Shown: one piece after another, positions 1 to 63,365 of the stretch
Position numbering within the stretch: the first letter of the stretch is position 1
Layout of the letters: every line of letters starts with the position of its first letter
Assembly (NCBI RefSeq): GCF_023715605.1
Contig: NZ_JAMBOL010000017.1
Location: 1-63,365, forward strand
Origin: Halalkalibacter oceani
GTDB taxonomy: Bacteria; Bacillota; Bacilli; Bacillales; Bacillaceae_D
Reading direction: 5' to 3'
DNA length: 63,365 nt
Made by a program: the position numbers and the translations under genes
Notes under the pieces: model-generated
The model's input: the letters and a program-made list of their open reading frames with translations, nothing else
What the model was told of the DNA's origin: nothing
Databases searched by the model: none

Positions 1-90
1 AAGGAATCAATCAGGTTCATCCGCTCGACTTGCATGTATTAGGCACGCCGCCAGCGTTCGTCCTGAGCCAGGATCAAACTCTCCATAAAA
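1..90 (-). rRNA. 16S ribosomal RNA, 5' end only (partial)
   Basis: Read on the minus strand, positions 87-64 give the universal 16S start (AGAGTTTGATCCTGGCTCAG), followed by the conserved helix around GACGAACGCTGGCGGC and TGCCTAATACATGCAAGTCG down to position 1. Only about 90 nt of the gene is present; the rest lies left of the window. The exact mature 5' end is estimated from other Bacillus 16S genes. The first variable region begins at the very edge, so it does not support a species call. Confidence 0.97.
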
Positions 91-261
91 ATGGTGAGCT
101 GATTAAGCTCTTACGTTAATAATTTGACAGTCGCTTCACACTGCATCCTGTGCAGGCTCCGCTGACTTTTTTGTGGTGACATTCGTCACCTTTTTTTCGC
201 TTGGCTTTTGTTCAGTTTTCAAAGAACTCGTTTTTATCGCCGTTCATCAGCGACGATTACT
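91..261 (-). other. rRNA operon leader region
   Basis: This stretch separates the proximal rrn promoter from the 16S gene. On the minus strand it contains TTCTTTGAAAACTGAAC (about 230-211), the boxA-like sequence that recurs in Bacillus rrn leaders and spacers and serves antitermination and RNA processing. No open reading frame is credible here. Confidence 0.7.
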
Positions 262-290
262 ATCTTAACATAACTTAAGTTTCTGTGCAA
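262..290 (-). promoter_or_regulatory. rrn promoter, proximal (SigA type)
   Basis: Minus strand: -35 TTGCAC at 290-285, 17-nt spacer, -10 TAAGAT at 267-262. It lies about 170 nt upstream of the 16S 5' end, the usual place for the P2 promoter of a Bacillus rRNA operon. Confidence 0.75.
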
Positions 291-374
291 TAACTTTTTA
301 AAAGTTTTTATCTCAACAGCAAACAAGATTAAAACAATGTAGATAAACATACTTTTTTCATGCCCAGATATATA

Positions 375-403
375 AATTTATCACACTTCACAGGGAATGA
401 CAA
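375..403 (-). promoter_or_regulatory. rrn promoter, distal (SigA type)
   Basis: Minus strand: -35 TTGTCA at 403-398, 17-nt spacer, -10 TAAATT at 380-375. With the promoter at 262-290 it forms the tandem pair typical of rRNA operons. I see nothing else between 404 and the next gene at 653. Confidence 0.65.
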
Positions 404-652
404 TAGTTAATGAGAAATGTTTTATCTGCTTTATATTTTTATTATAAGACGGAGTGATAAAAGGGTACAGGTCGCTTTAGAGCTTCCTGCCCTTGCGCCT
501 ATTTCTAAGTCTTTTTAACATTGCCTTATCCTCACTCGAAACTGCAACGCAATAACGGCAAAACAGTACGTATTGCCACTCCTGTGAAAGAGGCCATCCC
601 AAGTTCTTTAATGGCGTCACTATGTCTGTTCCTGTTCTTATCTGTCCCTAAA

Positions 653-1729
653 CTATATCTTTGAGGTAAGCTCCCAAATCGCCGGAGCGGTTACGGATTC
701 CACCACTCGGTCTCCATCGAAACATTCGACAGTGGCTTGTCCGGTAAATCGAATATACACTCCGTCCATACTAATGATGCGCGCCACCATCCGGAGCGGC
801 CTCGACATCGTATCTATGGCGCGAACGAACTCAATATCCTCTTCACGTTCGTACGTAACCCGATAATGCTGTTGGCCATCGTTGTAATCGTAGATCAGCC
901 GATTGAAGAACGTTTGGCCCGTTTTACTGTCAATGTACGGATCTTCTTCCCTGAATTGCAGGAACCTTACAGCATCGTCCCCGATAATCTCCCCGTCTTT
1001 GGCGAGCATGAAGATCGGAAATTTGCTGTACCCGTATTTTTTTTCTCCGGTAATATAGGAAGTAATCGTTTGATACCGCCCGACCTTGGCACGGCCCCAA
1101 TACCAATGGCTCATAATGCTCATCATCGAAATATTGCCCCAGTTATGATCATGGTAGCCGGTACCCGTATAACGGCTTGTGAAGCCGTTTATCCTTACCT
1201 TTGCCTCGACTTTCCCCTCCGGTACGGCAGGCAACCAGGCAAAGTAGTGCTGTTCTTTATTTCCGAAATAGAAGTATCCAGTTTCCGGTCGCCACGCAGG
1301 AACGTTGCCGACCAGATGTACATCAGCCTCGATATCTCCTTTTTCGAAATGAATATGGTATTCATTTAAATCCCCTCTGAAATAACAGTCCCCGAGCCGG
1401 ACATCACAGCTGTCTGTCGAAGAGGAGAAGCTTGATATTGGCAGTTCCAGCGCCTCTGTATATTCTTTTCCATCTGCCGTGTGCAGAGCAAATGTTACCT
1501 GCGGAGAAGGACCACGACTTGGCGCCAGCGTCCACTTGTTGGAATAAAACACGATGACAAGCGTGGAGCCGTCATCCATTTGCGAGTCGAAATACAACCA
1601 TTCATAAGTGCCCTTCTCCCCCCGGGTACGATAACCGTCCTCCCAAGGCATGATCTGATGTTTCAACGTACCCAATCGTTTATAATGTTCCGGTGTCGCT
1701 CCCATGACAGAATGAATTTTAGCTTTCAT
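653..1729 (-). CDS. CrtC/AttH-like lipocalin-fold protein
   Basis: A 358-residue protein with no signal peptide or membrane segment. Its mid-protein motif YHDHNWGN, with nearby W and G residues (SHWYWGRAK), is the signature of the CrtC (carotenoid 1,2-hydratase) / AttH lipocalin-like superfamily. Members outside carotenoid pathways have no settled function, and no carotenoid gene is nearby, so the substrate is unknown. The start at 1729 is preferred over the longer frame because GGAG followed by TGTTACG lies directly upstream. It stands alone between the rRNA operon and the comG pair, transcribed in the same direction as both. Confidence 0.72.
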   Translation of the reverse strand: MKAKIHSVMGATPEHYKRLGTLKHQIMPWEDGYRTRGEKGTYEWLYFDSQMDDGSTLVIVFYSNKWTLAPSRGPSPQVTFALHTADGKEYTEALELPISSFSSSTDSCDVRLGDCYFRGDLNEYHIHFEKGDIEADVHLVGNVPAWRPETGYFYFGNKEQHYFAWLPAVPEGKVEAKVRINGFTSRYTGTGYHDHNWGNISMMSIMSHWYWGRAKVGRYQTITSYITGEKKYGYSKFPIFMLAKDGEIIGDDAVRFLQFREEDPYIDSKTGQTFFNRLIYDYNDGQQHYRVTYEREEDIEFVRAIDTMSRPLRMVARIISMDGVYIRFTGQATVECFDGDRVVESVTAPAIWELTSKI

Positions 1730-2127
1730 CGTAACACTCCTTTTCCTCCTGCATTCGCAAAAAATATGTGTGGATCCCGTTCTCAAGTGCAATCCGATTT
1801 CCTTGGATCATTTCCCCACGGATGACATCAACACCTACCCGCTGGCGGCAGTACCCTTCATCCGCTCTAGTGGCCGATCCTCGTGTTGGCCGGAAAAGTG
1901 TTTTGCTTTAACTTCACAAAGCTAAAAAAACAGTCAAGTCATATAAGCGATGGGCAACCTGACAGTGAAACTCCTCCAAATCTACCCATCTCCGCTGTGC
2001 TATTTTTTCATAAGTCTGTGCCATTAGTGGTGAGTGTCATCATCTTAACACATTAAAAAGACCCTTTATAACTTTTCCCAAAACTTCTTGAGACTAACCT
2101 GAAAGAAAGAGATTGGGCCAAAAGGTT

Positions 2128-2155
2128 GGTCCAAAGCTAGTTTTGTCTCAAGCTC
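2128..2155 (-). repeat. Partial, inverted copy of the 50-bp dispersed repeat
   Basis: The reverse complement reads GAGCTTGAGACAAAACTAGC plus TTTGGACC and matches 28 of 28 bases of the copy at 55472 onward. It abuts a half-hairpin (GGGCCAAAAGGT, about 2115-2126) related to the terminator family of this window. The 430-bp gap 1730-2161 contains no supportable gene; in particular I find no comGC-like frame there. Confidence 0.7.
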
Positions 2156-2161
2156 TTTAGC

Positions 2162-3199
2162 TTACAAGCCTCCCACCATTTGAAACAACGGCAGCATCGT
2201 CGCCAGAAAAAGCAGAAAAATAATGCCGCCAACCACAACAAACAGTGCAGGTTGAATCACTTTTAGGAGACGCTGAACAGCATCCTCCATCTCTTTGTAG
2301 AGCATTTCACTGTAATGAAAAAGATCATGGGCAACGTAGCCAGTTTTCTCGCCGTTGGCGATCACAAAACCGAGCTCTTTCCTGAAATAAGGTTTCTCCT
2401 GGACTATTTGAGCAAGGGAGTGTCCCTGATGAAGCTGATGCATAATTTCAAGACATTCCTGTTGAAAAAAAGGGAGATAGTCCTGCTTGTTAAATAAACT
2501 TAATGCTTGTTGGAGAGTAAGACCAACCGCTAACAAATGGCCAAGCTGATAAGAGAAATAATACGTGATCGACGTTTGGACATAACGCTTTCCTTTCGGG
2601 AGGGAGAGAAGGAATCGTACCCGTTTAGCCGGAGAGCTTTGCTTCAACCTCATCCAAAGAGCAAATGCGCCACATAACAAAATTGTGACTGCACCAAAAA
2701 GAAAATAAGGAAGTAAATCTAAGGTCAAAAGAAGCAAAGACGTCAAGCGGGGAATTTCCACCATCGCAAAGAAGGAATGAAAATGAGGTAAGACAAAATG
2801 ATACATTAAAATGATCAGCATCGCGCTTACCCATAGCAATAAAATTGGATAACGCAACAGCTTCAACAGCTCTCCTTTCGTTTGTTCACGCTTTACCAGT
2901 AAGGAACCCGCTTGGATGAAGCCTTCTGCTATATTGCCTTGCTGTTCAAAAAAGTAAAGAAAGGATTTAAGACTCGGGGGAAGAGAAAAGACTTGAAAAG
3001 CTTCGTGAACTGGATAGCCGCTTTCTAATAAAGTGAGCACTTCATCATAATGCTGCTTAATTTTTGCCGGAACATGCAATTGAATGAAGGTGAGGGCGGT
3101 ACGAAGAGGATAGCCTTGTTTGAGGAGGCGGCCGATGCGGATAAAATGTTCCGCTGTCGTCTGCAGCGAATGATGCTTATCATGGAAATTAGTGTTCAT
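2162..3199 (-). CDS. comGB: ComGB, polytopic membrane protein of the competence pseudopilus
   Basis: A GspF/PilC-type inner-membrane platform protein of 345 residues, close to the usual length. It has the duplicated T2SSF layout: a cytoplasmic N-terminal helical domain, a hydrophobic segment around residues 115-140, a second near 160-185, a repeated cytoplasmic domain, and a C-terminal hydrophobic helix ending in LFQMVGGL. In competent Bacilli it works with the ATPase ComGA to assemble the ComGC pseudopilus for DNA uptake. I chose the ATG at 3199 (GAGGG six bases upstream) over a TTG at 3214. It overlaps the end of comGA, implying translational coupling. The pseudopilin genes comGC-comGG that normally follow are absent. 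Confidence 0.9.
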   Translation of the reverse strand: MNTNFHDKHHSLQTTAEHFIRIGRLLKQGYPLRTALTFIQLHVPAKIKQHYDEVLTLLESGYPVHEAFQVFSLPPSLKSFLYFFEQQGNIAEGFIQAGSLLVKREQTKGELLKLLRYPILLLWVSAMLIILMYHFVLPHFHSFFAMVEIPRLTSLLLLTLDLLPYFLFGAVTILLCGAFALWMRLKQSSPAKRVRFLLSLPKGKRYVQTSITYYFSYQLGHLLAVGLTLQQALSLFNKQDYLPFFQQECLEIMHQLHQGHSLAQIVQEKPYFRKELGFVIANGEKTGYVAHDLFHYSEMLYKEMEDAVQRLLKVIQPALFVVVGGIIFLLFLATMLPLFQMVGGL

Positions 3200-4331
3200 G
3201 GACAACCCTCGCAAATTCCTCAGTTGATAAATAGCCCAAGGCCCACGCTTTTTGTGCTTCTTTCGTAAATCCTTTTAAGGAGTCCGCCACCGCCTCTGAG
3301 ATGGCCGCCATGAGTTTTTCTCCGGCCAATGATTCAAATAAGGCAGCTCTCGCCATTTTGCGCCTGCGCTGACAATACGGAGAACAACGGTCTCCACAAT
3401 ACGGGCACCTTGTCTCGACAAGTCGCTGTGATAAAATAAGCCGGCAGCATTCCTTTAAGTCCAATTGCGAAGCACCGAGATCCAACATTCGCAAAATCGT
3501 ACTGTAGCAGTTGTTGGCGTGAACCGTTGCCAATACGAGATGCCCGGTCAGCGCCGCTCTAATCGCCAGGGATGCCGTCGCTTCATCACGAATTTCGCCA
3601 ATTAAAATGACATCCGGATCATGACGGAGACTGGCCCGCAAAATTGCATCAAAATCGAGACCCGATTTCCGATTTACTTCGACTTGAATGACGGTTGGAA
3701 TCGGCCGTTCAACAGGGTCCTCTATCGTAATAATTGACCTTCCTCCCTGTTTCAGGATTTGCTCGACAATCGCATAAAGAGTCGTCGATTTCCCTGAGCC
3801 TGTAGGGCCCGATAATAAGCACAGCCCCCGTCTGAGCTGACTCACCTTGTTAAGCATTCGCTCTGAATGCTGGAGAACAGATAAAAAAGATAGTGTCTTA
3901 GTGGAAAAATGAGGTAATATGCGAATGGCCAAACTTTCCCGTTCAAGGGTGGGGAGAGTGGAGAGACGTAAGGAGTAGGTTCCTTGCTTTGTTTCGTGGA
4001 TCATTGAAGCGCTTTGTGGCTTGCGTCTTTCACCGATATCCATTCCTGATTTGTACTTGAAGTGGCTGATTAACCGTTCCGCCAGCTGCCGGTTCAGCAC
4101 CTTCCAATTAAGCAGCCTGCCATGTACGCGATAAGCCAACGTATAATGATCGGCAGCTGGAAGGAAATGAATATCGGTTGCTCTTACATCAATGACTTCA
4201 TCAATCACAACCCTGCTGTAGGTTTCAACGTCATACAATTTAGCATCGACTCCTATCTTGGTAATATAAGTGAAGAGCTCTTCCCTACTTACATTCCACA
4301 TCATTAAAAAAAATCCTTTTTTCTTTTGCAT
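3189..4331 (-). CDS. comGA: ComGA, type II/IV secretion-type ATPase for DNA uptake
   Basis: A 380-residue PilB/GspE-family ATPase that powers assembly of the competence pseudopilus and, in B. subtilis, also affects growth of competent cells. Walker A is GPTGSGKS at about residues 175-182, the Walker B region is VILIGEIRDE at 241-250, and HATV-type sensing residues follow (LATVHANN). A four-cysteine zinc site (CPYC...CSPYC) lies at 309-320. The start at 4331 has GTGAGG four bases upstream; an internal ATG pair at codons 10-11 is possible. Only 40 bp separate it from a divergent tRNA gene, and I see no ComK box (AAAA-N5-TTTT pairs) there, so competence control is uncertain. Confidence 0.93.
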   Translation of the reverse strand: MQKKKGFFLMMWNVSREELFTYITKIGVDAKLYDVETYSRVVIDEVIDVRATDIHFLPAADHYTLAYRVHGRLLNWKVLNRQLAERLISHFKYKSGMDIGERRKPQSASMIHETKQGTYSLRLSTLPTLERESLAIRILPHFSTKTLSFLSVLQHSERMLNKVSQLRRGLCLLSGPTGSGKSTTLYAIVEQILKQGGRSIITIEDPVERPIPTVIQVEVNRKSGLDFDAILRASLRHDPDVILIGEIRDEATASLAIRAALTGHLVLATVHANNCYSTILRMLDLGASQLDLKECCRLILSQRLVETRCPYCGDRCSPYCQRRRKMARAALFESLAGEKLMAAISEAVADSLKGFTKEAQKAWALGYLSTEEFARVVHEH

Positions 4332-4371
4332 AAAACCTCACTCTCAGGTTACACTTATTGTTGTAAGGCGG

Positions 4372-4443
4372 TGGGCTATAGCCAAGCGGTAAGGCAACGG
4401 ACTTTGACTCCGTCATGCGCTGGTTCGAATCCAGCTAGCCCAG
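4372..4443 (+). tRNA. tRNA-Gln (anticodon UUG)
   Basis: A 72-nt cloverleaf. The acceptor stem TGGGCTA pairs with TAGCCCA and is followed by discriminator G. The D arm is GCCAAGCGGTAAGGC. The anticodon stem ACGGA/TCCGT encloses CTTTGAC, giving anticodon TTG. The T arm is CTGGTTCGAATCCAG. CCA is not encoded. The gene is nearly identical to the B. subtilis tRNA-Gln and stands alone, divergent from comGA. Confidence 0.96.
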
Positions 4444-4474
4444 TTAAGAAAAAGATGAGACATAAATAGTTAGC

Positions 4475-4522
4475 AGGGGCTGGGCCAAAAGGTAAAAAAA
4501 ACAACCTTTTTTCCCAGCCCCT
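4475..4522. terminator. Terminator-like hairpin, family copy 1
   Basis: AGGGGCTGGGCCAAAAGGT (4475-4493) pairs with ACCTTTTTTCCCAGCCCCT (4504-4522) around an A-rich loop ending in CA. It lies between the tRNA-Gln gene and the convergent small membrane-protein gene and could end both. A short T-rich tail (CTCTTTATT) follows on the plus strand. The inner stem and loop match hairpins near 16561, 27980, 38331, 46561 and 48224. Confidence 0.6.
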
Positions 4523-4527
4523 CTTTA

Positions 4528-4740
4528 TTATGATGATTGCTGCTTCCTCTCTTCACGTTCACGCTTCATTTGGACGAAGCTGATAAACAGAAAGTTCAGT
4601 CCAATCAGCGTCGCAATAAATGGACCAAATAAAAATTGTCCTCCATAAAGCCATCCATGAACAAATAACGCCAAAGCGCTAAAGGTCAGCATGCAGCCTA
4701 TTAGAAAAAAAGTCAGCACCCCTTTCACCTTCCTTTCCAA
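4528..4740 (-). CDS. Small two-helix membrane protein, unknown function
   Basis: About 65-70 residues: a short basic N-terminus, two hydrophobic segments (roughly residues 8-28 and 36-55) and a highly charged tail (KREREERK). The frame begins at a TTG with no clear ribosome site; a GTG at codon 5 or 8, preceded by AAGGAAGG, is a better start. I do not recognise the family. It is convergent with the tRNA gene and divergent from the helicase gene. Confidence 0.5.
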   Translation of the reverse strand: MERKVKGVLTFFLIGCMLTFSALALFVHGWLYGGQFLFGPFIATLIGLNFLFISFVQMKREREERKQQSS

Positions 4741-4845
4741 ACCAATTCACCGTTTAGTCTTTCCTTTTTTCAAGAAAAAGAAGCACATTCGAGACAAAAT
4801 TTGCTACGATAGACAGGATGTTAGAATTGAGAGGAGAAGCAGTTG

Positions 4846-7179
4846 ATGCAAGTCGCTTATTATCAAGATAAATTGATCGCCCTTCATACATGCGAGCGTT
4901 CCGAATGGCAGCAGCTATATATGGCTAGCAAACGGGACGAGATCACCTGCCCGCATTGTCACACTCCTGTAAGGATGGAATTAGGCATAACCGCCCCACC
5001 GCTGTTCAGCCATACCGGGCAAACGGAAGAGTGTGAAAACGTGGCACAGCTTCTCGCCAGAAAGCAGGATGAGCAACAGAGAGCAGCTGAACAAGAGAGC
5101 ACAACGATCCAGCTGCCGAAACGCAGGTCGATCTCGGACTCCGGAAGCAGCTCTCTTTCTCGATGGAAGGAACCGGAACCGTTAAAAGCTGTTCCTCCCT
5201 TTTCCGTCCGGTCAAACGATAAAGACACAATGGCCAGCGGTTATCGCCACACATTGCTGGAACAGGGCATTCTTCTTGATGATCAGCAATGGACGGCTGT
5301 AACGACAACAGAAGGTCCGTTACTCGTGCTCGCCGGCGCCGGAAGCGGCAAAACGAGAGTATTGACTGCCAGAGCAGCCTATATGCTCGTGGAGCTGGGC
5401 CATTCTCCAAAGGAGATGATCCTCGTCACGTTTACCGCCAAGGCGGCTAAAGAAATGAAGGAACGCATGAAGCAGTACCCCGGCCTGACAGCAAAGCACC
5501 TCCAGCCACTTGTCGTCGGCACCTTTCATAGTATCTTTTATAAGATGCTGCTTCATGCTGATGCGGAACGGTGGAATCAAACAAATTTGCTAAAGGCGGA
5601 TTGGCAAAAGCAAGCGATGGTAAAGGAAGCCGGGCGGGAAATCAACCTGGAGGAAAAAGAATTCGCTTTTGATCAGGCCCTCACGCAAATCAGCTGGTGG
5701 AAAAATCATCTTCTCTCACCTGAGCAGGTCACTCCCCGTGATCAGTGGGAGGAACGAACTGCCTATTTATATAGACGGTATGAACAGATGCGCAGCCAAA
5801 GAAAATGGTTTGACTTTGATGATATGCTGCTCGGTACATATGAGCTGCTGCATGAGCAGCCGGGATTATTAGCCCGTTATCAGGAACGTTTTTCTTATCT
5901 TTCAATCGATGAGTTTCAGGATATTAATAAAGTGCAGATGGAGATTATTTCTTTACTGACTACCGCTACTCAGCATATATGTGCAGTCGGGGATGATGAT
6001 CAATCGATTTATTCCTTCCGCGGCAGTGATCCATCGTACATCCTGACCTTTCAAGAACGGTTCCCGCACGCAAAAAGGGTCGTTCTCGATGAAAATTACC
6101 GTTCCCATCATCACATTATCGCAGCAGCCAATAATGTGATCGCCGCCAACCGTAAACGTTTTTCCAAAAGGCTTCGTGCCCAGTCTGTTGACGAGCATCT
6201 TCCCTATCTTTTCTTTCCTTATGATGAAGAAGAGGAGGCGACAATGATCGTCACCGATATTCGCAAGCGAATTGAGCGCGGAGAGAAGCCGGGTGATTTT
6301 GCCGTTTTTTTCCGTACTCATCACTCGGCGCGGGCCTTGATTGAGCGGTTTATCGAATCAAGCCTTCCGATTCAGCTTGAAGTCGATGGAGAATCGTTTT
6401 ATCGCCGGAAGACGATCCGCAAGCTACTTGCTTACTTGCAGCTCGCTCTCGATCCCGAGCATGGCGAAGCGCTCCGAGAATTGGTAGGTGCGTTATTTTT
6501 GAAACAGGAAACGGTTCAGGAAATAAAAGCGATCAGCATCACAGCTGACTGCACCCTGATTGAAGCGCTAACCAAATTAAAAGGGCTGCCGCCATTTCAA
6601 TTGAAGAAACTCGCTTCTTTACCGGACAAATTCTCTATGCTTGCTGCAAAACAGCCGCTTGAAGCCATTACATATATTGAAAGTGAAATGGGACTGGACG
6701 ATTATTTAAAAAAGCAAGGAAATGAGGGCAACAAAATGGAGCGCGGCTCGGACGATGTCCGCGACCTGAAAGTCGTGGCAAAACAATTTCAGTCGCTGGC
6801 AAGCTTTTTGGCTCATGTCGAGCATATGACGGCAAAATACGAAGCGCTGCGCCAGCACCCGCCAGCTTCCCCGGCGATCCAGCTAATGACCGTTCACCGC
6901 GCGAAAGGACTGGAATTCCCGCATGTTTATCTGATTGGCGCGGTCGAAGGCGGACTGCCTCATGACTATGCGTTAGATGCACTGCGGGAAGGAAGCGACC
7001 AGCCTTTAGAGGAAGAAAGGCGCTTGATGTATGTCGCGATGACGCGGGCGAAGCAAAGTTTGGCGATCTCTGTCCCGATGATGCGCCGCGGAAAACAAGC
7101 CTTCCGCTCGCGCTTTGTTCGTGACATGCAGCGCCTTGCCACCACACAGCCCCTCGCTGTCTCAGAAAGGAGATCGTAG
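4846..7179 (+). CDS. UvrD/PcrA-type 3'-5' DNA helicase with CoiA-like N-terminal zinc finger
   Basis: A 777-residue superfamily 1A helicase, similar in size to B. subtilis YjcD. Walker A is GAGSGKT at about 164-170, followed by the DExx-type motif SIDEFQDI, then DDDQSIYSFRGSD, the motif V-like VHRAKGLEF and motif VI (YVAMTRAK). Before the helicase core is an extra domain of about 70 residues with C35-x2-C38, H56 and C63, spaced like the N-terminus of CoiA (also in this window), joined by a Ser/Pro/charged linker. The start is the ATG at 4846 (GAGGAGA upstream); a TTG one codon earlier is possible. The HD gene begins two bases downstream. Its precise repair or recombination role is not readable here. 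Confidence 0.9.
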   Translation: MQVAYYQDKLIALHTCERSEWQQLYMASKRDEITCPHCHTPVRMELGITAPPLFSHTGQTEECENVAQLLARKQDEQQRAAEQESTTIQLPKRRSISDSGSSSLSRWKEPEPLKAVPPFSVRSNDKDTMASGYRHTLLEQGILLDDQQWTAVTTTEGPLLVLAGAGSGKTRVLTARAAYMLVELGHSPKEMILVTFTAKAAKEMKERMKQYPGLTAKHLQPLVVGTFHSIFYKMLLHADAERWNQTNLLKADWQKQAMVKEAGREINLEEKEFAFDQALTQISWWKNHLLSPEQVTPRDQWEERTAYLYRRYEQMRSQRKWFDFDDMLLGTYELLHEQPGLLARYQERFSYLSIDEFQDINKVQMEIISLLTTATQHICAVGDDDQSIYSFRGSDPSYILTFQERFPHAKRVVLDENYRSHHHIIAAANNVIAANRKRFSKRLRAQSVDEHLPYLFFPYDEEEEATMIVTDIRKRIERGEKPGDFAVFFRTHHSARALIERFIESSLPIQLEVDGESFYRRKTIRKLLAYLQLALDPEHGEALRELVGALFLKQETVQEIKAISITADCTLIEALTKLKGLPPFQLKKLASLPDKFSMLAAKQPLEAITYIESEMGLDDYLKKQGNEGNKMERGSDDVRDLKVVAKQFQSLASFLAHVEHMTAKYEALRQHPPASPAIQLMTVHRAKGLEFPHVYLIGAVEGGLPHDYALDALREGSDQPLEEERRLMYVAMTRAKQSLAISVPMMRRGKQAFRSRFVRDMQRLATTQPLAVSERRS

Positions 7180-7180
7180 C

Positions 7181-7813
7181 ATGAAGGATGCCATTACAAA
7201 AACAACGAAATGGGTCAAAGCGCAATTGGAAAATGAAGGGACGGGTCATGACTGGGACCACATCCGGCGCGTGACCAGACAGGCCGAGGAAATTGCTGAA
7301 ATTGAAGGAGCTGATCGCCACATTGTTACATTGGCCGCCCTCCTCCATGACTTGATTGACGACAAGGTTGTCACTAGTGAAGAAGAAGGACTGGCCAGAG
7401 TCAACGAGTGGCTTGCACAGCTTGCGCTTCCGGCAGGCGCGCAAGCTCATATTATCGAGATCATCACAACGATGTCGTTCAAAGGCGGTAACAACAAGCC
7501 AATGTCGACGCTTGAAGGGCAGGTTGTTCAGGACGCCGACCGCCTGGACGCCTTGGGTGCGATCGGGATTGCCCGCACCTTTCTTTATGCCGGAAGCAAA
7601 GGACAGCCGATGTATGATCCGGCTGTCCGTGTTCGTGAGAACATGACGGCTGAACAGTATCGTCATGGAAAGTCATCCGCGGTTCATCATTTTTATGAGA
7701 AACTGCTGAAGCTCAAAAGTCTGATGAATACGAACGAAGCAAAACGACGCGCTGAAAGGCGCCATGCTTTCATGGAGCAATTTCTTGAGCAGTTTTATCA
7801 GGAATGGGGCTAA
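7181..7813 (+). CDS. HD-domain phosphohydrolase (YpgQ/YedJ type)
   Basis: A 210-residue metal-dependent HD hydrolase. The metal ligands are visible as H23 with D24 and H27 (GHDWDH), H56-D57 (LLHDLIDD) and a later QDADRLDALGAIG motif. Relatives such as B. subtilis YpgQ act as nucleotide pyrophosphatases or phosphatases; the substrate here cannot be inferred. The ATG at 7181 has AGAAAGGAG upstream and follows the helicase stop with one base between them, so the two genes are cotranscribed and probably coupled. The longer in-frame start at 7115 lies inside the helicase gene and is rejected. Confidence 0.88.
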   Translation: MKDAITKTTKWVKAQLENEGTGHDWDHIRRVTRQAEEIAEIEGADRHIVTLAALLHDLIDDKVVTSEEEGLARVNEWLAQLALPAGAQAHIIEIITTMSFKGGNNKPMSTLEGQVVQDADRLDALGAIGIARTFLYAGSKGQPMYDPAVRVRENMTAEQYRHGKSSAVHHFYEKLLKLKSLMNTNEAKRRAERRHAFMEQFLEQFYQEWG

Positions 7814-7828
7814 TACCGCCGTACTTTG

Positions 7829-8920
7829 CTACGCCCCTTCCTCAATTCCGAGCTTCTTTTCCAAAAGCTCTTTATTTTGCAAAATTGCCGGGTCCTCCGG
7901 CCGATATTTTCTCGCCTGCTCATTATGATAATAGGATTTCTCCCAATCATGAAGTTGATAATAGCAAACGCAGAGCTGTAAATGAGGATACCAGGTGGAG
8001 TAAGCTAAATAGCTGAAGCTCCACTGGTTCTCATCAGGCTTTAGGGCAATTGCCTGCTCATACCAGTAGGTTGCATGTTGAAATTCCCGCCGGCGATGAT
8101 AGTAATAACCGATCCTGCTGCACGCTTCCGGTCTTGGCGTTTTCGTATATTCGAACGATTGCAGCAAGGACTTTAGCTCGCCATTATCATCTTGATTCAG
8201 TTTGCGCAGGCAGTCGGCTTTATGGATACACGCATAAAATTTATCTTCTACCCAGCCTTCTTGCAGGGCGAGATTTTGATTGTATGCTTCAATCGCTTCT
8301 TCCAGATGACCGTTTTCCCGCAGTTCATTTCCGTAATAGAAATAGTCCCTTGCGCTGAATGTGTCTCCCCGCTTAATTTTCTCACGGTAAATCGATAGGT
8401 TGCGACTAACGGCATGCTTGATTTTTTTATGGGTAATCGCGACGTCCGAGTTGATGATTTTCCCGAAAACATTTAAGTAATTATGAACATCTCCACCCCA
8501 TTTGAAATTACGCTCCCGTTTCACCAGACGGTTGCGCCGGTAGCGCAATGTCACATTGCCGAACTCATCCTTCCCGGCATTATAAAACATCGAAACAGAG
8601 TCAACACTCGGATCAAGTGTTTCTTTTAACGTCTTCAGCTTTTCCCTGTCCTCCTCCTCGACCACATCGTCCGCGTCAAGATAGAGAATGTAGTCCTTCG
8701 TTGCATATTTGAATGATTCATTGCGTGCCTCGGCAAAGTTTCCTGTCCATTCGAAGAAAAAAACCCGATCCGTGTATGCTTTGGCGATTTCCACAGTTCG
8801 ATCGGTTGATCCGGTATCGAGAATATTGATTTCATCAACAATGTCTTTAACCGAATCGAGACATCTTGCCAGAACTGCCTCCTCATTTTTAACCATCATA
8901 CATAGACTGATTGTGACCAC
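7829..8920 (-). CDS. GT2 glycosyltransferase with C-terminal TPR-like repeats
   Basis: A 363-residue protein. The N-terminal half is a GT-A family 2 domain beginning TISLCMMVKNEE, with DTGSTD (35-40) and the metal-binding LDADD (81-85). The C-terminal half is helical, rich in Tyr/Trp/Glu and organised like tetratricopeptide repeats (YYYGNEL, YYYHRRREFQHATYWYEQAI). The start is a GTG at 8920 with GGGAGT 11 bases upstream. A good SigK-type promoter lies directly upstream on the same strand, pointing to late mother-cell expression. It marks the left end of the spore glycan island; the acceptor and sugar are unknown. Confidence 0.85.
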   Translation of the reverse strand: MVTISLCMMVKNEEAVLARCLDSVKDIVDEINILDTGSTDRTVEIAKAYTDRVFFFEWTGNFAEARNESFKYATKDYILYLDADDVVEEEDREKLKTLKETLDPSVDSVSMFYNAGKDEFGNVTLRYRRNRLVKRERNFKWGGDVHNYLNVFGKIINSDVAITHKKIKHAVSRNLSIYREKIKRGDTFSARDYFYYGNELRENGHLEEAIEAYNQNLALQEGWVEDKFYACIHKADCLRKLNQDDNGELKSLLQSFEYTKTPRPEACSRIGYYYHRRREFQHATYWYEQAIALKPDENQWSFSYLAYSTWYPHLQLCVCYYQLHDWEKSYYHNEQARKYRPEDPAILQNKELLEKKLGIEEGA

Positions 8921-8954
8921 TCGTTGTTCAACTCCCTTTTCATTCTCGTTGTAA

Positions 8955-8981
8955 TAGAATATGCACGCCAGCCATGTTTGT
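8955..8981 (-). promoter_or_regulatory. SigK-type promoter for the GT2/TPR gene
   Basis: Minus strand: AC (8981-8980), 16-nt spacer, CATATTCTA (8963-8955). This fits the SigK consensus AC-N16/17-CATANNNTA exactly and lies 35 bp upstream of the GTG start at 8920. Confidence 0.65.
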
Positions 8982-9009
8982 TTAGCCTATATCATAAAAA
9001 AACCTGCCA

Positions 9010-9018
9010 CATATGATA
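9010..9018 (+). promoter_or_regulatory. SigK-type -10 element upstream of the first GT4 gene
   Basis: CATATGATA matches CATANNNTA and lies 22 bp before the ATG at 9040. No AC is seen 16-17 nt upstream, so it is a partial match. GerE-assisted promoters often have weak -35 boxes. Confidence 0.4.
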
Positions 9019-9039
9019 AATAAAAAAGGTGAGTGGAAC

Positions 9040-10071
9040 ATGACAAATACGAGCATCCGCGTTCTCCAGGGCACAATCAATATCGCCAACCAAATGAATA
9101 CGCAGGCAAAAGGATTAGAACGATTAGGGGTACCGATAAAAACGGCAAACCATTATCAAAATTACTTGAACTATCCAACGAAATACGATTTAAACATCGA
9201 GTTGCCCCGTGAGATAATGGCAGCTCAGCTCACTATCCAGGATCAGATTATTCCGGCATTCGACCTGTTCCATTTCCATTTCGCGACCAGTCTGCAGCGG
9301 GGAAATGTTGATTTACCTTTGTTAGCCGCCAACGGCAAACCGATTTGCATGCAGCATTGGGGCAGTGAGGTTCGCATGCTGTCTAAGGCTTTGAAAACAA
9401 ATCCGTTTGCCAAAGTAAAGCTGGAAGATGAAGGGAGATTACAGAAGAAACTCGAGGAACTGGGACAGTATATCCCTTTTTGTGTCGTTGCCGACCATGA
9501 GCTGATCCAATATGTACAACCATTTTATGAAGAGGTGCACGTCATTCCTTCGATGATTGACCTTCGGGATTATAAAAAGAGCTGGTTCCGGAAAAAGAGG
9601 AAAAGACCACTCATTGTCCATGCGCCCACCCATGTCGACGTAAAAGGAACACCCCACATTTTGCAGGCGGTTGAACAATTGAAACTATCCTACTCATTTG
9701 ATTTCAAGCTCATTCACGGCATGGCTCATCACGAAGCAAAAAAATGGTACAAAAAAGCGGATCTGATTATTGACCAGCTTCATATCGGCAGCTATGGGTT
9801 ATTTGCGGTTGAAGCGATGGCCCTTGGCAAGCCTGTGATCTGCTATATTAGCGATTATATGGCGGAGCATTATCCTAAAGACCTTCCGATTATTTCCGCG
9901 AACCCCGAAACCATTTTCGATACATTAAAAAATTTATTGAAAAACCAAGATCAATTGACCGAGCTAGGAAAAAAAGGGAGAGCTTATGTCAAGAAAGAGC
10001 ATAATATGGATAAAAACGCCGCCCGTCTTCTAAATCTTTACGAGCTGATGATGGGAAATAAAAAAGGTTGA
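9040..10071 (+). CDS. GT4-type glycosyltransferase, YtcC-like paralogue 1
   Basis: A 343-residue GT-B protein, one of four paralogues in this island. The N-terminal half has FHFHFATSLQ and the family motif MQHWGSEVR (MHHWGNDVR in the sisters). The C-terminal nucleotide-sugar half has VHAPTHVDVKGT and ADLIIDQLHIGSYGLFAVEAM with the donor-binding E. It is the most divergent copy and the only one on the plus strand. The ATG at 9040 has AAAGGTGAG upstream. B. subtilis YtcC, made late in sporulation, is the nearest named relative I know; donor and acceptor are not known. Confidence 0.85.
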   Translation: MTNTSIRVLQGTINIANQMNTQAKGLERLGVPIKTANHYQNYLNYPTKYDLNIELPREIMAAQLTIQDQIIPAFDLFHFHFATSLQRGNVDLPLLAANGKPICMQHWGSEVRMLSKALKTNPFAKVKLEDEGRLQKKLEELGQYIPFCVVADHELIQYVQPFYEEVHVIPSMIDLRDYKKSWFRKKRKRPLIVHAPTHVDVKGTPHILQAVEQLKLSYSFDFKLIHGMAHHEAKKWYKKADLIIDQLHIGSYGLFAVEAMALGKPVICYISDYMAEHYPKDLPIISANPETIFDTLKNLLKNQDQLTELGKKGRAYVKKEHNMDKNAARLLNLYELMMGNKKG

Positions 10072-10180
10072 GGCATTCTCTGAAAAGTACAATTTCACCT
10101 TTTTAGCAGCTTCCGCATTCTTCCGAGCCTTTCAGGAGAAAAAAGGTCCATACCTTTCTCGCTCCAGCTGGAAGCTGTAA

Positions 10181-10216
10181 AAAGCCCATACCGAAGCAAA
10201 GTTCGGTATGGGCTTT
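10181..10216 (-). terminator. Rho-independent terminator of the collagen-like gene
   Basis: A perfect 15-bp stem, AAAGCCCATACCGAA / TTCGGTATGGGCTTT, with a 6-nt loop. On the minus strand it is followed by TTTTTA, fitting the end of the transcript from 11461; it may also stop the GT gene arriving from the left. The rest of 10072-10325 shows no gene. Confidence 0.75.
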
Positions 10217-10325
10217 GTGCAAAATGAAGCAGCTGTCCCGGGCTTCATCGCATCTTATTTTTTGTCCACGTTCTGAAACAGAAGCATCCACTCTTGCTTA
10301 TCGAAAGGTTGTTCTCACTCTCCAT

Positions 10326-11461
10326 TTATTCAATCGTTAATCCCGCGCTAGCATAACCGGCAACTGTCGCGGCAATATCCAGCCCTGCTGTGACATCCGC
10401 AGAAAATACCATAAGCAGCCGCGTTTCCGCCGTGACGGGGATACTTAGTCCTGTCGTGATACCATTGCTGATGTCCCCCACTGCTATCGTTCCTGTTAGT
10501 GGCGGCTCAAGCGTTACCGTTGCACCAGGAACAGCTGTAAACGTGTTATCAGGTGTAGTCGACTCAAACAGCTGTGCTGTGATCGTAACAGTGGATCCTA
10601 TTAAGCTCAATGCAGCTGTTCCACTGAAAAACGCTGCCAGTGACGTAATCGTTCCATCGCGCGGAACTGAGAAGGCCATATTCGTTACGCCGCTAAGATC
10701 AATCGTTTCCCCTACTGCACTTACTCCAGGCGTATTAAGACCGAAACCGACGATACTTGATGTATTCGCCAGACCGCCTAATACAGTTGTCAGGACAGCT
10801 GGTGTTCCGGAAGCGTAAGGAATAATCGCGCCTCCTCCTGCCGGACCTGTTGCTCCGGTTGCTCCCGCTGGACCCGTCGCTCCCGTGACTCCCGCGGGCC
10901 CCATTGGTCCAGTGGCTCCGGTCACTCCTGCTGGGCCCATTGGCCCAGTGGCTCCTGGGGGACCCGGTGGACCGGTTGGGCCAACCCCAGAGCCTCTACA
11001 GTTAATAAAGCGATATCATCGACGATAATATCGGCGGCTCCCTCGGCTGGTAGGGTGTTGACGAGAACCAATGCCTGGGCAGTGTTCTCCGGCGCAGGTG
11101 TTGAGGTGTGATAGACCCTCATCCACGTATTATTTTCTATAACTGGAATTCGATCTACTTCTACATGCGTAATCAGGCCATAGCCTATAAAATTAAACGC
11201 ACTGTCGTAGTAATTGATCGCCAATGTCATCGGCGGTGCTGGCGAACTGCTCGTTTTAGTGAGAGCAACAGACAACCCAAAGCTTTCATCAGGAGCAGCT
11301 GGAATAAGATGACATACATAGGAATTTATTACTTCTCCTGGCAAGTGCACGGCCTGAAAACCTGAATGACTTGCGTCCGTTATGATTGTCCCGTTTAATG
11401 AAATCCAAGGCTCCATGAGATCCGCTTCAAAACTTCCGTTCAGCAAGCGATTTCTTACCAT
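10326..11461 (-). pseudogene. Collagen-like (GXT) exosporium-type protein with NTTRR-like N-terminus, frameshifted
   Basis: Two overlapping frames form one gene of about 378 codons. The first frame (11461 to 10922) encodes a β-rich domain starting VRNRLLNGSFE...PW, typical of the NTTRR-F1 domain found before collagen-like repeats. The second frame (down to 10326) encodes [12 protein letters not shown] triplets and then the [12 protein letters not shown]...VGFG domain of BclB-type exosporium glycoproteins. They join at a run of four Gs (CCCC at 10985-10988 on plus): one more G restores an uninterrupted [15 protein letters not shown] reading. As written, the first frame stops after an out-of-frame tail. 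A sequencing error, slippage switching or a true pseudogene all remain possible. It is surrounded by glycosyltransferases, as BclA-type genes often are. Confidence 0.82.
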
Positions 11462-11584
11462 TTATTCCCTCCTATTCACATACTTCTTCTCTCGGTAATA
11501 CCAAGGTCACTAGTATGCTTTGAATATTCGGACGCGCTTGCCTACTCCATTCACCCAAATTTAACAAACTTTTAGTTTTTTCCA

Positions 11585-13426
11585 CTAATTGACCGTAACC
11601 ATTCTTTCTGACTCAAGCGGATACAGTGTAGCCAACGCTTGCTCGATTGATAGCAGTGATTGGTTCGCAAGGTTTTTGCGCAACGGCTCTTCCGCCTCTA
11701 ACAGGCTCCGCTGCCGGTTCCCATCGGTAAATCCGCCCCGGCTTCCGTGCACGAGAATCCAGTAGTGAAAGCTCTCGAGCAGATCACCGAGCAGCTGCTC
11801 TCTCTCCGCTTGCAGCAAGCCATCTACAGCCACAGCGTAGGATGCTTCTTTATAGCTCAGCTCTTCCTGACTCGCTCTTAAATGGGCGACCGCTAAATTA
11901 TTAAGCGCTTGATGGCCGATCCGGACGAGGCCGTGCTGCGATAAAGCAAAAGGAGTAAGAAGCATGCTTGAGGAAAGCAGCTCATTCCAGCCTGCTGTTA
12001 CATTCAGCAAGTAATTTCCGATATGAACTAAGTCGGTTGTTCGCAGCGTCTGATAAGCGATGCTTTGATAATTAAGCACAACATCCGCCGAAGCTGTCTC
12101 AGCTAAATAATGTTCAATAACCGGAATCGTTATTTCCTGGATCGAATCATGAAACAATACTGCATCCCCTTGAGCAAAATAGCTTCCGACCGAAAAAGCG
12201 ACTCCCGCATCAAGAGGCGGCTCCAGTTCAATATACGGAATTTGCAATGGCGCATCTTGAACGGTTCCTTTCGCCATAACAGGAATAACTTCGATATTGC
12301 GCGCGAGAAGCTGCTCGATAATCGAATGCAATTGTTGATGATAATGCCGAACATAGAGTACAACCGTATAAGGCCGAACCGGGCTTGAAGAATTCCATTG
12401 AAGCTTGCTTAACGCCTGTGGCAGCCCGGCTTTTTTGGCTGCTCCCTTTCCAAGTCGCGGACCGTATTTTTTCAATAAATAATCAAGCGTTTCAATCGTG
12501 TCCCCGTGCATGCGCTGATAAGCTTCGGACATCACTTCGCCCGGCTTCTTTTCATGGTTCGGACGAATTTTGTTATAAGCCAGCACATTAAATGTATTAT
12601 CGACAGATACCGTCAGTCCGTGATCAATCGTCAGCGCATTCCCCAACAGCGGATTGCTTAGCGCTTCCTTCGTGATCGTCTGCAACGCTTTGGCACTGTA
12701 GGCGTGCGGAATCGTCAGCGCATTTTCTCCCCCAAGTTCCGGTTTACCTTGAATGTAATTCAAAAAATAACGCGCTGCTGATATAATATCCGACTTCGGA
12801 TAGTTCATAATCCACTCAAGTGAGTTGAGGCTAAGATCGACACCCTTTTCAACAGCGTGGACAAGGGGCAGCAATTGACTTGCATCGATTCGAATATCGC
12901 CATCTGTGAAAAGATAAATATCGGCAGACACTTCTCTGGCACCGATATAGCGGCCAATATCATTTCCAAGCGGCTCACTGTATGTGATCACCGTTGCCCC
13001 CTGGCTCGCAGCAATTTGCGCGGTCGCGTCGGTAGAACCATTCACAACAACAAGAATCGTTGTTGGGGCAAGCCGCTTTACTTGCTGAATCACTTCACCA
13101 ATCGTATCCGCCTCATTCATAGCGGGAATGACAACAGCAAGACTTTTACTCCGATCCCTTGGCAAAATCGTTGTGTTCGGCACAGCAGGAGGGGGCGGCT
13201 TAACCGGTTGCGTTTGCCGTACCGCCGGCATCGGGCTCGCCGGTGGTGGTGGTGGCACCTCATTGACTGCCGGAAGGGAAGGCGATAATGGCCGCTCCTG
13301 TGTCTCATTATTCACTTCAGGGGGAGGCTGAGCAGGGGCCTGCTCAACCGGCGGCTCCTCTCCTCGTAAACGTCTATAATAGTCTTCCTTATTTTTGATT
13401 ACTCTGTAGTGAAATGAATCATTCAT
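11585..13426 (-). CDS. GT2-family glycosyltransferase with Pro-rich N-terminus
   Basis: A 613-residue protein in three parts. Residues 1-28 are charged (NDSFHYRVIKNKEDYYRR). Residues 29-90 are a Pro/Glu-rich low-complexity linker. A GT-A domain begins at LAVVIPAMNEADTI, with VNGSTD, TDGDIRI (DxD) and a downstream helical region. The last 250 residues look like a second, degenerate Rossmann-like half (YTVVLYVRHYHQQLHSI...) plus helices. It has no signal peptide or membrane helix. The start at 13426 has AAGGAGAG upstream. It lies directly upstream of, and on the same strand as, the collagen-like gene, so it may modify that protein; this is inference from position. Confidence 0.82.
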   Translation of the reverse strand: MNDSFHYRVIKNKEDYYRRLRGEEPPVEQAPAQPPPEVNNETQERPLSPSLPAVNEVPPPPPASPMPAVRQTQPVKPPPPAVPNTTILPRDRSKSLAVVIPAMNEADTIGEVIQQVKRLAPTTILVVVNGSTDATAQIAASQGATVITYSEPLGNDIGRYIGAREVSADIYLFTDGDIRIDASQLLPLVHAVEKGVDLSLNSLEWIMNYPKSDIISAARYFLNYIQGKPELGGENALTIPHAYSAKALQTITKEALSNPLLGNALTIDHGLTVSVDNTFNVLAYNKIRPNHEKKPGEVMSEAYQRMHGDTIETLDYLLKKYGPRLGKGAAKKAGLPQALSKLQWNSSSPVRPYTVVLYVRHYHQQLHSIIEQLLARNIEVIPVMAKGTVQDAPLQIPYIELEPPLDAGVAFSVGSYFAQGDAVLFHDSIQEITIPVIEHYLAETASADVVLNYQSIAYQTLRTTDLVHIGNYLLNVTAGWNELLSSSMLLTPFALSQHGLVRIGHQALNNLAVAHLRASQEELSYKEASYAVAVDGLLQAEREQLLGDLLESFHYWILVHGSRGGFTDGNRQRSLLEAEEPLRKNLANQSLLSIEQALATLYPLESERMVTVN

Positions 13427-13551
13427 ATCGTCTCTCCTTATTAAGCCTTCCGATATTTACTTTCGATGCGCTATCCACAAATGATCCGCATAAGTACGTC
13501 TTTGTTTTCATATATGAATAGAGATAGTTTGATTGTGGAGGTGAATGATTG

Positions 13552-14097
13552 ATGGCCAAACGAACCATTTCATTGACAAGATTAACTCCTGTTCAATTAC
13601 AGCAAAGACTAATTTACACGCAATCTGAATTAGCGAAATATAAGCAGCAGGTCGAACGCTATCAAAATGATTATTATTATGGGCTGATTGATGAGCTGCA
13701 GCAAAAGAACGAACAGCTTATTCAGCAAAACGAAGAACTGAACAAACAAGTGACTCTGTTAAAAGAAGAGCGTTCGTTACGGGAAAAGCTGCAACAAGAA
13801 AATGATAAACTGATGACAGAACGGCAAAAACTCGAACAGCAATTGACCGATCACGACTCCCTTCAACCACTGCAAGAGAAAAAACAGCAGCTGGAAACAG
13901 AGATTGCTGAAGCGAGTCAGCAGTTAGCCGATTTGAAAAAGGAACGTGAACGGCTAACAAGTGAAGAAGAAAACACTGTTGAAGAAAGCGACATTCCAGT
14001 TGAAACGAATGCGGATTCGTCCCCCGCTCTTTCCGTTAATCAAGAAGAAAGCAGTTGGTTTGTGCGCAATTTAAGTGAAAAGAAGAAAAAACGCTAA
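13552..14097 (+). CDS. Coiled-coil protein, probably spore-associated
   Basis: A 181-residue protein that is almost entirely heptad-rich coiled coil (Gln, Glu, Lys, Leu from about 15 to 130), with a short basic head (MAKRTISLTRLT) and an acidic/Ser tail ending in WFVRNLSEKKKKR. Residues 14-35 (LQQRL-x4-SELAKYK) resemble the N-terminus of the protein at 26315, suggesting a shared docking helix. The ATG at 13552 follows GGAGGTG by eight bases. A SigK-like CATATATGA lies 43 bp upstream. It is convergent with the epimerase gene, one base apart. I do not recognise a named family. Confidence 0.75.
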   Translation: MAKRTISLTRLTPVQLQQRLIYTQSELAKYKQQVERYQNDYYYGLIDELQQKNEQLIQQNEELNKQVTLLKEERSLREKLQQENDKLMTERQKLEQQLTDHDSLQPLQEKKQQLETEIAEASQQLADLKKERERLTSEEENTVEESDIPVETNADSSPALSVNQEESSWFVRNLSEKKKKR

Positions 14098-14098
14098 C

Positions 14099-15067
14099 CT
14101 AGGGTAAGTGAGCACGATACCAGTCAATTGTTTCAAGCAGCCCTTGCTCTAATCTTACGACCGGCTCATAGCCGAGAACCTCTTTCATTCTCGTAATATC
14201 GGGCTTTCTGACAAGCATATCCTCATACCCTGGGCCATACGCGTGCTGATAAGAGACGGTACTGATTTTTGACGGGGAGGCAGTCAGCTTCTTAATACGC
14301 TCAGCCAATGAGGCAATCGTTATTTCCGCTTCTGTTCCGATATTAATGACCAGACCATCTGCCTTTGGGCTCATCGCGCGCGCTGTCGCCGCTGCCGTAT
14401 CTTTGACAAAGGTAAAGCAGCGGCTTTGCTTTCCGTCCCCAAAGACCTCAAGCGGCTCACCTTTCAATGCAGCTTTGATAAAGATCGGTACAACACCGCC
14501 ATAGGAAGTGGACGTCGCCCGCGGTCCGAAAGCATTAAAGTAGCGGAGAATCGTAACCGGTAACCCTTCCTTGCCGTAAGCAAGACATAAATGTTCTTCA
14601 AGCGCTTTAACACTTGAATAGCACCATCTATGCACGCTGGTGGCTCCTAGAATTCTGTCGCTTTCGTCCTCTGAAAAGGGGGTCGCTGTGTTTTTTCCAT
14701 AGACCTCAGAGGTCGACGCAAACACAACCTTTTTGTGATGGCGGAAGGCTTTCTTTAATAAAAGGCTCGTGCCTTCCAAATTGCCATTGATCACATGCAA
14801 AGGGTGTTCAACCGTATGTTTAACACCGAGCACGGCCGCCAAATGAAAGATGCCATCCACTTTTGGGATCAGATCATCCAGCAGTTCTTCATTCTCGCAG
14901 TCTCCTTTTACAAATATAAAACGATCCGAAGCGGTTAGATTCTGTATGTGAGAAAAATCGCTATTTGATAAATTATCAAGGCAGTAGACATGATGACCTT
15001 CCGCAATTAAATGCTCACACAAATGAGAACCAATAAACCCCGCCCCTCCAGTAACCAGTACCTGCAC
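14099..15067 (-). CDS. NAD-dependent nucleotide-sugar epimerase/dehydratase (YtcB-like extended SDR)
   Basis: A 322-residue extended short-chain dehydrogenase. The Rossmann motif GGAGFIGSH is at 7-15, followed by HLAAVLG. The catalytic Ser-Thr-Ser region (FASTSEVYG) is present, and YSSVK supplies Tyr and Lys. The C-terminus binds the nucleotide sugar (FNAFGPRA, GDGKQSRCF). It could be a UDP-sugar 4-epimerase or a decarboxylase; the family alone does not decide. A GTG start at 15067 follows GAGGTGAGATT. It is 12 bp downstream of the UDP-sugar dehydrogenase, the order of the B. subtilis sporulation operon ytcA-ytcB. Confidence 0.88.
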   Translation of the reverse strand: MQVLVTGGAGFIGSHLCEHLIAEGHHVYCLDNLSNSDFSHIQNLTASDRFIFVKGDCENEELLDDLIPKVDGIFHLAAVLGVKHTVEHPLHVINGNLEGTSLLLKKAFRHHKKVVFASTSEVYGKNTATPFSEDESDRILGATSVHRWCYSSVKALEEHLCLAYGKEGLPVTILRYFNAFGPRATSTSYGGVVPIFIKAALKGEPLEVFGDGKQSRCFTFVKDTAAATARAMSPKADGLVINIGTEAEITIASLAERIKKLTASPSKISTVSYQHAYGPGYEDMLVRKPDITRMKEVLGYEPVVRLEQGLLETIDWYRAHLP

Positions 15068-15079
15068 AATCTCACCTCT

Positions 15080-16336
15080 TTACAATCGAATCACATTTTT
15101 TGAATGATCTGAAATTCGATTTCTTGTATCCAAAATTAACTTCGCATGTGCTTTCAGTGCCGTGTAATCAATTTGACTATGGTCTGTCAAAATCACGACG
15201 CAATTATAGGATTCAATGACTTTCTGCTCTAACGCGATGCTTTGATACATTTGTTGATTGATTTCGATCTCTTCTACATAAGGGTCGTAATAATCAGCCT
15301 GATAGCCTTTGCCGATTACATGCTCCATCACCGGAACAGACATTGATTCACGAATATCATTGACATCACGCTTATAGGTCATGCCGATTAACAACACGCT
15401 TTTTTCCTCAGCCGGCTCCCCGATCAATTCCTCAATTCGTTTCATAATATAGCGAGGCTGGGCATCATTGACATCCTTGGCCAAATCAATGAACGCCGTT
15501 GGCATATTGGCATTATTTGCTTTCCACTTTAAATAGAGCGGGTCGACCGGAATACAATGACCACCGATCCCAGGCCCAGGGTAGTATGGCGTAAATCCGT
15601 ATGGCTTCGTACTGGCTGCCTGAATGACCTCCCAAATATCAATATCAAGTCCATGACAGATTTGCGCCATTTCATTCATGAACGAAATGTTGATCAGCCG
15701 TTGAGCGTTTTCCAAAATTTTCGTCATTTCCGCCACTTTCGGTGAGCTTACCGGCACAAGCGTCTCAAACGCCGCCCCGTAAATGCTTGTCACTTTTTTT
15801 AGACATTTATCCGTCACGCCGCTGACCACCTTGGGGATTTGCCCCAATGTATACATATGATTTCCCGGGTCAATACGTTCCGGAGAATAGCCGATAAATA
15901 AATCTTCTCCAACGGCAAAGCCGGCTTTTTCCACCATTTCAAGCATGACTTCTTCTGTCGTTCCAGGGAAGGTTGAGCTTTCCAGAACGAGCAATTGCCC
16001 TTTCTGCAAATGAGGCAGAAGCGTCGAAATAGCCGTTTGTAAATAACTTAAATCCGGATACTTGTGCTCTCTTAAAGGAGTCGGTACACATAAAAGAATC
16101 GCTTCAGCCTCTTTAGCCCGGCTGAAATCTGACGTTACGTCTACACGCCCTGTTTTCATGAAAGCTTCCACTTCTTGATCACTCAAGTCAGATAGGTACG
16201 ACTTTCCAGATTTTATCTTCTCTACTTTCGATTGATCAATATCAATCCCGATAACAGGATAGTCTTTCGATGCGAATAACATGGCTAATGGTAATCCGAC
16301 ATAACCAAGTCCAATGATAGCGATTTTTGTATTCAT
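15080..16336 (-). CDS. UDP-sugar 6-dehydrogenase (YtcA/WbpA-like)
   Basis: A 418-residue nucleotide-sugar dehydrogenase. The N-terminal NAD domain is IAIIGLGYVGLPLA (5-18), followed by LCVPTPL, ESSTFPGTTEE and GYSPERIDPG, which fits UDP-HexNAc as well as UDP-glucose dehydrogenases. The catalytic loop is PGPGIGGHCIPVDP with the active-site Cys. The C-terminal domain has LLIGMTYKRDVNDIRES. It oxidises C6 to a uronic acid. Because WbpB-, WbpD- and WbpE-like genes are nearby, UDP-GlcNAc is a plausible substrate, but YtcA-like use of UDP-glucose cannot be excluded. The ATG at 16336 follows AAAGGAG; the longer frame is rejected. Confidence 0.88.
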   Translation of the reverse strand: MNTKIAIIGLGYVGLPLAMLFASKDYPVIGIDIDQSKVEKIKSGKSYLSDLSDQEVEAFMKTGRVDVTSDFSRAKEAEAILLCVPTPLREHKYPDLSYLQTAISTLLPHLQKGQLLVLESSTFPGTTEEVMLEMVEKAGFAVGEDLFIGYSPERIDPGNHMYTLGQIPKVVSGVTDKCLKKVTSIYGAAFETLVPVSSPKVAEMTKILENAQRLINISFMNEMAQICHGLDIDIWEVIQAASTKPYGFTPYYPGPGIGGHCIPVDPLYLKWKANNANMPTAFIDLAKDVNDAQPRYIMKRIEELIGEPAEEKSVLLIGMTYKRDVNDIRESMSVPVMEHVIGKGYQADYYDPYVEEIEINQQMYQSIALEQKVIESYNCVVILTDHSQIDYTALKAHAKLILDTRNRISDHSKNVIRL

Positions 16337-16443
16337 CTCATTAACTCCTTTACGTTCGCAAAGATATACATATATATGTCGGAAAAGGGCGTTTTGCACT
16401 AGACATACATGGAAAAACGGAAAGATGGGCTTAACAAAAGGGT

Positions 16444-16493
16444 TTGAGACAAAACTAGCTTTGGACCTACTGGCAATGGCTTCACACGCCACA
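16444..16493 (+). repeat. 50-bp dispersed repeat, copy A
   Basis: TTGAGACAAAACTAGCTTTG continues through GACCTACTGGCAATGGC to CACGCCACA and is identical over 50 bp to positions 55475-55524. It is intergenic in both places and lies beside a hairpin here. A 28-bp inverted partial copy lies at 2128-2155. The 312-bp gap 16337-16648 holds this repeat and two hairpins and no gene. Confidence 0.9.
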
Positions 16494-16527
16494 AGCCCGT
16501 TGTGAGAAACCCACTCACAACGGGCTT
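16493..16527. terminator. Hairpin next to the 50-bp repeat
   Basis: AAGCCCGTTGTGAG / CTCACAACGGGCTT, a perfect 14-bp stem with a 7-nt loop. No long T run follows on either strand, so it may be a repeat-borne palindrome rather than a strong terminator. Confidence 0.5.
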
Positions 16528-16560
16528 TAAAAGATCGTGGCGGTTCCGCTCATTGCTTAA

Positions 16561-16604
16561 AGGCTGTGACAAAAAGGTAAAAAAACAACCTTTTGCCACA
16601 GCCT
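16561..16604 (-). terminator. Terminator-like hairpin, family copy 2
   Basis: AGGCTGTGACAAAAAGGT pairs with ACCTTTTGCCACAGCCT around AAAAAAACA. It follows the acyltransferase operon, so the transcribed loop reads TGTTTTTTT. It belongs to the dispersed hairpin family of this window. Confidence 0.6.
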
Positions 16605-16648
16605 CTGAAAGCAAAAATTCGAAGCGGTCGTCCTCTTGACACGCCCCT

Positions 16649-17341
16649 TTATTTACGACGCGCCGGATTACCGACGACGACCGTTGAATCCGCTACATCC
16701 TTTGTAACGACAGCACCGGCGCCGATGACCGCATCGGCGCCAATGGTGATCGAAGGCAGTAATGTCGCGTGATTGCCGAGCTTTGCCCCTTTTTTAATAT
16801 ATGGTCCCGTATGAACACCTTTTCCGCTTGCCATGTATTTATCATTCGACATCGAGACACAAGGGCCGAGAAAGACAAAATCCTCAATCGTCGTATCTGC
16901 CGTTACATAACAGCCGGTTTGAACGGTAACGGACTGACCGATCGTCGTTTTTGGCTCAACCATCGCATGACGTCCGATCACGGAACGCCGGCCAACCTCC
17001 ACTTCTTCCCTGATGCTGACATGATCGCCAATAAAAACCTCATCTGCTATGACCGAACCATGATACAACGTGACATGGCTGCCGATTGTCACCCCGGCTC
17101 CTATCGTCAGTGGAAATAAGGCAGCTGTCGGCTTTCGCGCCATTTTTTTATTTGCTGCCGGCTGTTTACCAAGCAGGGTAAAAGCCTGAATCCGGACATC
17201 GTCGCCAACCTTTGTTCCGGCTTTGATGACGACATGATGATCAATTGTCACATTGTCTCCGATTTCAACATCCTCTTCAATGACGACGAATTCGCCAATT
17301 TCACACCCATTTCCCAATGTCGCAGTCGGATCAATACTCAT
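16649..17341 (-). CDS. Left-handed β-helix acyltransferase (WbpD-like N-acetyltransferase)
   Basis: A 230-residue protein made of about ten hexapeptide-repeat coils ([LIV]-G-x4: IGEFVVIEEDVEIGDNVTI and onward) with the conserved C-terminal TIGADAVIGAGAVVTKDV and VVGNPAR cap. It lacks a membrane segment. The fold transfers acetyl groups to amino sugars; with a DegT aminotransferase and Gfo/Idh oxidoreductase in the island, a WbpD-like UDP-amino-uronate N-acetyltransferase role is likely. The ATG at 17341 follows AGGAG. It is third in an operon behind two glycosyltransferases (11-bp gap). Confidence 0.87.
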   Translation of the reverse strand: MSIDPTATLGNGCEIGEFVVIEEDVEIGDNVTIDHHVVIKAGTKVGDDVRIQAFTLLGKQPAANKKMARKPTAALFPLTIGAGVTIGSHVTLYHGSVIADEVFIGDHVSIREEVEVGRRSVIGRHAMVEPKTTIGQSVTVQTGCYVTADTTIEDFVFLGPCVSMSNDKYMASGKGVHTGPYIKKGAKLGNHATLLPSITIGADAVIGAGAVVTKDVADSTVVVGNPARRK

Positions 17342-17352
17342 GCTTGTCGCTC

Positions 17353-18369
17353 CTATCCAGAAATCAAATTTTGGTAAATTTGCAGCACTTGCTTAATAAC
17401 CTTTACGGAATCGTGGTTCGCTTCGACAAAGGCTCTTCCCTGGCGGCCAAGCTCTTGCCGCTTCGCCGGATTTCCGAGCAAATCGGCTAAAACGGCATCA
17501 AGATTATCAGGATTCGCCGACTGAATCGGCAGCCCCGGCGGAAACGTCGGGACTAAATCCGGGCGCAAATAGCAGATGACCGGCTTCCCCATCGCCATCG
17601 CTTCGATACTCAGGTTGCCGTAAGCGCCACATAGCACTTGATCGATGACGATATCCGCCTCTTTATACAGCTCAAGCGCCTTCTCGTGGCTTAGCTTCTC
17701 GACCAGCTTAAATTCAAATGGAAGCTGGCTCTGGAGCCGCTTGACGCTTGCCTCGATATAGGCGGTGCCTTTAAAATCCCGGTCTGTTGGCGCGTGAACG
17801 ACAAGCGGTTTTGCTTTCACCTCCTGCTCGACGGCGACTTCGTACTGGCCGATCGGACAGAGTCGTGGCAGAACATAGACCGGCTTATTTTCTTTGCTGT
17901 AATACGGATAGACATATTTATAAAGCTCATAATCTTGGACAATCGCCGCGTCAACCAGCTTTGAAAAGGTTTCTAAATTCGATTGGATCGCATCTTCCGG
18001 AAACGAGGATTCGGCGTACGCGTAAGGATTTTCGTAGGAATCCCCCTTCACCGCAAGCGCCCGGGAACGAACATCATTCCCGCGGTGGTGCATAATGCTT
18101 TTCTTTCCCTTGTCCTTAATCCATTGCAAATCGCGAAAATCTTCAAGGAATGTATGGCTATTGTGAAAATGGAACAGATCAAAATGATCGAGTGCAACGT
18201 TGACAAGCTTCTGCAATTCAAAAGCATCGGTCATATATGTTCCTTTGTAATCGAGGAAAGAATGAAAAAAATTATAACCGGTGGCATGAACTCCTTCTTT
18301 TTTTAAGTGGTCGCAAATAAGCTCGACCTGCCCGGCTATTTCCATCGGCGCATGGCAAACACGAAGCAT
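17353..18369 (-). CDS. GT4-type glycosyltransferase, YtcC-like paralogue 2
   Basis: A 338-residue GT-B enzyme. It starts LRVCHAPMEIAGQ like its sisters and has FHFHNSHTF and MHHRGNDVR, with Arg where two paralogues have Trp. The C-terminal half has VVHAPTDRDFKGT and ADIVIDQVLCGAYGNLSIEAM. It has no membrane helix. It lies 15 bp behind paralogue 3 and 11 bp ahead of the acyltransferase, so the three form one transcription unit. Acceptor and donor are unknown; tandem copies suggest successive transfer steps. Confidence 0.86.
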   Translation of the reverse strand: MLRVCHAPMEIAGQVELICDHLKKEGVHATGYNFFHSFLDYKGTYMTDAFELQKLVNVALDHFDLFHFHNSHTFLEDFRDLQWIKDKGKKSIMHHRGNDVRSRALAVKGDSYENPYAYAESSFPEDAIQSNLETFSKLVDAAIVQDYELYKYVYPYYSKENKPVYVLPRLCPIGQYEVAVEQEVKAKPLVVHAPTDRDFKGTAYIEASVKRLQSQLPFEFKLVEKLSHEKALELYKEADIVIDQVLCGAYGNLSIEAMAMGKPVICYLRPDLVPTFPPGLPIQSANPDNLDAVLADLLGNPAKRQELGRQGRAFVEANHDSVKVIKQVLQIYQNLISG

Positions 18370-18384
18370 AACATCTCACCGTCC

Positions 18385-19368
18385 TTATTTCAGATAGATT
18401 TTTTCAAGAATTTCTGCTATTACCCGAACATCATGAAACTCTTCCACAAATCGACGGCTTTTCTGCCCGATTTCATACCGTAATTGCGGATTTCTAAGCA
18501 GCTCTTCTAATGTATCGGCGACCTTCTCCGGCGCCGTGCTGACAATTGGAAAATTGCTCGGCAGCTGGGCTCTCACATCGTCACGAATATAGGCGACGAC
18601 GACTTTTCCTAGCGCCATTGCTTCCACGCTAAGCATCCCGTACGTTCCACACAATACTTGATCAATGATTATATCCGCCTCGCCATAAGTAGCCAACGCC
18701 TGCTCATGGCTCATATTTTCAACAGGCTGATAGCGAAACGGCAGCTGTCTGCCTTTAAGCTGTTCAATGCCCGCCTGAACATAAACAGTCCCTTTAAATT
18801 CCCGGCTCGTCGGAGCATGAACGATGAGCGGATTCGTCTGATCAACACGCGGATACCTCGGCACGAAGGAATCGACCTTACAGGCCAGAGGGACAACGTG
18901 GACGTTTTTGTAGTAATCCTTAACATAAGGAACCATTTCATAATCTTGAACGATGGCGGTGTCAATGTAAGTCGACAGCCGTTTTAACCGCCGATCAATC
19001 TCTTCGTCCGAGTAATAGCTTTTTGGTAACGCGTATGGATTTAGCCTTTTCACAGCCTGATCCGTTCTGACATCATTCCCCCAATGATGCATCACCATTT
19101 TTTTGTTTTGCAGCTTTAATGCCGGAAGCTCGAGCCCTTCGACCGAAAACGTATTGCCGTTATGAAAATGAAAGACGTCACTGTTTTTCGCCAGTGGAAC
19201 CATATGACGTGCAAGCTCGTAGGCATCGGTATGAACGACTGAGTTCTTATAATTAATGTAGGTATGAAACCAATTATATCCATTTACTTCATGTCCTCTT
19301 CGCTTCAATTCATCGCATAAAACTCCCATTTGACCTGCTATTTCTGTAGGTGCATGCACAATCCGCAT
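18385..19368 (-). CDS. GT4-type glycosyltransferase, YtcC-like paralogue 3
   Basis: A 327-residue GT-B enzyme, first gene of the GT-GT-acyltransferase operon. It shows RIVHAPTEIAGQMG at the N-terminus, FHFHNGNTF, MHHWGNDVR, VHAPTSREFKGT and ADIIIDQVLCGTYGMLSVEAM with the donor-site Glu. A strong ribosome site, AAGGAGG, precedes the ATG at 19368. The close similarity to paralogues 2 and 4 points to local duplication followed by divergence. Confidence 0.86.
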   Translation of the reverse strand: MRIVHAPTEIAGQMGVLCDELKRRGHEVNGYNWFHTYINYKNSVVHTDAYELARHMVPLAKNSDVFHFHNGNTFSVEGLELPALKLQNKKMVMHHWGNDVRTDQAVKRLNPYALPKSYYSDEEIDRRLKRLSTYIDTAIVQDYEMVPYVKDYYKNVHVVPLACKVDSFVPRYPRVDQTNPLIVHAPTSREFKGTVYVQAGIEQLKGRQLPFRYQPVENMSHEQALATYGEADIIIDQVLCGTYGMLSVEAMALGKVVVAYIRDDVRAQLPSNFPIVSTAPEKVADTLEELLRNPQLRYEIGQKSRRFVEEFHDVRVIAEILEKIYLK

Positions 19369-19477
19369 GTGTATTCCTCCTTGAATTCAGTCATATATTC
19401 ATATTCACAAATGATAAAATCCGTTAACCATCTATGAAAATTTTAGATGCCAACTTATCAATTTATTCTTTCTTCAA

Positions 19478-19486
19478 CATATGCTA
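19478..19486 (+). promoter_or_regulatory. SigK-type -10 element for the DUF4855 gene
   Basis: CATATGCTA matches CATANNNTA 30 bp before the ATG at 19516. Transcription would begin near 19493, inside the upstream part of the longer open frame, which favours the later start. The -35 region (TCAA) is weak. Confidence 0.45.
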
Positions 19487-19515
19487 TAGGGTACATTGAC
19501 GAAAGGTGGGATTTG

Positions 19516-20514
19516 ATGAATTTTCTTAGTAGTAAAACAACAGGCTTTAACCAGCATATTGCCGTTCTCCCAATCGGGGGGTTTGATGCCACATCCCCTC
19601 TTGTCTGGTCCAAGGAAGCCTTGCTCCCGGCTGTCAAATATGTATTGAACGGGGTGGATACGGGAGATTCCTATTTTACCGGATTTGTTTTGACTCCGAT
19701 TAAAACAGGTGCCAATAAATACCTTCACCCTTTATATACAGGCTTTGGCGAGCTTCCAACGATCCAGGACTGGCAGACATATATGGCATTGTTGTTTTCG
19801 GATCAATACAATTTAAAAGCGCTTGAAGAGCTGGCGGTCCGTCCTCTTGATATTTGGATCGGTCTTCCTTATCCGATTATCAGTCAAACAAACTTTGGAG
19901 TGGTCAATGGAAAATCATTATCCTTTGCCAATCAGGCCGACCGGGAAGAGGCGCTCAAATGGTGGATTACGACCTTCTTGGCAACATGGAACCAGCAAGG
20001 CTTCACGAAGCTGAATCTCAAAGGCTTTTATTGGTTAAGAGAATCGCTGATACCCGAAGATGAATCGCCAATCACGAACATTAATCAGTACATTCACACG
20101 CTTGGCTACAAGACGATGTGGCTGCCAAATTACGGCGGCTTCGGTGTCACGAACCCGTGGAAGGGCGAATCGATGAATTTTGATTTAACCGCCATCAACA
20201 CAAACTATTACGGCAACACACCGATCACACACGATTGGATTAATCATTCTTCAAATTTCGCGAAGTTTTATCAAGCAGGCCTCCAGATCAATGTCGGCAA
20301 GGGGATTACCTTCAACCAGTATCATCTCTATGATTTTCTCAATCTCGGACTTCCTCATCGAAACAATTACATCGATGATTGTGTGCTCGTGTTTAACTTC
20401 CATGACATGAGCATTCAGGAATTCGCCAGAGATCGCAATGCTGATTATCAACAAATTTACCTGTTCATGAAAAAGCTCTACGTCGAGCAAAGCTATCCCG
20501 GACGAAGCTATTAA
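19516..20514 (+). CDS. DUF4855-family protein, putative glycoside hydrolase-like
   Basis: A 332-residue protein resembling the DUF4855 family (GFYWLRES, KTMWLPNYGGFG, W-rich TIM-barrel-like pattern), which is seen next to spore and surface polysaccharide genes and is suspected to be a glycosidase. It has no signal peptide, fitting action in the mother cell. The frame is open from 19447, but the ATG at 19516 has a strong GAAAGGTGG site and a SigK-type -10 just upstream, so I start there. It lies between two divergent or convergent glycosyltransferase units. Catalytic residues cannot be assigned. Confidence 0.8.
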   Translation: MNFLSSKTTGFNQHIAVLPIGGFDATSPLVWSKEALLPAVKYVLNGVDTGDSYFTGFVLTPIKTGANKYLHPLYTGFGELPTIQDWQTYMALLFSDQYNLKALEELAVRPLDIWIGLPYPIISQTNFGVVNGKSLSFANQADREEALKWWITTFLATWNQQGFTKLNLKGFYWLRESLIPEDESPITNINQYIHTLGYKTMWLPNYGGFGVTNPWKGESMNFDLTAINTNYYGNTPITHDWINHSSNFAKFYQAGLQINVGKGITFNQYHLYDFLNLGLPHRNNYIDDCVLVFNFHDMSIQEFARDRNADYQQIYLFMKKLYVEQSYPGRSY

Positions 20515-20528
20515 GAACAACGGTTTAA

Positions 20529-20568
20529 AAATAAAGCAGGAAAGCGGGTTTGCTTTCCTGCTTTATTT
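20529..20568 (+). terminator. Rho-independent terminator after the DUF4855 gene
   Basis: A perfect 17-bp stem, AAATAAAGCAGGAAAGC / GCTTTCCTGCTTTATTT, with a 6-nt loop, 14 bp after the stop. A- and T-rich stem ends allow function on both strands. A second hairpin, CTCAAAAGG/CCTTTTGAG, lies at about 20624-20651 before the convergent GT gene. Confidence 0.75.
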
Positions 20569-20658
20569 GTGCAGCACGGAACCGCCGCCTCCTTTTATGA
20601 TTGATCGACTTCGCTTTAACGCATCTCAAAAGGGCAAATCAGCCTTTTGAGCTACCTC

Positions 20659-21648
20659 CTATAAAGTCGGCAGCTGCTTATAAATTTCCTCCAATTGCTT
20701 TGTCACAACCGCGCTGCTATGATAGGCTTCCACGTACCTTCGACCCTGCTTTCCGTATGCTTTGCGGACTTCAGGGTACTTAATCAGCAATTCAATTTTG
20801 TCATAAAGCGTATCAGGGTTGGCGTTGACGATCGGCGGAATTTCCGGGAAGGTTGGCAGCAGGTCATCCCTGACATACGTTACGACCGGCTTCCCCATCG
20901 CCATCGCTTCCACCGAAAAGAGTCCATACGAGCCGCAGAGAATTTGATCGAGAATAATGTCCGCCTTCTGATACATCTGAAGCGCCTTTTCATGATTCAG
21001 CTGCTCAATCCTCACATAATTAAATTCATAGCGTTCTTTCAGCTGCTCAATTGCTTTTTCAAAATGGGCCGTCCCTTTAAATAAAGGATTGGTTGGCGCA
21101 TGAATCAATAGAGGTACTTTATTTTCAGCCTCTTCCACGTATGGGATGTGATCGAGGTTTACGGCGATTGGCAGGACGTGAACGCGCTCATAATAATCCT
21201 TAATATAATCGTAAACCTCATAATCCTGAACGATCGCGTCTTTGACGATCGCTGAAATAGCGGTCAGCTTCTTATCCATCACTTCATTTTCGGGAGAATC
21301 GCCGGTGTAAACATATTTATTCCGCTCTCTGGCCTGCTCATGAAACCTGACATCATTTCCCCAATGATGCATCACCGCCTTTTTGCGATGCTTTTTCAAT
21401 TGAGCCAGATCACTGAAATCGTCGACCAATGTCTCCGCATAATGAAAGTGGTAAATATCATAGTCTGTCAAAATGTCTTCCACTTTTTTGGCCAGGTCTT
21501 CCTTTTCCAAGTTCAAAAGATTTTCCTCATAGCCTAAATAAGAGTGAAAGGTATTGTAGCAGCGGACATGATGCCCCATCTTCGTTAAATCACCTGCAAA
21601 GATTCCCATTTGTCCGGCAATTTCGTTTATACCTTGAAAAATTCTCAC
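20659..21648 (-). CDS. GT4-type glycosyltransferase, YtcC-like paralogue 4
   Basis: A 329-residue GT-B enzyme: RIFQGINEIAGQMG, YHFHYAETL, MHHWGNDVR, IHAPTNPLFKGT and ADIILDQILCGSYGLFSVEAM. A GTG start at 21648 follows GGAGTAGAGAGCAG. It is the last gene of the aminotransferase-oxidoreductase-epimerase-GT operon, eight bases after the epimerase. Its place with the sugar-building enzymes suggests that it may add the sugar they make; this is inference only. Confidence 0.86.
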   Translation of the reverse strand: MRIFQGINEIAGQMGIFAGDLTKMGHHVRCYNTFHSYLGYEENLLNLEKEDLAKKVEDILTDYDIYHFHYAETLVDDFSDLAQLKKHRKKAVMHHWGNDVRFHEQARERNKYVYTGDSPENEVMDKKLTAISAIVKDAIVQDYEVYDYIKDYYERVHVLPIAVNLDHIPYVEEAENKVPLLIHAPTNPLFKGTAHFEKAIEQLKERYEFNYVRIEQLNHEKALQMYQKADIILDQILCGSYGLFSVEAMAMGKPVVTYVRDDLLPTFPEIPPIVNANPDTLYDKIELLIKYPEVRKAYGKQGRRYVEAYHSSAVVTKQLEEIYKQLPTL

Positions 21649-21655
21649 CTGCTCT

Positions 21656-22600
21656 CTACTCCTTTACCCAATGAAATGTTTGAGCGATGCCCTGTTTTAA
21701 TGAGTACAAAGGCTGCCAGCCGATCGTATTCTGAATATGATCAATTGCCACTACCCTTCGCTGGATCGTATCTACTTTCCGTTTTGGGGCGTAAATAATT
21801 GGATACGTCTCCGCATCATAGCCTGCTTCTTCAATCACGCTCCTGGCAAGGTCCTGAATCGACGTCTCTTTCATCGTACCGACATTAAAAACCTCCCCAA
21901 CAGCGTTATCACGGGAAGCGGCAAGTAAGAGAGCGTCTAGCGCATCCTCAATATAAGTAAAATCGCGCGTTTGCGTACCATCTCCGTAAATCGTTAACGG
22001 TTCGTTAGCCATGATCGCATCAAAAAACTTGGCGACAACACCGCAATAAGGGTTGGAGGCCAGCTGACCAGGTCCGTATACGTTGGAAAGCCGCAAGATC
22101 GTCATAGGAAACTGATAAAGCTGATGAAAAACGTGGCAATAATGCTCAGCCGAAAACTTACTCGCGGCGTAAGGCATCGCAATTTTGTGATACTGTTCCA
22201 CCGTCGGCAAAACGTCGGCATCCCCGTAGACGGACGCTGTAGAGGTGTAAACGAAACGCTGTAAATGCTGGCAATGCTTGTGGGCGAGATCGAGCAGGGA
22301 GTAGCAGCCTAACAAATTGACTTCTAAATCCTGTTCCATGTTTTCCACGGAATGGACAAGATTGCGACAGGCAACGTGAAACAAAATGTCCACGTCGGCT
22401 AAATGCGGCGTTACCGCATCTGCATCCGTGATGCTTGCTTCGACAAACGTCACATGGTCAGCCACGGGAACAGCCTGCCGATTGCCTGTCGTTAAATCAT
22501 CAATCACCGTAATCTTTTTCGCCAACGGCATGAGTCGTTTGACTAGTTGCGAACCGATGAAGCCGGCTCCTCCAGTCACAAGCACATGCTTATTTTTCAT
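21656..22600 (-). CDS. NAD-dependent nucleotide-sugar epimerase/dehydratase (extended SDR)
   Basis: A 314-residue extended SDR. It has TGGAGFIGSQ at 9-18, a TSTASVYG catalytic Thr/Ser motif, and YAASK with the active Tyr and Lys. The substrate side has LSNVYGPGQ and YGDGTQTRDF. It most resembles UDP-hexose 4-epimerases of surface-polysaccharide loci. GGGGAGG precedes the ATG. It overlaps the oxidoreductase gene by 11 bp, so the two are translationally coupled. It is only moderately similar to the other SDR at 14099, so the two probably act on different sugars. Confidence 0.87.
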   Translation of the reverse strand: MKNKHVLVTGGAGFIGSQLVKRLMPLAKKITVIDDLTTGNRQAVPVADHVTFVEASITDADAVTPHLADVDILFHVACRNLVHSVENMEQDLEVNLLGCYSLLDLAHKHCQHLQRFVYTSTASVYGDADVLPTVEQYHKIAMPYAASKFSAEHYCHVFHQLYQFPMTILRLSNVYGPGQLASNPYCGVVAKFFDAIMANEPLTIYGDGTQTRDFTYIEDALDALLLAASRDNAVGEVFNVGTMKETSIQDLARSVIEEAGYDAETYPIIYAPKRKVDTIQRRVVAIDHIQNTIGWQPLYSLKQGIAQTFHWVKE

Positions 22601-23675
22601 GATCTGCCTCCCCTTCCTTCATATTTTTGGTGGCAAACGTATGAAGAGGAAGTGATACGGGGCGCTTTTGCCGACTTGATTCATAAAGGGCGAAGATAAG
22701 CTCCAGCGCGTTTTCTGCCTCTGTCCCACTTACCGTCAGCTGATCCCGCTTTCCTGCTAACTCGGCAAGAATATGGTTGTACATGCGTAGCTGCTCGCTC
22801 CGATCCTCCAAAAGCTGATCAAGCTGTCCGGTCAAGGGTTCCTGCCCTGTTACTTCAAATCGTTCGAGGTGATCAAAGTTCTTCCCGCTGACGACAATCG
22901 TCCCTTTTTCACCGAATAGCCGAATAGAATAGCCGAGATTAGCTGGCTGCGTAACCGTATTGGCCTGGATGAGTCCCCGTCCGCCATTGGAAAACTTCAC
23001 CATGCCAAGGGCGATATCTTCCGTTTCCTTCCGCTGATTGACTTTATGGAGATCACCGTAAATTTCCTTCGCTTCTCCCATATACCAAAGCATTAAATCG
23101 ACTAAATGGATTCCTTGATTAACGAGCATCCCACCATCCTGATCCCATGTTCCCCTCCATTTTGCTGCCTGATAATACGAGTCGGAACGCTGAATTTCCA
23201 TCATCACGACAGCAAGATGAAGACGGCCCAACGCTCCGCGGTCAATTAGCTCCTTTATCGTAAACAATATGGGGCGATGACGCATTTGATGACAAACGAA
23301 CAAGCTTTTTTCTACTTTTTTCGCTAATTGATTGAGCTCTCGTGATTCATCAAGTGACAGGGCCAGCGGCTTCTCCACAATCGTATGCTTTTTCGCCAGC
23401 AAGCAATCTTTCGCGATCGCACTGTGGGTGCCGGACGTTGTCGCAATCACAACGAGGTCCACATTAGGATCGGCAAGAAGCTCCTGATAGTTTTGATACA
23501 TCGCAAACCGTGTCGTTACACGGTTTTGCGCGAGCAGCTCTTCATGAACTGCCTTCATTCTCTCCATTGAAATATCGCTGATCGCCGCGATATAGGCATC
23601 TGTCAGTTTGCCAATCGTTTCAATATGCTTTTGCGTCATTCTCCCGCAGCCAATCAGGCCGATTCCACGTTTCAT
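22590..23675 (-). CDS. Gfo/Idh/MocA-family oxidoreductase (WbpB-like)
   Basis: A 361-residue NAD(P)-dependent sugar oxidoreductase. The N-terminal Rossmann fold begins GIGLIGCGRMTQKHI; EKPLAL supplies the conserved EKP Lys, and a C-terminal α/β domain holds DQDGGMLVNQGIHLVDLMLWYMG with catalytic-site His and Asp. In the WbpB/WlbA pathway this family oxidises C3 of UDP-GlcNAcA so that the DegT enzyme next door can aminate it. AAAGGAGGG precedes the ATG. It overlaps the aminotransferase by 4 bp, as expected for paired WbpB/WbpE activities. Confidence 0.88.
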   Translation of the reverse strand: MKRGIGLIGCGRMTQKHIETIGKLTDAYIAAISDISMERMKAVHEELLAQNRVTTRFAMYQNYQELLADPNVDLVVIATTSGTHSAIAKDCLLAKKHTIVEKPLALSLDESRELNQLAKKVEKSLFVCHQMRHRPILFTIKELIDRGALGRLHLAVVMMEIQRSDSYYQAAKWRGTWDQDGGMLVNQGIHLVDLMLWYMGEAKEIYGDLHKVNQRKETEDIALGMVKFSNGGRGLIQANTVTQPANLGYSIRLFGEKGTIVVSGKNFDHLERFEVTGQEPLTGQLDQLLEDRSEQLRMYNHILAELAGKRDQLTVSGTEAENALELIFALYESSRQKRPVSLPLHTFATKNMKEGEADHEK

Positions 23676-24790
23676 ATCCGGCTCCCTCCTTTGCGTTGCT
23701 CGAAGGCGAGGATTGCGGCAATGACCTTTTCTTGTTCGGAAGAGGTGAGAAACGGATGCATCGGGATCGCCAAAAGGCGTTCAGATGTTTGCTCGGCAAC
23801 CGGAAAGTCGCCTTTCTTATAACCGAGACCGGCAAAAACATCCTGTAAATGGAGGGGTAACGGATAATACACGCCGCTGGCAATTTGCTGCTGCGCCAAC
23901 GTCTCGCTCAGCTCTGCCTGATGCTCGACTTCTATATTATAGAGATGATAAATATGCGTCTGTTCTTTTTCTTCCATAGGAACACCGACCGTTGAATGTT
24001 GAAACGCTTTGGCGTACACCGCCGCTTTTTTCCGGCGCTGCTCATTCCAGAGATCGATTTTCTTCAAGGCCACCCGCAAAATCGCGGCATGAATTTCATC
24101 AAGACGGCTGTTATAGCCAATTTCATCATGATAATATTTTGCGGTGCTGCCGTGATGACGTAATTTGCGGATTCGTTTGGCGAGGGTCTCATCAGCGGTT
24201 ACGACGAGTCCCCCATCACCAAGCGTTCCGAGGTTTTTCGTCGGGAAAAAGGAGAAACAGCCGATGTCGCCAAATGTTCCGACACGCTTTCCTCCAATAT
24301 CAGCCCCAAAAGCCTGACAGGCATCCTCGATCACATAGAGCTGATGGCGTTTGGCGATCTCGTTGATTTCTTTCATCGCGCAGGGCTTGCCAAACAGGTG
24401 AACGGGGATAATCGCTTTCGTTTTTGAGGTGATTTTTTCCTCCAATAAAGCGGGATCGAGATTATAAGTGCCGGCTTCAATATCAGAAAAAACAGGTGTC
24501 GCGCCAACCCGGGCAATTGCTTCGGCCGTGGCAAAGAACGTAAAAGGGGTCGTAATGACCTCATCGCCCGGCCCGATCTCCAACGCTCGTAACGCTAAGA
24601 CAAGAGCATCCGTCCCGTTCGCGACAGCCACCGGATGGGCCACTCCTAAAAAATGGGCTAATTCCTGCTCCAATGCTGCTCCTTCATTTCCTAAAATATA
24701 GTGGCCACTATCGACAACGCGTTCAAAAGCGTTCATTATTTCCTTTTTAATCGATTGAAACTGTCTATCCAATTGAATAAGAGGTATCAT
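23672..24790 (-). CDS. DegT/DnrJ/EryC1-family sugar aminotransferase (WbpE-like)
   Basis: A 372-residue PLP-dependent aminotransferase. ANGTDALVLAL is the phosphate-binding part, VIEDACQAFGA carries the PLP-stacking Asp, and CFSFFPTKNLGTLGDGG holds the Schiff-base Lys. Its early PLIQLDRQF and later RLDEIHAAIL are typical of enzymes making 3-amino sugars. I begin at the ATG at 24790 (GGAG eight bases upstream) rather than a GTG three codons earlier. It is first gene of the four-gene operon down to 20659, with a SigK-like promoter upstream. A 3-amino-uronate product is inferred from its partners. Confidence 0.9.
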   Translation of the reverse strand: MIPLIQLDRQFQSIKKEIMNAFERVVDSGHYILGNEGAALEQELAHFLGVAHPVAVANGTDALVLALRALEIGPGDEVITTPFTFFATAEAIARVGATPVFSDIEAGTYNLDPALLEEKITSKTKAIIPVHLFGKPCAMKEINEIAKRHQLYVIEDACQAFGADIGGKRVGTFGDIGCFSFFPTKNLGTLGDGGLVVTADETLAKRIRKLRHHGSTAKYYHDEIGYNSRLDEIHAAILRVALKKIDLWNEQRRKKAAVYAKAFQHSTVGVPMEEKEQTHIYHLYNIEVEHQAELSETLAQQQIASGVYYPLPLHLQDVFAGLGYKKGDFPVAEQTSERLLAIPMHPFLTSSEQEKVIAAILAFEQRKGGSRI

Positions 24791-24829
24791 GCTCTTCACT
24801 CCAAACTTTGTTCAAAATTCATTCTGCCT

Positions 24830-24858
24830 TACATATATGTGTAAGCCTTGAATGAAGT
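24830..24858 (-). promoter_or_regulatory. SigK-like promoter of the aminotransferase operon
   Basis: Minus strand: AC at 24858-24857, 17-nt spacer, CATATATGTA at 24839-24830, one base longer than the CATANNNTA consensus. It lies 39 bp upstream of the ATG at 24790. The 24859-25010 stretch holds no gene that I can see. Confidence 0.4.
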
Positions 24859-25011
24859 CACGGCTCTTTTTTAGATCAATCGCCCGCAAATGAAAAACCA
24901 CACAGCGGGATTTTTTTAGAAGGAAGGGAAGGGGCCGTTACGAGGGGGGAAGCTGACGCCCTTTCCCGATTGCTCCCAAACGATTTTTCCTTACTGTCTT
25001 TCATAAAAGAG

Positions 25012-25055
25012 CGGGATGTCATAAAAGGAAAACGATCTCCTTTTAGGACACCCCT
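25012..25055 (-). terminator. Hairpin terminator after the Lys/Pro-rich peptide gene
   Basis: GGGATGTCATAAAAGGA pairs, with mismatches, with TCCTTTTAGGACACCCC across a short loop. It lies just downstream of the small gene ending at 25064 and is similar in design to the hairpin at 26203. Confidence 0.5.
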
Positions 25056-25063
25056 GAGCCCCG

Positions 25064-25195
25064 TTATGGCTGAATCCGTTTTTTTCCACAGCAGCCCGTT
25101 GATTTTTTTTCGATTGCTGCTTTCGGTTTTGGTTTCGGCTTAGGGGAGCGAAATGTCGGCTTTGGAGCTGGTTGCATGCGAAATGTTTTTTTCAT
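25064..25195 (-). CDS. 43-residue Lys/Pro-rich peptide with a Cys-Cys pair
   Basis: A 43-codon frame: basic head MKKTFRMQPAP, then PK-repeat (PKPTFRSPKPKPKPK) and a tail with GCCGKK. It is well supported despite its size: AGGAGG lies seven bases before the ATG at 25195, a SigK-type -10 (CATATAGTA) lies 29 bp upstream, and a hairpin follows. The composition (about 30% Lys, many Pro, one CC pair) fits a small spore coat or exosporium cross-linking peptide, but I recognise no family. It is divergent from the SigK-controlled gene at 25421. Confidence 0.65.
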   Translation of the reverse strand: MKKTFRMQPAPKPTFRSPKPKPKPKAAIEKKSTGCCGKKRIQP

Positions 25196-25224
25196 AAATG
25201 ATCCCTCCTGAATCGTTCTTCTAC

Positions 25225-25233
25225 TACTATATG
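25225..25233 (-). promoter_or_regulatory. SigK-type -10 element for the 43-residue peptide gene
   Basis: Minus strand CATATAGTA fits CATANNNTA. No AC appears at the ideal 16-17 nt distance (the nearest is 20 nt away), so it is a partial match. Confidence 0.4.
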
Positions 25234-25314
25234 CAGCAGCCTCCTCCTTGCCTGTGTGAAGTTCGGCTTCCATTGATTTGCTGTCCTTTTTTTGAAACAT
25301 TTCCGTGTCGTTGC

Positions 25315-25341
25315 ACAATTTCGGCAGGGCTTCATACTATA
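25315..25341 (+). promoter_or_regulatory. SigK-type promoter for the gene at 25421
   Basis: AC (25315-25316), 16-nt spacer, CATACTATA (25333-25341): a full match to AC-N16-CATANNNTA. It leaves a leader of about 75 nt before the ATG at 25421. Confidence 0.65.
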
Positions 25342-25420
25342 CAGTAGTCCGATTACCTACTTCACACTCACCTAATTGAGCTTCATGAACAGGTAAATAA
25401 ATTTTTTAGGAGGTATAGAA

Positions 25421-26089
25421 ATGAGTCTTAAGAAACACAGTGTCTGCATTAGAGTGCCTAAAGTTTTTGACTGGGTGACTCGTCAGATTGACTTACCGAC
25501 TATCAGTTTTCGCGAACCGGAGCTGTCTAACTTGTTCTCTTGCACACAAACTCCAACGCCAGCTGTTGATTTATGTACATTCCTAGCAAACTTCCCTAAT
25601 TTCAGCAGCCAATGCCGCGTGCTGGAGGACTCCCTTTTCACTCAGGAAGTGTTCCAATCCGGTGGCCGCAGTGAAGTTGAAGTGTCATTAGGTGACGGGA
25701 ATGACATTACTCTTGAAAAGGTCAAAGTATTAGCGAAAGGATTGCTTGAAGTTGATATTTTAGACCAAAACGGCAATGTGATTTGTACGTCTGATCCAAT
25801 TGAGTTCGCGACAATCCAAACATTCTATTTATGCGCTCCGGAAGGAACAGTCGTTGAATCATTTATTTCTCACGGCGAGTGCGACTCTGAAATTGTCTGC
25901 ACAGGAACATTCGATCAGCTGGATATTTCCTTAACCTTCTGCTTAGATGTTCATGTGATTGCTGACGTCAAATTGGAAGTGGAAGCTGCTTACTGCAAAC
26001 CGCGCAAAGAGCTTCCTGTAGCCGACGTCATCTGCAAAACAGACAAATTCCCTCCACAATGCCCGCTCGTCTTTCCAGGAAAGCACTAA
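25421..26089 (+). CDS. Cysteine-containing protein, probable late spore-surface component
   Basis: A 222-residue soluble protein with about ten cysteines spread along it, β-rich composition and no signal peptide. It opens with SLKKHSVCIRVPKVFDWVTRQ, a pattern I associate with uncharacterised Bacillaceae proteins, and ends in short Cys/Pro segments (CKTDKFPPQCP). An exact SigK-type promoter upstream, a strong ribosome site (AGGAGG) and its place among spore glycan genes support a coat, exosporium or appendage role. It does not match cotXYZ, and I cannot assign it to the Ena pilin family by eye. A terminator follows at 26203. Confidence 0.72.
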   Translation: MSLKKHSVCIRVPKVFDWVTRQIDLPTISFREPELSNLFSCTQTPTPAVDLCTFLANFPNFSSQCRVLEDSLFTQEVFQSGGRSEVEVSLGDGNDITLEKVKVLAKGLLEVDILDQNGNVICTSDPIEFATIQTFYLCAPEGTVVESFISHGECDSEIVCTGTFDQLDISLTFCLDVHVIADVKLEVEAAYCKPRKELPVADVICKTDKFPPQCPLVFPGKH

Positions 26090-26202
26090 AGAAAAGCCTG
26101 ACAGACTCTCCGAAACAGCAGGTGGAGCCACTGCAACATGAGAAACTCAGCTGGAAACAGATCGCTTCCGGCTGAGAGACAGTGCGCGATGAAGCCCTCT
26201 TC

Positions 26203-26245
26203 GAGGATGTTTCAAAAGGAAATAACCCCCTTTTGAGACATCCTC
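26203..26245 (+). terminator. Rho-independent terminator after the Cys-containing protein
   Basis: GAGGATGTTTCAAAAGG pairs with CCTTTTGAGACATCCTC, followed by TTATTTTTTG. It sits about 110 bp after the stop at 26089; the bases between show no gene. Confidence 0.8.
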
Positions 26246-26314
26246 TTATTTTTTGATTCTTCTTCACCGCTTGCCTTCATACATATTTATAAGCTGGATG
26301 AGAGGAGGAGCATT

Positions 26315-27001
26315 ATGGATTCACGATTATCAACGAAAAAAGATGATTCCACGATACAGCTGCAACAAAAATTAATTCATTATCGCTCTGAGCTGAAGAA
26401 ATATTACCGTGTTATTGAGAAGCATCAAAAAAAGATTGCTGACCAGGCGGCGATGATTGCTTCATTAGAAGAACAGCTGCAGGAGGATCAGCCCGGGCAG
26501 GCGCTACCGGAAGGAGCAGAACCGTTTTCCTGCTACTTTATTTATTCATTGCTTGTTCCTTCGCGGGTCGAGCATAATGAGGAACCTGTTATCATTAAAG
26601 GAAGCTTCCTGATTAAAAATCATGGAATGGAGCCGTTATCAAGCCCTGTCATTTGCCTTGCTTTCAGTCAGCCTTCTCTTGCCAATATTTCAGGTAAAAT
26701 CACCCATCCGCGGAAGCGGCAGCTCGATGAATTCATCGTCGAGGATGAACAGCTCTACGGGGAATGGCAGTACCTTGAAGGGCACAGCCATAAAAAGATG
26801 AAAGACAGTGGCGAAATCTGGCTGAGACCGCTTCACCTACAGCAAATCGACAGCGGGGAAACGGTTCGTTTTTCCGATTTCGAAATCGCGCTCCCTCTGA
26901 CAACCGAATACAAAAACATGTCGGTAAAAGGCTTTATTTACGGAGCTGAAATTCCTGAAGGGCAGGCTGCTCTGAACCAGATCAGCGTTGCGCTCACATG
27001 A
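26315..27001 (+). CDS. Coiled-coil plus β-domain protein, spore glycan island
   Basis: A 228-residue protein in two parts. Residues 14-60 form a coiled coil (LQQKLIHYRSELKKYYRVIEK...) closely resembling the start of the protein at 13552. Residues 70-228 form a predicted β-sandwich (FSCYFIYSLLVPSRV, PVIIKGSFLIKNHG) without a motif I know. GGAGGAG lies before the ATG. It overlaps the CgeB-like gene by 4 bp (ATGA), so the two are coupled. A role as scaffold or acceptor for the glycosyltransferase is conceivable but unproven. CATACATAT sequences upstream could be a SigE or SigK -10. Confidence 0.75.
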   Translation: MDSRLSTKKDDSTIQLQQKLIHYRSELKKYYRVIEKHQKKIADQAAMIASLEEQLQEDQPGQALPEGAEPFSCYFIYSLLVPSRVEHNEEPVIIKGSFLIKNHGMEPLSSPVICLAFSQPSLANISGKITHPRKRQLDEFIVEDEQLYGEWQYLEGHSHKKMKDSGEIWLRPLHLQQIDSGETVRFSDFEIALPLTTEYKNMSVKGFIYGAEIPEGQAALNQISVALT

Positions 27002-27966
27002 TGACCGCCAACAGGCATGTGCTGGTGCTGCGCTCAGGCTATGGCAAGGTGTATCGGTATTTTGAAGACTCGATCGTTTCCGCGCTTCACAACCTTGCCC
27101 TCAGCAGCAGCCTCGCACCGGCCCATCCGCTGAACACCGAAGCACTCATTGAATCATGCCGGCAGGAAAAGCCGGATCTCGTCCTGACGCTGCTCGGCTA
27201 CCAGCTGGATGTCCGTTTTTTTGAATGGCTTCAGAAAAACGAGATCCCCCTTGCTGTCTGGCTGACGGAGGATCCTTATATGATCGACCGATCCTTGCAG
27301 GTTTTGCCCTATGCCAAAAAAGCCTTTACGATTGACCGCCAGGCGCTGAGCTACTACCGGAAGCTCGGCTTCACTGATACAGCCTTTCTCCCTTTGGCGA
27401 CGAATCCGGATGTGTACAAACGAGGAAAACAGCTTGATGAGCTGGCCTCCTCCATTTGCCTCGTCGGCTACCCTTATCAGGCGCGGGTCGACTTAATTCG
27501 TTTTCTTGCAGACCATCTTCCCCTTCCAATCACGGTCGTCGGCGAATGGAAGGATATTTCCTTGCCTTCGCATGTCAACGTCGTCTCAAGATGGGTTACT
27601 CCGCAAGACGTTGCTCTATTTTACACAAGCAGCCGGATCGTCCTGAACACATACCGCTCGGACAGCGATCCGGCAAATGATAATTCAACCGGAGTCAAAG
27701 GCACGAGCCTGAACAATCGTACATTTGAAATCGCCAGCTGTCGCGCTCTCCAGCTCACGGAATACCGTACTGAGCTTCATGATTTTTTTTCCGTCGATGA
27801 AATCCCGTCCTTCCGAACAAAAGAGGAATTGCCGGATAAGATTAAGCAGCTGCTCGCCAATCCCACCGACGCCGAGCAGGCCGCCAACAAGAGCTACCTT
27901 GCCGTCACCCGCCATCATACGTTTGAGAATCGCCTCGCCAAACTGCTAAGCTATTTTCCCGCATGA
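26998..27966 (+). CDS. cgeB: CgeB-like spore maturation glycosyltransferase
   Basis: A 322-residue GT-B protein of the CgeB (DUF3880 plus glycosyl transferase 1-like) family, matching the 317 residues of B. subtilis CgeB. It shows GYGKVYRYFEDSIVSAL at the start, LAVWLTEDPYM in the middle, and ASSICLVGYPYQARVDLI and NNRTFEIASCRALQLTEYR in the C-terminal donor domain. CgeB acts late in sporulation on the outermost spore layer under SigK and GerE. Tandem ATG codons leave one codon of uncertainty. It is the second gene after the coiled-coil/β protein and is convergent with the rhamnose operon. Confidence 0.83.
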   Translation: MMTANRHVLVLRSGYGKVYRYFEDSIVSALHNLALSSSLAPAHPLNTEALIESCRQEKPDLVLTLLGYQLDVRFFEWLQKNEIPLAVWLTEDPYMIDRSLQVLPYAKKAFTIDRQALSYYRKLGFTDTAFLPLATNPDVYKRGKQLDELASSICLVGYPYQARVDLIRFLADHLPLPITVVGEWKDISLPSHVNVVSRWVTPQDVALFYTSSRIVLNTYRSDSDPANDNSTGVKGTSLNNRTFEIASCRALQLTEYRTELHDFFSVDEIPSFRTKEELPDKIKQLLANPTDAEQAANKSYLAVTRHHTFENRLAKLLSYFPA

Positions 27967-27979
27967 ACGAGGAGGACTG

Positions 27980-28010
27980 TGTCAAAAGGTAGAAACACAA
28001 CCTTTTGACA
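27980..28010. terminator. Terminator-like hairpin, family copy 3
   Basis: TGTCAAAAGGT / ACCTTTTGACA with loop AGAAACACA, followed on plus by AGCCCTTTTTT. It lies between the convergent cgeB-like gene and the rhamnose operon and probably ends the former; the variable outer stem is degraded here. Confidence 0.65.
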
Positions 28011-28027
28011 AGCCCTTTTTTCAGCTG

Positions 28028-29140
28028 TCACCGGGCCGACCGCTTTTTTTGCAATCGCCTTGCCGCCAGGCGCACCTCATCCGGCTGACTGAGAAGCTCC
28101 GCTATTTTCTGATAGAGCGCTTCGGCGTGGAACGGGGCAACGGTCCAGCCTCCGTCCGTTTCCTGGACGGCTTCGGCCTGGGCACCGAGTTCAAAGCAGA
28201 GCACTGGATAGCCGCTATTTAACGCTTCGCGGGTCGTATAAGAGAACGTTTCTGGACAGATTGATGGGATCAGGACGAGGTCGATTTGATCGGCAGCAAG
28301 GAGGGCCGGCAGCTGGTCACGTTGAAATTCCCCGCGCTGAATAAAAACGGGACTTGCTTTCTTCGCCAAGAGATGATCGGCGTTGCCATAGAGAAACAGC
28401 TTTACCGGCAATTTTCGCCGATCGAGCTTGCCGATCAGCTCCAGCACCTGCTTCGAGCCTTTATGGACCGCCATATGGCCGGCAATCCCGATCCGCAGCT
28501 CCCGTGATCGTTTCGATTCTCCATTTGGCGGCGGCTGACGATAAACAGGATGGGGCTGAACGACATAATCCAACTCGGGAAAATAGCCTTGCATCACTTG
28601 CTTTGCTGACTGACTGGGAACGATGATGCGCCGTGCTTTTTGCAAAAGCTCAAGCTGCCATCGCCTCCATTCTTCAATTGAACCCGCGCGCCCGACCATC
28701 TCCTCCATCAGCCGCCGTCCGATTCCTGTCCTGCTGCAGTGGCGGCATATTCGTACCTCTTTCTCCTGTCCGCAATAGTGTCCTTTTGGCGTAATAAAGA
28801 AAAGCTGGGGGCAGGCGGCGAGATAATCGTGAATGTGGATGTCATATGGCACCGGAAAAAGCTCCAAAAATGAAAGCAGCCGCTCAAGCGGAAATCCCCA
28901 AACGTGGTCAATCATCACGGCATCGAGTGGAGTCGATGTTAGTTGTTGGACAAAGGCGGGGCTGTCCAGCGCTGTCAGCGGCCACTCGCTTTCAGTCTCC
29001 GCTTCACAGAGAATCAGTCTTTGCTCGCGGACAAAAAGGATGAGTAGCTCGGCATTATGTTCGACTGCCCACTGCTGACGAAACAGCCTCACCCCGCCGC
29101 CGCCATGATGGGTCAGGACGAGCACCCGCTTTGCCTTCAT
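28028..29140 (-). CDS. Glycosyltransferase family 4, end of the rhamnose operon
   Basis: A 370-residue GT-B enzyme: KRVLVLTHHGGGGVRLF at the N-terminus, IHDYLAACPQ and a four-Cys stretch (YCGQEKEVRICRHC) seen in some rhamnosyl or mannosyl transferases. The donor domain has LRIGIAGHMAVHKGSKQ and PSICPETFSYTTREALNSG with the donor Glu. The ATG at 29140 overlaps the SpsL stop (ATGA). Placement as the last gene of the dTDP-rhamnose operon makes a rhamnosyltransferase likely; specificity is not visible in the sequence. Confidence 0.85.
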   Translation of the reverse strand: MKAKRVLVLTHHGGGGVRLFRQQWAVEHNAELLILFVREQRLILCEAETESEWPLTALDSPAFVQQLTSTPLDAVMIDHVWGFPLERLLSFLELFPVPYDIHIHDYLAACPQLFFITPKGHYCGQEKEVRICRHCSRTGIGRRLMEEMVGRAGSIEEWRRWQLELLQKARRIIVPSQSAKQVMQGYFPELDYVVQPHPVYRQPPPNGESKRSRELRIGIAGHMAVHKGSKQVLELIGKLDRRKLPVKLFLYGNADHLLAKKASPVFIQRGEFQRDQLPALLAADQIDLVLIPSICPETFSYTTREALNSGYPVLCFELGAQAEAVQETDGGWTVAPFHAEALYQKIAELLSQPDEVRLAARRLQKKRSAR

Positions 29141-29592
29141 CGATGCTTCGTCTCCCAATCAAATGAAATGAGAGGATCATCATAGGCAAGACGATATTCA
29201 TCAGGCCGCTCCACCTGATACGCCTTCGTCGTCAAATACATCATGACGACCGGAGTTTCACCGAGCACCCGGTAGCCGTGAGCCACTCCGGCGGGAATCG
29301 TCAAAATGAGCGGATTGTCCTCTCCCATATAGCACACCTGCGTTTCCCCGTTCGTCGGCGATTCCTCCCGCAAATCATAGAGCACAACCTCGGCATTTCC
29401 CGCCACAAAAAACCAAACATCATCCTGCTCTTTATGATAATGAAACGCTTTGATCACCCCGGGATACGATTTTGAAAGCGACCATTGTCCGAATTGTGAC
29501 AGCAGGTCTTCATCATTGCGGACAAGCTCCGCGAAAAAACCGCGATCATCACAATGCTTCGTAATCTGCTTCAGCTTCACTCCGGTAATCAT
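29137..29592 (-). CDS. spsL: dTDP-4-dehydrorhamnose 3,5-epimerase-like protein (SpsL)
   Basis: A 151-residue single cupin of the RmlC type, the same size as B. subtilis SpsL and shorter than the usual RmlC (about 180). It has VIKAFHYHKEQDD with the metal/active-site His pair, VVLYDLREESPT and IPAGVAHGYRVL. The proposed reaction is epimerisation at C3 and C5 of dTDP-4-keto-6-deoxyglucose. The ATG at 29592 follows GGAGG and overlaps the rfbD stop by 4 bp. SpsL-type proteins are less certain enzymes than classical RmlC. Confidence 0.85.
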   Translation of the reverse strand: MITGVKLKQITKHCDDRGFFAELVRNDEDLLSQFGQWSLSKSYPGVIKAFHYHKEQDDVWFFVAGNAEVVLYDLREESPTNGETQVCYMGEDNPLILTIPAGVAHGYRVLGETPVVMMYLTTKAYQVERPDEYRLAYDDPLISFDWETKHR

Positions 29593-30443
29593 CGTCTTTG
29601 CCTCCTTTCCTGCAAATAGCGAATAAGCGTCGGCTTCCAATGAGCCGGCTCCGGCAGTCCGGCAGCCGGCAACTGATCCAACCCTAAGATGGTGCGCGGT
29701 GGACGAACGGCGACTCCGGGCTGCCTAACAGTTTTGACCGGCTCGACCGTAATCTGATCCAGCTGCAACGATTCCATGATCACCTTCGCCATTTCATAGC
29801 GGCTGCAGCTCCCTCTATTCGTCACATGAAACACACGGCCACGCGCGCCGCCTTCGAATAAACGCAAACAATAGCTAACTACATCCTCAACATAGGTAGG
29901 GGAGCCGATTTGATCATCGACGACCGAGATAGTGCGCTGCAAAGCGGCCCGCGCTACAATTTTTTCGATAAAGTCGTTTTCATGACCGCCATATAGCCAG
30001 GCGGTGCGGACAATCAAGGCGCGCGGATGGGCCTGCAACGTCAGCTGCTCGCCAATCCATTTGCTCGCTCCATAAACAGATAGCGGAGAGGGGGGACTGT
30101 CCGGTTCATACGGCGTTGAGGAATAAGCGGAAAAGACATAATCGCTGCTGATGGAAATTACATCAGCCTTTACCTGGGCGGCGGAGCGGGCGACATGAAA
30201 AGAGCCATGACTGTTAATGCGAAAGGCGCGTTCCGGCTCGCGCTCACATTGATCAACGTCCGTCAGCGCGGCGCAATGAATGACGAGAGTCGGCTGTACT
30301 TTTTCCAGCACGGCGCGCACCTCTGCTTCTCTCGTCACGTCAAGCTGCTCTTTTCCACAGACTACGACATCCGCTTTGTTCTTCAGCCGCTGATAAAAGG
30401 CTCTCCCCAGCTGCCCCATCCCCCCCGTAATGAGCACCTTCAT
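29589..30443 (-). CDS. rfbD: dTDP-4-dehydrorhamnose reductase (SpsK/RmlD)
   Basis: A 284-residue reduced-length SDR. KVLITGGMGQLGRAF binds the cofactor, ALTDVDQCE is the RmlD signature, ISSDYVFS contributes the catalytic Ser/Thr, and SVYGASKWIGEQ the Tyr-x3-Lys. It catalyses the last step to dTDP-L-rhamnose. The ATG at 30443 overlaps the stop of the dehydratase (ATGA), so both are translated as a unit; the upstream in-frame start at 30479 is rejected. It is equivalent to B. subtilis spsK, used for spore-surface rhamnose. Confidence 0.92.
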   Translation of the reverse strand: MKVLITGGMGQLGRAFYQRLKNKADVVVCGKEQLDVTREAEVRAVLEKVQPTLVIHCAALTDVDQCEREPERAFRINSHGSFHVARSAAQVKADVISISSDYVFSAYSSTPYEPDSPPSPLSVYGASKWIGEQLTLQAHPRALIVRTAWLYGGHENDFIEKIVARAALQRTISVVDDQIGSPTYVEDVVSYCLRLFEGGARGRVFHVTNRGSCSRYEMAKVIMESLQLDQITVEPVKTVRQPGVAVRPPRTILGLDQLPAAGLPEPAHWKPTLIRYLQERRQRR

Positions 30444-31405
30444 CGAAACGCCCCTTTTCTCCATTGATTCCGGTACCATAAAGCCGTATCCTCAAGTCCT
30501 TGTTCAAACGACGTGACAGGCTGCCAGCCGAGCTGCTTTTTGAGCTTTTCCGAGGATAGCGCATACCGTCTGTCATGACCCTTCCGATCCTCGACAAATG
30601 AGATCAGCTTTTCGTTTTTACCGAGCAGATGCAAAATACGTTTCACTGTTTCAAGATTTGTATATTCACGCGTACCGCCAATGTGATAGATGTCGCCTGG
30701 TACTCCTTTTTTCATAATATTGACAATCGCCATGCAATGATCCCGAACATGCAGCCATTGTCTGCGGTGCGCGCCATCACCGTAAAGCGGAATCGTTTTA
30801 TTTTCCAACGCATGCACAATCACTTTCGGAATCAGCTTTTCAGCATGCTGATAGCGCCCGTAATTGTTGGCGGCACGCATAATAATGACCGGGAGGGAAA
30901 AGGTCTGGACGTACGAATGGATCAAAAGGTCGGCTCCTGCTTTACTGGCGGCATACGGATTGCCCGGTCGGAGAAGCGCCTCTTCCGTTAGCGGCTCCGT
31001 CGTCGATTCGAGCGAACCGTAAACTTCATCTGTCGACATATGAAGCAGCAATCCGCACCGTCCCTGCCTCACTTGCTCAAGCAGATGATACGTCCCGATC
31101 ATATTCGTATCCAAAAACGGTTTCGCCTTCGCGATGCTCCGGTCAACATGGGTTTCCGCCGCCAGATGAACAACGACATCATAGGACCTCTGAAAAAGCT
31201 GCTCCACCTCCGCTTGCTTTGTCACATCCCCTTCAATGAACTGAACCCGCGGCTCCTCTTTCAGCTTCTCCAACTCCCTGCGATTCGCCGCATACGTAAG
31301 TGAATCAAAGATCGTCACGTCCCCGTCATTCATTTCCAGCAGGTAATAAACAAGATTCAAACCGATAAATCCTGCTCCGCCTGTAATAAGGATTGATCGT
31401 CGCAT
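30440..31405 (-). CDS. rfbB: dTDP-glucose 4,6-dehydratase (SpsJ/RmlB)
   Basis: A 321-residue extended SDR. SILITGGAGFIGLNL is the NAD motif; LAAETHVDRSI and MSTDEVYGSL are RmlB signatures with the catalytic Asp-Glu pair, and YAASKAGAD holds Tyr/Lys. AANNYGRYQ and YGDGAHRRQWLHV bind the dTDP-sugar. It converts dTDP-glucose to the 4-keto-6-deoxy sugar. The ATG at 31405 follows AAGGGGG; the frame open to 31435 lies partly inside spsI. It is equivalent to B. subtilis spsJ. Confidence 0.94.
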   Translation of the reverse strand: MRRSILITGGAGFIGLNLVYYLLEMNDGDVTIFDSLTYAANRRELEKLKEEPRVQFIEGDVTKQAEVEQLFQRSYDVVVHLAAETHVDRSIAKAKPFLDTNMIGTYHLLEQVRQGRCGLLLHMSTDEVYGSLESTTEPLTEEALLRPGNPYAASKAGADLLIHSYVQTFSLPVIIMRAANNYGRYQHAEKLIPKVIVHALENKTIPLYGDGAHRRQWLHVRDHCMAIVNIMKKGVPGDIYHIGGTREYTNLETVKRILHLLGKNEKLISFVEDRKGHDRRYALSSEKLKKQLGWQPVTSFEQGLEDTALWYRNQWRKGAFR

Positions 31406-31416
31406 GCTTATCCCCC

Positions 31417-32130
31417 TTAATAACCACCTAACCACTCATTTGCCAGCTGATAGGATTGATGCGTTCCGGCATCAATCCACCACCCTTTCAGCCTGCGCCA
31501 TTCCAGTTCTCCTTTTTTGAGGTAACGAATGAGAACATCGGTAATTTCCAGCTCATTTCGTGCAGAGGGTGCAATGGCATCAATATGACGAAAAACAGTC
31601 GCATCAAAACAGTAAATTCCCGTCACCGCCCATTGCTTTCCTTTTAAATCAGGCTTTTCCTGCAGAGAGACGAGCTCATTTTCTGCTGAAAATGTCGCAA
31701 TCGCAAATTGCTTTGGAGTGACTGTCGGCGAAAGCAAAATTTGCGCAGGTTGATCCGATTGTAGATAGACGGCGAGATAATCGGTTAAATCGTCTTCAAA
31801 TAAATTATCACCAAGCAGTACGACGAACTTCTCTCCGTTCGCAAAATCCTCAGTGAGTGCCAGGGCGGCGGCAATCCCATTTGGAGCGGACTGCTCAATA
31901 AACTGATAAACAGGGTAGAGATGTTCAAACGGCTGGAGTGCTTCAGTGAACATCGCTCTTTCCCCGCAATTAATGACAATGGCGGCTTCTGTTACTTCGG
32001 CTTCTTTCATTTTCACAAGCGCCCAATGGATCATCGGCTTACCGTGAACATGGAGTAAATGTTTATTGACGGACTTTGTTAACGGATAGAGCCTTTTCCC
32101 CCTTCCTCCTGCTAAAATAATCCCCTTCAT
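31417..32130 (-). CDS. spsI: Glucose-1-phosphate thymidylyltransferase-type enzyme (SpsI)
   Basis: A 237-residue nucleotidyltransferase. The N-terminal motif GIILAGGRGKRLYPLT holds the phosphate-binding GGxGxRLxP. VVLLGDNLFEDDL supplies metal-binding Asp and EITDVLIRYLKKGEL the later conserved block. It is short like B. subtilis SpsI (246) rather than RmlA (about 290), lacking the C-terminal allosteric part. It makes dTDP-glucose for the next three enzymes. It lies 15 bp downstream of the DUF1360 gene and heads the rhamnose genes. Confidence 0.91.
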   Translation of the reverse strand: MKGIILAGGRGKRLYPLTKSVNKHLLHVHGKPMIHWALVKMKEAEVTEAAIVINCGERAMFTEALQPFEHLYPVYQFIEQSAPNGIAAALALTEDFANGEKFVVLLGDNLFEDDLTDYLAVYLQSDQPAQILLSPTVTPKQFAIATFSAENELVSLQEKPDLKGKQWAVTGIYCFDATVFRHIDAIAPSARNELEITDVLIRYLKKGELEWRRLKGWWIDAGTHQSYQLANEWLGGY

Positions 32131-32145
32131 ATCATCACCCCTTAG

Positions 32146-32508
32146 TTATTCACCGACTGATTTAACCCACGCTTCCAACATCGCTGCCAGTGCTGCCAGC
32201 GCGAGGATGACGAGGACCGGGTGAAAAACAACAGGATAGAGCGTTACCCCTGCATATAAAAATAGAGCACACCAGACCCCCATACACCAATAGCAGCTTA
32301 AAAGCATGCCAATAAAGCGCTGGATGCCTCTCCCTTTAGGTTCGATAAACGTCACCGTTTCCCCGTTTTCCTGTTTTTCTTCAACGAGGGTCTGAAACGG
32401 TTTGCGGATGAATTCACAAATCGTATCAAAGACGAGCAAATGAGTGAGGCGAAAAACCGCTAAAGCAAGAATCAAAAACTCAAATGGCGTCAGGCTCATT
32501 GCGCCCAC
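32146..32508 (-). CDS. DUF1360 membrane protein (YngL-like)
   Basis: A 120-residue protein with three hydrophobic segments (about 10-28, 66-85, 88-112) around a charged loop. FRLTHLLVFDTICEFIRKPF is the DUF1360 signature; B. subtilis YngL belongs to the same family and is sporulation-linked. Its biochemical role is unknown. It is the first gene of the spsIJKL-GT operon, so it may be needed for placing or exporting the rhamnose glycan. A SigK-type -10 lies upstream at 32534-32542. Confidence 0.78.
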   Translation of the reverse strand: MGAMSLTPFEFLILALAVFRLTHLLVFDTICEFIRKPFQTLVEEKQENGETVTFIEPKGRGIQRFIGMLLSCYWCMGVWCALFLYAGVTLYPVVFHPVLVILALAALAAMLEAWVKSVGE

Positions 32509-32533
32509 TTCCTCTTTTTACCGGCGTTACTAT

Positions 32534-32542
32534 TACGTTATG
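32534..32542 (-). promoter_or_regulatory. SigK-type -10 element for the DUF1360-rhamnose operon
   Basis: Minus strand CATAACGTA matches CATANNNTA 25 bp before the ATG at 32508. No AC lies at 16-17 nt upstream, so the match is partial. It is back to back with the full SigK-type promoter at 32587. Confidence 0.45.
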
Positions 32543-32586
32543 CAAAAAGCTGCTTGTATCAATCCACTTTTCCCGGCTAGACAAAC

Positions 32587-32613
32587 ACCTTTTTTTTCTT
32601 TGTACATAGGCTA
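32587..32613 (+). promoter_or_regulatory. SigK-type promoter for the Gly-rich-tailed protein
   Basis: AC (32587-32588), 16-nt T-rich spacer, CATAGGCTA (32605-32613): a full match to the SigK consensus, 32 bp before the ATG at 32646. Confidence 0.7.
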
Positions 32614-32645
32614 CTAGCATGAAAAAGGAAAAGGAGTAGATTGAG

Positions 32646-33098
32646 ATGAATGAGCATTATCCTTACCCTCATCAGCCGATGCGCCAGCAACCGTCTGTCC
32701 AGTTCCTCCCTCCGAATGTCGTCGGCAATTACGTCAACCAGTGGATTACGACTTCCATTTCCGGCTATGGTCAGGTCGTTGCCTACATTACTGATTTCAA
32801 CCGGCAAAATGGGATGGTTTCGATGTTTTTGTATCAGCCCCCTTACTATCAGCCGCAGTTCCTGCAGGTCAGCCATGTCGATCTCGTCGGCATCGCTCCT
32901 TACTACGGCCCGATCCCGCCAAGACCGGGCATACCACCAGGTGGAGGCGGTGGATGGCACCCTGGCGGAGGCCAGGGAGGCGGATGGCCTCCTGGTGGAG
33001 GCCAAGGTGGCGGACATCATCCTGGCGGCGGGCAAGGCGGCGGCTTTTGGCCATGGTTATTCCAGCAAACGTTCGGTTCAGGTCAGCAGCAAGGATAA
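32646..33098 (+). CDS. Probable spore coat/exosporium protein with Gly-rich tail
   Basis: A 150-residue protein. Residues 1-30 are Pro/Gln/His/Tyr-rich, 30-95 form a compact β-rich domain (NVVGNYVNQWITTSISGYGQVVAYITDF), and 95-145 are repeated GGGQGGGW(P/H)PGGG units. It ends FWPWLFQQTFGSGQQQG. Gly/Tyr-rich proteins of this kind are common on Bacillus spore surfaces. An exact SigK-type promoter and AAAGGAG ribosome site support expression late in sporulation. The family is not recognised, and the repeats hamper homology search. It marks the right end of the island. Confidence 0.75.
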   Translation: MNEHYPYPHQPMRQQPSVQFLPPNVVGNYVNQWITTSISGYGQVVAYITDFNRQNGMVSMFLYQPPYYQPQFLQVSHVDLVGIAPYYGPIPPRPGIPPGGGGGWHPGGGQGGGWPPGGGQGGGHHPGGGQGGGFWPWLFQQTFGSGQQQG

Positions 33099-33148
33099 AG
33101 CTGCAGCACAGAAGCAGTGATAGCCTGCTTGTTTACAAAATGAACAAA

Positions 33149-33191
33149 AAATCTCCATTGCTCATCTAAAAGATGGGACAATGGAGATTTC
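33149..33191. terminator. Bidirectional terminator between the Gly-rich and SLH genes
   Basis: AAATCTCCATTG pairs with CAATGGAGATTT across a 19-nt loop that itself holds ATCT/AGAT. T-rich runs follow on both sides (CATTTTCT on plus, TTTTTTGTT on minus), suiting the convergent genes ending at 33098 and 33223. Confidence 0.75.
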
Positions 33192-33222
33192 ATTTTCTAA
33201 ACCTTATTCAGTTGTATCACCA

Positions 33223-36200
33223 TTAGTATACATAAGCCTCCAGCATAAGCTGCATCACTTTCGCCACTTCCGCGCGTGTCACATCTCCCTTAGGATCGAA
33301 GACATTTCCCGGCTTGCCGTCAAGAATGTCGGCTTCCTGCAAGAGCTGAATCGCATCCGCCGCCCAGGCAGCTATCTGTGCATCGTCTTCAAATCCTTCG
33401 TAGCTATTTTGTGTTCCAGCTTGAATCCGGGCATGCTCCATAAAGCGTACGACCATTGTCGCCATCTCCTCGCGCGTCACTTCGCGATTCGGGGCGAACT
33501 GACCGTTGCCGGTTCCATTGACGATGCCATGCTCGCTGGCGTAAGCAATATACGGTGCATAATAAGCCTCCGCATTCACATCGGTGAATCCGCCAGATCC
33601 TGCATTACTTTCTTCTACGCCAAGCAGTCGGCCAAGTACGGTCGCAAGCATTCCTCTCGTCATCGAACCGTTTGGCGCGAATTCATTCTCCGATACACCT
33701 ACGAACATTTCCCTTGCCGTCACAAAGTTGACGTGCTCATCCGACCAATGTCCAGGCGTGTCCGTGAAGGATTTCTCATTGTTTCCGACCGTGAACGTCC
33801 CTGAGCCATCGGCGATGAACACGATTTGTCCGTCCACAACTCTCGATAGCGGCACGATCACTCGACCTTCATCCGTCACTTTGTAAACAACAAGGCCGTT
33901 AGCGGCTTCCTGCTCATAAGGAACCGACACCGTCACTTTACCGGTAAAATCAGCTACTTCCTCACCGTCCGACAGCAGCTTCACCGTTCTCACCGGCTGG
34001 CCATTGACCTGTGCACCTTGTCCAATTTCAATGCTTAGATCGCGCCCCGCAAGCTGAGCGATCGTCTCCGCATCAATCGTCATGTCGCCAAGTGGAGTTT
34101 GAACGACGACTGAATGACCGTCCTGAACGATTTGATTGACAGAGTTATTGTCCAAACTGACGTTAATATTTTCCGTCTCCGGTGAAGCTTCTACCTTGAT
34201 CGCGACAGCTTCTCCTTCACGTTCTACTGTCACCTCGTCCACTTCATTCTGGTCAAACCCTACCTCTACTCCAAAATCGTTCTCTTCCTCATTCCCTGGC
34301 TCTGATCCGTCACCAGGCTCCTGATCAGCTGGCGGTGGGGTTGATCCTCCACCACCTGGACGTGATGATCCACCGCCTCCACTTCCACCACCAGAACCTC
34401 CACCTTGGTCTTGGTCCTTATCCTTATCTTCATCTTCATCCTTTGGCGGTGTAGGATTATCATAAAGATTCAACGGCATCGTAAACTGGTTTCTCTCACG
34501 ATAGAAAAGGTCATATTTGACCGAGTACCAATTGACCTCCACGTCATTGCTGCCTTCCTTGAACGTCATCATCATGATCATGCCAAGATCTCTAGGTTCC
34601 ATGTATTGGGAGTCCGCCAGCACATTCTGCACAACATTGCCATTCACGCCGATGTCTTCTCTTACGACGATATCGGGATAACCAATATGGCCGGACAGAG
34701 CGAGCACGATATTGTCATGCTTGCTGACGAACTCTTCCCAGATTTCAGGGCCGTCCATGGCATCACTAAAATAGTGCCTGTTAGAGTGATGATGATCCGT
34801 GCTAATAAACTCTCCGTTATGGTACATATACGTATGTGTTGTTACAATGACTCGCTTGTCCGGATTCTCCGCCACGACTTCGTTGGCCCACTCCAACACT
34901 TCGGCAGTTGGCGCGAATTCAAGTGAAATAACCATATATTCCACGTCGCCAAGCTCGTAGAAATGATAGGTGTTCTCCATCTTGCCTTCTACCATCGCCC
35001 CGCCAAAGGTCGGCTCTTCTGAATATTTGCTGTAAGGGAAATGATTATTGAAATTTGTGTAATCCCGATTCAACCCGTTCCGAACGACGTCATGATTGCC
35101 CGTCGCCAAAACATAAGGAATGACACCATCCAGATAAGAGTAGGATTCAGCAGCAACCTCCCATTCCGTTATGCTGTTTGGGGTATCGACAATATCGCCA
35201 ACGCTGATCGCCAAATCGATATTCAGCTCTTCCGCATTATCTCTCATCCAGGCAAAATAGTTTCTCATCCCCTCAGGAAACTGACGCGCCATATATTGTG
35301 TATCCGGAAGAACGGCGATTCTGTAGTCGCCATCAGGAAAATCTGCCGGCTGCCACGTAAAAGCCCCTGGATCAAAAACAATCGCATCATTTTGCTGCGC
35401 CGAGTTGTCCGGATAGAGGTCGTCAACCCTCTCATCCAGCTTCCAGTTGCCGATTAGTCCGTCCTCATTTCCAGTCAAAAACGTATTGTAATTCTGCTGG
35501 ATCTCTTCTGCCGTCCGCACCGTTGACCAGACGCGAACATCGGCGATTTCCCCTCCGAACGCCATTGTAGGTGTCCCGTCGTCTTCATACCGGTAGTCAG
35601 AGCCGATCTTCAGACCGAGAGTACCTGCTTTGGACGGCAGCAACTCCGGCATCTCTTCATCATCACGAAGCGCTGCTGTATGCTCCTGCTTACCGTTAAT
35701 ATAAGTCGTTGCTGTGTTCTCTTCGTCATCCAGCACTATCGCGACATGAACCCAATCGCCCCGATTGATGCTGACACCGTTGGCAATATAGTTCAAGGTA
35801 TTGTCCTTAATGCCTTTCCAATAAAGTCTCGGCGTACTGTTGTTGTAAACTTCGAAGCTAAATTCCGGGATATCATCGTAAGAACCGCCCCAGTAGTTTC
35901 CGAGAATAACACCGACTCGTTGGCTGCCCGGCGTATTGACTGGTACGTTCAGCCATGCCTCAACCGTTCGAGGCCCTTCCTCCATGATGTCTGTAGCCAA
36001 GTCCGTACGTCCATCGGCAAAATCAATACCGGTTCCTGTAAACTCGCCTTGATATGGCGCCTCATATCCTTTCGCCACACCGTTGATATTGCCCGCTTTG
36101 TCATGAACGATAGGCTGTTCCTCGGTCAGGTCTACTTTATCCAGCTCCCAGAGGTGCATCAAGCCCGCTTCACCGCCCTGAAGCTCAGTATCTCTATTCT

Positions 36201-36783
36201 CTGTTAGCTCATCAAGAGTACGCACCTCGCTCCACAAGCGTACTTCTTTAACCTCAGCGCTCATATGCAGGCCATTCCTTGGATCCGTGCCGATGCTGTG
36301 AAGATGATTCAAATCAAACTGTGCAGGTAAATCCGTGGCAAACGCTTCATGCACAATTTTGCCGTTCAAAATGAAAGTCACTGTGTCCTTCTCTGCATCC
36401 CGGATCCAAGCGAGGTGAACCCATTCGTCAGTCGGAACAACGGCATCCGTCCGCATGTTTCTTGTTTCATTGGATACCTCGTAATAACGTAATGTGTTGT
36501 CAGACCAAAGTTCGATGCTAAAGGATGGATTGGAAGCAGCGGAATAATTACCAAACAATATTTGGCGTTCATTCCGGTCTGGCTCAAATTTCGCGATCAT
36601 CTCAAACGTTGCCGGGACATTTTCCAACGGTTGCTCAAGTTCTACAGAGTTTTGCCTGTTCGGGTCAAACACCAGCCCTTTCAAACTTTCTGATTCTTCG
36701 GCTAAGACGGTAGTCAGGCTGAAGCTTTGCACAATTAACGTTACTAACACCATCCACGTCACGATCCACCTTTTTTTGAACAT
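33223..36783 (-). CDS. S-layer-anchored LamG and metallophosphoesterase surface protein
   Basis: An 1186-residue exported protein. A signal peptide (about 1-28) precedes two LamG/concanavalin-like domains (about 35-200 and 250-420). Next is a calcineurin-like phosphoesterase (about 485-745) with its five metal motifs visible: DTQY, GDIVD, GNHD, THTY and GHIG. After an acidic-Gly/Ser/Pro linker (GGSGGGSGGGG) and a β-rich region come three SLH repeats (about 1000-1186) that bind pyruvylated wall polymer. It probably hydrolyses an extracellular phosphoester, with LamG domains binding carbohydrate. It stands alone; it begins ATG after GAGAGGA. Confidence 0.92.
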   Translation of the reverse strand: MFKKRWIVTWMVLVTLIVQSFSLTTVLAEESESLKGLVFDPNRQNSVELEQPLENVPATFEMIAKFEPDRNERQILFGNYSAASNPSFSIELWSDNTLRYYEVSNETRNMRTDAVVPTDEWVHLAWIRDAEKDTVTFILNGKIVHEAFATDLPAQFDLNHLHSIGTDPRNGLHMSAEVKEVRLWSEVRTLDELTENRDTELQGGEAGLMHLWELDKVDLTEEQPIVHDKAGNINGVAKGYEAPYQGEFTGTGIDFADGRTDLATDIMEEGPRTVEAWLNVPVNTPGSQRVGVILGNYWGGSYDDIPEFSFEVYNNSTPRLYWKGIKDNTLNYIANGVSINRGDWVHVAIVLDDEENTATTYINGKQEHTAALRDDEEMPELLPSKAGTLGLKIGSDYRYEDDGTPTMAFGGEIADVRVWSTVRTAEEIQQNYNTFLTGNEDGLIGNWKLDERVDDLYPDNSAQQNDAIVFDPGAFTWQPADFPDGDYRIAVLPDTQYMARQFPEGMRNYFAWMRDNAEELNIDLAISVGDIVDTPNSITEWEVAAESYSYLDGVIPYVLATGNHDVVRNGLNRDYTNFNNHFPYSKYSEEPTFGGAMVEGKMENTYHFYELGDVEYMVISLEFAPTAEVLEWANEVVAENPDKRVIVTTHTYMYHNGEFISTDHHHSNRHYFSDAMDGPEIWEEFVSKHDNIVLALSGHIGYPDIVVREDIGVNGNVVQNVLADSQYMEPRDLGMIMMMTFKEGSNDVEVNWYSVKYDLFYRERNQFTMPLNLYDNPTPPKDEDEDKDKDQDQGGGSGGGSGGGGSSRPGGGGSTPPPADQEPGDGSEPGNEEENDFGVEVGFDQNEVDEVTVEREGEAVAIKVEASPETENINVSLDNNSVNQIVQDGHSVVVQTPLGDMTIDAETIAQLAGRDLSIEIGQGAQVNGQPVRTVKLLSDGEEVADFTGKVTVSVPYEQEAANGLVVYKVTDEGRVIVPLSRVVDGQIVFIADGSGTFTVGNNEKSFTDTPGHWSDEHVNFVTAREMFVGVSENEFAPNGSMTRGMLATVLGRLLGVEESNAGSGGFTDVNAEAYYAPYIAYASEHGIVNGTGNGQFAPNREVTREEMATMVVRFMEHARIQAGTQNSYEGFEDDAQIAAWAADAIQLLQEADILDGKPGNVFDPKGDVTRAEVAKVMQLMLEAYVY

Positions 36784-37099
36784 GCTTTGTTCCTCTCCTT
36801 TTTTAGAATCTGCTATCTATGTGCAACAGGGTCTGTCAGCTTGCTGCGCGTTGTGACAGGAGAAAAAAAGCGGCTTTCTCCTCTGCGCAGTAGGTCAAAG
36901 CAAATTCAATGTTCATTCAATTCTGTCGATTGGAGATGCAAATATAGCTGAACTTCCTCGACTTTCGCCGGCAATCTGTCGAGTATGCCGCGCCATTATT
37001 GCTCTCTTTTGGCTTTGGTGAACAGCAGAATTTTTCGACCTCCCTACTGAATGACCCATGGGATAGTAAGTCAGAGATTCATATCCCTTGTTCAATCCG

Positions 37100-37128
37100 A
37101 ATATATTAAAAACAGTATTTTAACGCAA
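37100..37128 (-). promoter_or_regulatory. Candidate SigA promoter for the SLH gene
   Basis: Minus strand: TTGCGT (37128-37123), 17-nt spacer, TATATT (37105-37100). It lies 316 bp upstream of the start, leaving a long leader. The 600-bp gap 36784-37385 is AT-rich and has no credible gene. Confidence 0.4.
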
Positions 37129-37311
37129 TTGTTTTTGCGTTTTTTTGCAATATCTTAACATCACTTCATATTAAAAAAGGAATAATAGTGTATTAACCCT
37201 TAATATTATAAAAATTCCAATTTTTCGTACGGAACATTACAAATAACAATTGAAATGAAATATAAAATTAACAGCATCTTCAACAAAGTTAATCTTTCTT
37301 TCACAGCAAAA

Positions 37312-37346
37312 AAGCATTCGACCCTGTGGAGTGGTGTCGAATGCTT
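37312..37346 (-). terminator. Rho-independent terminator of the DeoR gene
   Basis: GCATTCGACC pairs with GGTGTCGAATGC (one bulge), followed on the minus strand by TTTTTT. It lies 40 bp after the DeoR stop. Confidence 0.8.
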
Positions 37347-37385
37347 TACATGGCTACTCGTTTTTTAAAGAATATAAAATCAACA

Positions 37386-38150
37386 TTATCTATGTACAAT
37401 CTTTACCTCTGCTTTGCTATATGCGGCGATTGTCTCTTCGTTTACCGAGGAATCGGTAATGATCATATCAATGCCCTCCAGTGGGCATACGTTGAGGTAT
37501 GATACTTTTTCGAACTTACTGGAGTCAGCAGCGATAATTGTTTGTCGTGCATTTTCCATCATTGCTCGTATAATATCAATCTCATGAATGCGGAAGTCGG
37601 TCAGTCCTTTGCTTAGCGAAATCGCATTGATGGAAATAAACGCCTGATCAATATTGTAGTTTCCAATGTCCTCCTCACACTTCTTACCATAAAGCGCGTA
37701 TTCCTCCTGATCGAGAATCCCTCCTGGAACGATGATGGTAAACCCGGGTTTATGAGAGAAGTGTTCGATAATGCGCAGGCCATTGGAAATGACCGTCAAC
37801 CGCTCGAAGCTCTCCGCCAGCTTCTTCGCGATTTCCATTGTCGTCGTGCCGGCGTTCAACGCAATCGCTTGCCCCTCCGAGACATATTCACAGGCCAGCT
37901 CAGCAAGCTCCATTTTTTTCTCTTTATTTTTGCTTTCCCGATAGGAGAATACATTTTGATCGCCCCGATTCTCGGGTAAAATGGCGCCGCCGTGCACACG
38001 TTTCAACAGCTTTTTCGTTTCCATATTTTCCAGGTCACGCCTTACCGTATCGATTGATACATTGAGCACATGAACTAGTTCCGTTACTTTGACGGAGTCG
38101 TTTTGTTTTAGTAGGTTCAGTATTTTTTTATAGCGCTCTTCCTGCAACAT
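37386..38150 (-). CDS. DeoR/GlpR-family transcriptional regulator
   Basis: A 254-residue sugar-responsive repressor. Residues 1-57 form the DeoR winged helix (RYKKILNLLKQNDSVKVTEL, then SIDTVRRDLENM). The C-terminal DeoRC domain (about 75-250) has NAGTTTMEIAKKL and IIAADSSKFEKVS, the phosphosugar-binding pattern. Effector and targets cannot be told. It is monocistronic, flanked by the SLH gene and fabI, and no sugar-catabolic operon is close, so regulation in trans is likely. Confidence 0.9.
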   Translation of the reverse strand: MLQEERYKKILNLLKQNDSVKVTELVHVLNVSIDTVRRDLENMETKKLLKRVHGGAILPENRGDQNVFSYRESKNKEKKMELAELACEYVSEGQAIALNAGTTTMEIAKKLAESFERLTVISNGLRIIEHFSHKPGFTIIVPGGILDQEEYALYGKKCEEDIGNYNIDQAFISINAISLSKGLTDFRIHEIDIIRAMMENARQTIIAADSSKFEKVSYLNVCPLEGIDMIITDSSVNEETIAAYSKAEVKIVHR

Positions 38151-38330
38151 CCTAACCGCTCCTAACTTCGAATATCATTTGCGACAATCTCAGTATAGCG
38201 GCGAAAGTTCCGCTGCTCAAGGTAGTTTTCTGTTTTTTCTCTTATTTTGCGACTTTCCCCGTGCATTTTCGTGGTTCCCCAAAAATCAGGCTTTCATTTC
38301 TGGCAAAATAACAGCTTTCCACGAAGAAAG

Positions 38331-38373
38331 AGGCTGGAGCAAAAGGTAAAAAAACAACCTTTTATTCCAGCCT
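38331..38373 (-). terminator. Terminator-like hairpin, family copy 4 (after fabI)
   Basis: AGGCTGGAGCAAAAGGT pairs with ACCTTTTATTCCAGCCT around AAAAAAACA, starting 7 bp after the fabI stop. Read with fabI the loop is TGTTTTTTT. A T run (CCTTTTTTG) also exists on the plus strand. Confidence 0.7.
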
Positions 38374-38379
38374 TTTTTG

Positions 38380-39162
38380 TTAGGATAATGACAAAATATT
38401 GTAGCCGCTATCGACATGGAGCATTTCCCCGGTCATGCCGCGCGACAGGTCACTCATTAGAAATAATGCCGTATCGCCGACTTCTTCCTGCGTTGTCGTC
38501 CGGCGCAGCGGCGCGCGCTCTTCAATTTCCTTCAAGACATCATTGAAGCCGCCGATTCCTTTTGCGGCTAGAGTGCGGATTGGGCCTGCTGAGATCATAT
38601 TGACGCGGATATTATCCTTCCCAAGATCATTGGCCAAATATTTTACGCTTGCATCAAGCGACGCTTTGGCGACGCCCATAACATTGTAGTTACGGACAAC
38701 CCGTTCTCCTCCCAAGTAAGTGAGAGTAACGACGCTGCCTCCTTCCGTCATGAGCGGGCGCGCTGCCTTGACAACAGCTGTCAACGAATACGCACTGATG
38801 TTATGAGCTAGCAAAAACCCTTCCCGCGTCGTATTCAAATACTCACCTTCAAGTTCCTCTTTATTGGCAAAGGCGATGCAATGGGCGAGACCATGAATGA
38901 CGCCCACTTCCTCTTTGATTTGCGCAAACGTTTTCTCGATTTCCTCATCGTTTGTCACATCACACGGTAAAATCAGGTGATCTTCCCGTTCCAGTGTCTC
39001 AACAAGGTCGCGGACATTTTTCTCGAGGCGTTCTCCGGCAAAAGTAAAGATGAGGCGCGCGCCGGCATTCGCCAATGATTGTGCAATTCCCCAGGCAATA
39101 CTGCGCTTATTCGCGACACCCATCACCACATATGTACGATCAGCTAAAGATAGTTGAATCAT
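38380..39162 (-). CDS. fabI: Enoyl-[acyl-carrier-protein] reductase FabI
   Basis: A 260-residue SDR that reduces trans-2-enoyl-ACP, the last step of each fatty-acid elongation cycle. GVANKRSIAWG (15-25) is the FabI cofactor motif; the active-site Tyr149, Tyr159 and Lys166 lie in TLTYLGG and YNVMGVAK. The ATG at 39162 follows GGGGGA; the longer frame to 39198 is unlikely. A FapR-type palindrome overlaps the promoter, so malonyl-CoA-responsive control is expected. It is monocistronic, with the antiporter upstream on the same strand. Confidence 0.95.
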   Translation of the reverse strand: MIQLSLADRTYVVMGVANKRSIAWGIAQSLANAGARLIFTFAGERLEKNVRDLVETLEREDHLILPCDVTNDEEIEKTFAQIKEEVGVIHGLAHCIAFANKEELEGEYLNTTREGFLLAHNISAYSLTAVVKAARPLMTEGGSVVTLTYLGGERVVRNYNVMGVAKASLDASVKYLANDLGKDNIRVNMISAGPIRTLAAKGIGGFNDVLKEIEERAPLRRTTTQEEVGDTALFLMSDLSRGMTGEMLHVDSGYNILSLS

Positions 39163-39188
39163 TTGTTTTCCCCCATTGCGAGTTGTTA

Positions 39189-39205
39189 TTAATACCAAGT
39201 ACTAA
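39189..39205. promoter_or_regulatory. FapR-type operator upstream of fabI
   Basis: TTAATACCAAGTACTAA is a near-perfect palindrome that fits the FapR consensus (TTAGTACCxGxTACTAA type). It lies 27 bp before the fabI ATG and just downstream of TATAAT (39213-39208, minus strand), where a repressor would block transcription. Confidence 0.75.
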
Positions 39206-39291
39206 GAATTATATCATACCTTTTTGTTCTATAGATAGGTTCGACACAAACTGATTGATTCCTTTGAGTAAAACAGCCGTTATTCATAGCG

Positions 39292-39328
39292 GCTGCTGAA
39301 AAAGTACGATTTTCACTTTTTCAGCAGC
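39292..39328 (-). terminator. Hairpin terminator of the antiporter gene
   Basis: GCTGCTGAAAAAGT / ACTTTTTCAGCAGC with a 9-nt loop, 12 bp after the stop at 39341. A degraded relative (GAAAAGTACAATTTC...) occurs near 10081. Confidence 0.65.
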
Positions 39329-39340
39329 TTCACTGGCCTC

Positions 39341-41407
39341 TTATTCATATGACTTTTTCCCCAAGACAGTGCGCGGCACCGCTGTTCCTCTTGTTCCGCG
39401 CAAATCAACCGGCTCCGGTTCCGGCGGATAGAACATAATAAAGCTTTCGGGTCCGGAATGGGCGAGCGTTCTCGGTAGGCTTTCCAGCTGTGGATGCCAG
39501 GCGACCGTCCCTCTGCGGGCGCTGAACACGACGACGATGTCATCGCGGCGGAGTAACGGCATATATGTCTCGTGCCATTCATTCCATGAGCTCAACTGCT
39601 GCCAGGACACCTGAACATTTGGCCTGACTTCCTGAAAGCTTTCTTCATAACTAGCGATTGAATCTTTCATAACAAAGCAGGCGATCGTCGCTCCGACCTG
39701 GTTCGCGATTTGCTTAGCATGGCGCACCGCTTCATAATACCCAGGCTTATGATCAAAGCCTGACGGAATCAGAATGACGATCCTTCTTGTCGTATTTAAG
39801 GAGTGACCCAGCTTTGCCACCATAATCATCTGCGTGGAACGTTCAAGTAAATTATCAAGAATGCCGCCGAATATTTTTTGCGGCGTTGACAGCTTACCGT
39901 TCCAGCCAATTACCGCTGTCGTAATCCGTGATTCCTCAAGCGCCCTCATCATCCCGCGGGTGACATTGGAATCCGCTCTCGTCAGCATGTGAACCGGCAC
40001 CTCCGCACCCGACGCATACGCAACCGCATTTTCGAGCAGCTTCTCAGCCTGAGCGAGGCGGGCTTGTGCTTCTCCCCTGCCCGCCTCGGCCACGGCAAGC
40101 ACATAGAGCGGCTGTGGGGACGGTCCGCGAACGATAAAAGCCAAATCGAGCAGCGAGGCCATCGTTTGTGGGTTGGCCACCGGAACGATGACCCGTTCCG
40201 GCGCGGTATTCGGCTCATATGGCCGCTGTTCTTCCTTGACGGCAATGATGCGCGAAAATTTTTCAACCGTATAAGGCCCGATCATACACGTAATTAAAAT
40301 CATCACAATGACACCATTAACCGTCGCCTGATCAAACAAGCCAAGGTCAAACCCGACAAGAGTCGCTGCCAGCGTCGCCGCAGCCTGCGGGATCGACAGG
40401 CCGAAGATCAGCTTAATTTCCTCCGTCGAATAATGAAAGATCTTTCCTGAAACCCAGGCCGCCAAAAACTTTCCGGTAATGACGAGGACGACAACGATCG
40501 CTGCCATGATCCAGGCGGACGGATCGTTAAACAAAATCCGCAAATCCATCAGCATCCCGACCGAGAGCAAAAAGAACGGAATAAAGATCGAATTACCGAT
40601 AAACTTAATTCGGTTCATCAGCGTCCCCTGTTCCAAAATAAAGCGATTGAGCGCCAGTCCGGCGAGAAAGGCTCCGATAATCGGTTCAAGCCCGATCACG
40701 GTTGCAAAAAAAGCCGCCACAAACAGCATCGTCATCACAAAAATGTACTCCAATGACCCTTCACTGGCAAACGTCCGGAAAAAGAAGGTCGCAACAAGCG
40801 GAATGACAATAAAAATAGCCGCTACATATAAGCCGAGTGAGACGATCAGCACAAACCAAAAATTTGCCGTCAGCTCCCCTTGTGTAGCGCCGGCAACGAC
40901 AGCCAGCACAAGTAAGGCTAACGTATCTGTCATGATCGTCCCACCGACTGCTGTAGTAACGGCCTTGTTTTTCGAAATCCCAAGCCGACTGGCGATCGGA
41001 TAAGCAAGCAACGTATGTGAACCAAGCAAAGAACCTAATAATATCGCGGCACCAAGCGTATAACCATATAGATAAGTCGCAATCAGACCAAGAAGAAAAG
41101 GAATGGTGAATGATAAAGTACCAAATACTAAGCTCCGTGTACGATACTTCTTAAAACCGTCCAGATCAATTTCCAAACCGGCAATAAAAATGATATACAA
41201 CAGGCCGACTGTGCCTAACAAAATAATGGTCGGATCGCGATCAAGCAAACCGAAGCCATTTGGGCCGATGGCCACTCCCGATAAAATCAAACCTATAATG
41301 CCGGGGATTCTCAGCTTTTCCATCAAAAGGGGAGCTAATAAGAAAATCACCATCGAAATGGCAAAAATTAATACAGGATCCGTAACCGGTTGAGAAAGCA
41401 AGCACAT
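39341..41407 (-). CDS. CPA2-type cation:proton antiporter with C-terminal USP-like domain (YjbQ-like)
   Basis: A 688-residue membrane protein. Residues 1-390 hold 11-13 transmembrane helices of the KefB/NhaA-like fold, including the GLEIDLDGF and IGAFLAGLALNR segments of CPA2 exchangers. Residues 405-680 are cytoplasmic and resemble a universal stress protein domain (VIVPVANPQTM...). It exchanges Na+ or K+ for protons; ion preference is not readable. No TrkA-N domain is seen. The ATG follows AAGGGTG. It sits between fabI and prpE as B. subtilis yjbQ does near prpE. Confidence 0.88.
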   Translation of the reverse strand: MCLLSQPVTDPVLIFAISMVIFLLAPLLMEKLRIPGIIGLILSGVAIGPNGFGLLDRDPTIILLGTVGLLYIIFIAGLEIDLDGFKKYRTRSLVFGTLSFTIPFLLGLIATYLYGYTLGAAILLGSLLGSHTLLAYPIASRLGISKNKAVTTAVGGTIMTDTLALLVLAVVAGATQGELTANFWFVLIVSLGLYVAAIFIVIPLVATFFFRTFASEGSLEYIFVMTMLFVAAFFATVIGLEPIIGAFLAGLALNRFILEQGTLMNRIKFIGNSIFIPFFLLSVGMLMDLRILFNDPSAWIMAAIVVVLVITGKFLAAWVSGKIFHYSTEEIKLIFGLSIPQAAATLAATLVGFDLGLFDQATVNGVIVMILITCMIGPYTVEKFSRIIAVKEEQRPYEPNTAPERVIVPVANPQTMASLLDLAFIVRGPSPQPLYVLAVAEAGRGEAQARLAQAEKLLENAVAYASGAEVPVHMLTRADSNVTRGMMRALEESRITTAVIGWNGKLSTPQKIFGGILDNLLERSTQMIMVAKLGHSLNTTRRIVILIPSGFDHKPGYYEAVRHAKQIANQVGATIACFVMKDSIASYEESFQEVRPNVQVSWQQLSSWNEWHETYMPLLRRDDIVVVFSARRGTVAWHPQLESLPRTLAHSGPESFIMFYPPEPEPVDLRGTRGTAVPRTVLGKKSYE

Positions 41408-41582
41408 TCACACCCTTACCATTATTTCTGATAGTTTTTTCTATCTTAAGAAATTGTTTGATCTGCTGTCAACCGTCAACCCCTTTGGAAACCCTTTCAT
41501 CATTAGCTTTTTTCATGAACAAGGTAGTTGTCTAAAACGTAGCGAATCGCTATGATGAAACTGACGAAGGAAGGTGCTGGAA

Positions 41583-42317
41583 ATGAAACTGGATGTCATT
41601 GGCGATATTCACGGCTGTTATGAGGAATTGTCTTCATTACTTAAAACATTAGGCTATGATGCCGCGAACGGCTTCGCTCATCCAGATGGGCGGAAGCTTG
41701 CTTTTGTCGGGGATTTAACGGACCGGGGTCCCGATTCCGTTACTGTCATAACGACCGTCGGTCAGCTCGTGGGCGCAGGCCAGGCATTTTATGTACCAGG
41801 CAATCACTGTGATAAACTGTACCGCTATTTTCTGGGACGCAACGTTCAAATCCGGCACGGGCTGGAAACAACCGTCGCCGAACTGAAGGCTCTCTCTAAA
41901 AAGGAATACAAGAAAGTGCGCGATCAATTTATGACATTGGTGGAGAGCGCGCCGCTCTATCACGTCCTCGATCACGGAAATGTCGTCATCGCTCATGCCG
42001 GCATTCGCGCTGAAGATATTGGCCGGACGAGCAAGCGTGTTAAATCGTTTGTCCTTTACGGCGATGTAACAGGAGAAACACATCCCGACGGCACGCCGGT
42101 CAGACGCGATTGGGCGATCAATCATCAGGATGGGCCGTGGATTATTTACGGTCATACTCCGGTAAGAGAGCCTCGCTTTCTCGGCCGGACGGTCAATATT
42201 GATACGGGCTGTGTCTTCGGCGGGCATCTCTCCGCCCTGCGCTATCCGGAAATGACTGTATGCCAGGTGCCTTCGACGATGCCTTTTGTCGAAGAAAAAT
42301 TTCGCAGCTTTGACTAG
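41583..42317 (+). CDS. prpE: PrpE, bis(5'-nucleosyl)-tetraphosphatase/metallophosphatase
   Basis: A 244-residue PPP-family metallophosphatase. Metal motifs are GDIHG (7-11), [12 protein letters not shown] and later HAGI and GHTP. In B. subtilis PrpE hydrolyses diadenosine tetraphosphate and affects spore germination. The ATG at 41583 follows GAAGGAAGG; the longer start is rejected. It is convergent with the pseudouridine synthase gene, and the two stop regions overlap by 4 bp. Confidence 0.92.
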
Positions 42318-43210
42318 CCGAGCAGCGTCTTCATATCACCGGGAAGCGGCTGCTCAAACACAAGAATCTCCTCCGTAAATGGATGCTCCACCTCCAGCCG
42401 GTAGCAATGGAGCGCCTGCCGCTTTATCTGCTCAACCGGGCCTCCGTACAGATCATCGCCGAGCAGGGGATGTCCTACATGAGAAAAATGAACGCGAATT
42501 TGATGTGTTCTTCCCGTTTCGAGGGCGATCTTGACAAAGGTCGCATGCTCCAAATAAGCCTCAACTTCATAATGGGTAATCGCCCGCTGGCCACGCGCGT
42601 CAACTTGACGGGTGATAATGCTGTCATCCTGTCTGGCGATGGGAAGATCAATCGTCCCCCGCTCCTCGCTCAGCTTACCGGCGACAATCGCCAGATAGCG
42701 TCGTTTTAGCCGCCCCTGCTGCTGCAATTTGGAGAGCCGGTCGTGGGCAAAACGATGCTTGGCAACGACAAGCAAGCCGGATGTGTCTTTATCAAGCCGG
42801 TTAACAGCATGGAACGTCGCCGGGATGGCTTTTTCCTGATAATAACCGAGTACGGCATTAGCGAGCGAATGCCTCGGGTGTTCGCGTGAAGGAATGGTCG
42901 CCATCCCGGCCGGCTTATTCAGCACGAGCAGATGACTGTCTTCATAAACGATTTTCAGCTCAAGCTTCTCCGGCTGCATCGACGGGCTAACTTCCTCCGG
43001 CGGCAGTTCAACAGTGACGCGATCTCCTTCATAGACGGTAGCCCTGACGGTTGCTTCGCGTCCATTAAGCAAAATCCGCCCTCCATTAAATTTAATATCA
43101 GCCAACGTCCGCTTCGACAGCTGGCACCCCTCTCGTAAAAAAAGCCGAAGCAACTGCTGATCACAGTCGCTTCCGACAATCCAGTCCACCTTTGCTGTAT
43201 ACTTATTCAC
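42314..43210 (-). CDS. RluA/RluD-family pseudouridine synthase (YjbO)
   Basis: A 298-residue protein with an N-terminal S4-like RNA-binding region ([20 protein letters not shown]) and a catalytic domain. The motif [12 protein letters not shown] holds the catalytic Asp; [12 protein letters not shown] is the RluA-family motif II. It isomerises uridine in rRNA or tRNA; the target base is unknown. It overlaps the NAD kinase gene by 8 bp and is the last gene of the sasB-NAD kinase-yjbO unit. Confidence 0.92.
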
Positions 43211-43997
43211 GGATAAACGACTCCTTCACCCGCTTCCAGAAAGGAAACGGACGGAATCTGGCGAAACGGACCTTCTCCTCGGCAACACGGCATTGCAACG
43301 ATTTGATCCGCTGATATTTAAAAGAATAATGATCGATCGTCACTTGAATATCGACATCGTTTAATGGCTTCAGCAAACAGGTATGGTGCTGCGGCAGAAC
43401 GAGCGGCGAGCCGATCGTCCGATAGACGCGGTTATTGATCGAGGCCATTTCCGCGATTTGAATCGAAGCAAGCGACGGATGAAGAATCGCCCCGCCAAGC
43501 GCTTTATTATACGCGGTGCTTCCGGAAGGAGTCGAAATGCATAACCCGTCGCCACGAAACACTTCAAATGTATCTCCCTTAATTTCGACAGTACTGACCA
43601 GAGAGCCTTCGATGCTCTTGATCGTGCATTCATTGAGCGCCAGATGACGCTCGGCTTTAAGGTCGCCCTCATGGCGGACAATTACTTCCAGCAAAGGATA
43701 TTCCACGATCTGATAAGGGGTTTTGGCAATATGAATCACAAGCTTTTCGACTTCATCCGGCACCCAGTCCGCATAAAAACCGAGATGCCCCGTATGTATC
43801 CCGACAAAAGCCGTATTCTCCAGCCGGTCGCTGTAATCATGAAAAGCCTGTAAAAGCGTGCCGTCGCCTCCTACCGTAATCACCATTTCAGGAGCCTGTT
43901 CATCATACGTTAAGCCGAAGTCTAATAAATAGCGTTTAATTCGTTGTTGCAATGTGTTTGAGACATCGTCTCCTCTGGACGTCACTGTAAATTTCAT
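43203..43997 (-). CDS. nadK: NAD kinase
   Basis: A 264-residue ATP-NAD kinase, which makes NADP+. [11 protein letters not shown] (42-52) binds ATP and NAD, LNECTIK has the conserved NE, and [21 protein letters not shown] is the second signature. Size and position (next to yjbO and sasB) match B. subtilis NadF/YjbN. GGAGGAG lies before the ATG; a GTG one codon earlier is possible. It overlaps yjbO, implying coupled translation. Confidence 0.95.
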
Positions 43998-44017
43998 CAC
44001 ATGGCTCCTCCTTCACC

Positions 44018-44650
44018 TTATAGCTTGCGCTCCTGCTCCTGCTTTGTTGTAATAATCTGCTGAGCCTCGCGCACTTCATCGCGAATAATCGACATTTCCT
44101 CATCAAGCCGGAATGCAGCTTCGGCCGCCCGTTGCAGCCTCATTTTAATATCCTCTGGAATTTCACCGCTATACTTATAATTTAAGGAATGCTCGATCGT
44201 CGCCCAGAAGTTCATCGCCATCGTCCTCACCTGCAGCTCGACGAGGATTTTTTTCTCTCCTTCAATCGTCTGAACCGGATAACAGAGAACCAAATGATAA
44301 GAGCGGTAGCCGCTCGGCTTCTTTTCGGCGACATAATCGCGTTCTTCCATGATCTCAAAATCCTTGCGCCGCCGAATTAAGTCCACAACTGTTTCAATAT
44401 CTTCGACAAATTGCGTGACGATGCGGACGCCGGCCAAATCCTGCATGTCTTCCTCCAGCCGGTCCAGCGGAATATTCTTCCGTTTGGCTTTATCCAAAAT
44501 ACTGGAAACAGGCTTCACTCTACCAGTGACAAACTCTATCGGCGTGTGCTTCGATGATTTTTGATACTGCTCGCGGATTCCTTTTAACTTTACTTTCAAC
44601 TCCTCAACTGCTTGTTTATAAGGCGTTAAAAAAACATCCCAATTGCTCAT
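44018..44650 (-). CDS. sasB: Small alarmone synthetase SasB (YjbM/RelQ), GTP pyrophosphokinase
   Basis: A 210-residue single-domain (p)ppGpp synthetase without hydrolase or TGS domain. Key parts are TGRVKPVSSILDKAKRK for the ATP side, DLAGVRIVTQF with the catalytic Asp, and KPSGYRSYHLVL for GTP; ELQVRTMAMNFWATIEHSLNYKY completes the fold. It forms a tetramer and raises alarmone levels under wall or alkaline stress in B. subtilis. It is upstream of NAD kinase (20 bp) and follows UPF0738 (20 bp). Confidence 0.95.
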   Translation of the reverse strand: MSNWDVFLTPYKQAVEELKVKLKGIREQYQKSSKHTPIEFVTGRVKPVSSILDKAKRKNIPLDRLEEDMQDLAGVRIVTQFVEDIETVVDLIRRRKDFEIMEERDYVAEKKPSGYRSYHLVLCYPVQTIEGEKKILVELQVRTMAMNFWATIEHSLNYKYSGEIPEDIKMRLQRAAEAAFRLDEEMSIIRDEVREAQQIITTKQEQERKL

Positions 44651-44670
44651 TCAATCACCGTCCGATTTTT

Positions 44671-45057
44671 CTATGAATCTTGACCGAAAATCTCCTCGAC
44701 AGCATTTTCAAGCTCTTCGCCGTAATTGCTGTTTCCTTTAATATTTTCCGTTAAGAAAGCCAGCTCCTCCACCAGCCCGGTCAACTTCACTGTCACTCCG
44801 TTCCCCAGGTCGAGGCCGAGCCCGCTCTGCTGCACATAGATTTCATGCAAGCTTGCCCACGTAGGCTGCGGAAAGCTCACATAATAAAATTGTTCTTCAT
44901 CTTCTATTATGTAAATAAACGCCAGCTGATCCGAATCAACGAGCATTCGTTCTCCGGCTTTTAATGCTTGCGCGCGCTCTTTTGCAATCTGTTCAGCTAT
45001 TGACGCAACATATTCGCCCTGCTGCTTTTCAATTTTTTCAACAACAAACTTTTTCAT
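44671..45057 (-). CDS. UPF0738 family protein (YjbL-like)
   Basis: A 128-residue soluble acidic protein with KKFVVEKIE at the start and EQFYYVSFPQPTW in the middle, matching the position and size of B. subtilis YjbL (UPF0738). The function is unknown. I start at the ATG at 45057 because GGAGGT lies seven bases upstream; the frame extends to 45093 without a ribosome site. It heads the yjbL-sasB-NAD kinase-yjbO unit, divergent from yjbK. Confidence 0.82.
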   Translation of the reverse strand: MKKFVVEKIEKQQGEYVASIAEQIAKERAQALKAGERMLVDSDQLAFIYIIEDEEQFYYVSFPQPTWASLHEIYVQQSGLGLDLGNGVTVKLTGLVEELAFLTENIKGNSNYGEELENAVEEIFGQDS

Positions 45058-45147
45058 TCTGTACCTCCACTTATCACTAGCTTCATTTTCCATGAGATTC
45101 CTATTTTAGTTTAACATATTTCAATGAGCAATACGCAGCAAAGGGCA

Positions 45148-45176
45148 TTGTCGGATAGATACAGGTATGCGATAAT
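45148..45176 (+). promoter_or_regulatory. Candidate SigA promoter for yjbK-yjbJ
   Basis: TTGTCG, 17-nt spacer, GATAAT, about 43 bp before the yjbK start. The divergent UPF0738 promoter should lie in the same 160-bp gap. Confidence 0.55.
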
Positions 45177-45218
45177 AAAGGATAGGAAGAATCAGAACGT
45201 TGAACAGGTTGTGATGGA

Positions 45219-45818
45219 ATGAGCCAGGAGATTGAAATGGAGGTCAAGTCCATTTTAGATAAACAAGCCTTTACAGCTTTGCTTAATGGCTTTCAATTGA
45301 CGGCGGACCAGGCAGTCACCCAGCATAATCATTATTTTGAAACCGCGTCATTCGCGTTGAAGGAACAAGGCGCGGCCTTGCGAGTGCGTGAAATTGCCGG
45401 GGCTTACACATTGACGTTAAAACAGCCTCACCAGGACGGAAAGCTCGAAACGCATCAGCCTTTAGATGCCGTTGAATGGGAGCAGCTGAAAGAAGAGCAG
45501 CGGTTTCCGAACGGGGATGTTTATCAGCAGCTCTCCTCGCTGAAGATCCCGCTGGCGGAGCTTGCTTACGCCGGAACGTTGACGACAAAGCGGATTGAGC
45601 TTGCATACAAAGGCGGTCTGCTCTGCTTTGATGAAAGTCATTTTTTCGATCAGGTCGATTATGAAATTGAATTTGAAGGAATGAGCCTGACCCATGCGGA
45701 AGAAACCCTTTCACAGCTTTTACAGCAATACGGGATTTCCGCCAGCCCGGCTGAAAATAAAGTGAGGCGCTTTTTCCGCCGCAAACATCAATTGGCTGAC
45801 TTTGAACAGCATCCGTAA
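45219..45818 (+). CDS. yjbK: CYTH-domain protein YjbK (triphosphate tunnel metalloenzyme)
   Basis: A 199-residue CYTH protein. EIEMEVKSIL supplies the ExExK motif, ALRVREI and TLKQPHQDG the phosphate-binding Arg and Lys, and FEGMSLTHAEETL the C-terminal part. This fold hydrolyses triphosphate substrates or binds polyphosphate; the exact substrate in Bacillus is unsettled. GATGGAATG supplies a weak ribosome site. The lytic transglycosylase gene follows 22 bp later. Confidence 0.9.
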   Translation: MSQEIEMEVKSILDKQAFTALLNGFQLTADQAVTQHNHYFETASFALKEQGAALRVREIAGAYTLTLKQPHQDGKLETHQPLDAVEWEQLKEEQRFPNGDVYQQLSSLKIPLAELAYAGTLTTKRIELAYKGGLLCFDESHFFDQVDYEIEFEGMSLTHAEETLSQLLQQYGISASPAENKVRRFFRRKHQLADFEQHP

Positions 45819-45840
45819 TCCTTAGAAAAGAGGTGTCCAT

Positions 45841-46518
45841 ATGAATCTGTCGTTTCTTCAGCAGCTGAATGCCATTCAGTCATTGCCGTTAGGCACATCG
45901 TCTGCAAGCCGGCAAACGGAGCCGCTCCCCTCGCTTTTTTCTGCTTTCCTGCAGGAGCAGCTGAACTCGCTCTCCTTCCAGCAAGAAGAGGAAGTGAACA
46001 GAAAAGCCGATCTCTTTCTCGATCCCGCCCTGCAGCAGCGCTTCCTGCAATTGCAAAGCTCAGCGTCGGATCGGACAAGCTATCAGCCTGTCACACAGAC
46101 CGCTGAACTGAACTGGACCACTACATTGCCTGATCGTTCAGCCCGCTTTCAGCCTTTGATTGAGGCAGCTGCCAAAAAATACGATCTTGATCCGAAGCTG
46201 ATCCATGCTGTCATTCAGCATGAGTCCAATTATAATCCAACGGCCAAGAGTGCTGCCGGAGCAGGCGGGTTAATGCAATTAATGCCTGGAACCGCTCGGT
46301 CGCTGCAAGTCCAAAACATTTACGATCCGCAGCAGAACATTGACGGGGGAGCAAACTATTTGCGACAGATGATTGACCGCTACAACGGTGACATCAAGCT
46401 TGCCCTCGCTGCTTATAATGCCGGCCCGGGCAATGTCGACCGCTATGGCGGCATCCCGCCATTTAAAGAAACACAGGCCTATGTCCCTAAAGTTTATAAT
46501 ACGTATATGAACGTGTAA
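45841..46518 (+). CDS. yjbJ: Lytic transglycosylase YjbJ (SLT domain)
   Basis: A 225-residue protein with a 90-residue Gln/Ser-rich N-terminus and a C-terminal goose-lysozyme-like SLT domain (about 105-225). It has the catalytic Glu in VIQHESNYNP, then SAAGAGGLMQLMPGTA and ALAAYNAGPGNVDRYGG, all SLT signatures. It cleaves peptidoglycan to 1,6-anhydro ends. I see no classical signal peptide, so its export route is unclear, as for the B. subtilis protein. A hairpin terminator follows at 46561. Confidence 0.9.
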   Translation: MNLSFLQQLNAIQSLPLGTSSASRQTEPLPSLFSAFLQEQLNSLSFQQEEEVNRKADLFLDPALQQRFLQLQSSASDRTSYQPVTQTAELNWTTTLPDRSARFQPLIEAAAKKYDLDPKLIHAVIQHESNYNPTAKSAAGAGGLMQLMPGTARSLQVQNIYDPQQNIDGGANYLRQMIDRYNGDIKLALAAYNAGPGNVDRYGGIPPFKETQAYVPKVYNTYMNV

Positions 46519-46560
46519 TAAGGCAGGCGCTTCGGAGACGTGACAAATCTAGCTTTGACC

Positions 46561-46603
46561 AAGGGCAGGGCAAAAGGTAAAAACGACCTTTTGCCTTGCC
46601 CTT
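46561..46603 (+). terminator. Terminator-like hairpin, family copy 5 (after yjbJ)
   Basis: AAGGGCAGGGCAAAAGGT pairs with ACCTTTTGCCTTGCCCTT around AAAAACG, followed by CTTTTTG. The single non-Watson-Crick position is G-T. It is preceded by GACAAATCTAGCTTTGACC, a degenerate copy of the 50-bp repeat core. The 346-bp gap 46519-46865 holds this hairpin, the yjbI promoter and no credible gene. Confidence 0.8.
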
Positions 46604-46798
46604 CTTTTTGTGTTGCTGTCGTTTTAGCTTATGTCAAAAGGGCTAGTCCTTCGCACGACAACGTTTGATGCTTCCCTCTCCTTATTCCTAAGCTCCAATG
46701 AAAACAACGGCTTCTCTCTGAATAAAGATACTATTTGCTCCATCTTCCCTGTGATCGAGACAGCTTGGAATCATGAAATTTGCCGTACGCGGCTGAGG

Positions 46799-46828
46799 TT
46801 GCTACAATATGTACATAGTTACTATTAT
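46799..46828 (+). promoter_or_regulatory. Candidate SigA promoter of yjbI-spxH
   Basis: TTGCTA (46799-46804), 18-nt spacer, TATTAT (46823-46828), 37 bp before the yjbI ATG. In B. subtilis the yjbI-yjbH transcription unit is stress-influenced. Confidence 0.5.
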
Positions 46829-46865
46829 AGATACTGAATTTTCTTACAGAGTAAGGAGCACTTAT

Positions 46866-47255
46866 ATGATGTCTGATCACCATCCCACACCTTATGAGGC
46901 TTTAGGCGGAAGCGAACAGCTTTCGGCTTTGGTTGACCGTTTTTATTCTTATGTTGGCAAGCACCCTGACCTGGCCCATCTCTTTCCTGAGGATTTGACT
47001 GAAACAGCCCGTAAACAGAAGCAGTTTCTCACCCAATTTCTCGGAGGGCCGGCCTTATATACAGAAGAACATGGCCATCCGATGCTTCGCGCAAGGCATA
47101 TGCCGTTTGTCATTACCCCTGTACAGGCCGAAGCGTGGCTGGCTTGCATGAAAAAAGCAATGAATGATGTGGGAATTACCGGGCCGATTTACGACTATAT
47201 ACTTGAGCGCCTTACGATGACAGCCCACCACATGGTGAACCACCCCTCATCTTAG
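46866..47255 (+). CDS. yjbI: Truncated hemoglobin YjbI (group II)
   Basis: A 129-residue 2/2 hemoglobin. YEALGGSEQLSALVDRFYSYV starts the fold; PDLAHLFPEDL and QFLTQFLGGP follow, and HGHPMLRARHMPF provides the proximal His region. GPIYDYILERLTMTAHHMVN ends it. It binds O2/heme and in B. subtilis is needed for protection of membrane proteins from oxidation. The ATG at 46866 follows AAGGAG; the upstream extension is not coding. It precedes spxH by 15 bp. Confidence 0.94.
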   Translation: MMSDHHPTPYEALGGSEQLSALVDRFYSYVGKHPDLAHLFPEDLTETARKQKQFLTQFLGGPALYTEEHGHPMLRARHMPFVITPVQAEAWLACMKKAMNDVGITGPIYDYILERLTMTAHHMVNHPSS

Positions 47256-47270
47256 AAAGGAGAATGACCA

Positions 47271-48200
47271 TTGAACCAAAAAGATACATCTTCAGCTTGT
47301 GATCAGCAGCTTGGCGTTTGTGGTCTCGATCCTACGCAAAAACATGAATGGAAGCGGCCTAAGCCAATTGAACTTTATACGTTTATTGATCCTCTATGTG
47401 CAGAGTGCTGGGGCTTTGAACCGACCCTTAAAAAGCTTCAGGTGGAATACGGTGCTTATTTTCGAATTCGCACACTTGTGGCAGGCCGCTTGCTCGCTTG
47501 GAATGCGTGCAAGCAATCGGCAACCGGTCTTGCCGCAAAAAAACAGGAGATTGCTTCCATTTGGGAGAAAACCGCCTCGCGTTCCGGTATGTCATGCGAT
47601 GGCGATGTTTGGATGGAATTGGAATGGAATTCTCCATATTTAACGTCAATCGCCGTGAAAGCCGCCGAGTTACAAGGCCCTCACGCCGGTGCCCGCTTTT
47701 TGCGCAAGCTGCGGGAATACCTTTTTCTCGAGAAACAAAATATTACTGAAAAAGAAGTACTGTTGAAATGTGCGGCAGAAACCGGACTCGACTATGATGA
47801 ATTTGAAAAAGACCTCAGTTCCTCCGCCGCGACAAAAGCGTTGCAATGTGACATCAAAACAACGAACGAAATGGGCGTCGAGGTGGTCCCGACCTTCGTT
47901 TTTTTCAACAATAATGTCGAGGATGAAGGAATCAAAGTAACAGGGCATTATGAGTATCACGTCTATGTCCAAATCCTTGAGGAAATGCTCGGCTTCACGC
48001 CGACTGCCTCTGCCCCGATCACGATTGAGCAGTTTCTCGAGCGCTACCGTTTTGTCGCCACAGCGGAGGTAGCCACTGTATTTGACTTGTCTGAGGAAGA
48101 AGCGGAGCGCCGTTTAAAAGCGCTTGTGCTCCAGCAGAAAGCTGAAGCGGTCCCGGTCAAACACGGCTTATTCTGGCGCATGATCAAAGAACCGAAATAA
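47271..48200 (+). CDS. spxH: SpxH (YjbH), ClpXP adaptor for Spx degradation
   Basis: A 309-residue DsbA-like protein. The thioredoxin-fold region (about 32-210) contains FIDPLCAECWGFEP, whose C-x2-C is the redox/zinc site, with an N-terminal CDQQLGVCG segment providing further Cys. The C-terminal helical part (215-309) includes a winged-like segment. In B. subtilis it binds Spx and delivers it to ClpXP unless stress aggregates it. A TTG start at 47271 follows AAAGGAG and is the only good choice. spx itself lies 7 kb away in this window. Confidence 0.92.
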   Translation: MNQKDTSSACDQQLGVCGLDPTQKHEWKRPKPIELYTFIDPLCAECWGFEPTLKKLQVEYGAYFRIRTLVAGRLLAWNACKQSATGLAAKKQEIASIWEKTASRSGMSCDGDVWMELEWNSPYLTSIAVKAAELQGPHAGARFLRKLREYLFLEKQNITEKEVLLKCAAETGLDYDEFEKDLSSSAATKALQCDIKTTNEMGVEVVPTFVFFNNNVEDEGIKVTGHYEYHVYVQILEEMLGFTPTASAPITIEQFLERYRFVATAEVATVFDLSEEEAERRLKALVLQQKAEAVPVKHGLFWRMIKEPK

Positions 48201-48223
48201 TCGTATGGAGAATAGAAAACAGG

Positions 48224-48264
48224 AGGCTGGGCGAAAGGTTGTTTTTTTACCTTTCGCCCAGCCT
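48224..48264 (+). terminator. Terminator after spxH, family copy 6
   Basis: A perfect 16-bp stem AGGCTGGGCGAAAGGT / ACCTTTCGCCCAGCCT with loop TGTTTTTTT, followed by TTTTG. Relative to other copies the loop is reverse-complemented, as is the gene it follows. TGTCTCAAGCTCG just after it is a fragment of the 50-bp repeat. Confidence 0.88.
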
Positions 48265-48370
48265 TTTGTCTCAAGCTCGTTTTTGCCGTTAAACAGGCAC
48301 TTCTATTGTTGAAGACTCGGACATATTGTGTGGTAGAGCCGATTTTGTAGACAGGGAAAGGAGACATATG

Positions 48371-48550
48371 ATGAAATACTTTAGGCTTATTTCCGGACTG
48401 TTTCTCATGATCGTCAGCTTTTATTTCTTTCTTTTAGCGCTGATGAATTTAGTCCCTATCATCCTCGCCGGCCCGCTTTTGTTTCTTTCCATCGTCTGGA
48501 CATTATCTCCGCTCGCTGCCTATAAGCGTTTCAAAGGCTTCCGTCCGTAA
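48371..48550 (+). CDS. Small two-helix membrane protein between spxH and pepF
   Basis: A 59-residue protein with two hydrophobic segments (about 5-25 and 27-45) and a basic tail (YKRFKGFRP). AAAGGAG precedes tandem ATG codons at 48368 and 48371, so one residue of the start is uncertain. B. subtilis has the small gene yizD at this place, but I cannot confirm homology by eye. It is convergent with pepF. Confidence 0.6.
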   Translation: MKYFRLISGLFLMIVSFYFFLLALMNLVPIILAGPLLFLSIVWTLSPLAAYKRFKGFRP

Positions 48551-48621
48551 AAAAACCCTACAAGCGGCGCGCGGAGCCGCTGCCATTCCTCAAATGCCAA
48601 ACAGGCTATCCCGGCCTCCGT

Positions 48622-50430
48622 TTATTCCGTCGCTTCCAGCAGCCGCTCCATCTCCGTCAGCGTTGCTTCAAAGACGGACAATGCCTGTTCAATTGGCTCA
48701 GGCTTTGTCATATCGACGCCGGCGTGCTTCAGAATATCGATCGGATATGCCGAGCTACCCGCTTTTAAGAAGTCGAGATAACGCTCAACCGCCGGCTGCC
48801 CTTCTTCCAGCACTTTCTTTGATAAAGCAGCAGCGGCGCTATAGCCGGTCGCATATTGAAAGACATAAAAATTGTAGTAAAAATGCGGGATACGCGCCCA
48901 CTCAAGACCGATTTCCTCATTGATGACGATATCGTCGCCAAAATACTTCACATTCAGGTCATAATACGTTTGCGTCAGTAAATCAGGTGTCAACGCTTCT
49001 CCGTTCGCCGCCTTCTCATGGATCACATGCTCAAATTCAGCGAACATCGTCTGGCGAAAGACCGTTCCTCGGAAGCCTTCCAAATAATGATTCAGCAAAT
49101 AAAGCTTTTCCTGCGGATCTGTTGTCTTTTTAACAAGATAATCATTCAACAGGGCTTCATTCAGTGTTGACGCCACCTCGGCGACGAAAATCGTATAATC
49201 GCCGTATAAATATGGCTGATGCTTACGCGTGTAATAGCTATGCAAGCTATGCCCAAATTCATGCGCCAAGGTAAACAAGTTATTCACATTATCCTGCCAA
49301 TTCATCAAAATATAAGGCATCGTACCGTAGGAACCGGAGGAATAAGCACCGCTTCGTTTCCCGATATTTTCTTCGACATCGACCCAACGGTTGTCAAACC
49401 CTTCTTTAACGATCGACACATACTCTTCCCCTAGCGGCTCAACCCCTTTTATGACAAGCTCCTTAGCCTCTTCGTAAGAAAATTCCATTTTCACATCCTT
49501 CACAAGCGGCGTATAAAGATCGTACATATGGAGTTCATCAACGCCCAACACACGCTTGCGCAGCCGGACATAACGGTGAAGCAGGTCAAGGCGGTTATGG
49601 ACGGCCTCGATCAGCTGATCATAGACCACTTCCGGGATGTGATTTTTACTTAACGCCGCCTGGCGCGCTGAATCGTATTTTCTGACATTCGCATAAAATA
49701 AATCGCGCTTCACCTGGCCGCTTAACGTGGCAGCGAATGTGTTTTTATATTTGTCATACGTTCCGTACACCGCTTTAAAAGCTTCCTCGCGCACACGACG
49801 GTCACTGCTTTCCAAAAAGCGCACGTATCGGCCATGCGTCACCTCGACCTCTTCGCCGTCTTCGTCTGTAATCGTCGGGAATTTCATATCGGCATTGTTC
49901 AGCATCCCAAAGACATTGCTTGGATTATTCGTCACTTCAGCAGCCTGGGCTAAAATCGCTTCCTCGTTCTCAGAGAGCACATGAGGACGCTCTTCGTTCA
50001 ATTCGGCAAACATTTGCTTATAGAGCTGAAGACCTTCGTGATCACTAATAAATTGGTTAATCAATGTTTCTTCAAGCGCCAACAGCTCCGGAACGATAAA
50101 AGAGGCAGCCTGGCCGACTTGCGTAGCGAGGCTCGCGGCGCGGTCATGTAACCCCTGATAGAAGGAATTTGTCGTATCCTGGTCATAGCGCATATGGGCA
50201 TAGGCGTACAATTTCCCGAGCTTCTCCGTTATTTCATTTTGCTTCTCAAGCGCAGCGTACATCGTCTCGGCAGAGTCACCTAATGTCTGCTTAAAAGCGG
50301 TTAACTGTGGAAGCTGGCTCTGAATTTCCTTGAAGGCTTGCTCCCACTCCTCATCCGTCGCAAAGATCGCCTCTAAATTCCACGTATTCTCAACTGTCAC
50401 TTCTTCTCTTTTTTTGACACGCTTTGTCAT
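48622..50430 (-). CDS. pepF: Oligoendopeptidase F
   Basis: A 602-residue M3-family zinc metallopeptidase. The zinc motif HEFGH lies in FTLAHEFGHSLHSYYT, with the third ligand Glu in FVAEVASTLNE downstream. Oligopeptides of 7-17 residues are degraded in the cytoplasm; in B. subtilis it has been linked to processing of sporulation and competence peptides. The ATG at 50430 is chosen because GGAGGTCC precedes it. It lies downstream of coiA, 90 bp away on the same strand. Confidence 0.94.
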   Translation of the reverse strand: MTKRVKKREEVTVENTWNLEAIFATDEEWEQAFKEIQSQLPQLTAFKQTLGDSAETMYAALEKQNEITEKLGKLYAYAHMRYDQDTTNSFYQGLHDRAASLATQVGQAASFIVPELLALEETLINQFISDHEGLQLYKQMFAELNEERPHVLSENEEAILAQAAEVTNNPSNVFGMLNNADMKFPTITDEDGEEVEVTHGRYVRFLESSDRRVREEAFKAVYGTYDKYKNTFAATLSGQVKRDLFYANVRKYDSARQAALSKNHIPEVVYDQLIEAVHNRLDLLHRYVRLRKRVLGVDELHMYDLYTPLVKDVKMEFSYEEAKELVIKGVEPLGEEYVSIVKEGFDNRWVDVEENIGKRSGAYSSGSYGTMPYILMNWQDNVNNLFTLAHEFGHSLHSYYTRKHQPYLYGDYTIFVAEVASTLNEALLNDYLVKKTTDPQEKLYLLNHYLEGFRGTVFRQTMFAEFEHVIHEKAANGEALTPDLLTQTYYDLNVKYFGDDIVINEEIGLEWARIPHFYYNFYVFQYATGYSAAAALSKKVLEEGQPAVERYLDFLKAGSSAYPIDILKHAGVDMTKPEPIEQALSVFEATLTEMERLLEATE

Positions 50431-50519
50431 AAATTGATCGGACCTCCATGTTGGCAAAAATTTAAAAATCAGGACGCCCTCCTTCTTAATCTGAGCAAGA
50501 CGCCCCTTTTTGTTCTCTG

Positions 50520-51761
50520 TTATATATTCGCTTTTTTTGAATTGATTCCTTTATTGTCCCCGGAATTCTCCGCTTCATCCTCCAGCTTGAAACACTTCCG
50601 CCCATACGCCGCGTCCAGCCGGAAGGCTTCCTCGATTGTCCGTGGTATAACGATGTTCCGCGCTCGTTTAAAGCGTTCCACTCCCGCCTGCTCTAAATAA
50701 CCAATTTGGCAAAGCCAGGACAGGTAGCCTTTCACTGCCTGAATCCAGCCTGCCTCCTCGTGAATCTGGCGTCTCGAAAAAAGGCCATTCAACATATAAG
50801 GCTGAATGCAGCGGCTGACCATTTGCAAGGTGAAGGTGTTACTCAACGGCTGGTGCTCAAGGCATTCGAGCAGGAGAAAGGTTTGCCAATAATAAGGAGG
50901 GGCTTCAAAATAATAATAATGCGGTGACGGCCAGCCGGCTTCAACCGGAAAGAGGTTACGCGAGAGAGAATAGCGGTATAAAAGCTGGAGGAAGTATGCT
51001 TCCAATCGACTTCGGTAAGAAAAGGGATGCTGATAGCGCCAATGCTTTTTGATTTCAAGCCATTTTTGCTTCACAGTGGGCACTTGTGCCGGCTGTTGGA
51101 AAAGATCGGCAGGCTGAGTCGCTTGTAAGGGGGATTGCTGCAATGTGGCGAGTGAACGGGTTGCGGATATGGGAGTGATGTGCTGGAGAAAAACGAACGA
51201 TTGCTGTTCTGGGCAGTAATAGCTCAGGCTGAGGTTATCAGGGGGATAATGGCGAAATGCATGCCATTCGAAGGCTTGAATCGAGTAAGTGAAAGAACGT
51301 TGACGTTTGAGACGGTTACCGCCTAATAACCAGATCGGGCTAATGCCGACTTCATGATAGCCGCGAGAGCGCTTGGCGATTAAAGAAACGGGAATCGGGG
51401 AGCATTGGAATTCGATGGCATACAGCCGTTGCTGATAGCGGACGAGTAAATCGGGGCGCTGATGAATGAGCGGGAGATATACTTCCAGCCCTACATCGAG
51501 AGAATGGCCTTTCAGCCAGTAATAGAGCTGCTTTTTTCCTTCCAGATGATAGGGTGTCTCCGCCTCGAGCATCGCTTTGCACACCGACTTTGTGCGATGG
51601 GCGAAGTGCCACTGTCGTTTGCCGCCAAGCTTTAACAGGAGCGGCTCTTTGCACGAGCGGCAATAAAAGTCTTGTTCACGCCGGAGCTTCTTCAGTTCAG
51701 CCAGCTGCCAGCCTTCCAGGAGAGAAATCGTTGTACCATCCTGAAATTCTGCTGTAAACAT
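50520..51761 (-). CDS. coiA: CoiA, competence-associated nuclease-like protein
   Basis: A 413-residue CoiA. The N-terminal zinc-finger-like part has C34-x2-C37, the HFAH motif (52-55) and C61. A restriction-endonuclease-like core follows (HQRPDLLV...YAIEFQCSPIP: D-ExQ catalytic pattern, plus GYHEVGISPIWLLGG). The C-terminal 200 residues are helical. In competent cells CoiA aids recombination of incoming DNA. The ATG at 51761 follows GGTGGTGA. The same window has comGA/comGB, so several late-competence genes cluster here. Confidence 0.9.
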   Translation of the reverse strand: MFTAEFQDGTTISLLEGWQLAELKKLRREQDFYCRSCKEPLLLKLGGKRQWHFAHRTKSVCKAMLEAETPYHLEGKKQLYYWLKGHSLDVGLEVYLPLIHQRPDLLVRYQQRLYAIEFQCSPIPVSLIAKRSRGYHEVGISPIWLLGGNRLKRQRSFTYSIQAFEWHAFRHYPPDNLSLSYYCPEQQSFVFLQHITPISATRSLATLQQSPLQATQPADLFQQPAQVPTVKQKWLEIKKHWRYQHPFSYRSRLEAYFLQLLYRYSLSRNLFPVEAGWPSPHYYYFEAPPYYWQTFLLLECLEHQPLSNTFTLQMVSRCIQPYMLNGLFSRRQIHEEAGWIQAVKGYLSWLCQIGYLEQAGVERFKRARNIVIPRTIEEAFRLDAAYGRKCFKLEDEAENSGDNKGINSKKANI

Positions 51762-51835
51762 TATGTCACCACCTTTATCGAACTGTAGCTGACTACTTCG
51801 AGCCGTTTTGCCAAAATCCTGCAAAAAAATTTTTA

Positions 51836-51868
51836 TTCTCCATGAAAGTGAAGGTCTTTCATGGAGAA
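51836..51868 (-). terminator. Rho-independent terminator of cls
   Basis: A perfect 13-bp stem TTCTCCATGAAAG / CTTTCATGGAGAA with a 7-nt loop; on the minus strand it runs into TAAAAATTTTTTTG. It separates cls from coiA. Confidence 0.8.
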
Positions 51869-51924
51869 CGTAACGAGCGAAGCCGGGGCCTTCCCTGCAT
51901 CTTCCTGCAAATGTTCAAGTGACA

Positions 51925-53436
51925 TTACAACAATGGTGACAACAAGCGCGATGTTGATTCGATCAAGCGATAAAAAATAGAACGATTGCGGAAAAGTTCA
52001 AAGCTGAGCTGGTTTGAGTGCTCAAGGTCATAGACAAAATCACTAACGAGCTTTGTGACGCTTTTCGTCCGGTAAAGATACGCGTTCACTTCAAAATTCA
52101 AATGAAAGCTGCGCATATCCATATTGGATGTGCCGATCGATGCCAGCTCATGGTCAACGATGATCAGCTTGCTATGCATAAAGCCGCGGTTATACTCATA
52201 AATTTTCACTCCTGCTTCCAGCAGCTCAGGGAAATAAGAGCGTGAAGCGTGAAAGACAATCCGTTTATCCGGCCGGTTGGGGACAAGGATACGGACATCT
52301 ATTCCGGAAAGGGCGGCAATTTTTAACGCGCTCAATATGTCATCATCGGGAATAAAGTACGGGCTGGCGATCCAGACGTTTTTCTTAGCCGATGTAATCA
52401 TCGAAAAGAAAAGCTTCTTATTGACTTCCCATCTCGTATCAGGCCCGCTGGCGATCATCTGCACGCCTCCATCGGCTTTCATCGACGTTAAAATAGGTGA
52501 CAAATACGTCGGGTTGAGAATTTTTTTACCAGTTTGATAATACCAATCCTGCAAAAAAATCAACTGCAACGTTCGCACTGCTTCTCCCCTGACATAGAGA
52601 TGCGTGTCACGCCAATAACCGAAGTATTTGTGCTTCCCTAAATATTCATCGCCGATATTAAGGCCGCCGACAAATCCGACAATGCCGTCAATCACAATGA
52701 TTTTACGATGATTGCGGTAGTTCAATTTATGATTTAAAAACGGCAGCCTCACTTTCGCAAAAGCGGCTACCTCGACACCGGCAGCCTTCAGCTCCTCTAT
52801 ATAGGCTTTCGACAATCGCCAGCTCCCGACAGCATCATATAAAAAGCGGACTTCAATGCCGGCTTTCGCTTTCTCAATTAGCACCTGCTTTATTTCCTGG
52901 CCGATGCCATCATCCCGGACAATATAATATTCCAGGTGAATATGATGGTCAGCCATTCTCAGCGCCTGTAAAATATTGGCGAACGTTTCTTTCCCGTCAG
53001 TCAGCACCTTCGTTTCACTCGCAAACGAAATCGGATTGTGCCCAAGGCGATGGGCGAGCCGGAACAGCAGCTGCTGATGGTCTCCCATTTTCCGCAGCTG
53101 GTCTTCATTTAACTGCTTCGTTCCTTCAATTTGGCGAAACGCTTCTTCATCCTCAATCGCCTTCATCGAAAAGGAGCGCTGTTTCCGGTGATTCTGCCCA
53201 AACAGCAAATAAAAAAAGAACCCGAATAACGGGAACGCTGCCAACACGACGAGCCACGTTACTGTTTTCGTCGGATGTCTGTTTTCAAAGAAAATCACGA
53301 CCGCGATAAACGCGACCGAAAGCGTAAAAGCAATACTAATCGTCCCGACAATCCATCCCTGTAAGAAAAAACGCGACATATACAAGAAAGCCAGAACAAG
53401 CGCTAAAAAAGCCAAAATATTGAATCGATTCTTCAT
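51925..53436 (-). CDS. cls: Cardiolipin synthase
   Basis: A 503-residue bacterial-type cardiolipin synthase. Two N-terminal membrane helices (about 8-50) are followed by a cytoplasmic region and two phospholipase D HKD motifs, NHRKIIVIDGIVGFVGG near 240 and MHSKLIIVDHELASIGT near 420. Two phosphatidylglycerol molecules are condensed to cardiolipin and glycerol. The ATG follows AGGAGAC. It is monocistronic with terminators on both sides and is downstream of mecA on the same strand. Confidence 0.94.
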   Translation of the reverse strand: MKNRFNILAFLALVLAFLYMSRFFLQGWIVGTISIAFTLSVAFIAVVIFFENRHPTKTVTWLVVLAAFPLFGFFFYLLFGQNHRKQRSFSMKAIEDEEAFRQIEGTKQLNEDQLRKMGDHQQLLFRLAHRLGHNPISFASETKVLTDGKETFANILQALRMADHHIHLEYYIVRDDGIGQEIKQVLIEKAKAGIEVRFLYDAVGSWRLSKAYIEELKAAGVEVAAFAKVRLPFLNHKLNYRNHRKIIVIDGIVGFVGGLNIGDEYLGKHKYFGYWRDTHLYVRGEAVRTLQLIFLQDWYYQTGKKILNPTYLSPILTSMKADGGVQMIASGPDTRWEVNKKLFFSMITSAKKNVWIASPYFIPDDDILSALKIAALSGIDVRILVPNRPDKRIVFHASRSYFPELLEAGVKIYEYNRGFMHSKLIIVDHELASIGTSNMDMRSFHLNFEVNAYLYRTKSVTKLVSDFVYDLEHSNQLSFELFRNRSIFYRLIESTSRLLSPLL

Positions 53437-53538
53437 ATAAAGTCTCCTGGCTGAATACTTGGCTTATTCATCCGGAAAAAGCGGACAAAGGCTTTTCCCC
53501 CGAATCAACCTGCAACATTTTATCCAATCTGTAAAAAA

Positions 53539-53570
53539 AGCGAGCTGATTGCCTAAGTAATCAACTCGCT
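53539..53570 (-). terminator. Rho-independent terminator of mecA
   Basis: AGCGAGCTGATT pairs with AATCAACTCGCT (one mismatch), followed on minus by TTTTTTT. It begins 10 bp after the mecA stop. Confidence 0.85.
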
Positions 53571-53579
53571 CTACCTGAA

Positions 53580-54227
53580 TTACTGAGAAAAAGAAGTTCG
53601 AATCACCGGAAGTGCATTGGCCTTCACAATCTCTTTACCGTATTCCATTATTCTGTAAATCGAAATGTCTGATTCGAAACCATATTCCAGTATTTGACTA
53701 AGCATGTCATCCTGCTGATCTTCGTTATATGTTTCATCGTCGAAAATAACGTGAAGATAATAAGTACCTTCAAAATGATAAAGCTCGTTGTGCAAGTCGT
53801 TTATATGGAAATTATGACTTAAGGAAATCACATCTTCAAAATCGTTAAAGCCGATGACGATTTCTAGTGGTTCGCCAGTCTTGTCTACCTTGCCTTCAGC
53901 ATTGCCAGACATCAGGTCAACCAGATCCTGTTCATCATGATCCTTATCATGCGTCACCGGAATTTCCAGCTTGACATTTCCGCCGGAAACTTGACCTCTC
54001 GTCACGACAATTTCAAGCCCTTTATCTAAGGCGTGAACTTGAATCCACAACGGACCGTCCAATTCAAATTCATCATTATCGCTGGCCTCGTTCATCATTT
54101 CGAAGAAGAGCTCTTCTCCACGCTCACGATTGTACCAGATTTCATCTCTGTCAAATCCTCTGTCTTCAATATCTTTATACGTGATAAAAAATTTAATGGT
54201 CGTATCATTGACGCGTTCAATATCCAT
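53580..54227 (-). CDS. mecA: MecA, adaptor protein for ClpC
   Basis: A 215-residue adaptor. The N-terminal domain MDIERVNDTTIKFFITYKD recognises substrates such as ComK, a linker rich in Asp/Glu follows, and the C-terminal domain (IVIGFNDFEDVISLSHNF...YYLHVIFDDETYN) binds ClpC. Without ComS, ComK is sent for degradation, repressing competence. The ATG at 54227 follows GGAGGGAG; the frame upstream is not used. It is divergent from terC. Confidence 0.95.
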   Translation of the reverse strand: MDIERVNDTTIKFFITYKDIEDRGFDRDEIWYNRERGEELFFEMMNEASDNDEFELDGPLWIQVHALDKGLEIVVTRGQVSGGNVKLEIPVTHDKDHDEQDLVDLMSGNAEGKVDKTGEPLEIVIGFNDFEDVISLSHNFHINDLHNELYHFEGTYYLHVIFDDETYNEDQQDDMLSQILEYGFESDISIYRIMEYGKEIVKANALPVIRTSFSQ

Positions 54228-54622
54228 GTTCGCTCTCCCTCCTACTCGAGTCATTGGTTAATGGATTCATCCAGCAAACACCTTTCTTACGTTATACCCG
54301 TAAACCTTTCGATCAATCAACCTTGAATGAGCAGAGAACGTATGGGCTGGCTGGTCAGCAAATGGATGATCTGCTTTCTTCTATTTTATGATAAATCCTT
54401 TGAAAATGGAAATCTAAAAGCTGCATTTTTCTCCGATTTTTCAGAAAAAAATACCCTTCAAGTCTGCAAAACCCCGCCATGACAGGATTTCCTCCATTCC
54501 ATTTTCATTAAAAAACTTCTCCTTTTCTCATCATAAAATCACTGCCTTAACCATATGGTGATTCTATAGACGAATAAGACAAGCCTTTCTTAATTTTTTA
54601 TTGTCACTGATACATATATGAA

Positions 54623-54652
54623 TTGTCAATGATTTTTATGAAAAAATAAAAT
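54623..54652 (+). promoter_or_regulatory. Candidate SigA promoter of terC
   Basis: TTGTCA (54623-54628), 18-nt spacer, TAAAAT (54647-54652), 28 bp before the GTG. The 54228-54622 stretch is AT-rich intergenic DNA with no gene that I can support; mecA's promoter should lie at its left end. Confidence 0.55.
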
Positions 54653-54680
54653 GTTTTTACTAAAGGATGGATGATCGAAC

Positions 54681-55343
54681 GTGGATACGGACTTTCTTAT
54701 TTCACTCTTTACCATCATTGGGGTCGATATCATTCTCGGGGGAGACAACGCAATCGTCGTTGCGCTTGCCTGCAGGAATTTACCGGCCTCAATACGTCAT
54801 AAAGCCATTTTACTCGGCCTCGGTTTAGCTCTTATCATTCGCATGGGACTGACGATCATCGCCGTACACTTACTGGAAATCCCCTTTTTACTCGCAACCG
54901 GCGGCGCCTTGTTAATTTACATTGCTTACAGTCTGTTGACCGAAACAGAAAACGGGCGCGATATAAACGGCGGTACTAGCTTATGGAGTGCGATCAAGGC
55001 CATCATCATTGCCGATTTTGTCATGGGCTTTGACAATGTGATCGCCGTCGCCGGAGCCGCTCATGGAAATCCGTTGCTCGTCATGATCGGTCTGCTTTTC
55101 TCGGTCCCTGTCATCATTTGGGGCAGCAAGTTAATCCTGAATCTCTTTGATCGCTTTCCGATCATTATATATCTCGGAGCCGGAATCCTTGCCTATACGG
55201 CTTCAAGAATGATCACGCACGAGGAAATGCTTGCCCCTCTCTTTCAGCAATTCGACTTTTTTGCCCTTGGTCTGCAAATCATAATGATCGCCGGGGTGAT
55301 TTTGCTCGGTGCTTATAAAAAAGCACTGTCTCAGAAGAACTAA
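54681..55343 (+). CDS. TerC-family integral membrane protein (YjbE-like)
   Basis: A 220-residue protein with about seven transmembrane helices. IGVDIILGGDNAIVVALA and ADFVMGFDNVIAVAGAA carry the two acidic membrane motifs (GGDN, GFDN) of the TerC/Alx family, proposed to export manganese and to metallate exported enzymes. A GTG start at 54681 follows AAAGGATGGA. A strong terminator follows. Its place between mecA and spx matches B. subtilis yjbE. Confidence 0.9.
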   Translation: MDTDFLISLFTIIGVDIILGGDNAIVVALACRNLPASIRHKAILLGLGLALIIRMGLTIIAVHLLEIPFLLATGGALLIYIAYSLLTETENGRDINGGTSLWSAIKAIIIADFVMGFDNVIAVAGAAHGNPLLVMIGLLFSVPVIIWGSKLILNLFDRFPIIIYLGAGILAYTASRMITHEEMLAPLFQQFDFFALGLQIIMIAGVILLGAYKKALSQKN

Positions 55344-55396
55344 TTTTGAGAATACGAAGTCATTTGTCTAAAGCTGGCAGCGGCTTCGTTCAGCAC

Positions 55397-55435
55397 AAAG
55401 CGAGCAGGAAAGAAATCCACTTTCCTGCTCGCTTT
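55397..55435 (+). terminator. Rho-independent terminator of terC
   Basis: A perfect 16-bp stem AAAGCGAGCAGGAAAG / CTTTCCTGCTCGCTTT with a 7-nt loop, followed by AAAAT. T residues at the stem end suit either strand. Confidence 0.75.
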
Positions 55436-55474
55436 AAAATCATTGTGCAGACTCCACTCGCTGCTTCTGTGAGC

Positions 55475-55524
55475 TTGAGACAAAACTAGCTTTGGACCTA
55501 CTGGCAATGGCTTCACACGCCACA
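55475..55524 (+). repeat. 50-bp dispersed repeat, copy B
   Basis: Identical over 50 bp to 16444-16493. It lies between the terC terminator and the spx stop, ten bases before the latter. The upstream bases GAGC extend the match to the inverted copy at 2128-2155. Confidence 0.9.
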
Positions 55525-55533
55525 GCCTCTGTT

Positions 55534-55950
<417 letters not shown>

Positions 55951-56000
55951 TTATGAGATCTATGTCGAGCTTGAATGCCATTTTACATGTCGATACTCTA

Positions 56001-56029
56001 ATTATACAACTCTGTCTAACTTTTGTATA
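56001..56029 (-). promoter_or_regulatory. Candidate SigA promoter of spx
   Basis: Minus strand: TATACA (56029-56024), 17-nt spacer, TATAAT (56006-56001), 71 bp upstream of the ATG at 55929. A perfect -10 but a weak -35 suggests regulation. Confidence 0.55.
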
Positions 56030-56171
56030 GAAGAAGTTAAACTTTTCTTCTAAATAGAGATAATGAAAAATACCCTTGCAATGTTCTTCCTAAACCTATT
56101 ATACAAAAAAACTTTCTAAACATATATGTTTATTTAGTTAAAAAACAATTTTTTTCTCGATCAGCTCATAG

Positions 56172-56199
56172 TTGTCACATGATTGTCACACTTTATAAC
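56172..56199 (+). promoter_or_regulatory. Candidate promoter and direct repeats upstream of the RND operon
   Basis: TTGTCA (56172-56177), 16-nt spacer, TATAAC (56194-56199). TTGTCACA occurs twice, at 56172-56179 and 56183-56190, 11 bp apart, about one helical turn, as expected for a dimeric activator site. The regulator is unknown. Confidence 0.45.
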
Positions 56200-56280
56200 G
56201 AAAGATTCCTTATCGTTTCTTTAAAATATAGTACGTTTTGATAAGCTAAGATTTATACATTATTTACGGGGGTGAAGCGC

Positions 56281-57501
56281 ATGAAAAAATGGGTAGCATC
56301 CTTATCCATTCTTCTGCTCCTGGCAGGTTGTGCGACGGAGGATATTACAAATGAGCAGACAGAGCGGCAGCAGCTTCTCGTTGAACTTGCCCCTGTTCAA
56401 ATCAGCTCTATTGGGGAAACACTTGAATTATCAGGACAGCTCCTTCCTACTAAACAGGTCCCATTAGTGACGGCAATGCCGCTAAAAGTAACGGACGTAC
56501 ATACACAAATTGGACAAGCCGTAGAAGCGGGAGACCTGCTTATTTCCTTGGATGACGGGGAAGCGCGGCGCCAGGTTAACCAGGCCAATCAAGTACTTGA
56601 TGAGCTGAAGCAGGCGTTGCATCAGGCTGAGCAGATCAATCAGTCTGTTGAACAAAACATCTCGGCGGCGGCTGATCTCGAAACTGAATTGCTCGCCTCA
56701 ATTGAACGAGCTCAAGAGCTTCTACAAGCTTTGGACGAAGCGGAAGGTGCCGCTGATCAGCAGGCGCTGACCGATCTGCTTCAAGCAAGTCTCGATGTCT
56801 CCCTAAAGCAGGCGGCACTGACTCAGGCAGCTGGTGCCGGAAGTCTTTCTGCTCCGCTGAACACGGCAGAGCTGTCGATGCAAATCAATCAGGCAGAGGA
56901 AGCCGTTCGTCAGGCGGAAAGCGCTCTGGCTGAGACTCGCATTACAGCTCCGATTGCCGGTACGATCGCTCAGCTTGATGTTACGGCGGGGCAAACGGCT
57001 ATTCCGAATCAGCCGCTGGCCATTGTCAGCGACTTGAGTAAAATGGATGCCGCTTTTGCCGTGAACAGCTTTCAAGTTGCCAGACTCGCTGCGGGGATGC
57101 CGCTCTCGCTCAGCATTGCCGGCTGGAACGAAACGATCGAGACAGAGCTGACTGCTGTGTCGCCGGTCATTGATCCGCAGACAAACGCCTTTATGGCCCA
57201 TGCGACAGTTCCAAATGAATCTCAGCAGCTAAAAGGCGGCATGAGAGTGACGGCGACGGTTGAGCTCGGCACCGTGCAGGAGGCGGTCGTTATTCCTGCT
57301 GACGCCGTTCTTTATCAGGATGGAGAGCCATATACGTTTGTCGCCGAGGAAAATCGCGTGCGCAGGCAGGAGCTTGAGCTTGGCACGCGAGACGGCGCAA
57401 GCATCCAAGTGATAGACGGAGTGAACGAGGGTGACGAAGTGGTCACAGTCGGGAAAGAGCGGCTTACAGATGGAGCCGCGATTACAGTAAGAAGCGAGTG
57501 A
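56281..57501 (+). CDS. RND efflux periplasmic-adaptor-type lipoprotein (HlyD/MFP family)
   Basis: A 406-residue membrane-fusion protein. The lipoprotein signal ends in the lipobox LLAGC (Cys17). A lipoyl half-domain (VTDVHTQIGQAVEAGDLLISLDD) is followed by a long Gln/Ala-rich coiled-coil hairpin (about 95-215), the second lipoyl half (ITAPIAGTIAQLDVTAGQ) and β-barrel and membrane-proximal domains. GGGGGTG precedes the ATG at 56281; a GTG three codons earlier is less good. It ends 4 bp before the RND pump gene, its partner. Confidence 0.9.
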   Translation: MKKWVASLSILLLLAGCATEDITNEQTERQQLLVELAPVQISSIGETLELSGQLLPTKQVPLVTAMPLKVTDVHTQIGQAVEAGDLLISLDDGEARRQVNQANQVLDELKQALHQAEQINQSVEQNISAAADLETELLASIERAQELLQALDEAEGAADQQALTDLLQASLDVSLKQAALTQAAGAGSLSAPLNTAELSMQINQAEEAVRQAESALAETRITAPIAGTIAQLDVTAGQTAIPNQPLAIVSDLSKMDAAFAVNSFQVARLAAGMPLSLSIAGWNETIETELTAVSPVIDPQTNAFMAHATVPNESQQLKGGMRVTATVELGTVQEAVVIPADAVLYQDGEPYTFVAEENRVRRQELELGTRDGASIQVIDGVNEGDEVVTVGKERLTDGAAITVRSE

Positions 57502-57505
57502 AAAC

Positions 57506-60500
57506 ATGAATCTAGCTAAATTATCAGTATTACGCCCTGTCGCGATGGCGATGTTTATTATTTTTCTGATTATACTCGGAAGTGTATCTCTGCGTCATTT
57601 ACCAGTCGATCTCTTTCCGGAGCTGACATTTCCCGTCGTGGCGGTAACGGCCTCCTACGACGGAGCCGGCCCTGAAGAAGTGGAAGAGCTGATTACGCAG
57701 CCGATCGAAGAGCTGATGGCGAGCATTCCGAATGTCGAGTCGGTTTCCTCGACTTCCCGGACAGGCGGTGCCTTGATCCTCGTCGCCTTTGATTGGGGCA
57801 CGGATATGGATTTCGCCGCTTTGACGATGCGGGAACGAATCGACCAGGTGCGAGAGATGCTGCCAAGCGAAGTAGACGCTCCGCAAGTGATGCGGTTTGA
57901 TCCGAGCATGCTGCCGATCGTCCAGCTCGCTATTACGGAACCAGGCGGAGATACGGCTGAAGCCAGGCAGTTAATTGAAAATGAAATCAAGCCGCGGCTC
58001 GATGCGATTGACGGTGTTGCTTCCATACAGGTTGAAGGTGGAAGTGAGCAGGAAATCCGGATTGACATTCAGCCTGACGTGCTTGCGCAATACGGCATAA
58101 CATTACAAGACCTTCAACAGCTTATTGCCAGTGAAAATATCAATTTTCCGGCAGGTGAAGTGCACGACCAAAATCAATCTTTTCCGATTCGAGTCAGCAG
58201 TGAATTCACCTCGGTCTATGATTTAGAGCAGCTTCCCATACCGACCAATGCCGGGGTTGTACTGCTCGGTGATTTATTCGCCATCAGCGAAGCCACGGCG
58301 CCTCTCTCTCAGGAGAGCTATTTGAACGGCGAGCCGGCGGTCGGTCTTTCTATTTTGAAAGCGTCCGGTACGAATACCGTTCAGATCACGAGAGCGCTCA
58401 ACGATGAACTCGATGACCTGAAGCAGCAGCTGCCCGAAGGAATCGAGATTCAAACAATCTTTGATCAAAGCCGCTTTATCGAGCAATCAATCAATGCTGT
58501 CTTTTGGAATATTCTCCTAGGGGGCGGACTGGCGGCCCTTGTTCTGTACCTTTTTTTACGGAACATCCGCAGCACCTTGATTATTGCCTTATCGATTCCG
58601 ATCTCGATTATGACGACGTTTTTATTTATGTATTTCTCGGGTGAAACATTAAATGTGCTCACCCTTGGCGGACTGGCGCTCGGCGTCGGAATGATGGTTG
58701 ATAACGCAATCGTGATTCTCGAGAATATTTACCGCAAACGCCAGGAAGGAGAAAGCTTGCGCGAGGCGGCGATTCACGGCACGGGGGAAATCGGCGGCGC
58801 GATAGTCGCTTCAACGCTGACGACCGTCGTTGTTTTTCTGCCAATTGTCTTCGTAGACGGACTCGCGGCCCAGCTTTTTAAACCATTGGCGCTCACTGTC
58901 GCCTTTGCCTTACTTGCTTCCTTGATCACCGCGCTGATCATTGTGCCGCTGTTGTCGTCGACGTTTTTAAGAACGACCGACGAGACATCCGTCTTTCAGG
59001 TCGGCTTTGAGAAAACAAAGGCCGTCTACAAAAGGCTGCTGGAATTCAGCCTGCAGCGGCCGAAACGGATTATAGCGGTTACCACCGCACTCCTAGCCGG
59101 CTCACTAAGCTGTATTCCACTGTTAGGTACTGAATTTCTTCCGGCCCAGGATCAGAGCTTTATTAGCATCGACGTCCGCTTACCGCCAGGGAGCGCCCTG
59201 TCTGCGACTTATCAAGTGACGGAAGAAATCAATGAAAAGCTCGCTGCTTTTACAGAAGTTGAACTGGCCTACGTGACCGTCGGCGGAACGGACAATTTTT
59301 CTCTCGGTGCCGGCTCACAGACAAACAGAGCGAGCTACAGTTTACTCTTAAGCGACACCGATAGGCGGACTACATCCGACTTGGAGATTGCCGACTCCAT
59401 TCGCAGTTCCCTCGCCTCTGTCCCAAATGCGGATATTCGCGTCTCGGCGAGTGATAGCGGGTTTACCGATGATCCGATTTCAATCACCGTAAAAGGCCAG
59501 GATCTTCAGACATTGGAACAGCTTTCTGAGGCGATTGTAGCGACTGTTTCAACAATTGAAGGCGTGCGCGAGCCGACGACGAACTATGCAGACGGCAATC
59601 CGGAGGTGACCGTGGCAATCAACCGGCAGGCCGCTTCCTCCTACGGTATCACTAGCGCGCAAATTGCTTCGACGATCAGCGACGCGACGCGCGGATTAGT
59701 GGCGACACGGATTGCGAGACACGGCGAAGAGCTAAATGTCCGACTCCAGGTCGACGATGCTTATACCGCCTCGCTCGAACAGCTTGAACAGCTGTTGCTG
59801 TCAACGCCGGGCGGAGAGCGGATCCCGCTTTCTTCTGTTGCAGCAGTCGAACGTGGCGAAGGACCGAGCACGATTAGGCGATCGGACCGGATGCGTGAAG
59901 TGACGGTCACCGCGTCAATTTTAAATCGCGATCTCGGCAGCGTTATCAATGAGATTGAAGAGGCGCTGATTGAAGAGGTTCGCCCTTTGCTGCCAAACGG
60001 GTACCGGATAAGCTTCGGCGGACAAAATGAACAGATGAACGATGCCTTCACGAAGCTAAGCGGAGCCATCGCGCTCGCCATTGTCCTCGTCTACATGGTC
60101 ATGGCCGGGCGGTTTGAATCCTTCTTCTATCCGTTTATCATTATGTTTTCCGTGCCGGTTACAGCGATCGGCGTCATTTTCGGGCTATTGCTCACCAATC
60201 AGCCGATCGGGGTCGGATCGCTTGTCGGAATCTTGATATTAACCGGGATTGTCGTCAACAATGCGATCGTTCTCGTCGACTATATAAATACATTGAAAAA
60301 GAATGGGTATAGCTCATACGATGCGATTATTCAAGCAGGACCGATTCGCCTGCGCCCGATTTTAATGACGGCGCTGACGACGATTCTCGGGCTTATTCCG
60401 CTTACGTTAGGCTTTGGCGAAGGGACGGAAATCCAGCAGCCAATGGCGATCGTGATCGTCTGCGGACTTGCTGTCTCGACCTTTATCACCCTGCTGTTGA

Positions 60501-60571
60501 TTCCGGTTATTTATTTTCTGACCGATCAGCGCAAGGAAAAGCGACGGCAACACGCGGAGACATTACATTGA
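57506..60571 (+). CDS. RND-family efflux transporter (AcrB/SwrC-like)
   Basis: A 1021-residue pump with 12 expected transmembrane helices and two large extracytoplasmic loops. LGVGMMVDNAIVILENI has the Asp of TM4 needed for proton relay, the second-half equivalent is VGILILTGIVVNNAIVLVDY, and GGLALG and LPVDLFPEL are HAE family marks. Similar to B. subtilis SwrC (YerP), which exports surfactin and confers biocide resistance; the substrate here is unknown. A terminator follows at 60674. Confidence 0.93.
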   Translation: MNLAKLSVLRPVAMAMFIIFLIILGSVSLRHLPVDLFPELTFPVVAVTASYDGAGPEEVEELITQPIEELMASIPNVESVSSTSRTGGALILVAFDWGTDMDFAALTMRERIDQVREMLPSEVDAPQVMRFDPSMLPIVQLAITEPGGDTAEARQLIENEIKPRLDAIDGVASIQVEGGSEQEIRIDIQPDVLAQYGITLQDLQQLIASENINFPAGEVHDQNQSFPIRVSSEFTSVYDLEQLPIPTNAGVVLLGDLFAISEATAPLSQESYLNGEPAVGLSILKASGTNTVQITRALNDELDDLKQQLPEGIEIQTIFDQSRFIEQSINAVFWNILLGGGLAALVLYLFLRNIRSTLIIALSIPISIMTTFLFMYFSGETLNVLTLGGLALGVGMMVDNAIVILENIYRKRQEGESLREAAIHGTGEIGGAIVASTLTTVVVFLPIVFVDGLAAQLFKPLALTVAFALLASLITALIIVPLLSSTFLRTTDETSVFQVGFEKTKAVYKRLLEFSLQRPKRIIAVTTALLAGSLSCIPLLGTEFLPAQDQSFISIDVRLPPGSALSATYQVTEEINEKLAAFTEVELAYVTVGGTDNFSLGAGSQTNRASYSLLLSDTDRRTTSDLEIADSIRSSLASVPNADIRVSASDSGFTDDPISITVKGQDLQTLEQLSEAIVATVSTIEGVREPTTNYADGNPEVTVAINRQAASSYGITSAQIASTISDATRGLVATRIARHGEELNVRLQVDDAYTASLEQLEQLLLSTPGGERIPLSSVAAVERGEGPSTIRRSDRMREVTVTASILNRDLGSVINEIEEALIEEVRPLLPNGYRISFGGQNEQMNDAFTKLSGAIALAIVLVYMVMAGRFESFFYPFIIMFSVPVTAIGVIFGLLLTNQPIGVGSLVGILILTGIVVNNAIVLVDYINTLKKNGYSSYDAIIQAGPIRLRPILMTALTTILGLIPLTLGFGEGTEIQQPMAIVIVCGLAVSTFITLLLIPVIYFLTDQRKEKRRQHAETLH

Positions 60572-60673
60572 GGCTGCCTGCAAATGGGCTTCTTTCAGGC
60601 AGACGTCTAAAGAATGGAGCCGCTACCCTTCCCCGCCTCACGCTTACACATTCTGGATTTCTAACGAAAAAAG

Positions 60674-60709
60674 AACGTCTGAATAGGGACTAAGCCTTGT
60701 TCAGACGTT
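60674..60709 (+). terminator. Rho-independent terminator of the RND operon
   Basis: AACGTCTGAA / TTCAGACGTT with a 16-nt loop, followed by TTTTTT. It lies about 100 bp after the pump stop and overlaps the end region of the small gene on the other strand. Confidence 0.8.
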
Positions 60710-60712
60710 TTT

Positions 60713-60838
60713 TTATGCAGAATAGCGATTCGGTATCGGCTGCTGTTTTGTTTTTTCTTTCCAATTTTTCAGATTCTTTTTCAAAAAATCCTTCACAAGC
60801 TCACGTTTTTTCTTGCGGTTTTTCGTAATTCGTTTCAT
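60713..60838 (-). CDS. 41-residue highly basic peptide
   Basis: MKRITKNRKKKRELVKDFL at the start and QQPIPNRYSA at the end: 41 residues, about 35% Lys/Arg, predicted amphipathic helix. GGTGGGTG precedes the ATG at 60838. It is located just after yjbC on the same strand, 43 bp away, and before the RND terminator, so it could be cotranscribed with yjbC. It vaguely recalls FbpB-type small basic proteins, but similarity is too low to assign. Confidence 0.5.
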   Translation of the reverse strand: MKRITKNRKKKRELVKDFLKKNLKNWKEKTKQQPIPNRYSA

Positions 60839-60880
60839 TCAAATCACCCACCTGTTTTGTTATGGTGAACGATTCAGCGC

Positions 60881-61456
60881 CTACACGGTCGGTTGATCGC
60901 TTGCTTCGGCTGCTTCTGCATTATAAGTGACAACCTGATCAACATCCTCATAGGATTCGCCGTAAAGCTGCTTATCCTTATACGTATGAATCGCCTCATA
61001 CGTATGCTTGACCTTTTCGTAGATGCTTTGCTCAGACTCGTCCTGAGGTGACCAGTACAAAATTTCAAGCTCATTGACCTCATTTGTCGCAAGAGAGCGT
61101 CTACGATAACCAACAGACTGTGCATGCGTGAACCCTTCGCGATTGTAAAAACGTTGACGCTTTTTCGTGTCACTGTCTTCATAATCAACTGGTTCTACTT
61201 CAAGGATAATCGGCTTTTGCTTTTCTTTCAAGCGATTTAACAGCTTCTTTCCCAGCCCTTGGCCTCTTGCCTCCTTTGAGACAAATAAATAATCCACAAA
61301 AATAAAATCATCTGTTTCTACATACATCATAACATGATGTGGTCCTTCATCCTTATGGTAAATATCAGCTTTTTCTTTTAAAAGAAGCTCCATATGTTCT
61401 TTTGATTTCATCTCTTCAATCGGAAAGTACTTGCTTAGCTTTTCGTACCAATTCAT
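60881..61456 (-). CDS. GNAT-family N-acetyltransferase (YjbC-like)
   Basis: A 191-residue protein. The acetyl-CoA site is visible as FVSKEARGQGLGKKLLNRL (about 80-98: the R/QxxGxG/A motif); FIFVDYLFV and RQRFYNREGFTH complete the GNAT core. The C-terminal 50 residues are acidic and non-conserved. Size matches B. subtilis YjbC, cotranscribed with spx there. The ATG at 61456 follows GGGAG; a TTG lies one codon earlier. The acetylation target is unknown. Confidence 0.85.
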   Translation of the reverse strand: MNWYEKLSKYFPIEEMKSKEHMELLLKEKADIYHKDEGPHHVMMYVETDDFIFVDYLFVSKEARGQGLGKKLLNRLKEKQKPIILEVEPVDYEDSDTKKRQRFYNREGFTHAQSVGYRRRSLATNEVNELEILYWSPQDESEQSIYEKVKHTYEAIHTYKDKQLYGESYEDVDQVVTYNAEAAEASDQPTV

Positions 61457-61632
61457 CAACTCAGCTCCCGTTAGTTATCTTCATTAATAGTATATTCCAT
61501 TCTTGCTAATCGTTAAACGCGATCAAATCAGCATTTACTGGAAAAAGCACGGTTCTGCTTTCATAAGGAAAACTAAGGTGGAGCATCCATAGAATAAACC
61601 CCGATTCTTCCGCTTTGCTCCGTTTCAGAAAA

Positions 61633-61666
61633 AGGCCTTGTCCCGAGCTGCATTCGGGACGAGGCC
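61633..61666 (-). terminator. Rho-independent terminator of the DUF4015 gene
   Basis: GGCCTTGTCCCGA / TCGGGACGAGGCC (one mismatch, G-T) with an 8-nt loop, followed on the minus strand by TTTTT. It begins 3 bp after the gene's stop. Confidence 0.85.
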
Positions 61667-61668
61667 AT

Positions 61669-62886
61669 CTACTGTTTATAGTCTACGCCCGCTGTATAGC
61701 GGTTTGTCGCGTTCCAGAGTAAAAACTCGTTAATGCCTTGCTCATTTAAAGCACGGATTTGATCTTCGACCTCTTCTTTTCCATAAGGCTGATAGTTACC
61801 TGATCCAAGCCAGCTTGCTGTAAAGTCCTGAATCCACGGGCGTGAAACAGGAGGATTGTCAAGCTGGGCGAGGATGCCATTTTCCACTTTCGCATATTCA
61901 CGCGTCAGCTCATATGGAAATAAATCAGGCTTGTCAATGCCAAAATAAGGCGTCCAATGGCTTGGATAAATCATCGATGAGATGACATCTACTTCGTTTG
62001 CGATCTTGGAAAAATTTTGTCCAATGCCGGGCGCTTCCGTAATGGTGGCCGAGTAACCGAAAATATCGACCGATACATCAACATCATACTTTTCCAGCCG
62101 CTCTTTCGCATAGGAAACAAAATCGGTCACAGCCGCGACTCTGCTCTGCACATGATCGCCGTCACCGCCTTCATACTCTCCCACACTGTATTGCAGGACG
62201 TCATCCCGTCTTTCGAACCCTTCCGGAAAGCGGACATAATCAAATTGAATTTCCTGAAATCCAAGCTTCACCGCCTCTTCCGCGATCGCAATGTTATAAT
62301 CCCATACTTCCTTTAAGAAAGGATTGACAAATGCTTCACCTCGTCCATTTTTCCATATCTTTCCGCCATCAAGAAAGGAGAGCTCCGGCTGTTGCTCAGC
62401 AAGTACCGAATCTTTAAAGACGACAATCCGGGCAATTGGGTATACCTCGTTCTCTTCAAGCGTCTTCATTAATTGTTCAGGGTCATGAATGTAGTTTTTC
62501 GAAATAGGATAAAAAGGGGAATCCTCTTCAGGCCGGTATGTTAAATGCCCATGATCCTCTTTAATATCAATGACCATCGCATTCAAATCTGTCGTATTGA
62601 TCAGCTCAATTAAATTCGAAAAGCGCTCTCCACCAGCCGAATTCCCGGTGACATAAATCCCCCGAACCCCGTCCTCCGGATAAGCAAACTGATAGCCTGA
62701 ATCATATAAGAAGCGAGCGACATCATTTGGCAGTTCGAGTGCCGTTTTGGCTACTGCTTTATGCTGGTGCTCCTTCCCGATTGCGATGCTTGTCCCCGTT
62801 TCTGCTGCAAAAGCCGTTCCTGCGCCCACTAAACTAAAGACACATATCAGCATGAGCATCTTCATCCATGGCTTCCCCATTTCCAT
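61669..62886 (-). CDS. DUF4015 putative glycoside hydrolase, secreted
   Basis: A 405-residue protein with signal peptide (about 1-27, ending FAA) and a TIM-barrel-like DUF4015 domain: VRGIYVTGNSAG, AMVIDIKEDHGHLTY, EIQFDYVRFPEG and VSVDIFGYSA. The acidic residues at strand ends (DIKED, FDYVRFP) are candidate catalysts. These proteins are thought to act on extracellular polysaccharide; no activity is established to my knowledge. The ATG follows AAAGGATCG. It is downstream of the small HTH gene. Confidence 0.85.
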   Translation of the reverse strand: MEMGKPWMKMLMLICVFSLVGAGTAFAAETGTSIAIGKEHQHKAVAKTALELPNDVARFLYDSGYQFAYPEDGVRGIYVTGNSAGGERFSNLIELINTTDLNAMVIDIKEDHGHLTYRPEEDSPFYPISKNYIHDPEQLMKTLEENEVYPIARIVVFKDSVLAEQQPELSFLDGGKIWKNGRGEAFVNPFLKEVWDYNIAIAEEAVKLGFQEIQFDYVRFPEGFERRDDVLQYSVGEYEGGDGDHVQSRVAAVTDFVSYAKERLEKYDVDVSVDIFGYSATITEAPGIGQNFSKIANEVDVISSMIYPSHWTPYFGIDKPDLFPYELTREYAKVENGILAQLDNPPVSRPWIQDFTASWLGSGNYQPYGKEEVEDQIRALNEQGINEFLLWNATNRYTAGVDYKQ

Positions 62887-62930
62887 TCACGATCCTTTCT
62901 ACGTAGCTTGCTCTCCAGATCATCTATGTA

Positions 62931-63161
62931 TTAATCTTCATCCTTGGCATCCCAGTCTTCCGGAAGCGGCTCTTCCATTTCAGCTGCCAGCTGCTTGCGC
63001 TTTACATCAAGCTGTTCCTTATGCCACATGAATTGATCACGATTGATCAGCTGCTGCTTTCCATCATGAAAAGCCTTTATATGACCAAGCTGTATTTGCT
63101 GCTGAAGATAAGCCTCCGGCAACTCTAAATATTCTGCTAACTCTGCAACGGTAACGTACAT
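62931..63161 (-). CDS. Small HTH (excisionase/MerR-like) protein
   Basis: A 76-residue protein. Residues 1-45 form a winged HTH of the excisionase type (VTVAELAEYLELPEAYLQQQI then GHIKAF and QLINRDQF), with a charged C-terminus. GGGAGG lies eight bases before the ATG. It is 44 bp upstream of the DUF4015 gene and may be cotranscribed. Its proximity to a group II intron end does not imply a link. Confidence 0.7.
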   Translation of the reverse strand: MYVTVAELAEYLELPEAYLQQQIQLGHIKAFHDGKQQLINRDQFMWHKEQLDVKRKQLAAEMEEPLPEDWDAKDED

Positions 63162-63240
63162 CTTCCGTTCCTCCCTTCAAATTATACCGTCAGTCGACAA
63201 AGCTTGTCATCCTTCTACCCGAAAAAAGCCGTTTTAAAAA

Positions 63241-63365
63241 ATCGAGTAGGAGGGGGCGACTAACCCCCGACCTCTCACACCACCGTACGTACGGATCCGT
63301 ATACGGCGGTTTCAGTTAAGTCTGACGAAGGGTTTCATAACGTTCCAGTACGCTCTTGAGCCCTT
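63241..63365 (-). mobile_element. Group II intron, 3' end (partial)
   Basis: On the minus strand the sequence runs GCCGTATACGGATCCGTACG then TACGGTGGTG, which fits domain V with its long stem. A GGGGG/CCCCC hairpin and CCTACTCGAT follow, fitting domain VI with a bulged branch A and a 3' end in AT. The predicted intron 3' boundary is 63241, with the exon continuing as TTTTTAAAACGGC. The reverse transcriptase gene should lie beyond the right edge. Both intron class and boundary need the missing sequence. Confidence 0.72.

Follow-up and report, generated by a model that had tools for sequence, protein, structure and literature searches.

The block between positions 7829 and 33098 of the window, by which we mean the whole 63,365-nt stretch of Halalkalibacter oceani DNA that was analysed, is probably a mother-cell (sporulation-time) glycosylation locus that makes UDP-2,3-diacetamido-2,3-dideoxy-glucuronic acid for the outer spore layer. 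Sugars on the spore surface affect adhesion and hydrophobicity, and few of them are known. The gene set is common to a number of related spore-formers. The acidic sugar has so far been known from other bacterial surfaces, and its presence on spores is predicted here from genes; no report of a 2,3-diacetamido-uronic acid on spores was found in the literature searched. What would such a locus imply? First, at least 18 genera would have put a pathway of O-antigens and wall polymers to use on their spores. Second, the spore's acidic sugar would come from this pathway, a part that legionaminic acid plays in B. subtilis. Third, the four-gene set could serve as a marker that predicts spore chemistry from genomes.

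Enzymes of the predicted pathway

The sequence-only reading had placed four amino-uronate enzymes in this block, and profile matches confirm the family and position of each. They are a UDP-N-acetylhexosamine 6-dehydrogenase with the WbpA role (15080–16336, minus strand; TIGR03026, 436 bits against a cut-off of 189.8; best PDB match Cap5O, 7e-67), a WlbA/WbpB-like Gfo/Idh 3-dehydrogenase (22590–23675, minus strand; nearest PDB entry 3q2k, 3e-45, and tree placement), a DegT C3-type sugar aminotransferase with the WbpE role (23672–24799, minus strand; PF01041, 426 bits) and a hexapeptide N-acetyltransferase with the WbpD role (16649–17341, minus strand; PF00132; QdtC, 2.5e-28, and tree placement). 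The letters are those of the steps of the UDP-GlcNAc3NAcA pathway. None of the four proteins passes an NCBIfam equivalog cut-off, and the dehydrogenase ORF runs on to 16492, with an ATG at about 16336 as its likely start. The proposed gene order A-B-E-D did not hold, since transcription reads E-B-(SDR)-GT and GT-GT-D-A-(SDR), in two blocks. The earlier inventory of sugar enzymes also missed two proteins. One is an SDR with UXS/ArnA-type residues, a probable uronate decarboxylase (14099–15067, minus strand; top PDB match UDP-glucuronate decarboxylase, 1e-51), in which S120, E121, Y150, K154 and R287, presumably the catalytic residues of that type, are invariant in 8/8 sequences. The other is an epimerase-like SDR, probably a C4 epimerase (21656–22600, minus strand; PF01370; best PDB matches UDP-glucose 4-epimerases), with ST-x-S-V/I-Y and Y-x3-K residues present.

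In the pathway that we propose, 15080 would oxidise UDP-GlcNAc at C6, 22590 would then oxidise C3, 23672 would aminate C3, and N-acetylation by 16649 would give UDP-2,3-diacetamido-2,3-dideoxy-glucuronic acid. Within the window's subgroup, 21656 may change C4 or form UDP-GalNAc; one of the uronates may lose its carboxyl group through 14099.

Phylogenetic placement is consistent with this scheme to different degrees for the different enzymes. In a rapidly built tree whose branches are long, the dehydrogenase shares a 52-row clade (SH-aLRT 99) with enzymes from WlbA-type loci. WecC/Cap5O fall outside this clade, and the Ugd enzymes, among them the UDP-glucose-type copy that this genome also encodes, are distant. 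On placement, the proposed check separates it from the UDP-glucose dehydrogenases. The dehydrogenase of the unit comprises two lineages, with the enzymes of six relatives grouping with that of Lawsonia, apart from the window's. Of P. aeruginosa WbpA/B/D/E and B. subtilis YtcA, the placements covered WbpE. For the Gfo/Idh enzyme, the nearest solved structures, 3q2k and 3q2i, are ones that we take to be WlbA, which acts on a uronate; the enzyme has a 34-row clade of its own, for which the tree gives no firm relation to the WlbA clade. Its R-YY-WRG signature also occurs in a paralogue in the same genome and hence is non-diagnostic. The aminotransferase has no other full-length DegT counterpart in this genome (426 bits; the next match, 53 bits, is partial). 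Its nearest solved structures are 7b0d, QdtB, DesV and WbpE, and ancestry with WbpE or with QdtB/DesV is compatible with the tree either way (AU 0.445 and 0.216). QdtC is the nearest solved structure to the acetyltransferase.

The high rank of QdtB and QdtC among the PDB matches, together with the presence of RmlA and RmlB, raises a different route, in which RmlA/RmlB, DegT and the acetyltransferase make a dTDP-3-acetamido-3,6-dideoxyhexose (Qui3NAc/Fuc3NAc). We consider this highly improbable. It leaves the Gfo/Idh enzyme and the UDP-sugar dehydrogenase without a role, no FdtA/QdtA-type ketoisomerase was found among the block proteins scanned by profiles, and RmlB is absent from all 34 relative loci in which DegT, Gfo and the acetyltransferase persist.

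Co-inheritance and companion genes

The relatives are 34 fetched members of the window's Gfo clade from 18 genera, compared over 20-kb loci and mutually non-independent. DegT is present in 32 of these loci, the acetyltransferase in 34 and the dehydrogenase in 30; partners missing from the loci were recovered by genome searches, although one dehydrogenase (G231, 36% identical) is doubtful. DegT adjoins Gfo on the same strand in 31/32 loci, and in one relative (G023) the order UGDH-AcT-Gfo-DegT is contiguous. Loci around paralogous Gfo genes hold DegT, acetyltransferase or dehydrogenase in 0/16 cases, so the four-gene clustering exceeds chance. With the placement of the dehydrogenase and the Gfo/Idh enzyme, this co-travelling supports the earlier proposal of a diacetamido-uronic pathway, the product being the one predicted from enzyme families.

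The two SDRs are less regular companions: the epimerase-like protein is in 23/34 loci and the decarboxylase-like one in 7/34. Could the block instead hold two short pathways? The dehydrogenase and 14099 would make UDP-2-acetamido-2-deoxyxylose, and the product of Gfo, DegT and the acetyltransferase would be a 3-acetamido sugar that is not a uronic acid, for instance UDP-GlcNAc3NAc. The two genes are adjacent, 14099 has the UXS/ArnA-type residues, and a 2010 paper by Gu et al., going by its title, reportedly describes UDP-2-acetamido-2-deoxyxylose in Bacillus cereus subsp. cytotoxis. This arrangement is nonetheless unlikely, given that a dehydrogenase is in 30/34 loci, far more than 14099, with the remaining four genomes also having one, and that the structures nearest to Gfo are the presumed WlbA, a uronate-acting enzyme. 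A more speculative extension of the amino-uronate pathway, which we regard as doubtful, gives both SDRs of this genus a part in it: the diacetamido-uronate would be the substrate of the decarboxylase-like SDR, and the epimerase-like SDR would work at C4. The spore would then carry either 2,3-diacetamido-galacturonic acid or a 2,3-diacetamido pentose, assembled on collagen-like proteins within the cytosol, and a 3-amino-uronate would replace legionaminic acid as the acidic spore sugar in many Bacillales. To our knowledge, such a sugar would be new.

The rhamnose genes behave differently. The full dTDP-rhamnose set described earlier is there (29137–32130, minus strand): RmlC (29137; PF00908, 84 bits), RmlD (29589; TIGR01214, 267 bits, cut-off 224), RmlB (30440; TIGR01181, 414 bits, cut-off 365) and RmlA (31417), which is short and below its equivalog cut-offs (194 against 320). 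The set is not a conserved companion of the amino-uronate genes; in H. oceani, RmlB sits just outside the counted locus. Other neighbors include a DUF4855 protein on the opposite strand (19447–20514, plus; PF16147, 150 bits), kept in 22/34 loci, a conserved protein without a Pfam or NCBIfam match (26315–27001, plus; 14/34) and a DUF1360 protein (32146–32508, minus; PF07098, 118 bits), beside the locus in 12/34. The glycine-rich stretch 32646–33098 has no Pfam or NCBIfam match.

All eight glycosyltransferases counted previously were recovered. On the minus strand are a GT2 enzyme with TPR repeats (7829–8920; PF00535, 88 bits), a large GT2 enzyme (11585–13426; PF00535, 54 bits), GT4-like enzymes at 17353–18369 (PF13524), 18385–19368 (below Pfam cut-offs; 23/34 loci) and 20659–21648 (PF13524; 23/34 loci), and a GT4 enzyme known from a profile match (28028–29158). 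On the plus strand are a GT4-like enzyme (9013–10071; PF00534, 35 bits) and a glycosyltransferase with PF13524 and DUF3880 that we take to be CgeB-like (26998–27966). These enzymes would assemble a glycan of amino-uronate and rhamnose in the cytosol, without a flippase or polymerase. The acceptor would be a collagen-like protein, a coat protein or both, in the outer spore layer. The enzyme at 7829, found at 55% identity or more in 13/34 loci and with a weak SunS-like match (63 bits, far below the cut-off of 350), is a candidate for acting on the collagen-like protein.

Probable link to the spore surface

A collagen-like exosporium gene had been noted here. The BclB C-terminal domain stands (10326–10940, minus strand; TIGR03721, 216.6 bits, cut-off 93.15), as the 3' part of a gene whose frame is broken in the DNA of this assembly; an intact single ORF does not. 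Out of frame with it lies a domain that starts collagen-like proteins in relatives (10922–11461, minus strand), and 13/13 relative proteins carrying this domain have 15–175 Gly-X-Y triplets after it. Among the window and its relatives, a BclB domain is near the locus only in the window and in one relative (G015), plus a remnant in another (G007). The block also encodes a BMQ_0737-family morphogenetic spore coat protein (25421–26089, plus strand; NF052457, 224.6 bits, cut-off 71).

An alternative to a role on spores is that the block serves vegetative cells, making a capsule or a wall polymer of the teichuronic type, and that the coat genes lie alongside by accident. The same enzyme families do occur in capsule-type loci of the taxonomic order and, according to excerpts of one study, in Streptomyces wall polymers (PMC13274773). 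A sister set from the same order, which sits in 17 Wzx/Wzy/Wzz loci, provides the comparison. NF052457 lies within about 20 kb in 19/35 genomes (the window's own included) against 0/17 in the sister set, and a coat or collagen-like gene is nearby in 27/34 window-type loci against 0/17; neither marker was found in 7/34. Polytopic ORFs within 7 kb show the reverse (6/34 against 14/17). Profile scans of block proteins found no flippase, polymerase or chain-length protein (Wzx/Wzy/Wzz). They also gave no UDP-sugar 2-epimerase (PF02350), which would take the WbpI step to UDP-ManNAc3NAcA; 40 ORFs from capsule-type loci gave 5 matches to this family.

In relatives, promoter-like boxes point the same way. 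A sigma-K-like -10 box, CATANNNTA, is present no more than 250 bp upstream of DegT in 19/33 loci (shuffles: mean 2.7, maximum 7), against 1/16 in a control that is a weak one. A pattern search placed a sigma-K-like promoter (AC-N16-CATACTATA) at 25315–25341 (plus strand) before the window's coat gene, one of 11/15 coat genes tested that have the pattern upstream; no strict box precedes the window's own DegT or UGDH. Sigma-E-like -10 boxes alone are also raised (13/33; shuffle mean 3.8, maximum 10), and none of 33 combines with a -35. In relatives, the sigma-K-like boxes, together with genes for coat and collagen-like proteins, tie the locus to sporulation, in line with the earlier suggestion of a spore-surface island, and a vegetative polymer is improbable.

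Relation to known systems

In make-up, the dehydrogenase and decarboxylase-like SDR resemble the pair reported from Bacillus cereus subsp. cytotoxis for UDP-2-acetamido-2-deoxyxylose, an adjacent HexNAc dehydrogenase and decarboxylase-like SDR; the window's pair, in contrast, adjoins a 3-amination set. Four enzyme families are shared with the WbpA-B-E-D/WlbA pathway, and the enzymes nearest to the window's Gfo are presumably WlbA. However, the block lacks the 2-epimerase, and coat and collagen links replace O-antigen genes. The UDP-GlcNAc3NAcA pathway serves Gram-negative O-antigens, as excerpts of PMC10622841 describe. A Gram-positive use of the set is shared with the utr clusters of Streptomyces griseus and S. 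antibioticus, which make a GlcNAc3NAcA/ManNAc3NAcA wall polymer; in the excerpted account, the S. griseus set is adjoined by a 4-epimerase and comes with a 2-epimerase, and the product is described as a vegetative wall polymer rather than a spore-surface one (PMC13274773). As with the BclA/BclB exosporium glycoproteins, a BclB C-terminal domain and collagen repeats occur in a glycosyltransferase locus, whereas the window gene is frame-broken and the predicted sugar is unlike anthrose, as that sugar appears in part of PMC6222408. B. subtilis makes legionaminic acid, in the excerpted account of its crust genes (PMC7439481), whereas the window genome has its single full-length DegT sugar aminotransferase and no true NeuB, only a 35-bit partial match over a Pfam cut-off so low that all 52 genomes pass it. 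What the block shares with the sps, ytc and cge genes, as far as that account goes, is a rhamnose set, glycosyltransferases, a spore-surface setting and an acidic amino sugar, the last of these predicted here (PMC7439481).

Gene content of the block

The window corresponds to contig C33 in a genome of 4.47 Mb. Searches with Pfam and NCBIfam recovered all four enzymes named in the sequence-only reading, a UDP-sugar dehydrogenase (starting at 15080), a Gfo/Idh oxidoreductase (22590), a DegT aminotransferase (23672) and a hexapeptide acetyltransferase (16649), together with the RmlA-B-D-C rhamnose set and eight glycosyltransferases that it had placed in the block. Its collagen-like exosporium gene stands in part: a BclB exosporium domain is present, but the gene (10326–11461) is frame-broken, being split over two frames with an N-terminal-type domain at 10922–11461 in the neighboring frame. 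Three genes can be added to the earlier list. First, 25421 encodes a morphogenetic spore coat protein of the BMQ_0737 family (NF052457, 225 bits, cut-off 71). Second, the dehydrogenase is adjoined by a short-chain dehydrogenase/reductase (SDR) gene, 14099, whose product resembles UDP-glucuronate decarboxylases. Third, an epimerase-like SDR gene, 21656, lies within the DegT-Gfo operon, where DegT and Gfo overlap by 4 bases and Gfo and 21656 by 11 bases, as judged by coordinates.

Of the named relatives found, the closest is Halalkalibacter oceani P106, whose Gfo/Idh protein is 94% identical. In P106 most of the block is in the same order, the collagen gene is missing and 9013 is split. The DUF4855 protein (19447–20514) is 100% identical to the P106 copy, compared with 92–98% for most neighbors, and its gene lies within the locus in 22/34 relatives. 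Adjoining the block, 33223–36783 encodes a protein of 1186 aa that combines laminin-G-like and SLH domains with a calcineurin-like phosphoesterase domain. The right flank is a FabI gene (38380–39198), also found beside the locus in several relatives at 70–91% identity.

A four-gene set in related genomes

Searches with Gfo covered 120 relatives and 397 genomes of the order, with neighborhoods fetched up to 20 kb. From the 397-genome search, the loci fetched beyond earlier ones were the top 20 matches and 20 of many lower-ranked matches, and further loci of the window's type may exist beyond the 34 relatives counted. In a quick Gfo tree with long-branch warnings, built without G028, a genome whose Gfo is split, a single clade of 34 rows includes the window (SH-aLRT 99). 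Spore-type (window-type) and capsule-type labels were assigned from Gfo matches before markers were counted, except for G366 (locus L109), a second-batch genome labeled by its place in the tree; eight other Gfo loci were displayed and excluded from contrasts.

Do the four genes travel together? Around Gfo, the 34 relatives' loci carry the acetyltransferase in 34/34, DegT in 32/34 and the dehydrogenase in 30/34, with a same-strand DegT adjoining Gfo in 31 of those 32. In four genomes with gaps, the missing partners were found elsewhere in the genome, as an adjacent DegT-dehydrogenase pair in two, although the dehydrogenase found in G231 is doubtful at only 36% identity. All four genes are contiguous in G023. 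At 16 control loci with paralogous Gfo genes, chosen from paralogue-type matches of both searches and including the window genome's own, DegT, acetyltransferase and dehydrogenase were found in 0/16. Because partners lie nearby, gaps are filled elsewhere and controls are empty, the four-gene set is a unit common to 18 genera of 12 families. The dehydrogenase of the set comprises two lineages, with six relatives' enzymes grouping with that of Lawsonia rather than with the window's; the true dehydrogenases of L038 and L040, loci lacking DegT, are absent from that tree.

Several loci depart from the common layout. In G028, Gfo is split over two frames (L045, 9572–10619) and the remaining core genes are open. 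In genus g4, the DegT-dehydrogenase pair stands apart from Gfo-acetyltransferase (L132, 7661–8864; L134, 6247–7597) and is flanked by the same genes that are found at the left edge of the window. A Lawsonia intracellularis plasmid carries Gfo, DegT, an acyltransferase and a nucleotide sugar dehydrogenase together, a full set (L121, 7968–12991). No spore-former of the window's group was among the 19 records named in a plasmid search, and a contig scan of genomes with one protein returned only H. oceani and one remote match.

Predicted product of the enzymes

What might the set make? The nearest solved structures to Gfo are 3q2k (3e-45) and 3q2i (3e-44), the next match being at 4e-26; we take both, listed under the plain names oxidoreductase and dehydrogenase, to be WlbA. 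In a quick tree with long branches, the window's dehydrogenase belongs to a 52-row clade (support 99) that also contains enzymes of Bacillales WlbA-type loci and of the Lawsonia plasmid set; WecC and Cap5O lie outside this clade, and E. coli Ugd and a second dehydrogenase of the window's genome are distant from it. The aminotransferase is closest to 7b0d, QdtB, DesV and WbpE and clades with aminotransferases of capsule-type loci (support 95/85); either WbpE or QdtB/DesV may be the nearer (AU 0.445 and 0.216). The acetyltransferase is QdtC-like; its tree is likewise a quick one with long-branch warnings. On the simplest reading of these families, the enzymes would jointly convert UDP-GlcNAc to UDP-2,3-diacetamido-2,3-dideoxy-glucuronic acid (GlcNAc3NAcA). 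No 2-epimerase was found among the block proteins scanned, and the mannuronic form is therefore not predicted, whereas such an epimerase is carried by capsule-type loci. A Gfo motif, R-x(2,4)-YY-x-W-R/K-G/A, was considered as a uronate fingerprint and dropped because the genome's own paralogue, C102, has it too. The motif occurs in 30/34 window-type, 16/17 capsule-type and 9/11 other sequences, and in 3q2k, 3q2i, Lawsonia and glucuronide 3-dehydrogenase.

The two SDR enzymes may modify the uronate or, alternatively, produce UDP-XylNAc and UDP-GalNAc. In 14099, present in 7/34 relative loci, a Ser-Glu, Tyr, Lys and Arg are kept in 8/8 sequences, presumably the residues of UXS/ArnA decarboxylases. 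The 21656 protein has epimerase-like residues, and its gene, like the glycosyltransferase genes 18385 and 20659, occurs in 23/34 relative loci.

Spore markers and comparison with known systems

Is the set linked to the spore? Coat or collagen markers occur in 27/34 window-type and 0/17 capsule-type loci; neither was found in the other 7/34, and p-values for such contrasts overstate independence because the relatives share ancestry. Genes related to the window's coat gene are found within 16/34 window-type and 0/17 capsule-type loci, and NF052457 coat genes within ~20 kb in 19/35 genomes (the window's included) and 0/17, respectively. The 10922–11461-type domain begins collagen-like proteins in relatives, and in 13/34 loci a protein has this domain followed in each by 15–175 collagen triplets. 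BclB collagen was rejected as a core part: the window and G015 are the only cases in which it lies close to the locus, apart from a remnant in G007 (H. oceani), where a partial, weak match containing a stop is found at C53:25377–25499, and other collagen-like genes at relatives' loci share the N-terminal domain, not BclB. The GT2-TPR protein at 7829–8920 has weak SunS-like similarity and is a candidate protein-linking glycosyltransferase; it has at least 55% identity to proteins in 13 relative loci (70–78% in 11), in several of which its gene adjoins a collagen-like gene.

Sequences upstream of DegT were also compared. A sigma-K-like CATANNNTA box occurs within 250 bp in 19/33 window-type loci, against a mean of 2.7 and a maximum of 7 in shuffles; in 12/33 it is accompanied by AC at the −35 position (shuffle mean 0.6, max 2). 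Capsule-type loci give 1/16 and 0/16, a weak contrast since DegT there is often inside an operon. L038 and L040 were outside this count. A sigma-E-like −10 alone is also raised (13/33; shuffle mean 3.8, max 10), but with its −35 it occurs in 0/33; a sigma-A pattern, at 2/33, is not raised. A strict sigma-K box is absent upstream of the window's own DegT and dehydrogenase. The window's close kin have a CATATA box at DegT, and the window's coat gene has a sigma-K-like promoter, AC-N16-CATACTATA.

The capsule-type loci, 17 from the same order that hold a sister set of genes, are surrounded by Wzx, Wzy and Wzz genes, a label checked in 6/17 by scanning 40 of 71 listed ORFs from six loci, with a seventh, L099, left out. 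The window-type scan took 50 of 61 listed ORFs from 10 loci. Wzx was not among the 25 of 119 Pfam families listed for window-type loci, its absence resting on a cruder count of ORFs for polytopic membrane proteins no more than 7 kb from Gfo: 6/34 window-type versus 14/17 capsule-type, with identical totals from true distances and from assuming centered loci.

How does this compare with known systems? Legionaminic acid and rhamnose are present on spores of B. subtilis (PMC7439481). The rhamnose set is common to both organisms, whereas no true NeuB occurs in the genome of the window, the one match there being partial (35 bits, against at least 233 for true ones in the genomes compared). The usual route to legionaminic acid is unlikely there, because NeuB is missing and the only full-length DegT sugar aminotransferase is the window's (426 bits); twelve further DegT matches are partial, at most 53 bits, over Pfam's low cut-off. 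NeuB and the window-type set are not mutually exclusive, since true NeuB occurs in 9/35 window-type genomes, H. oceani among them (capsule-type, 5/17). Rhamnose as a conserved companion was rejected, with RmlB in 0/34 relative loci; the H. oceani set lies in L033, outside that count, and five relatives in genus g2 have merely an RmlD-like gene there. No report of GlcNAc3NAcA on spores was among the open-literature matches listed, a scope with subscription papers mostly outside it. Gram-negative O-antigens (PMC10622841) and Streptomyces wall polymers (PMC13274773) are known to contain this sugar and its relatives, whereas the window's set is linked instead to coat and collagen genes.
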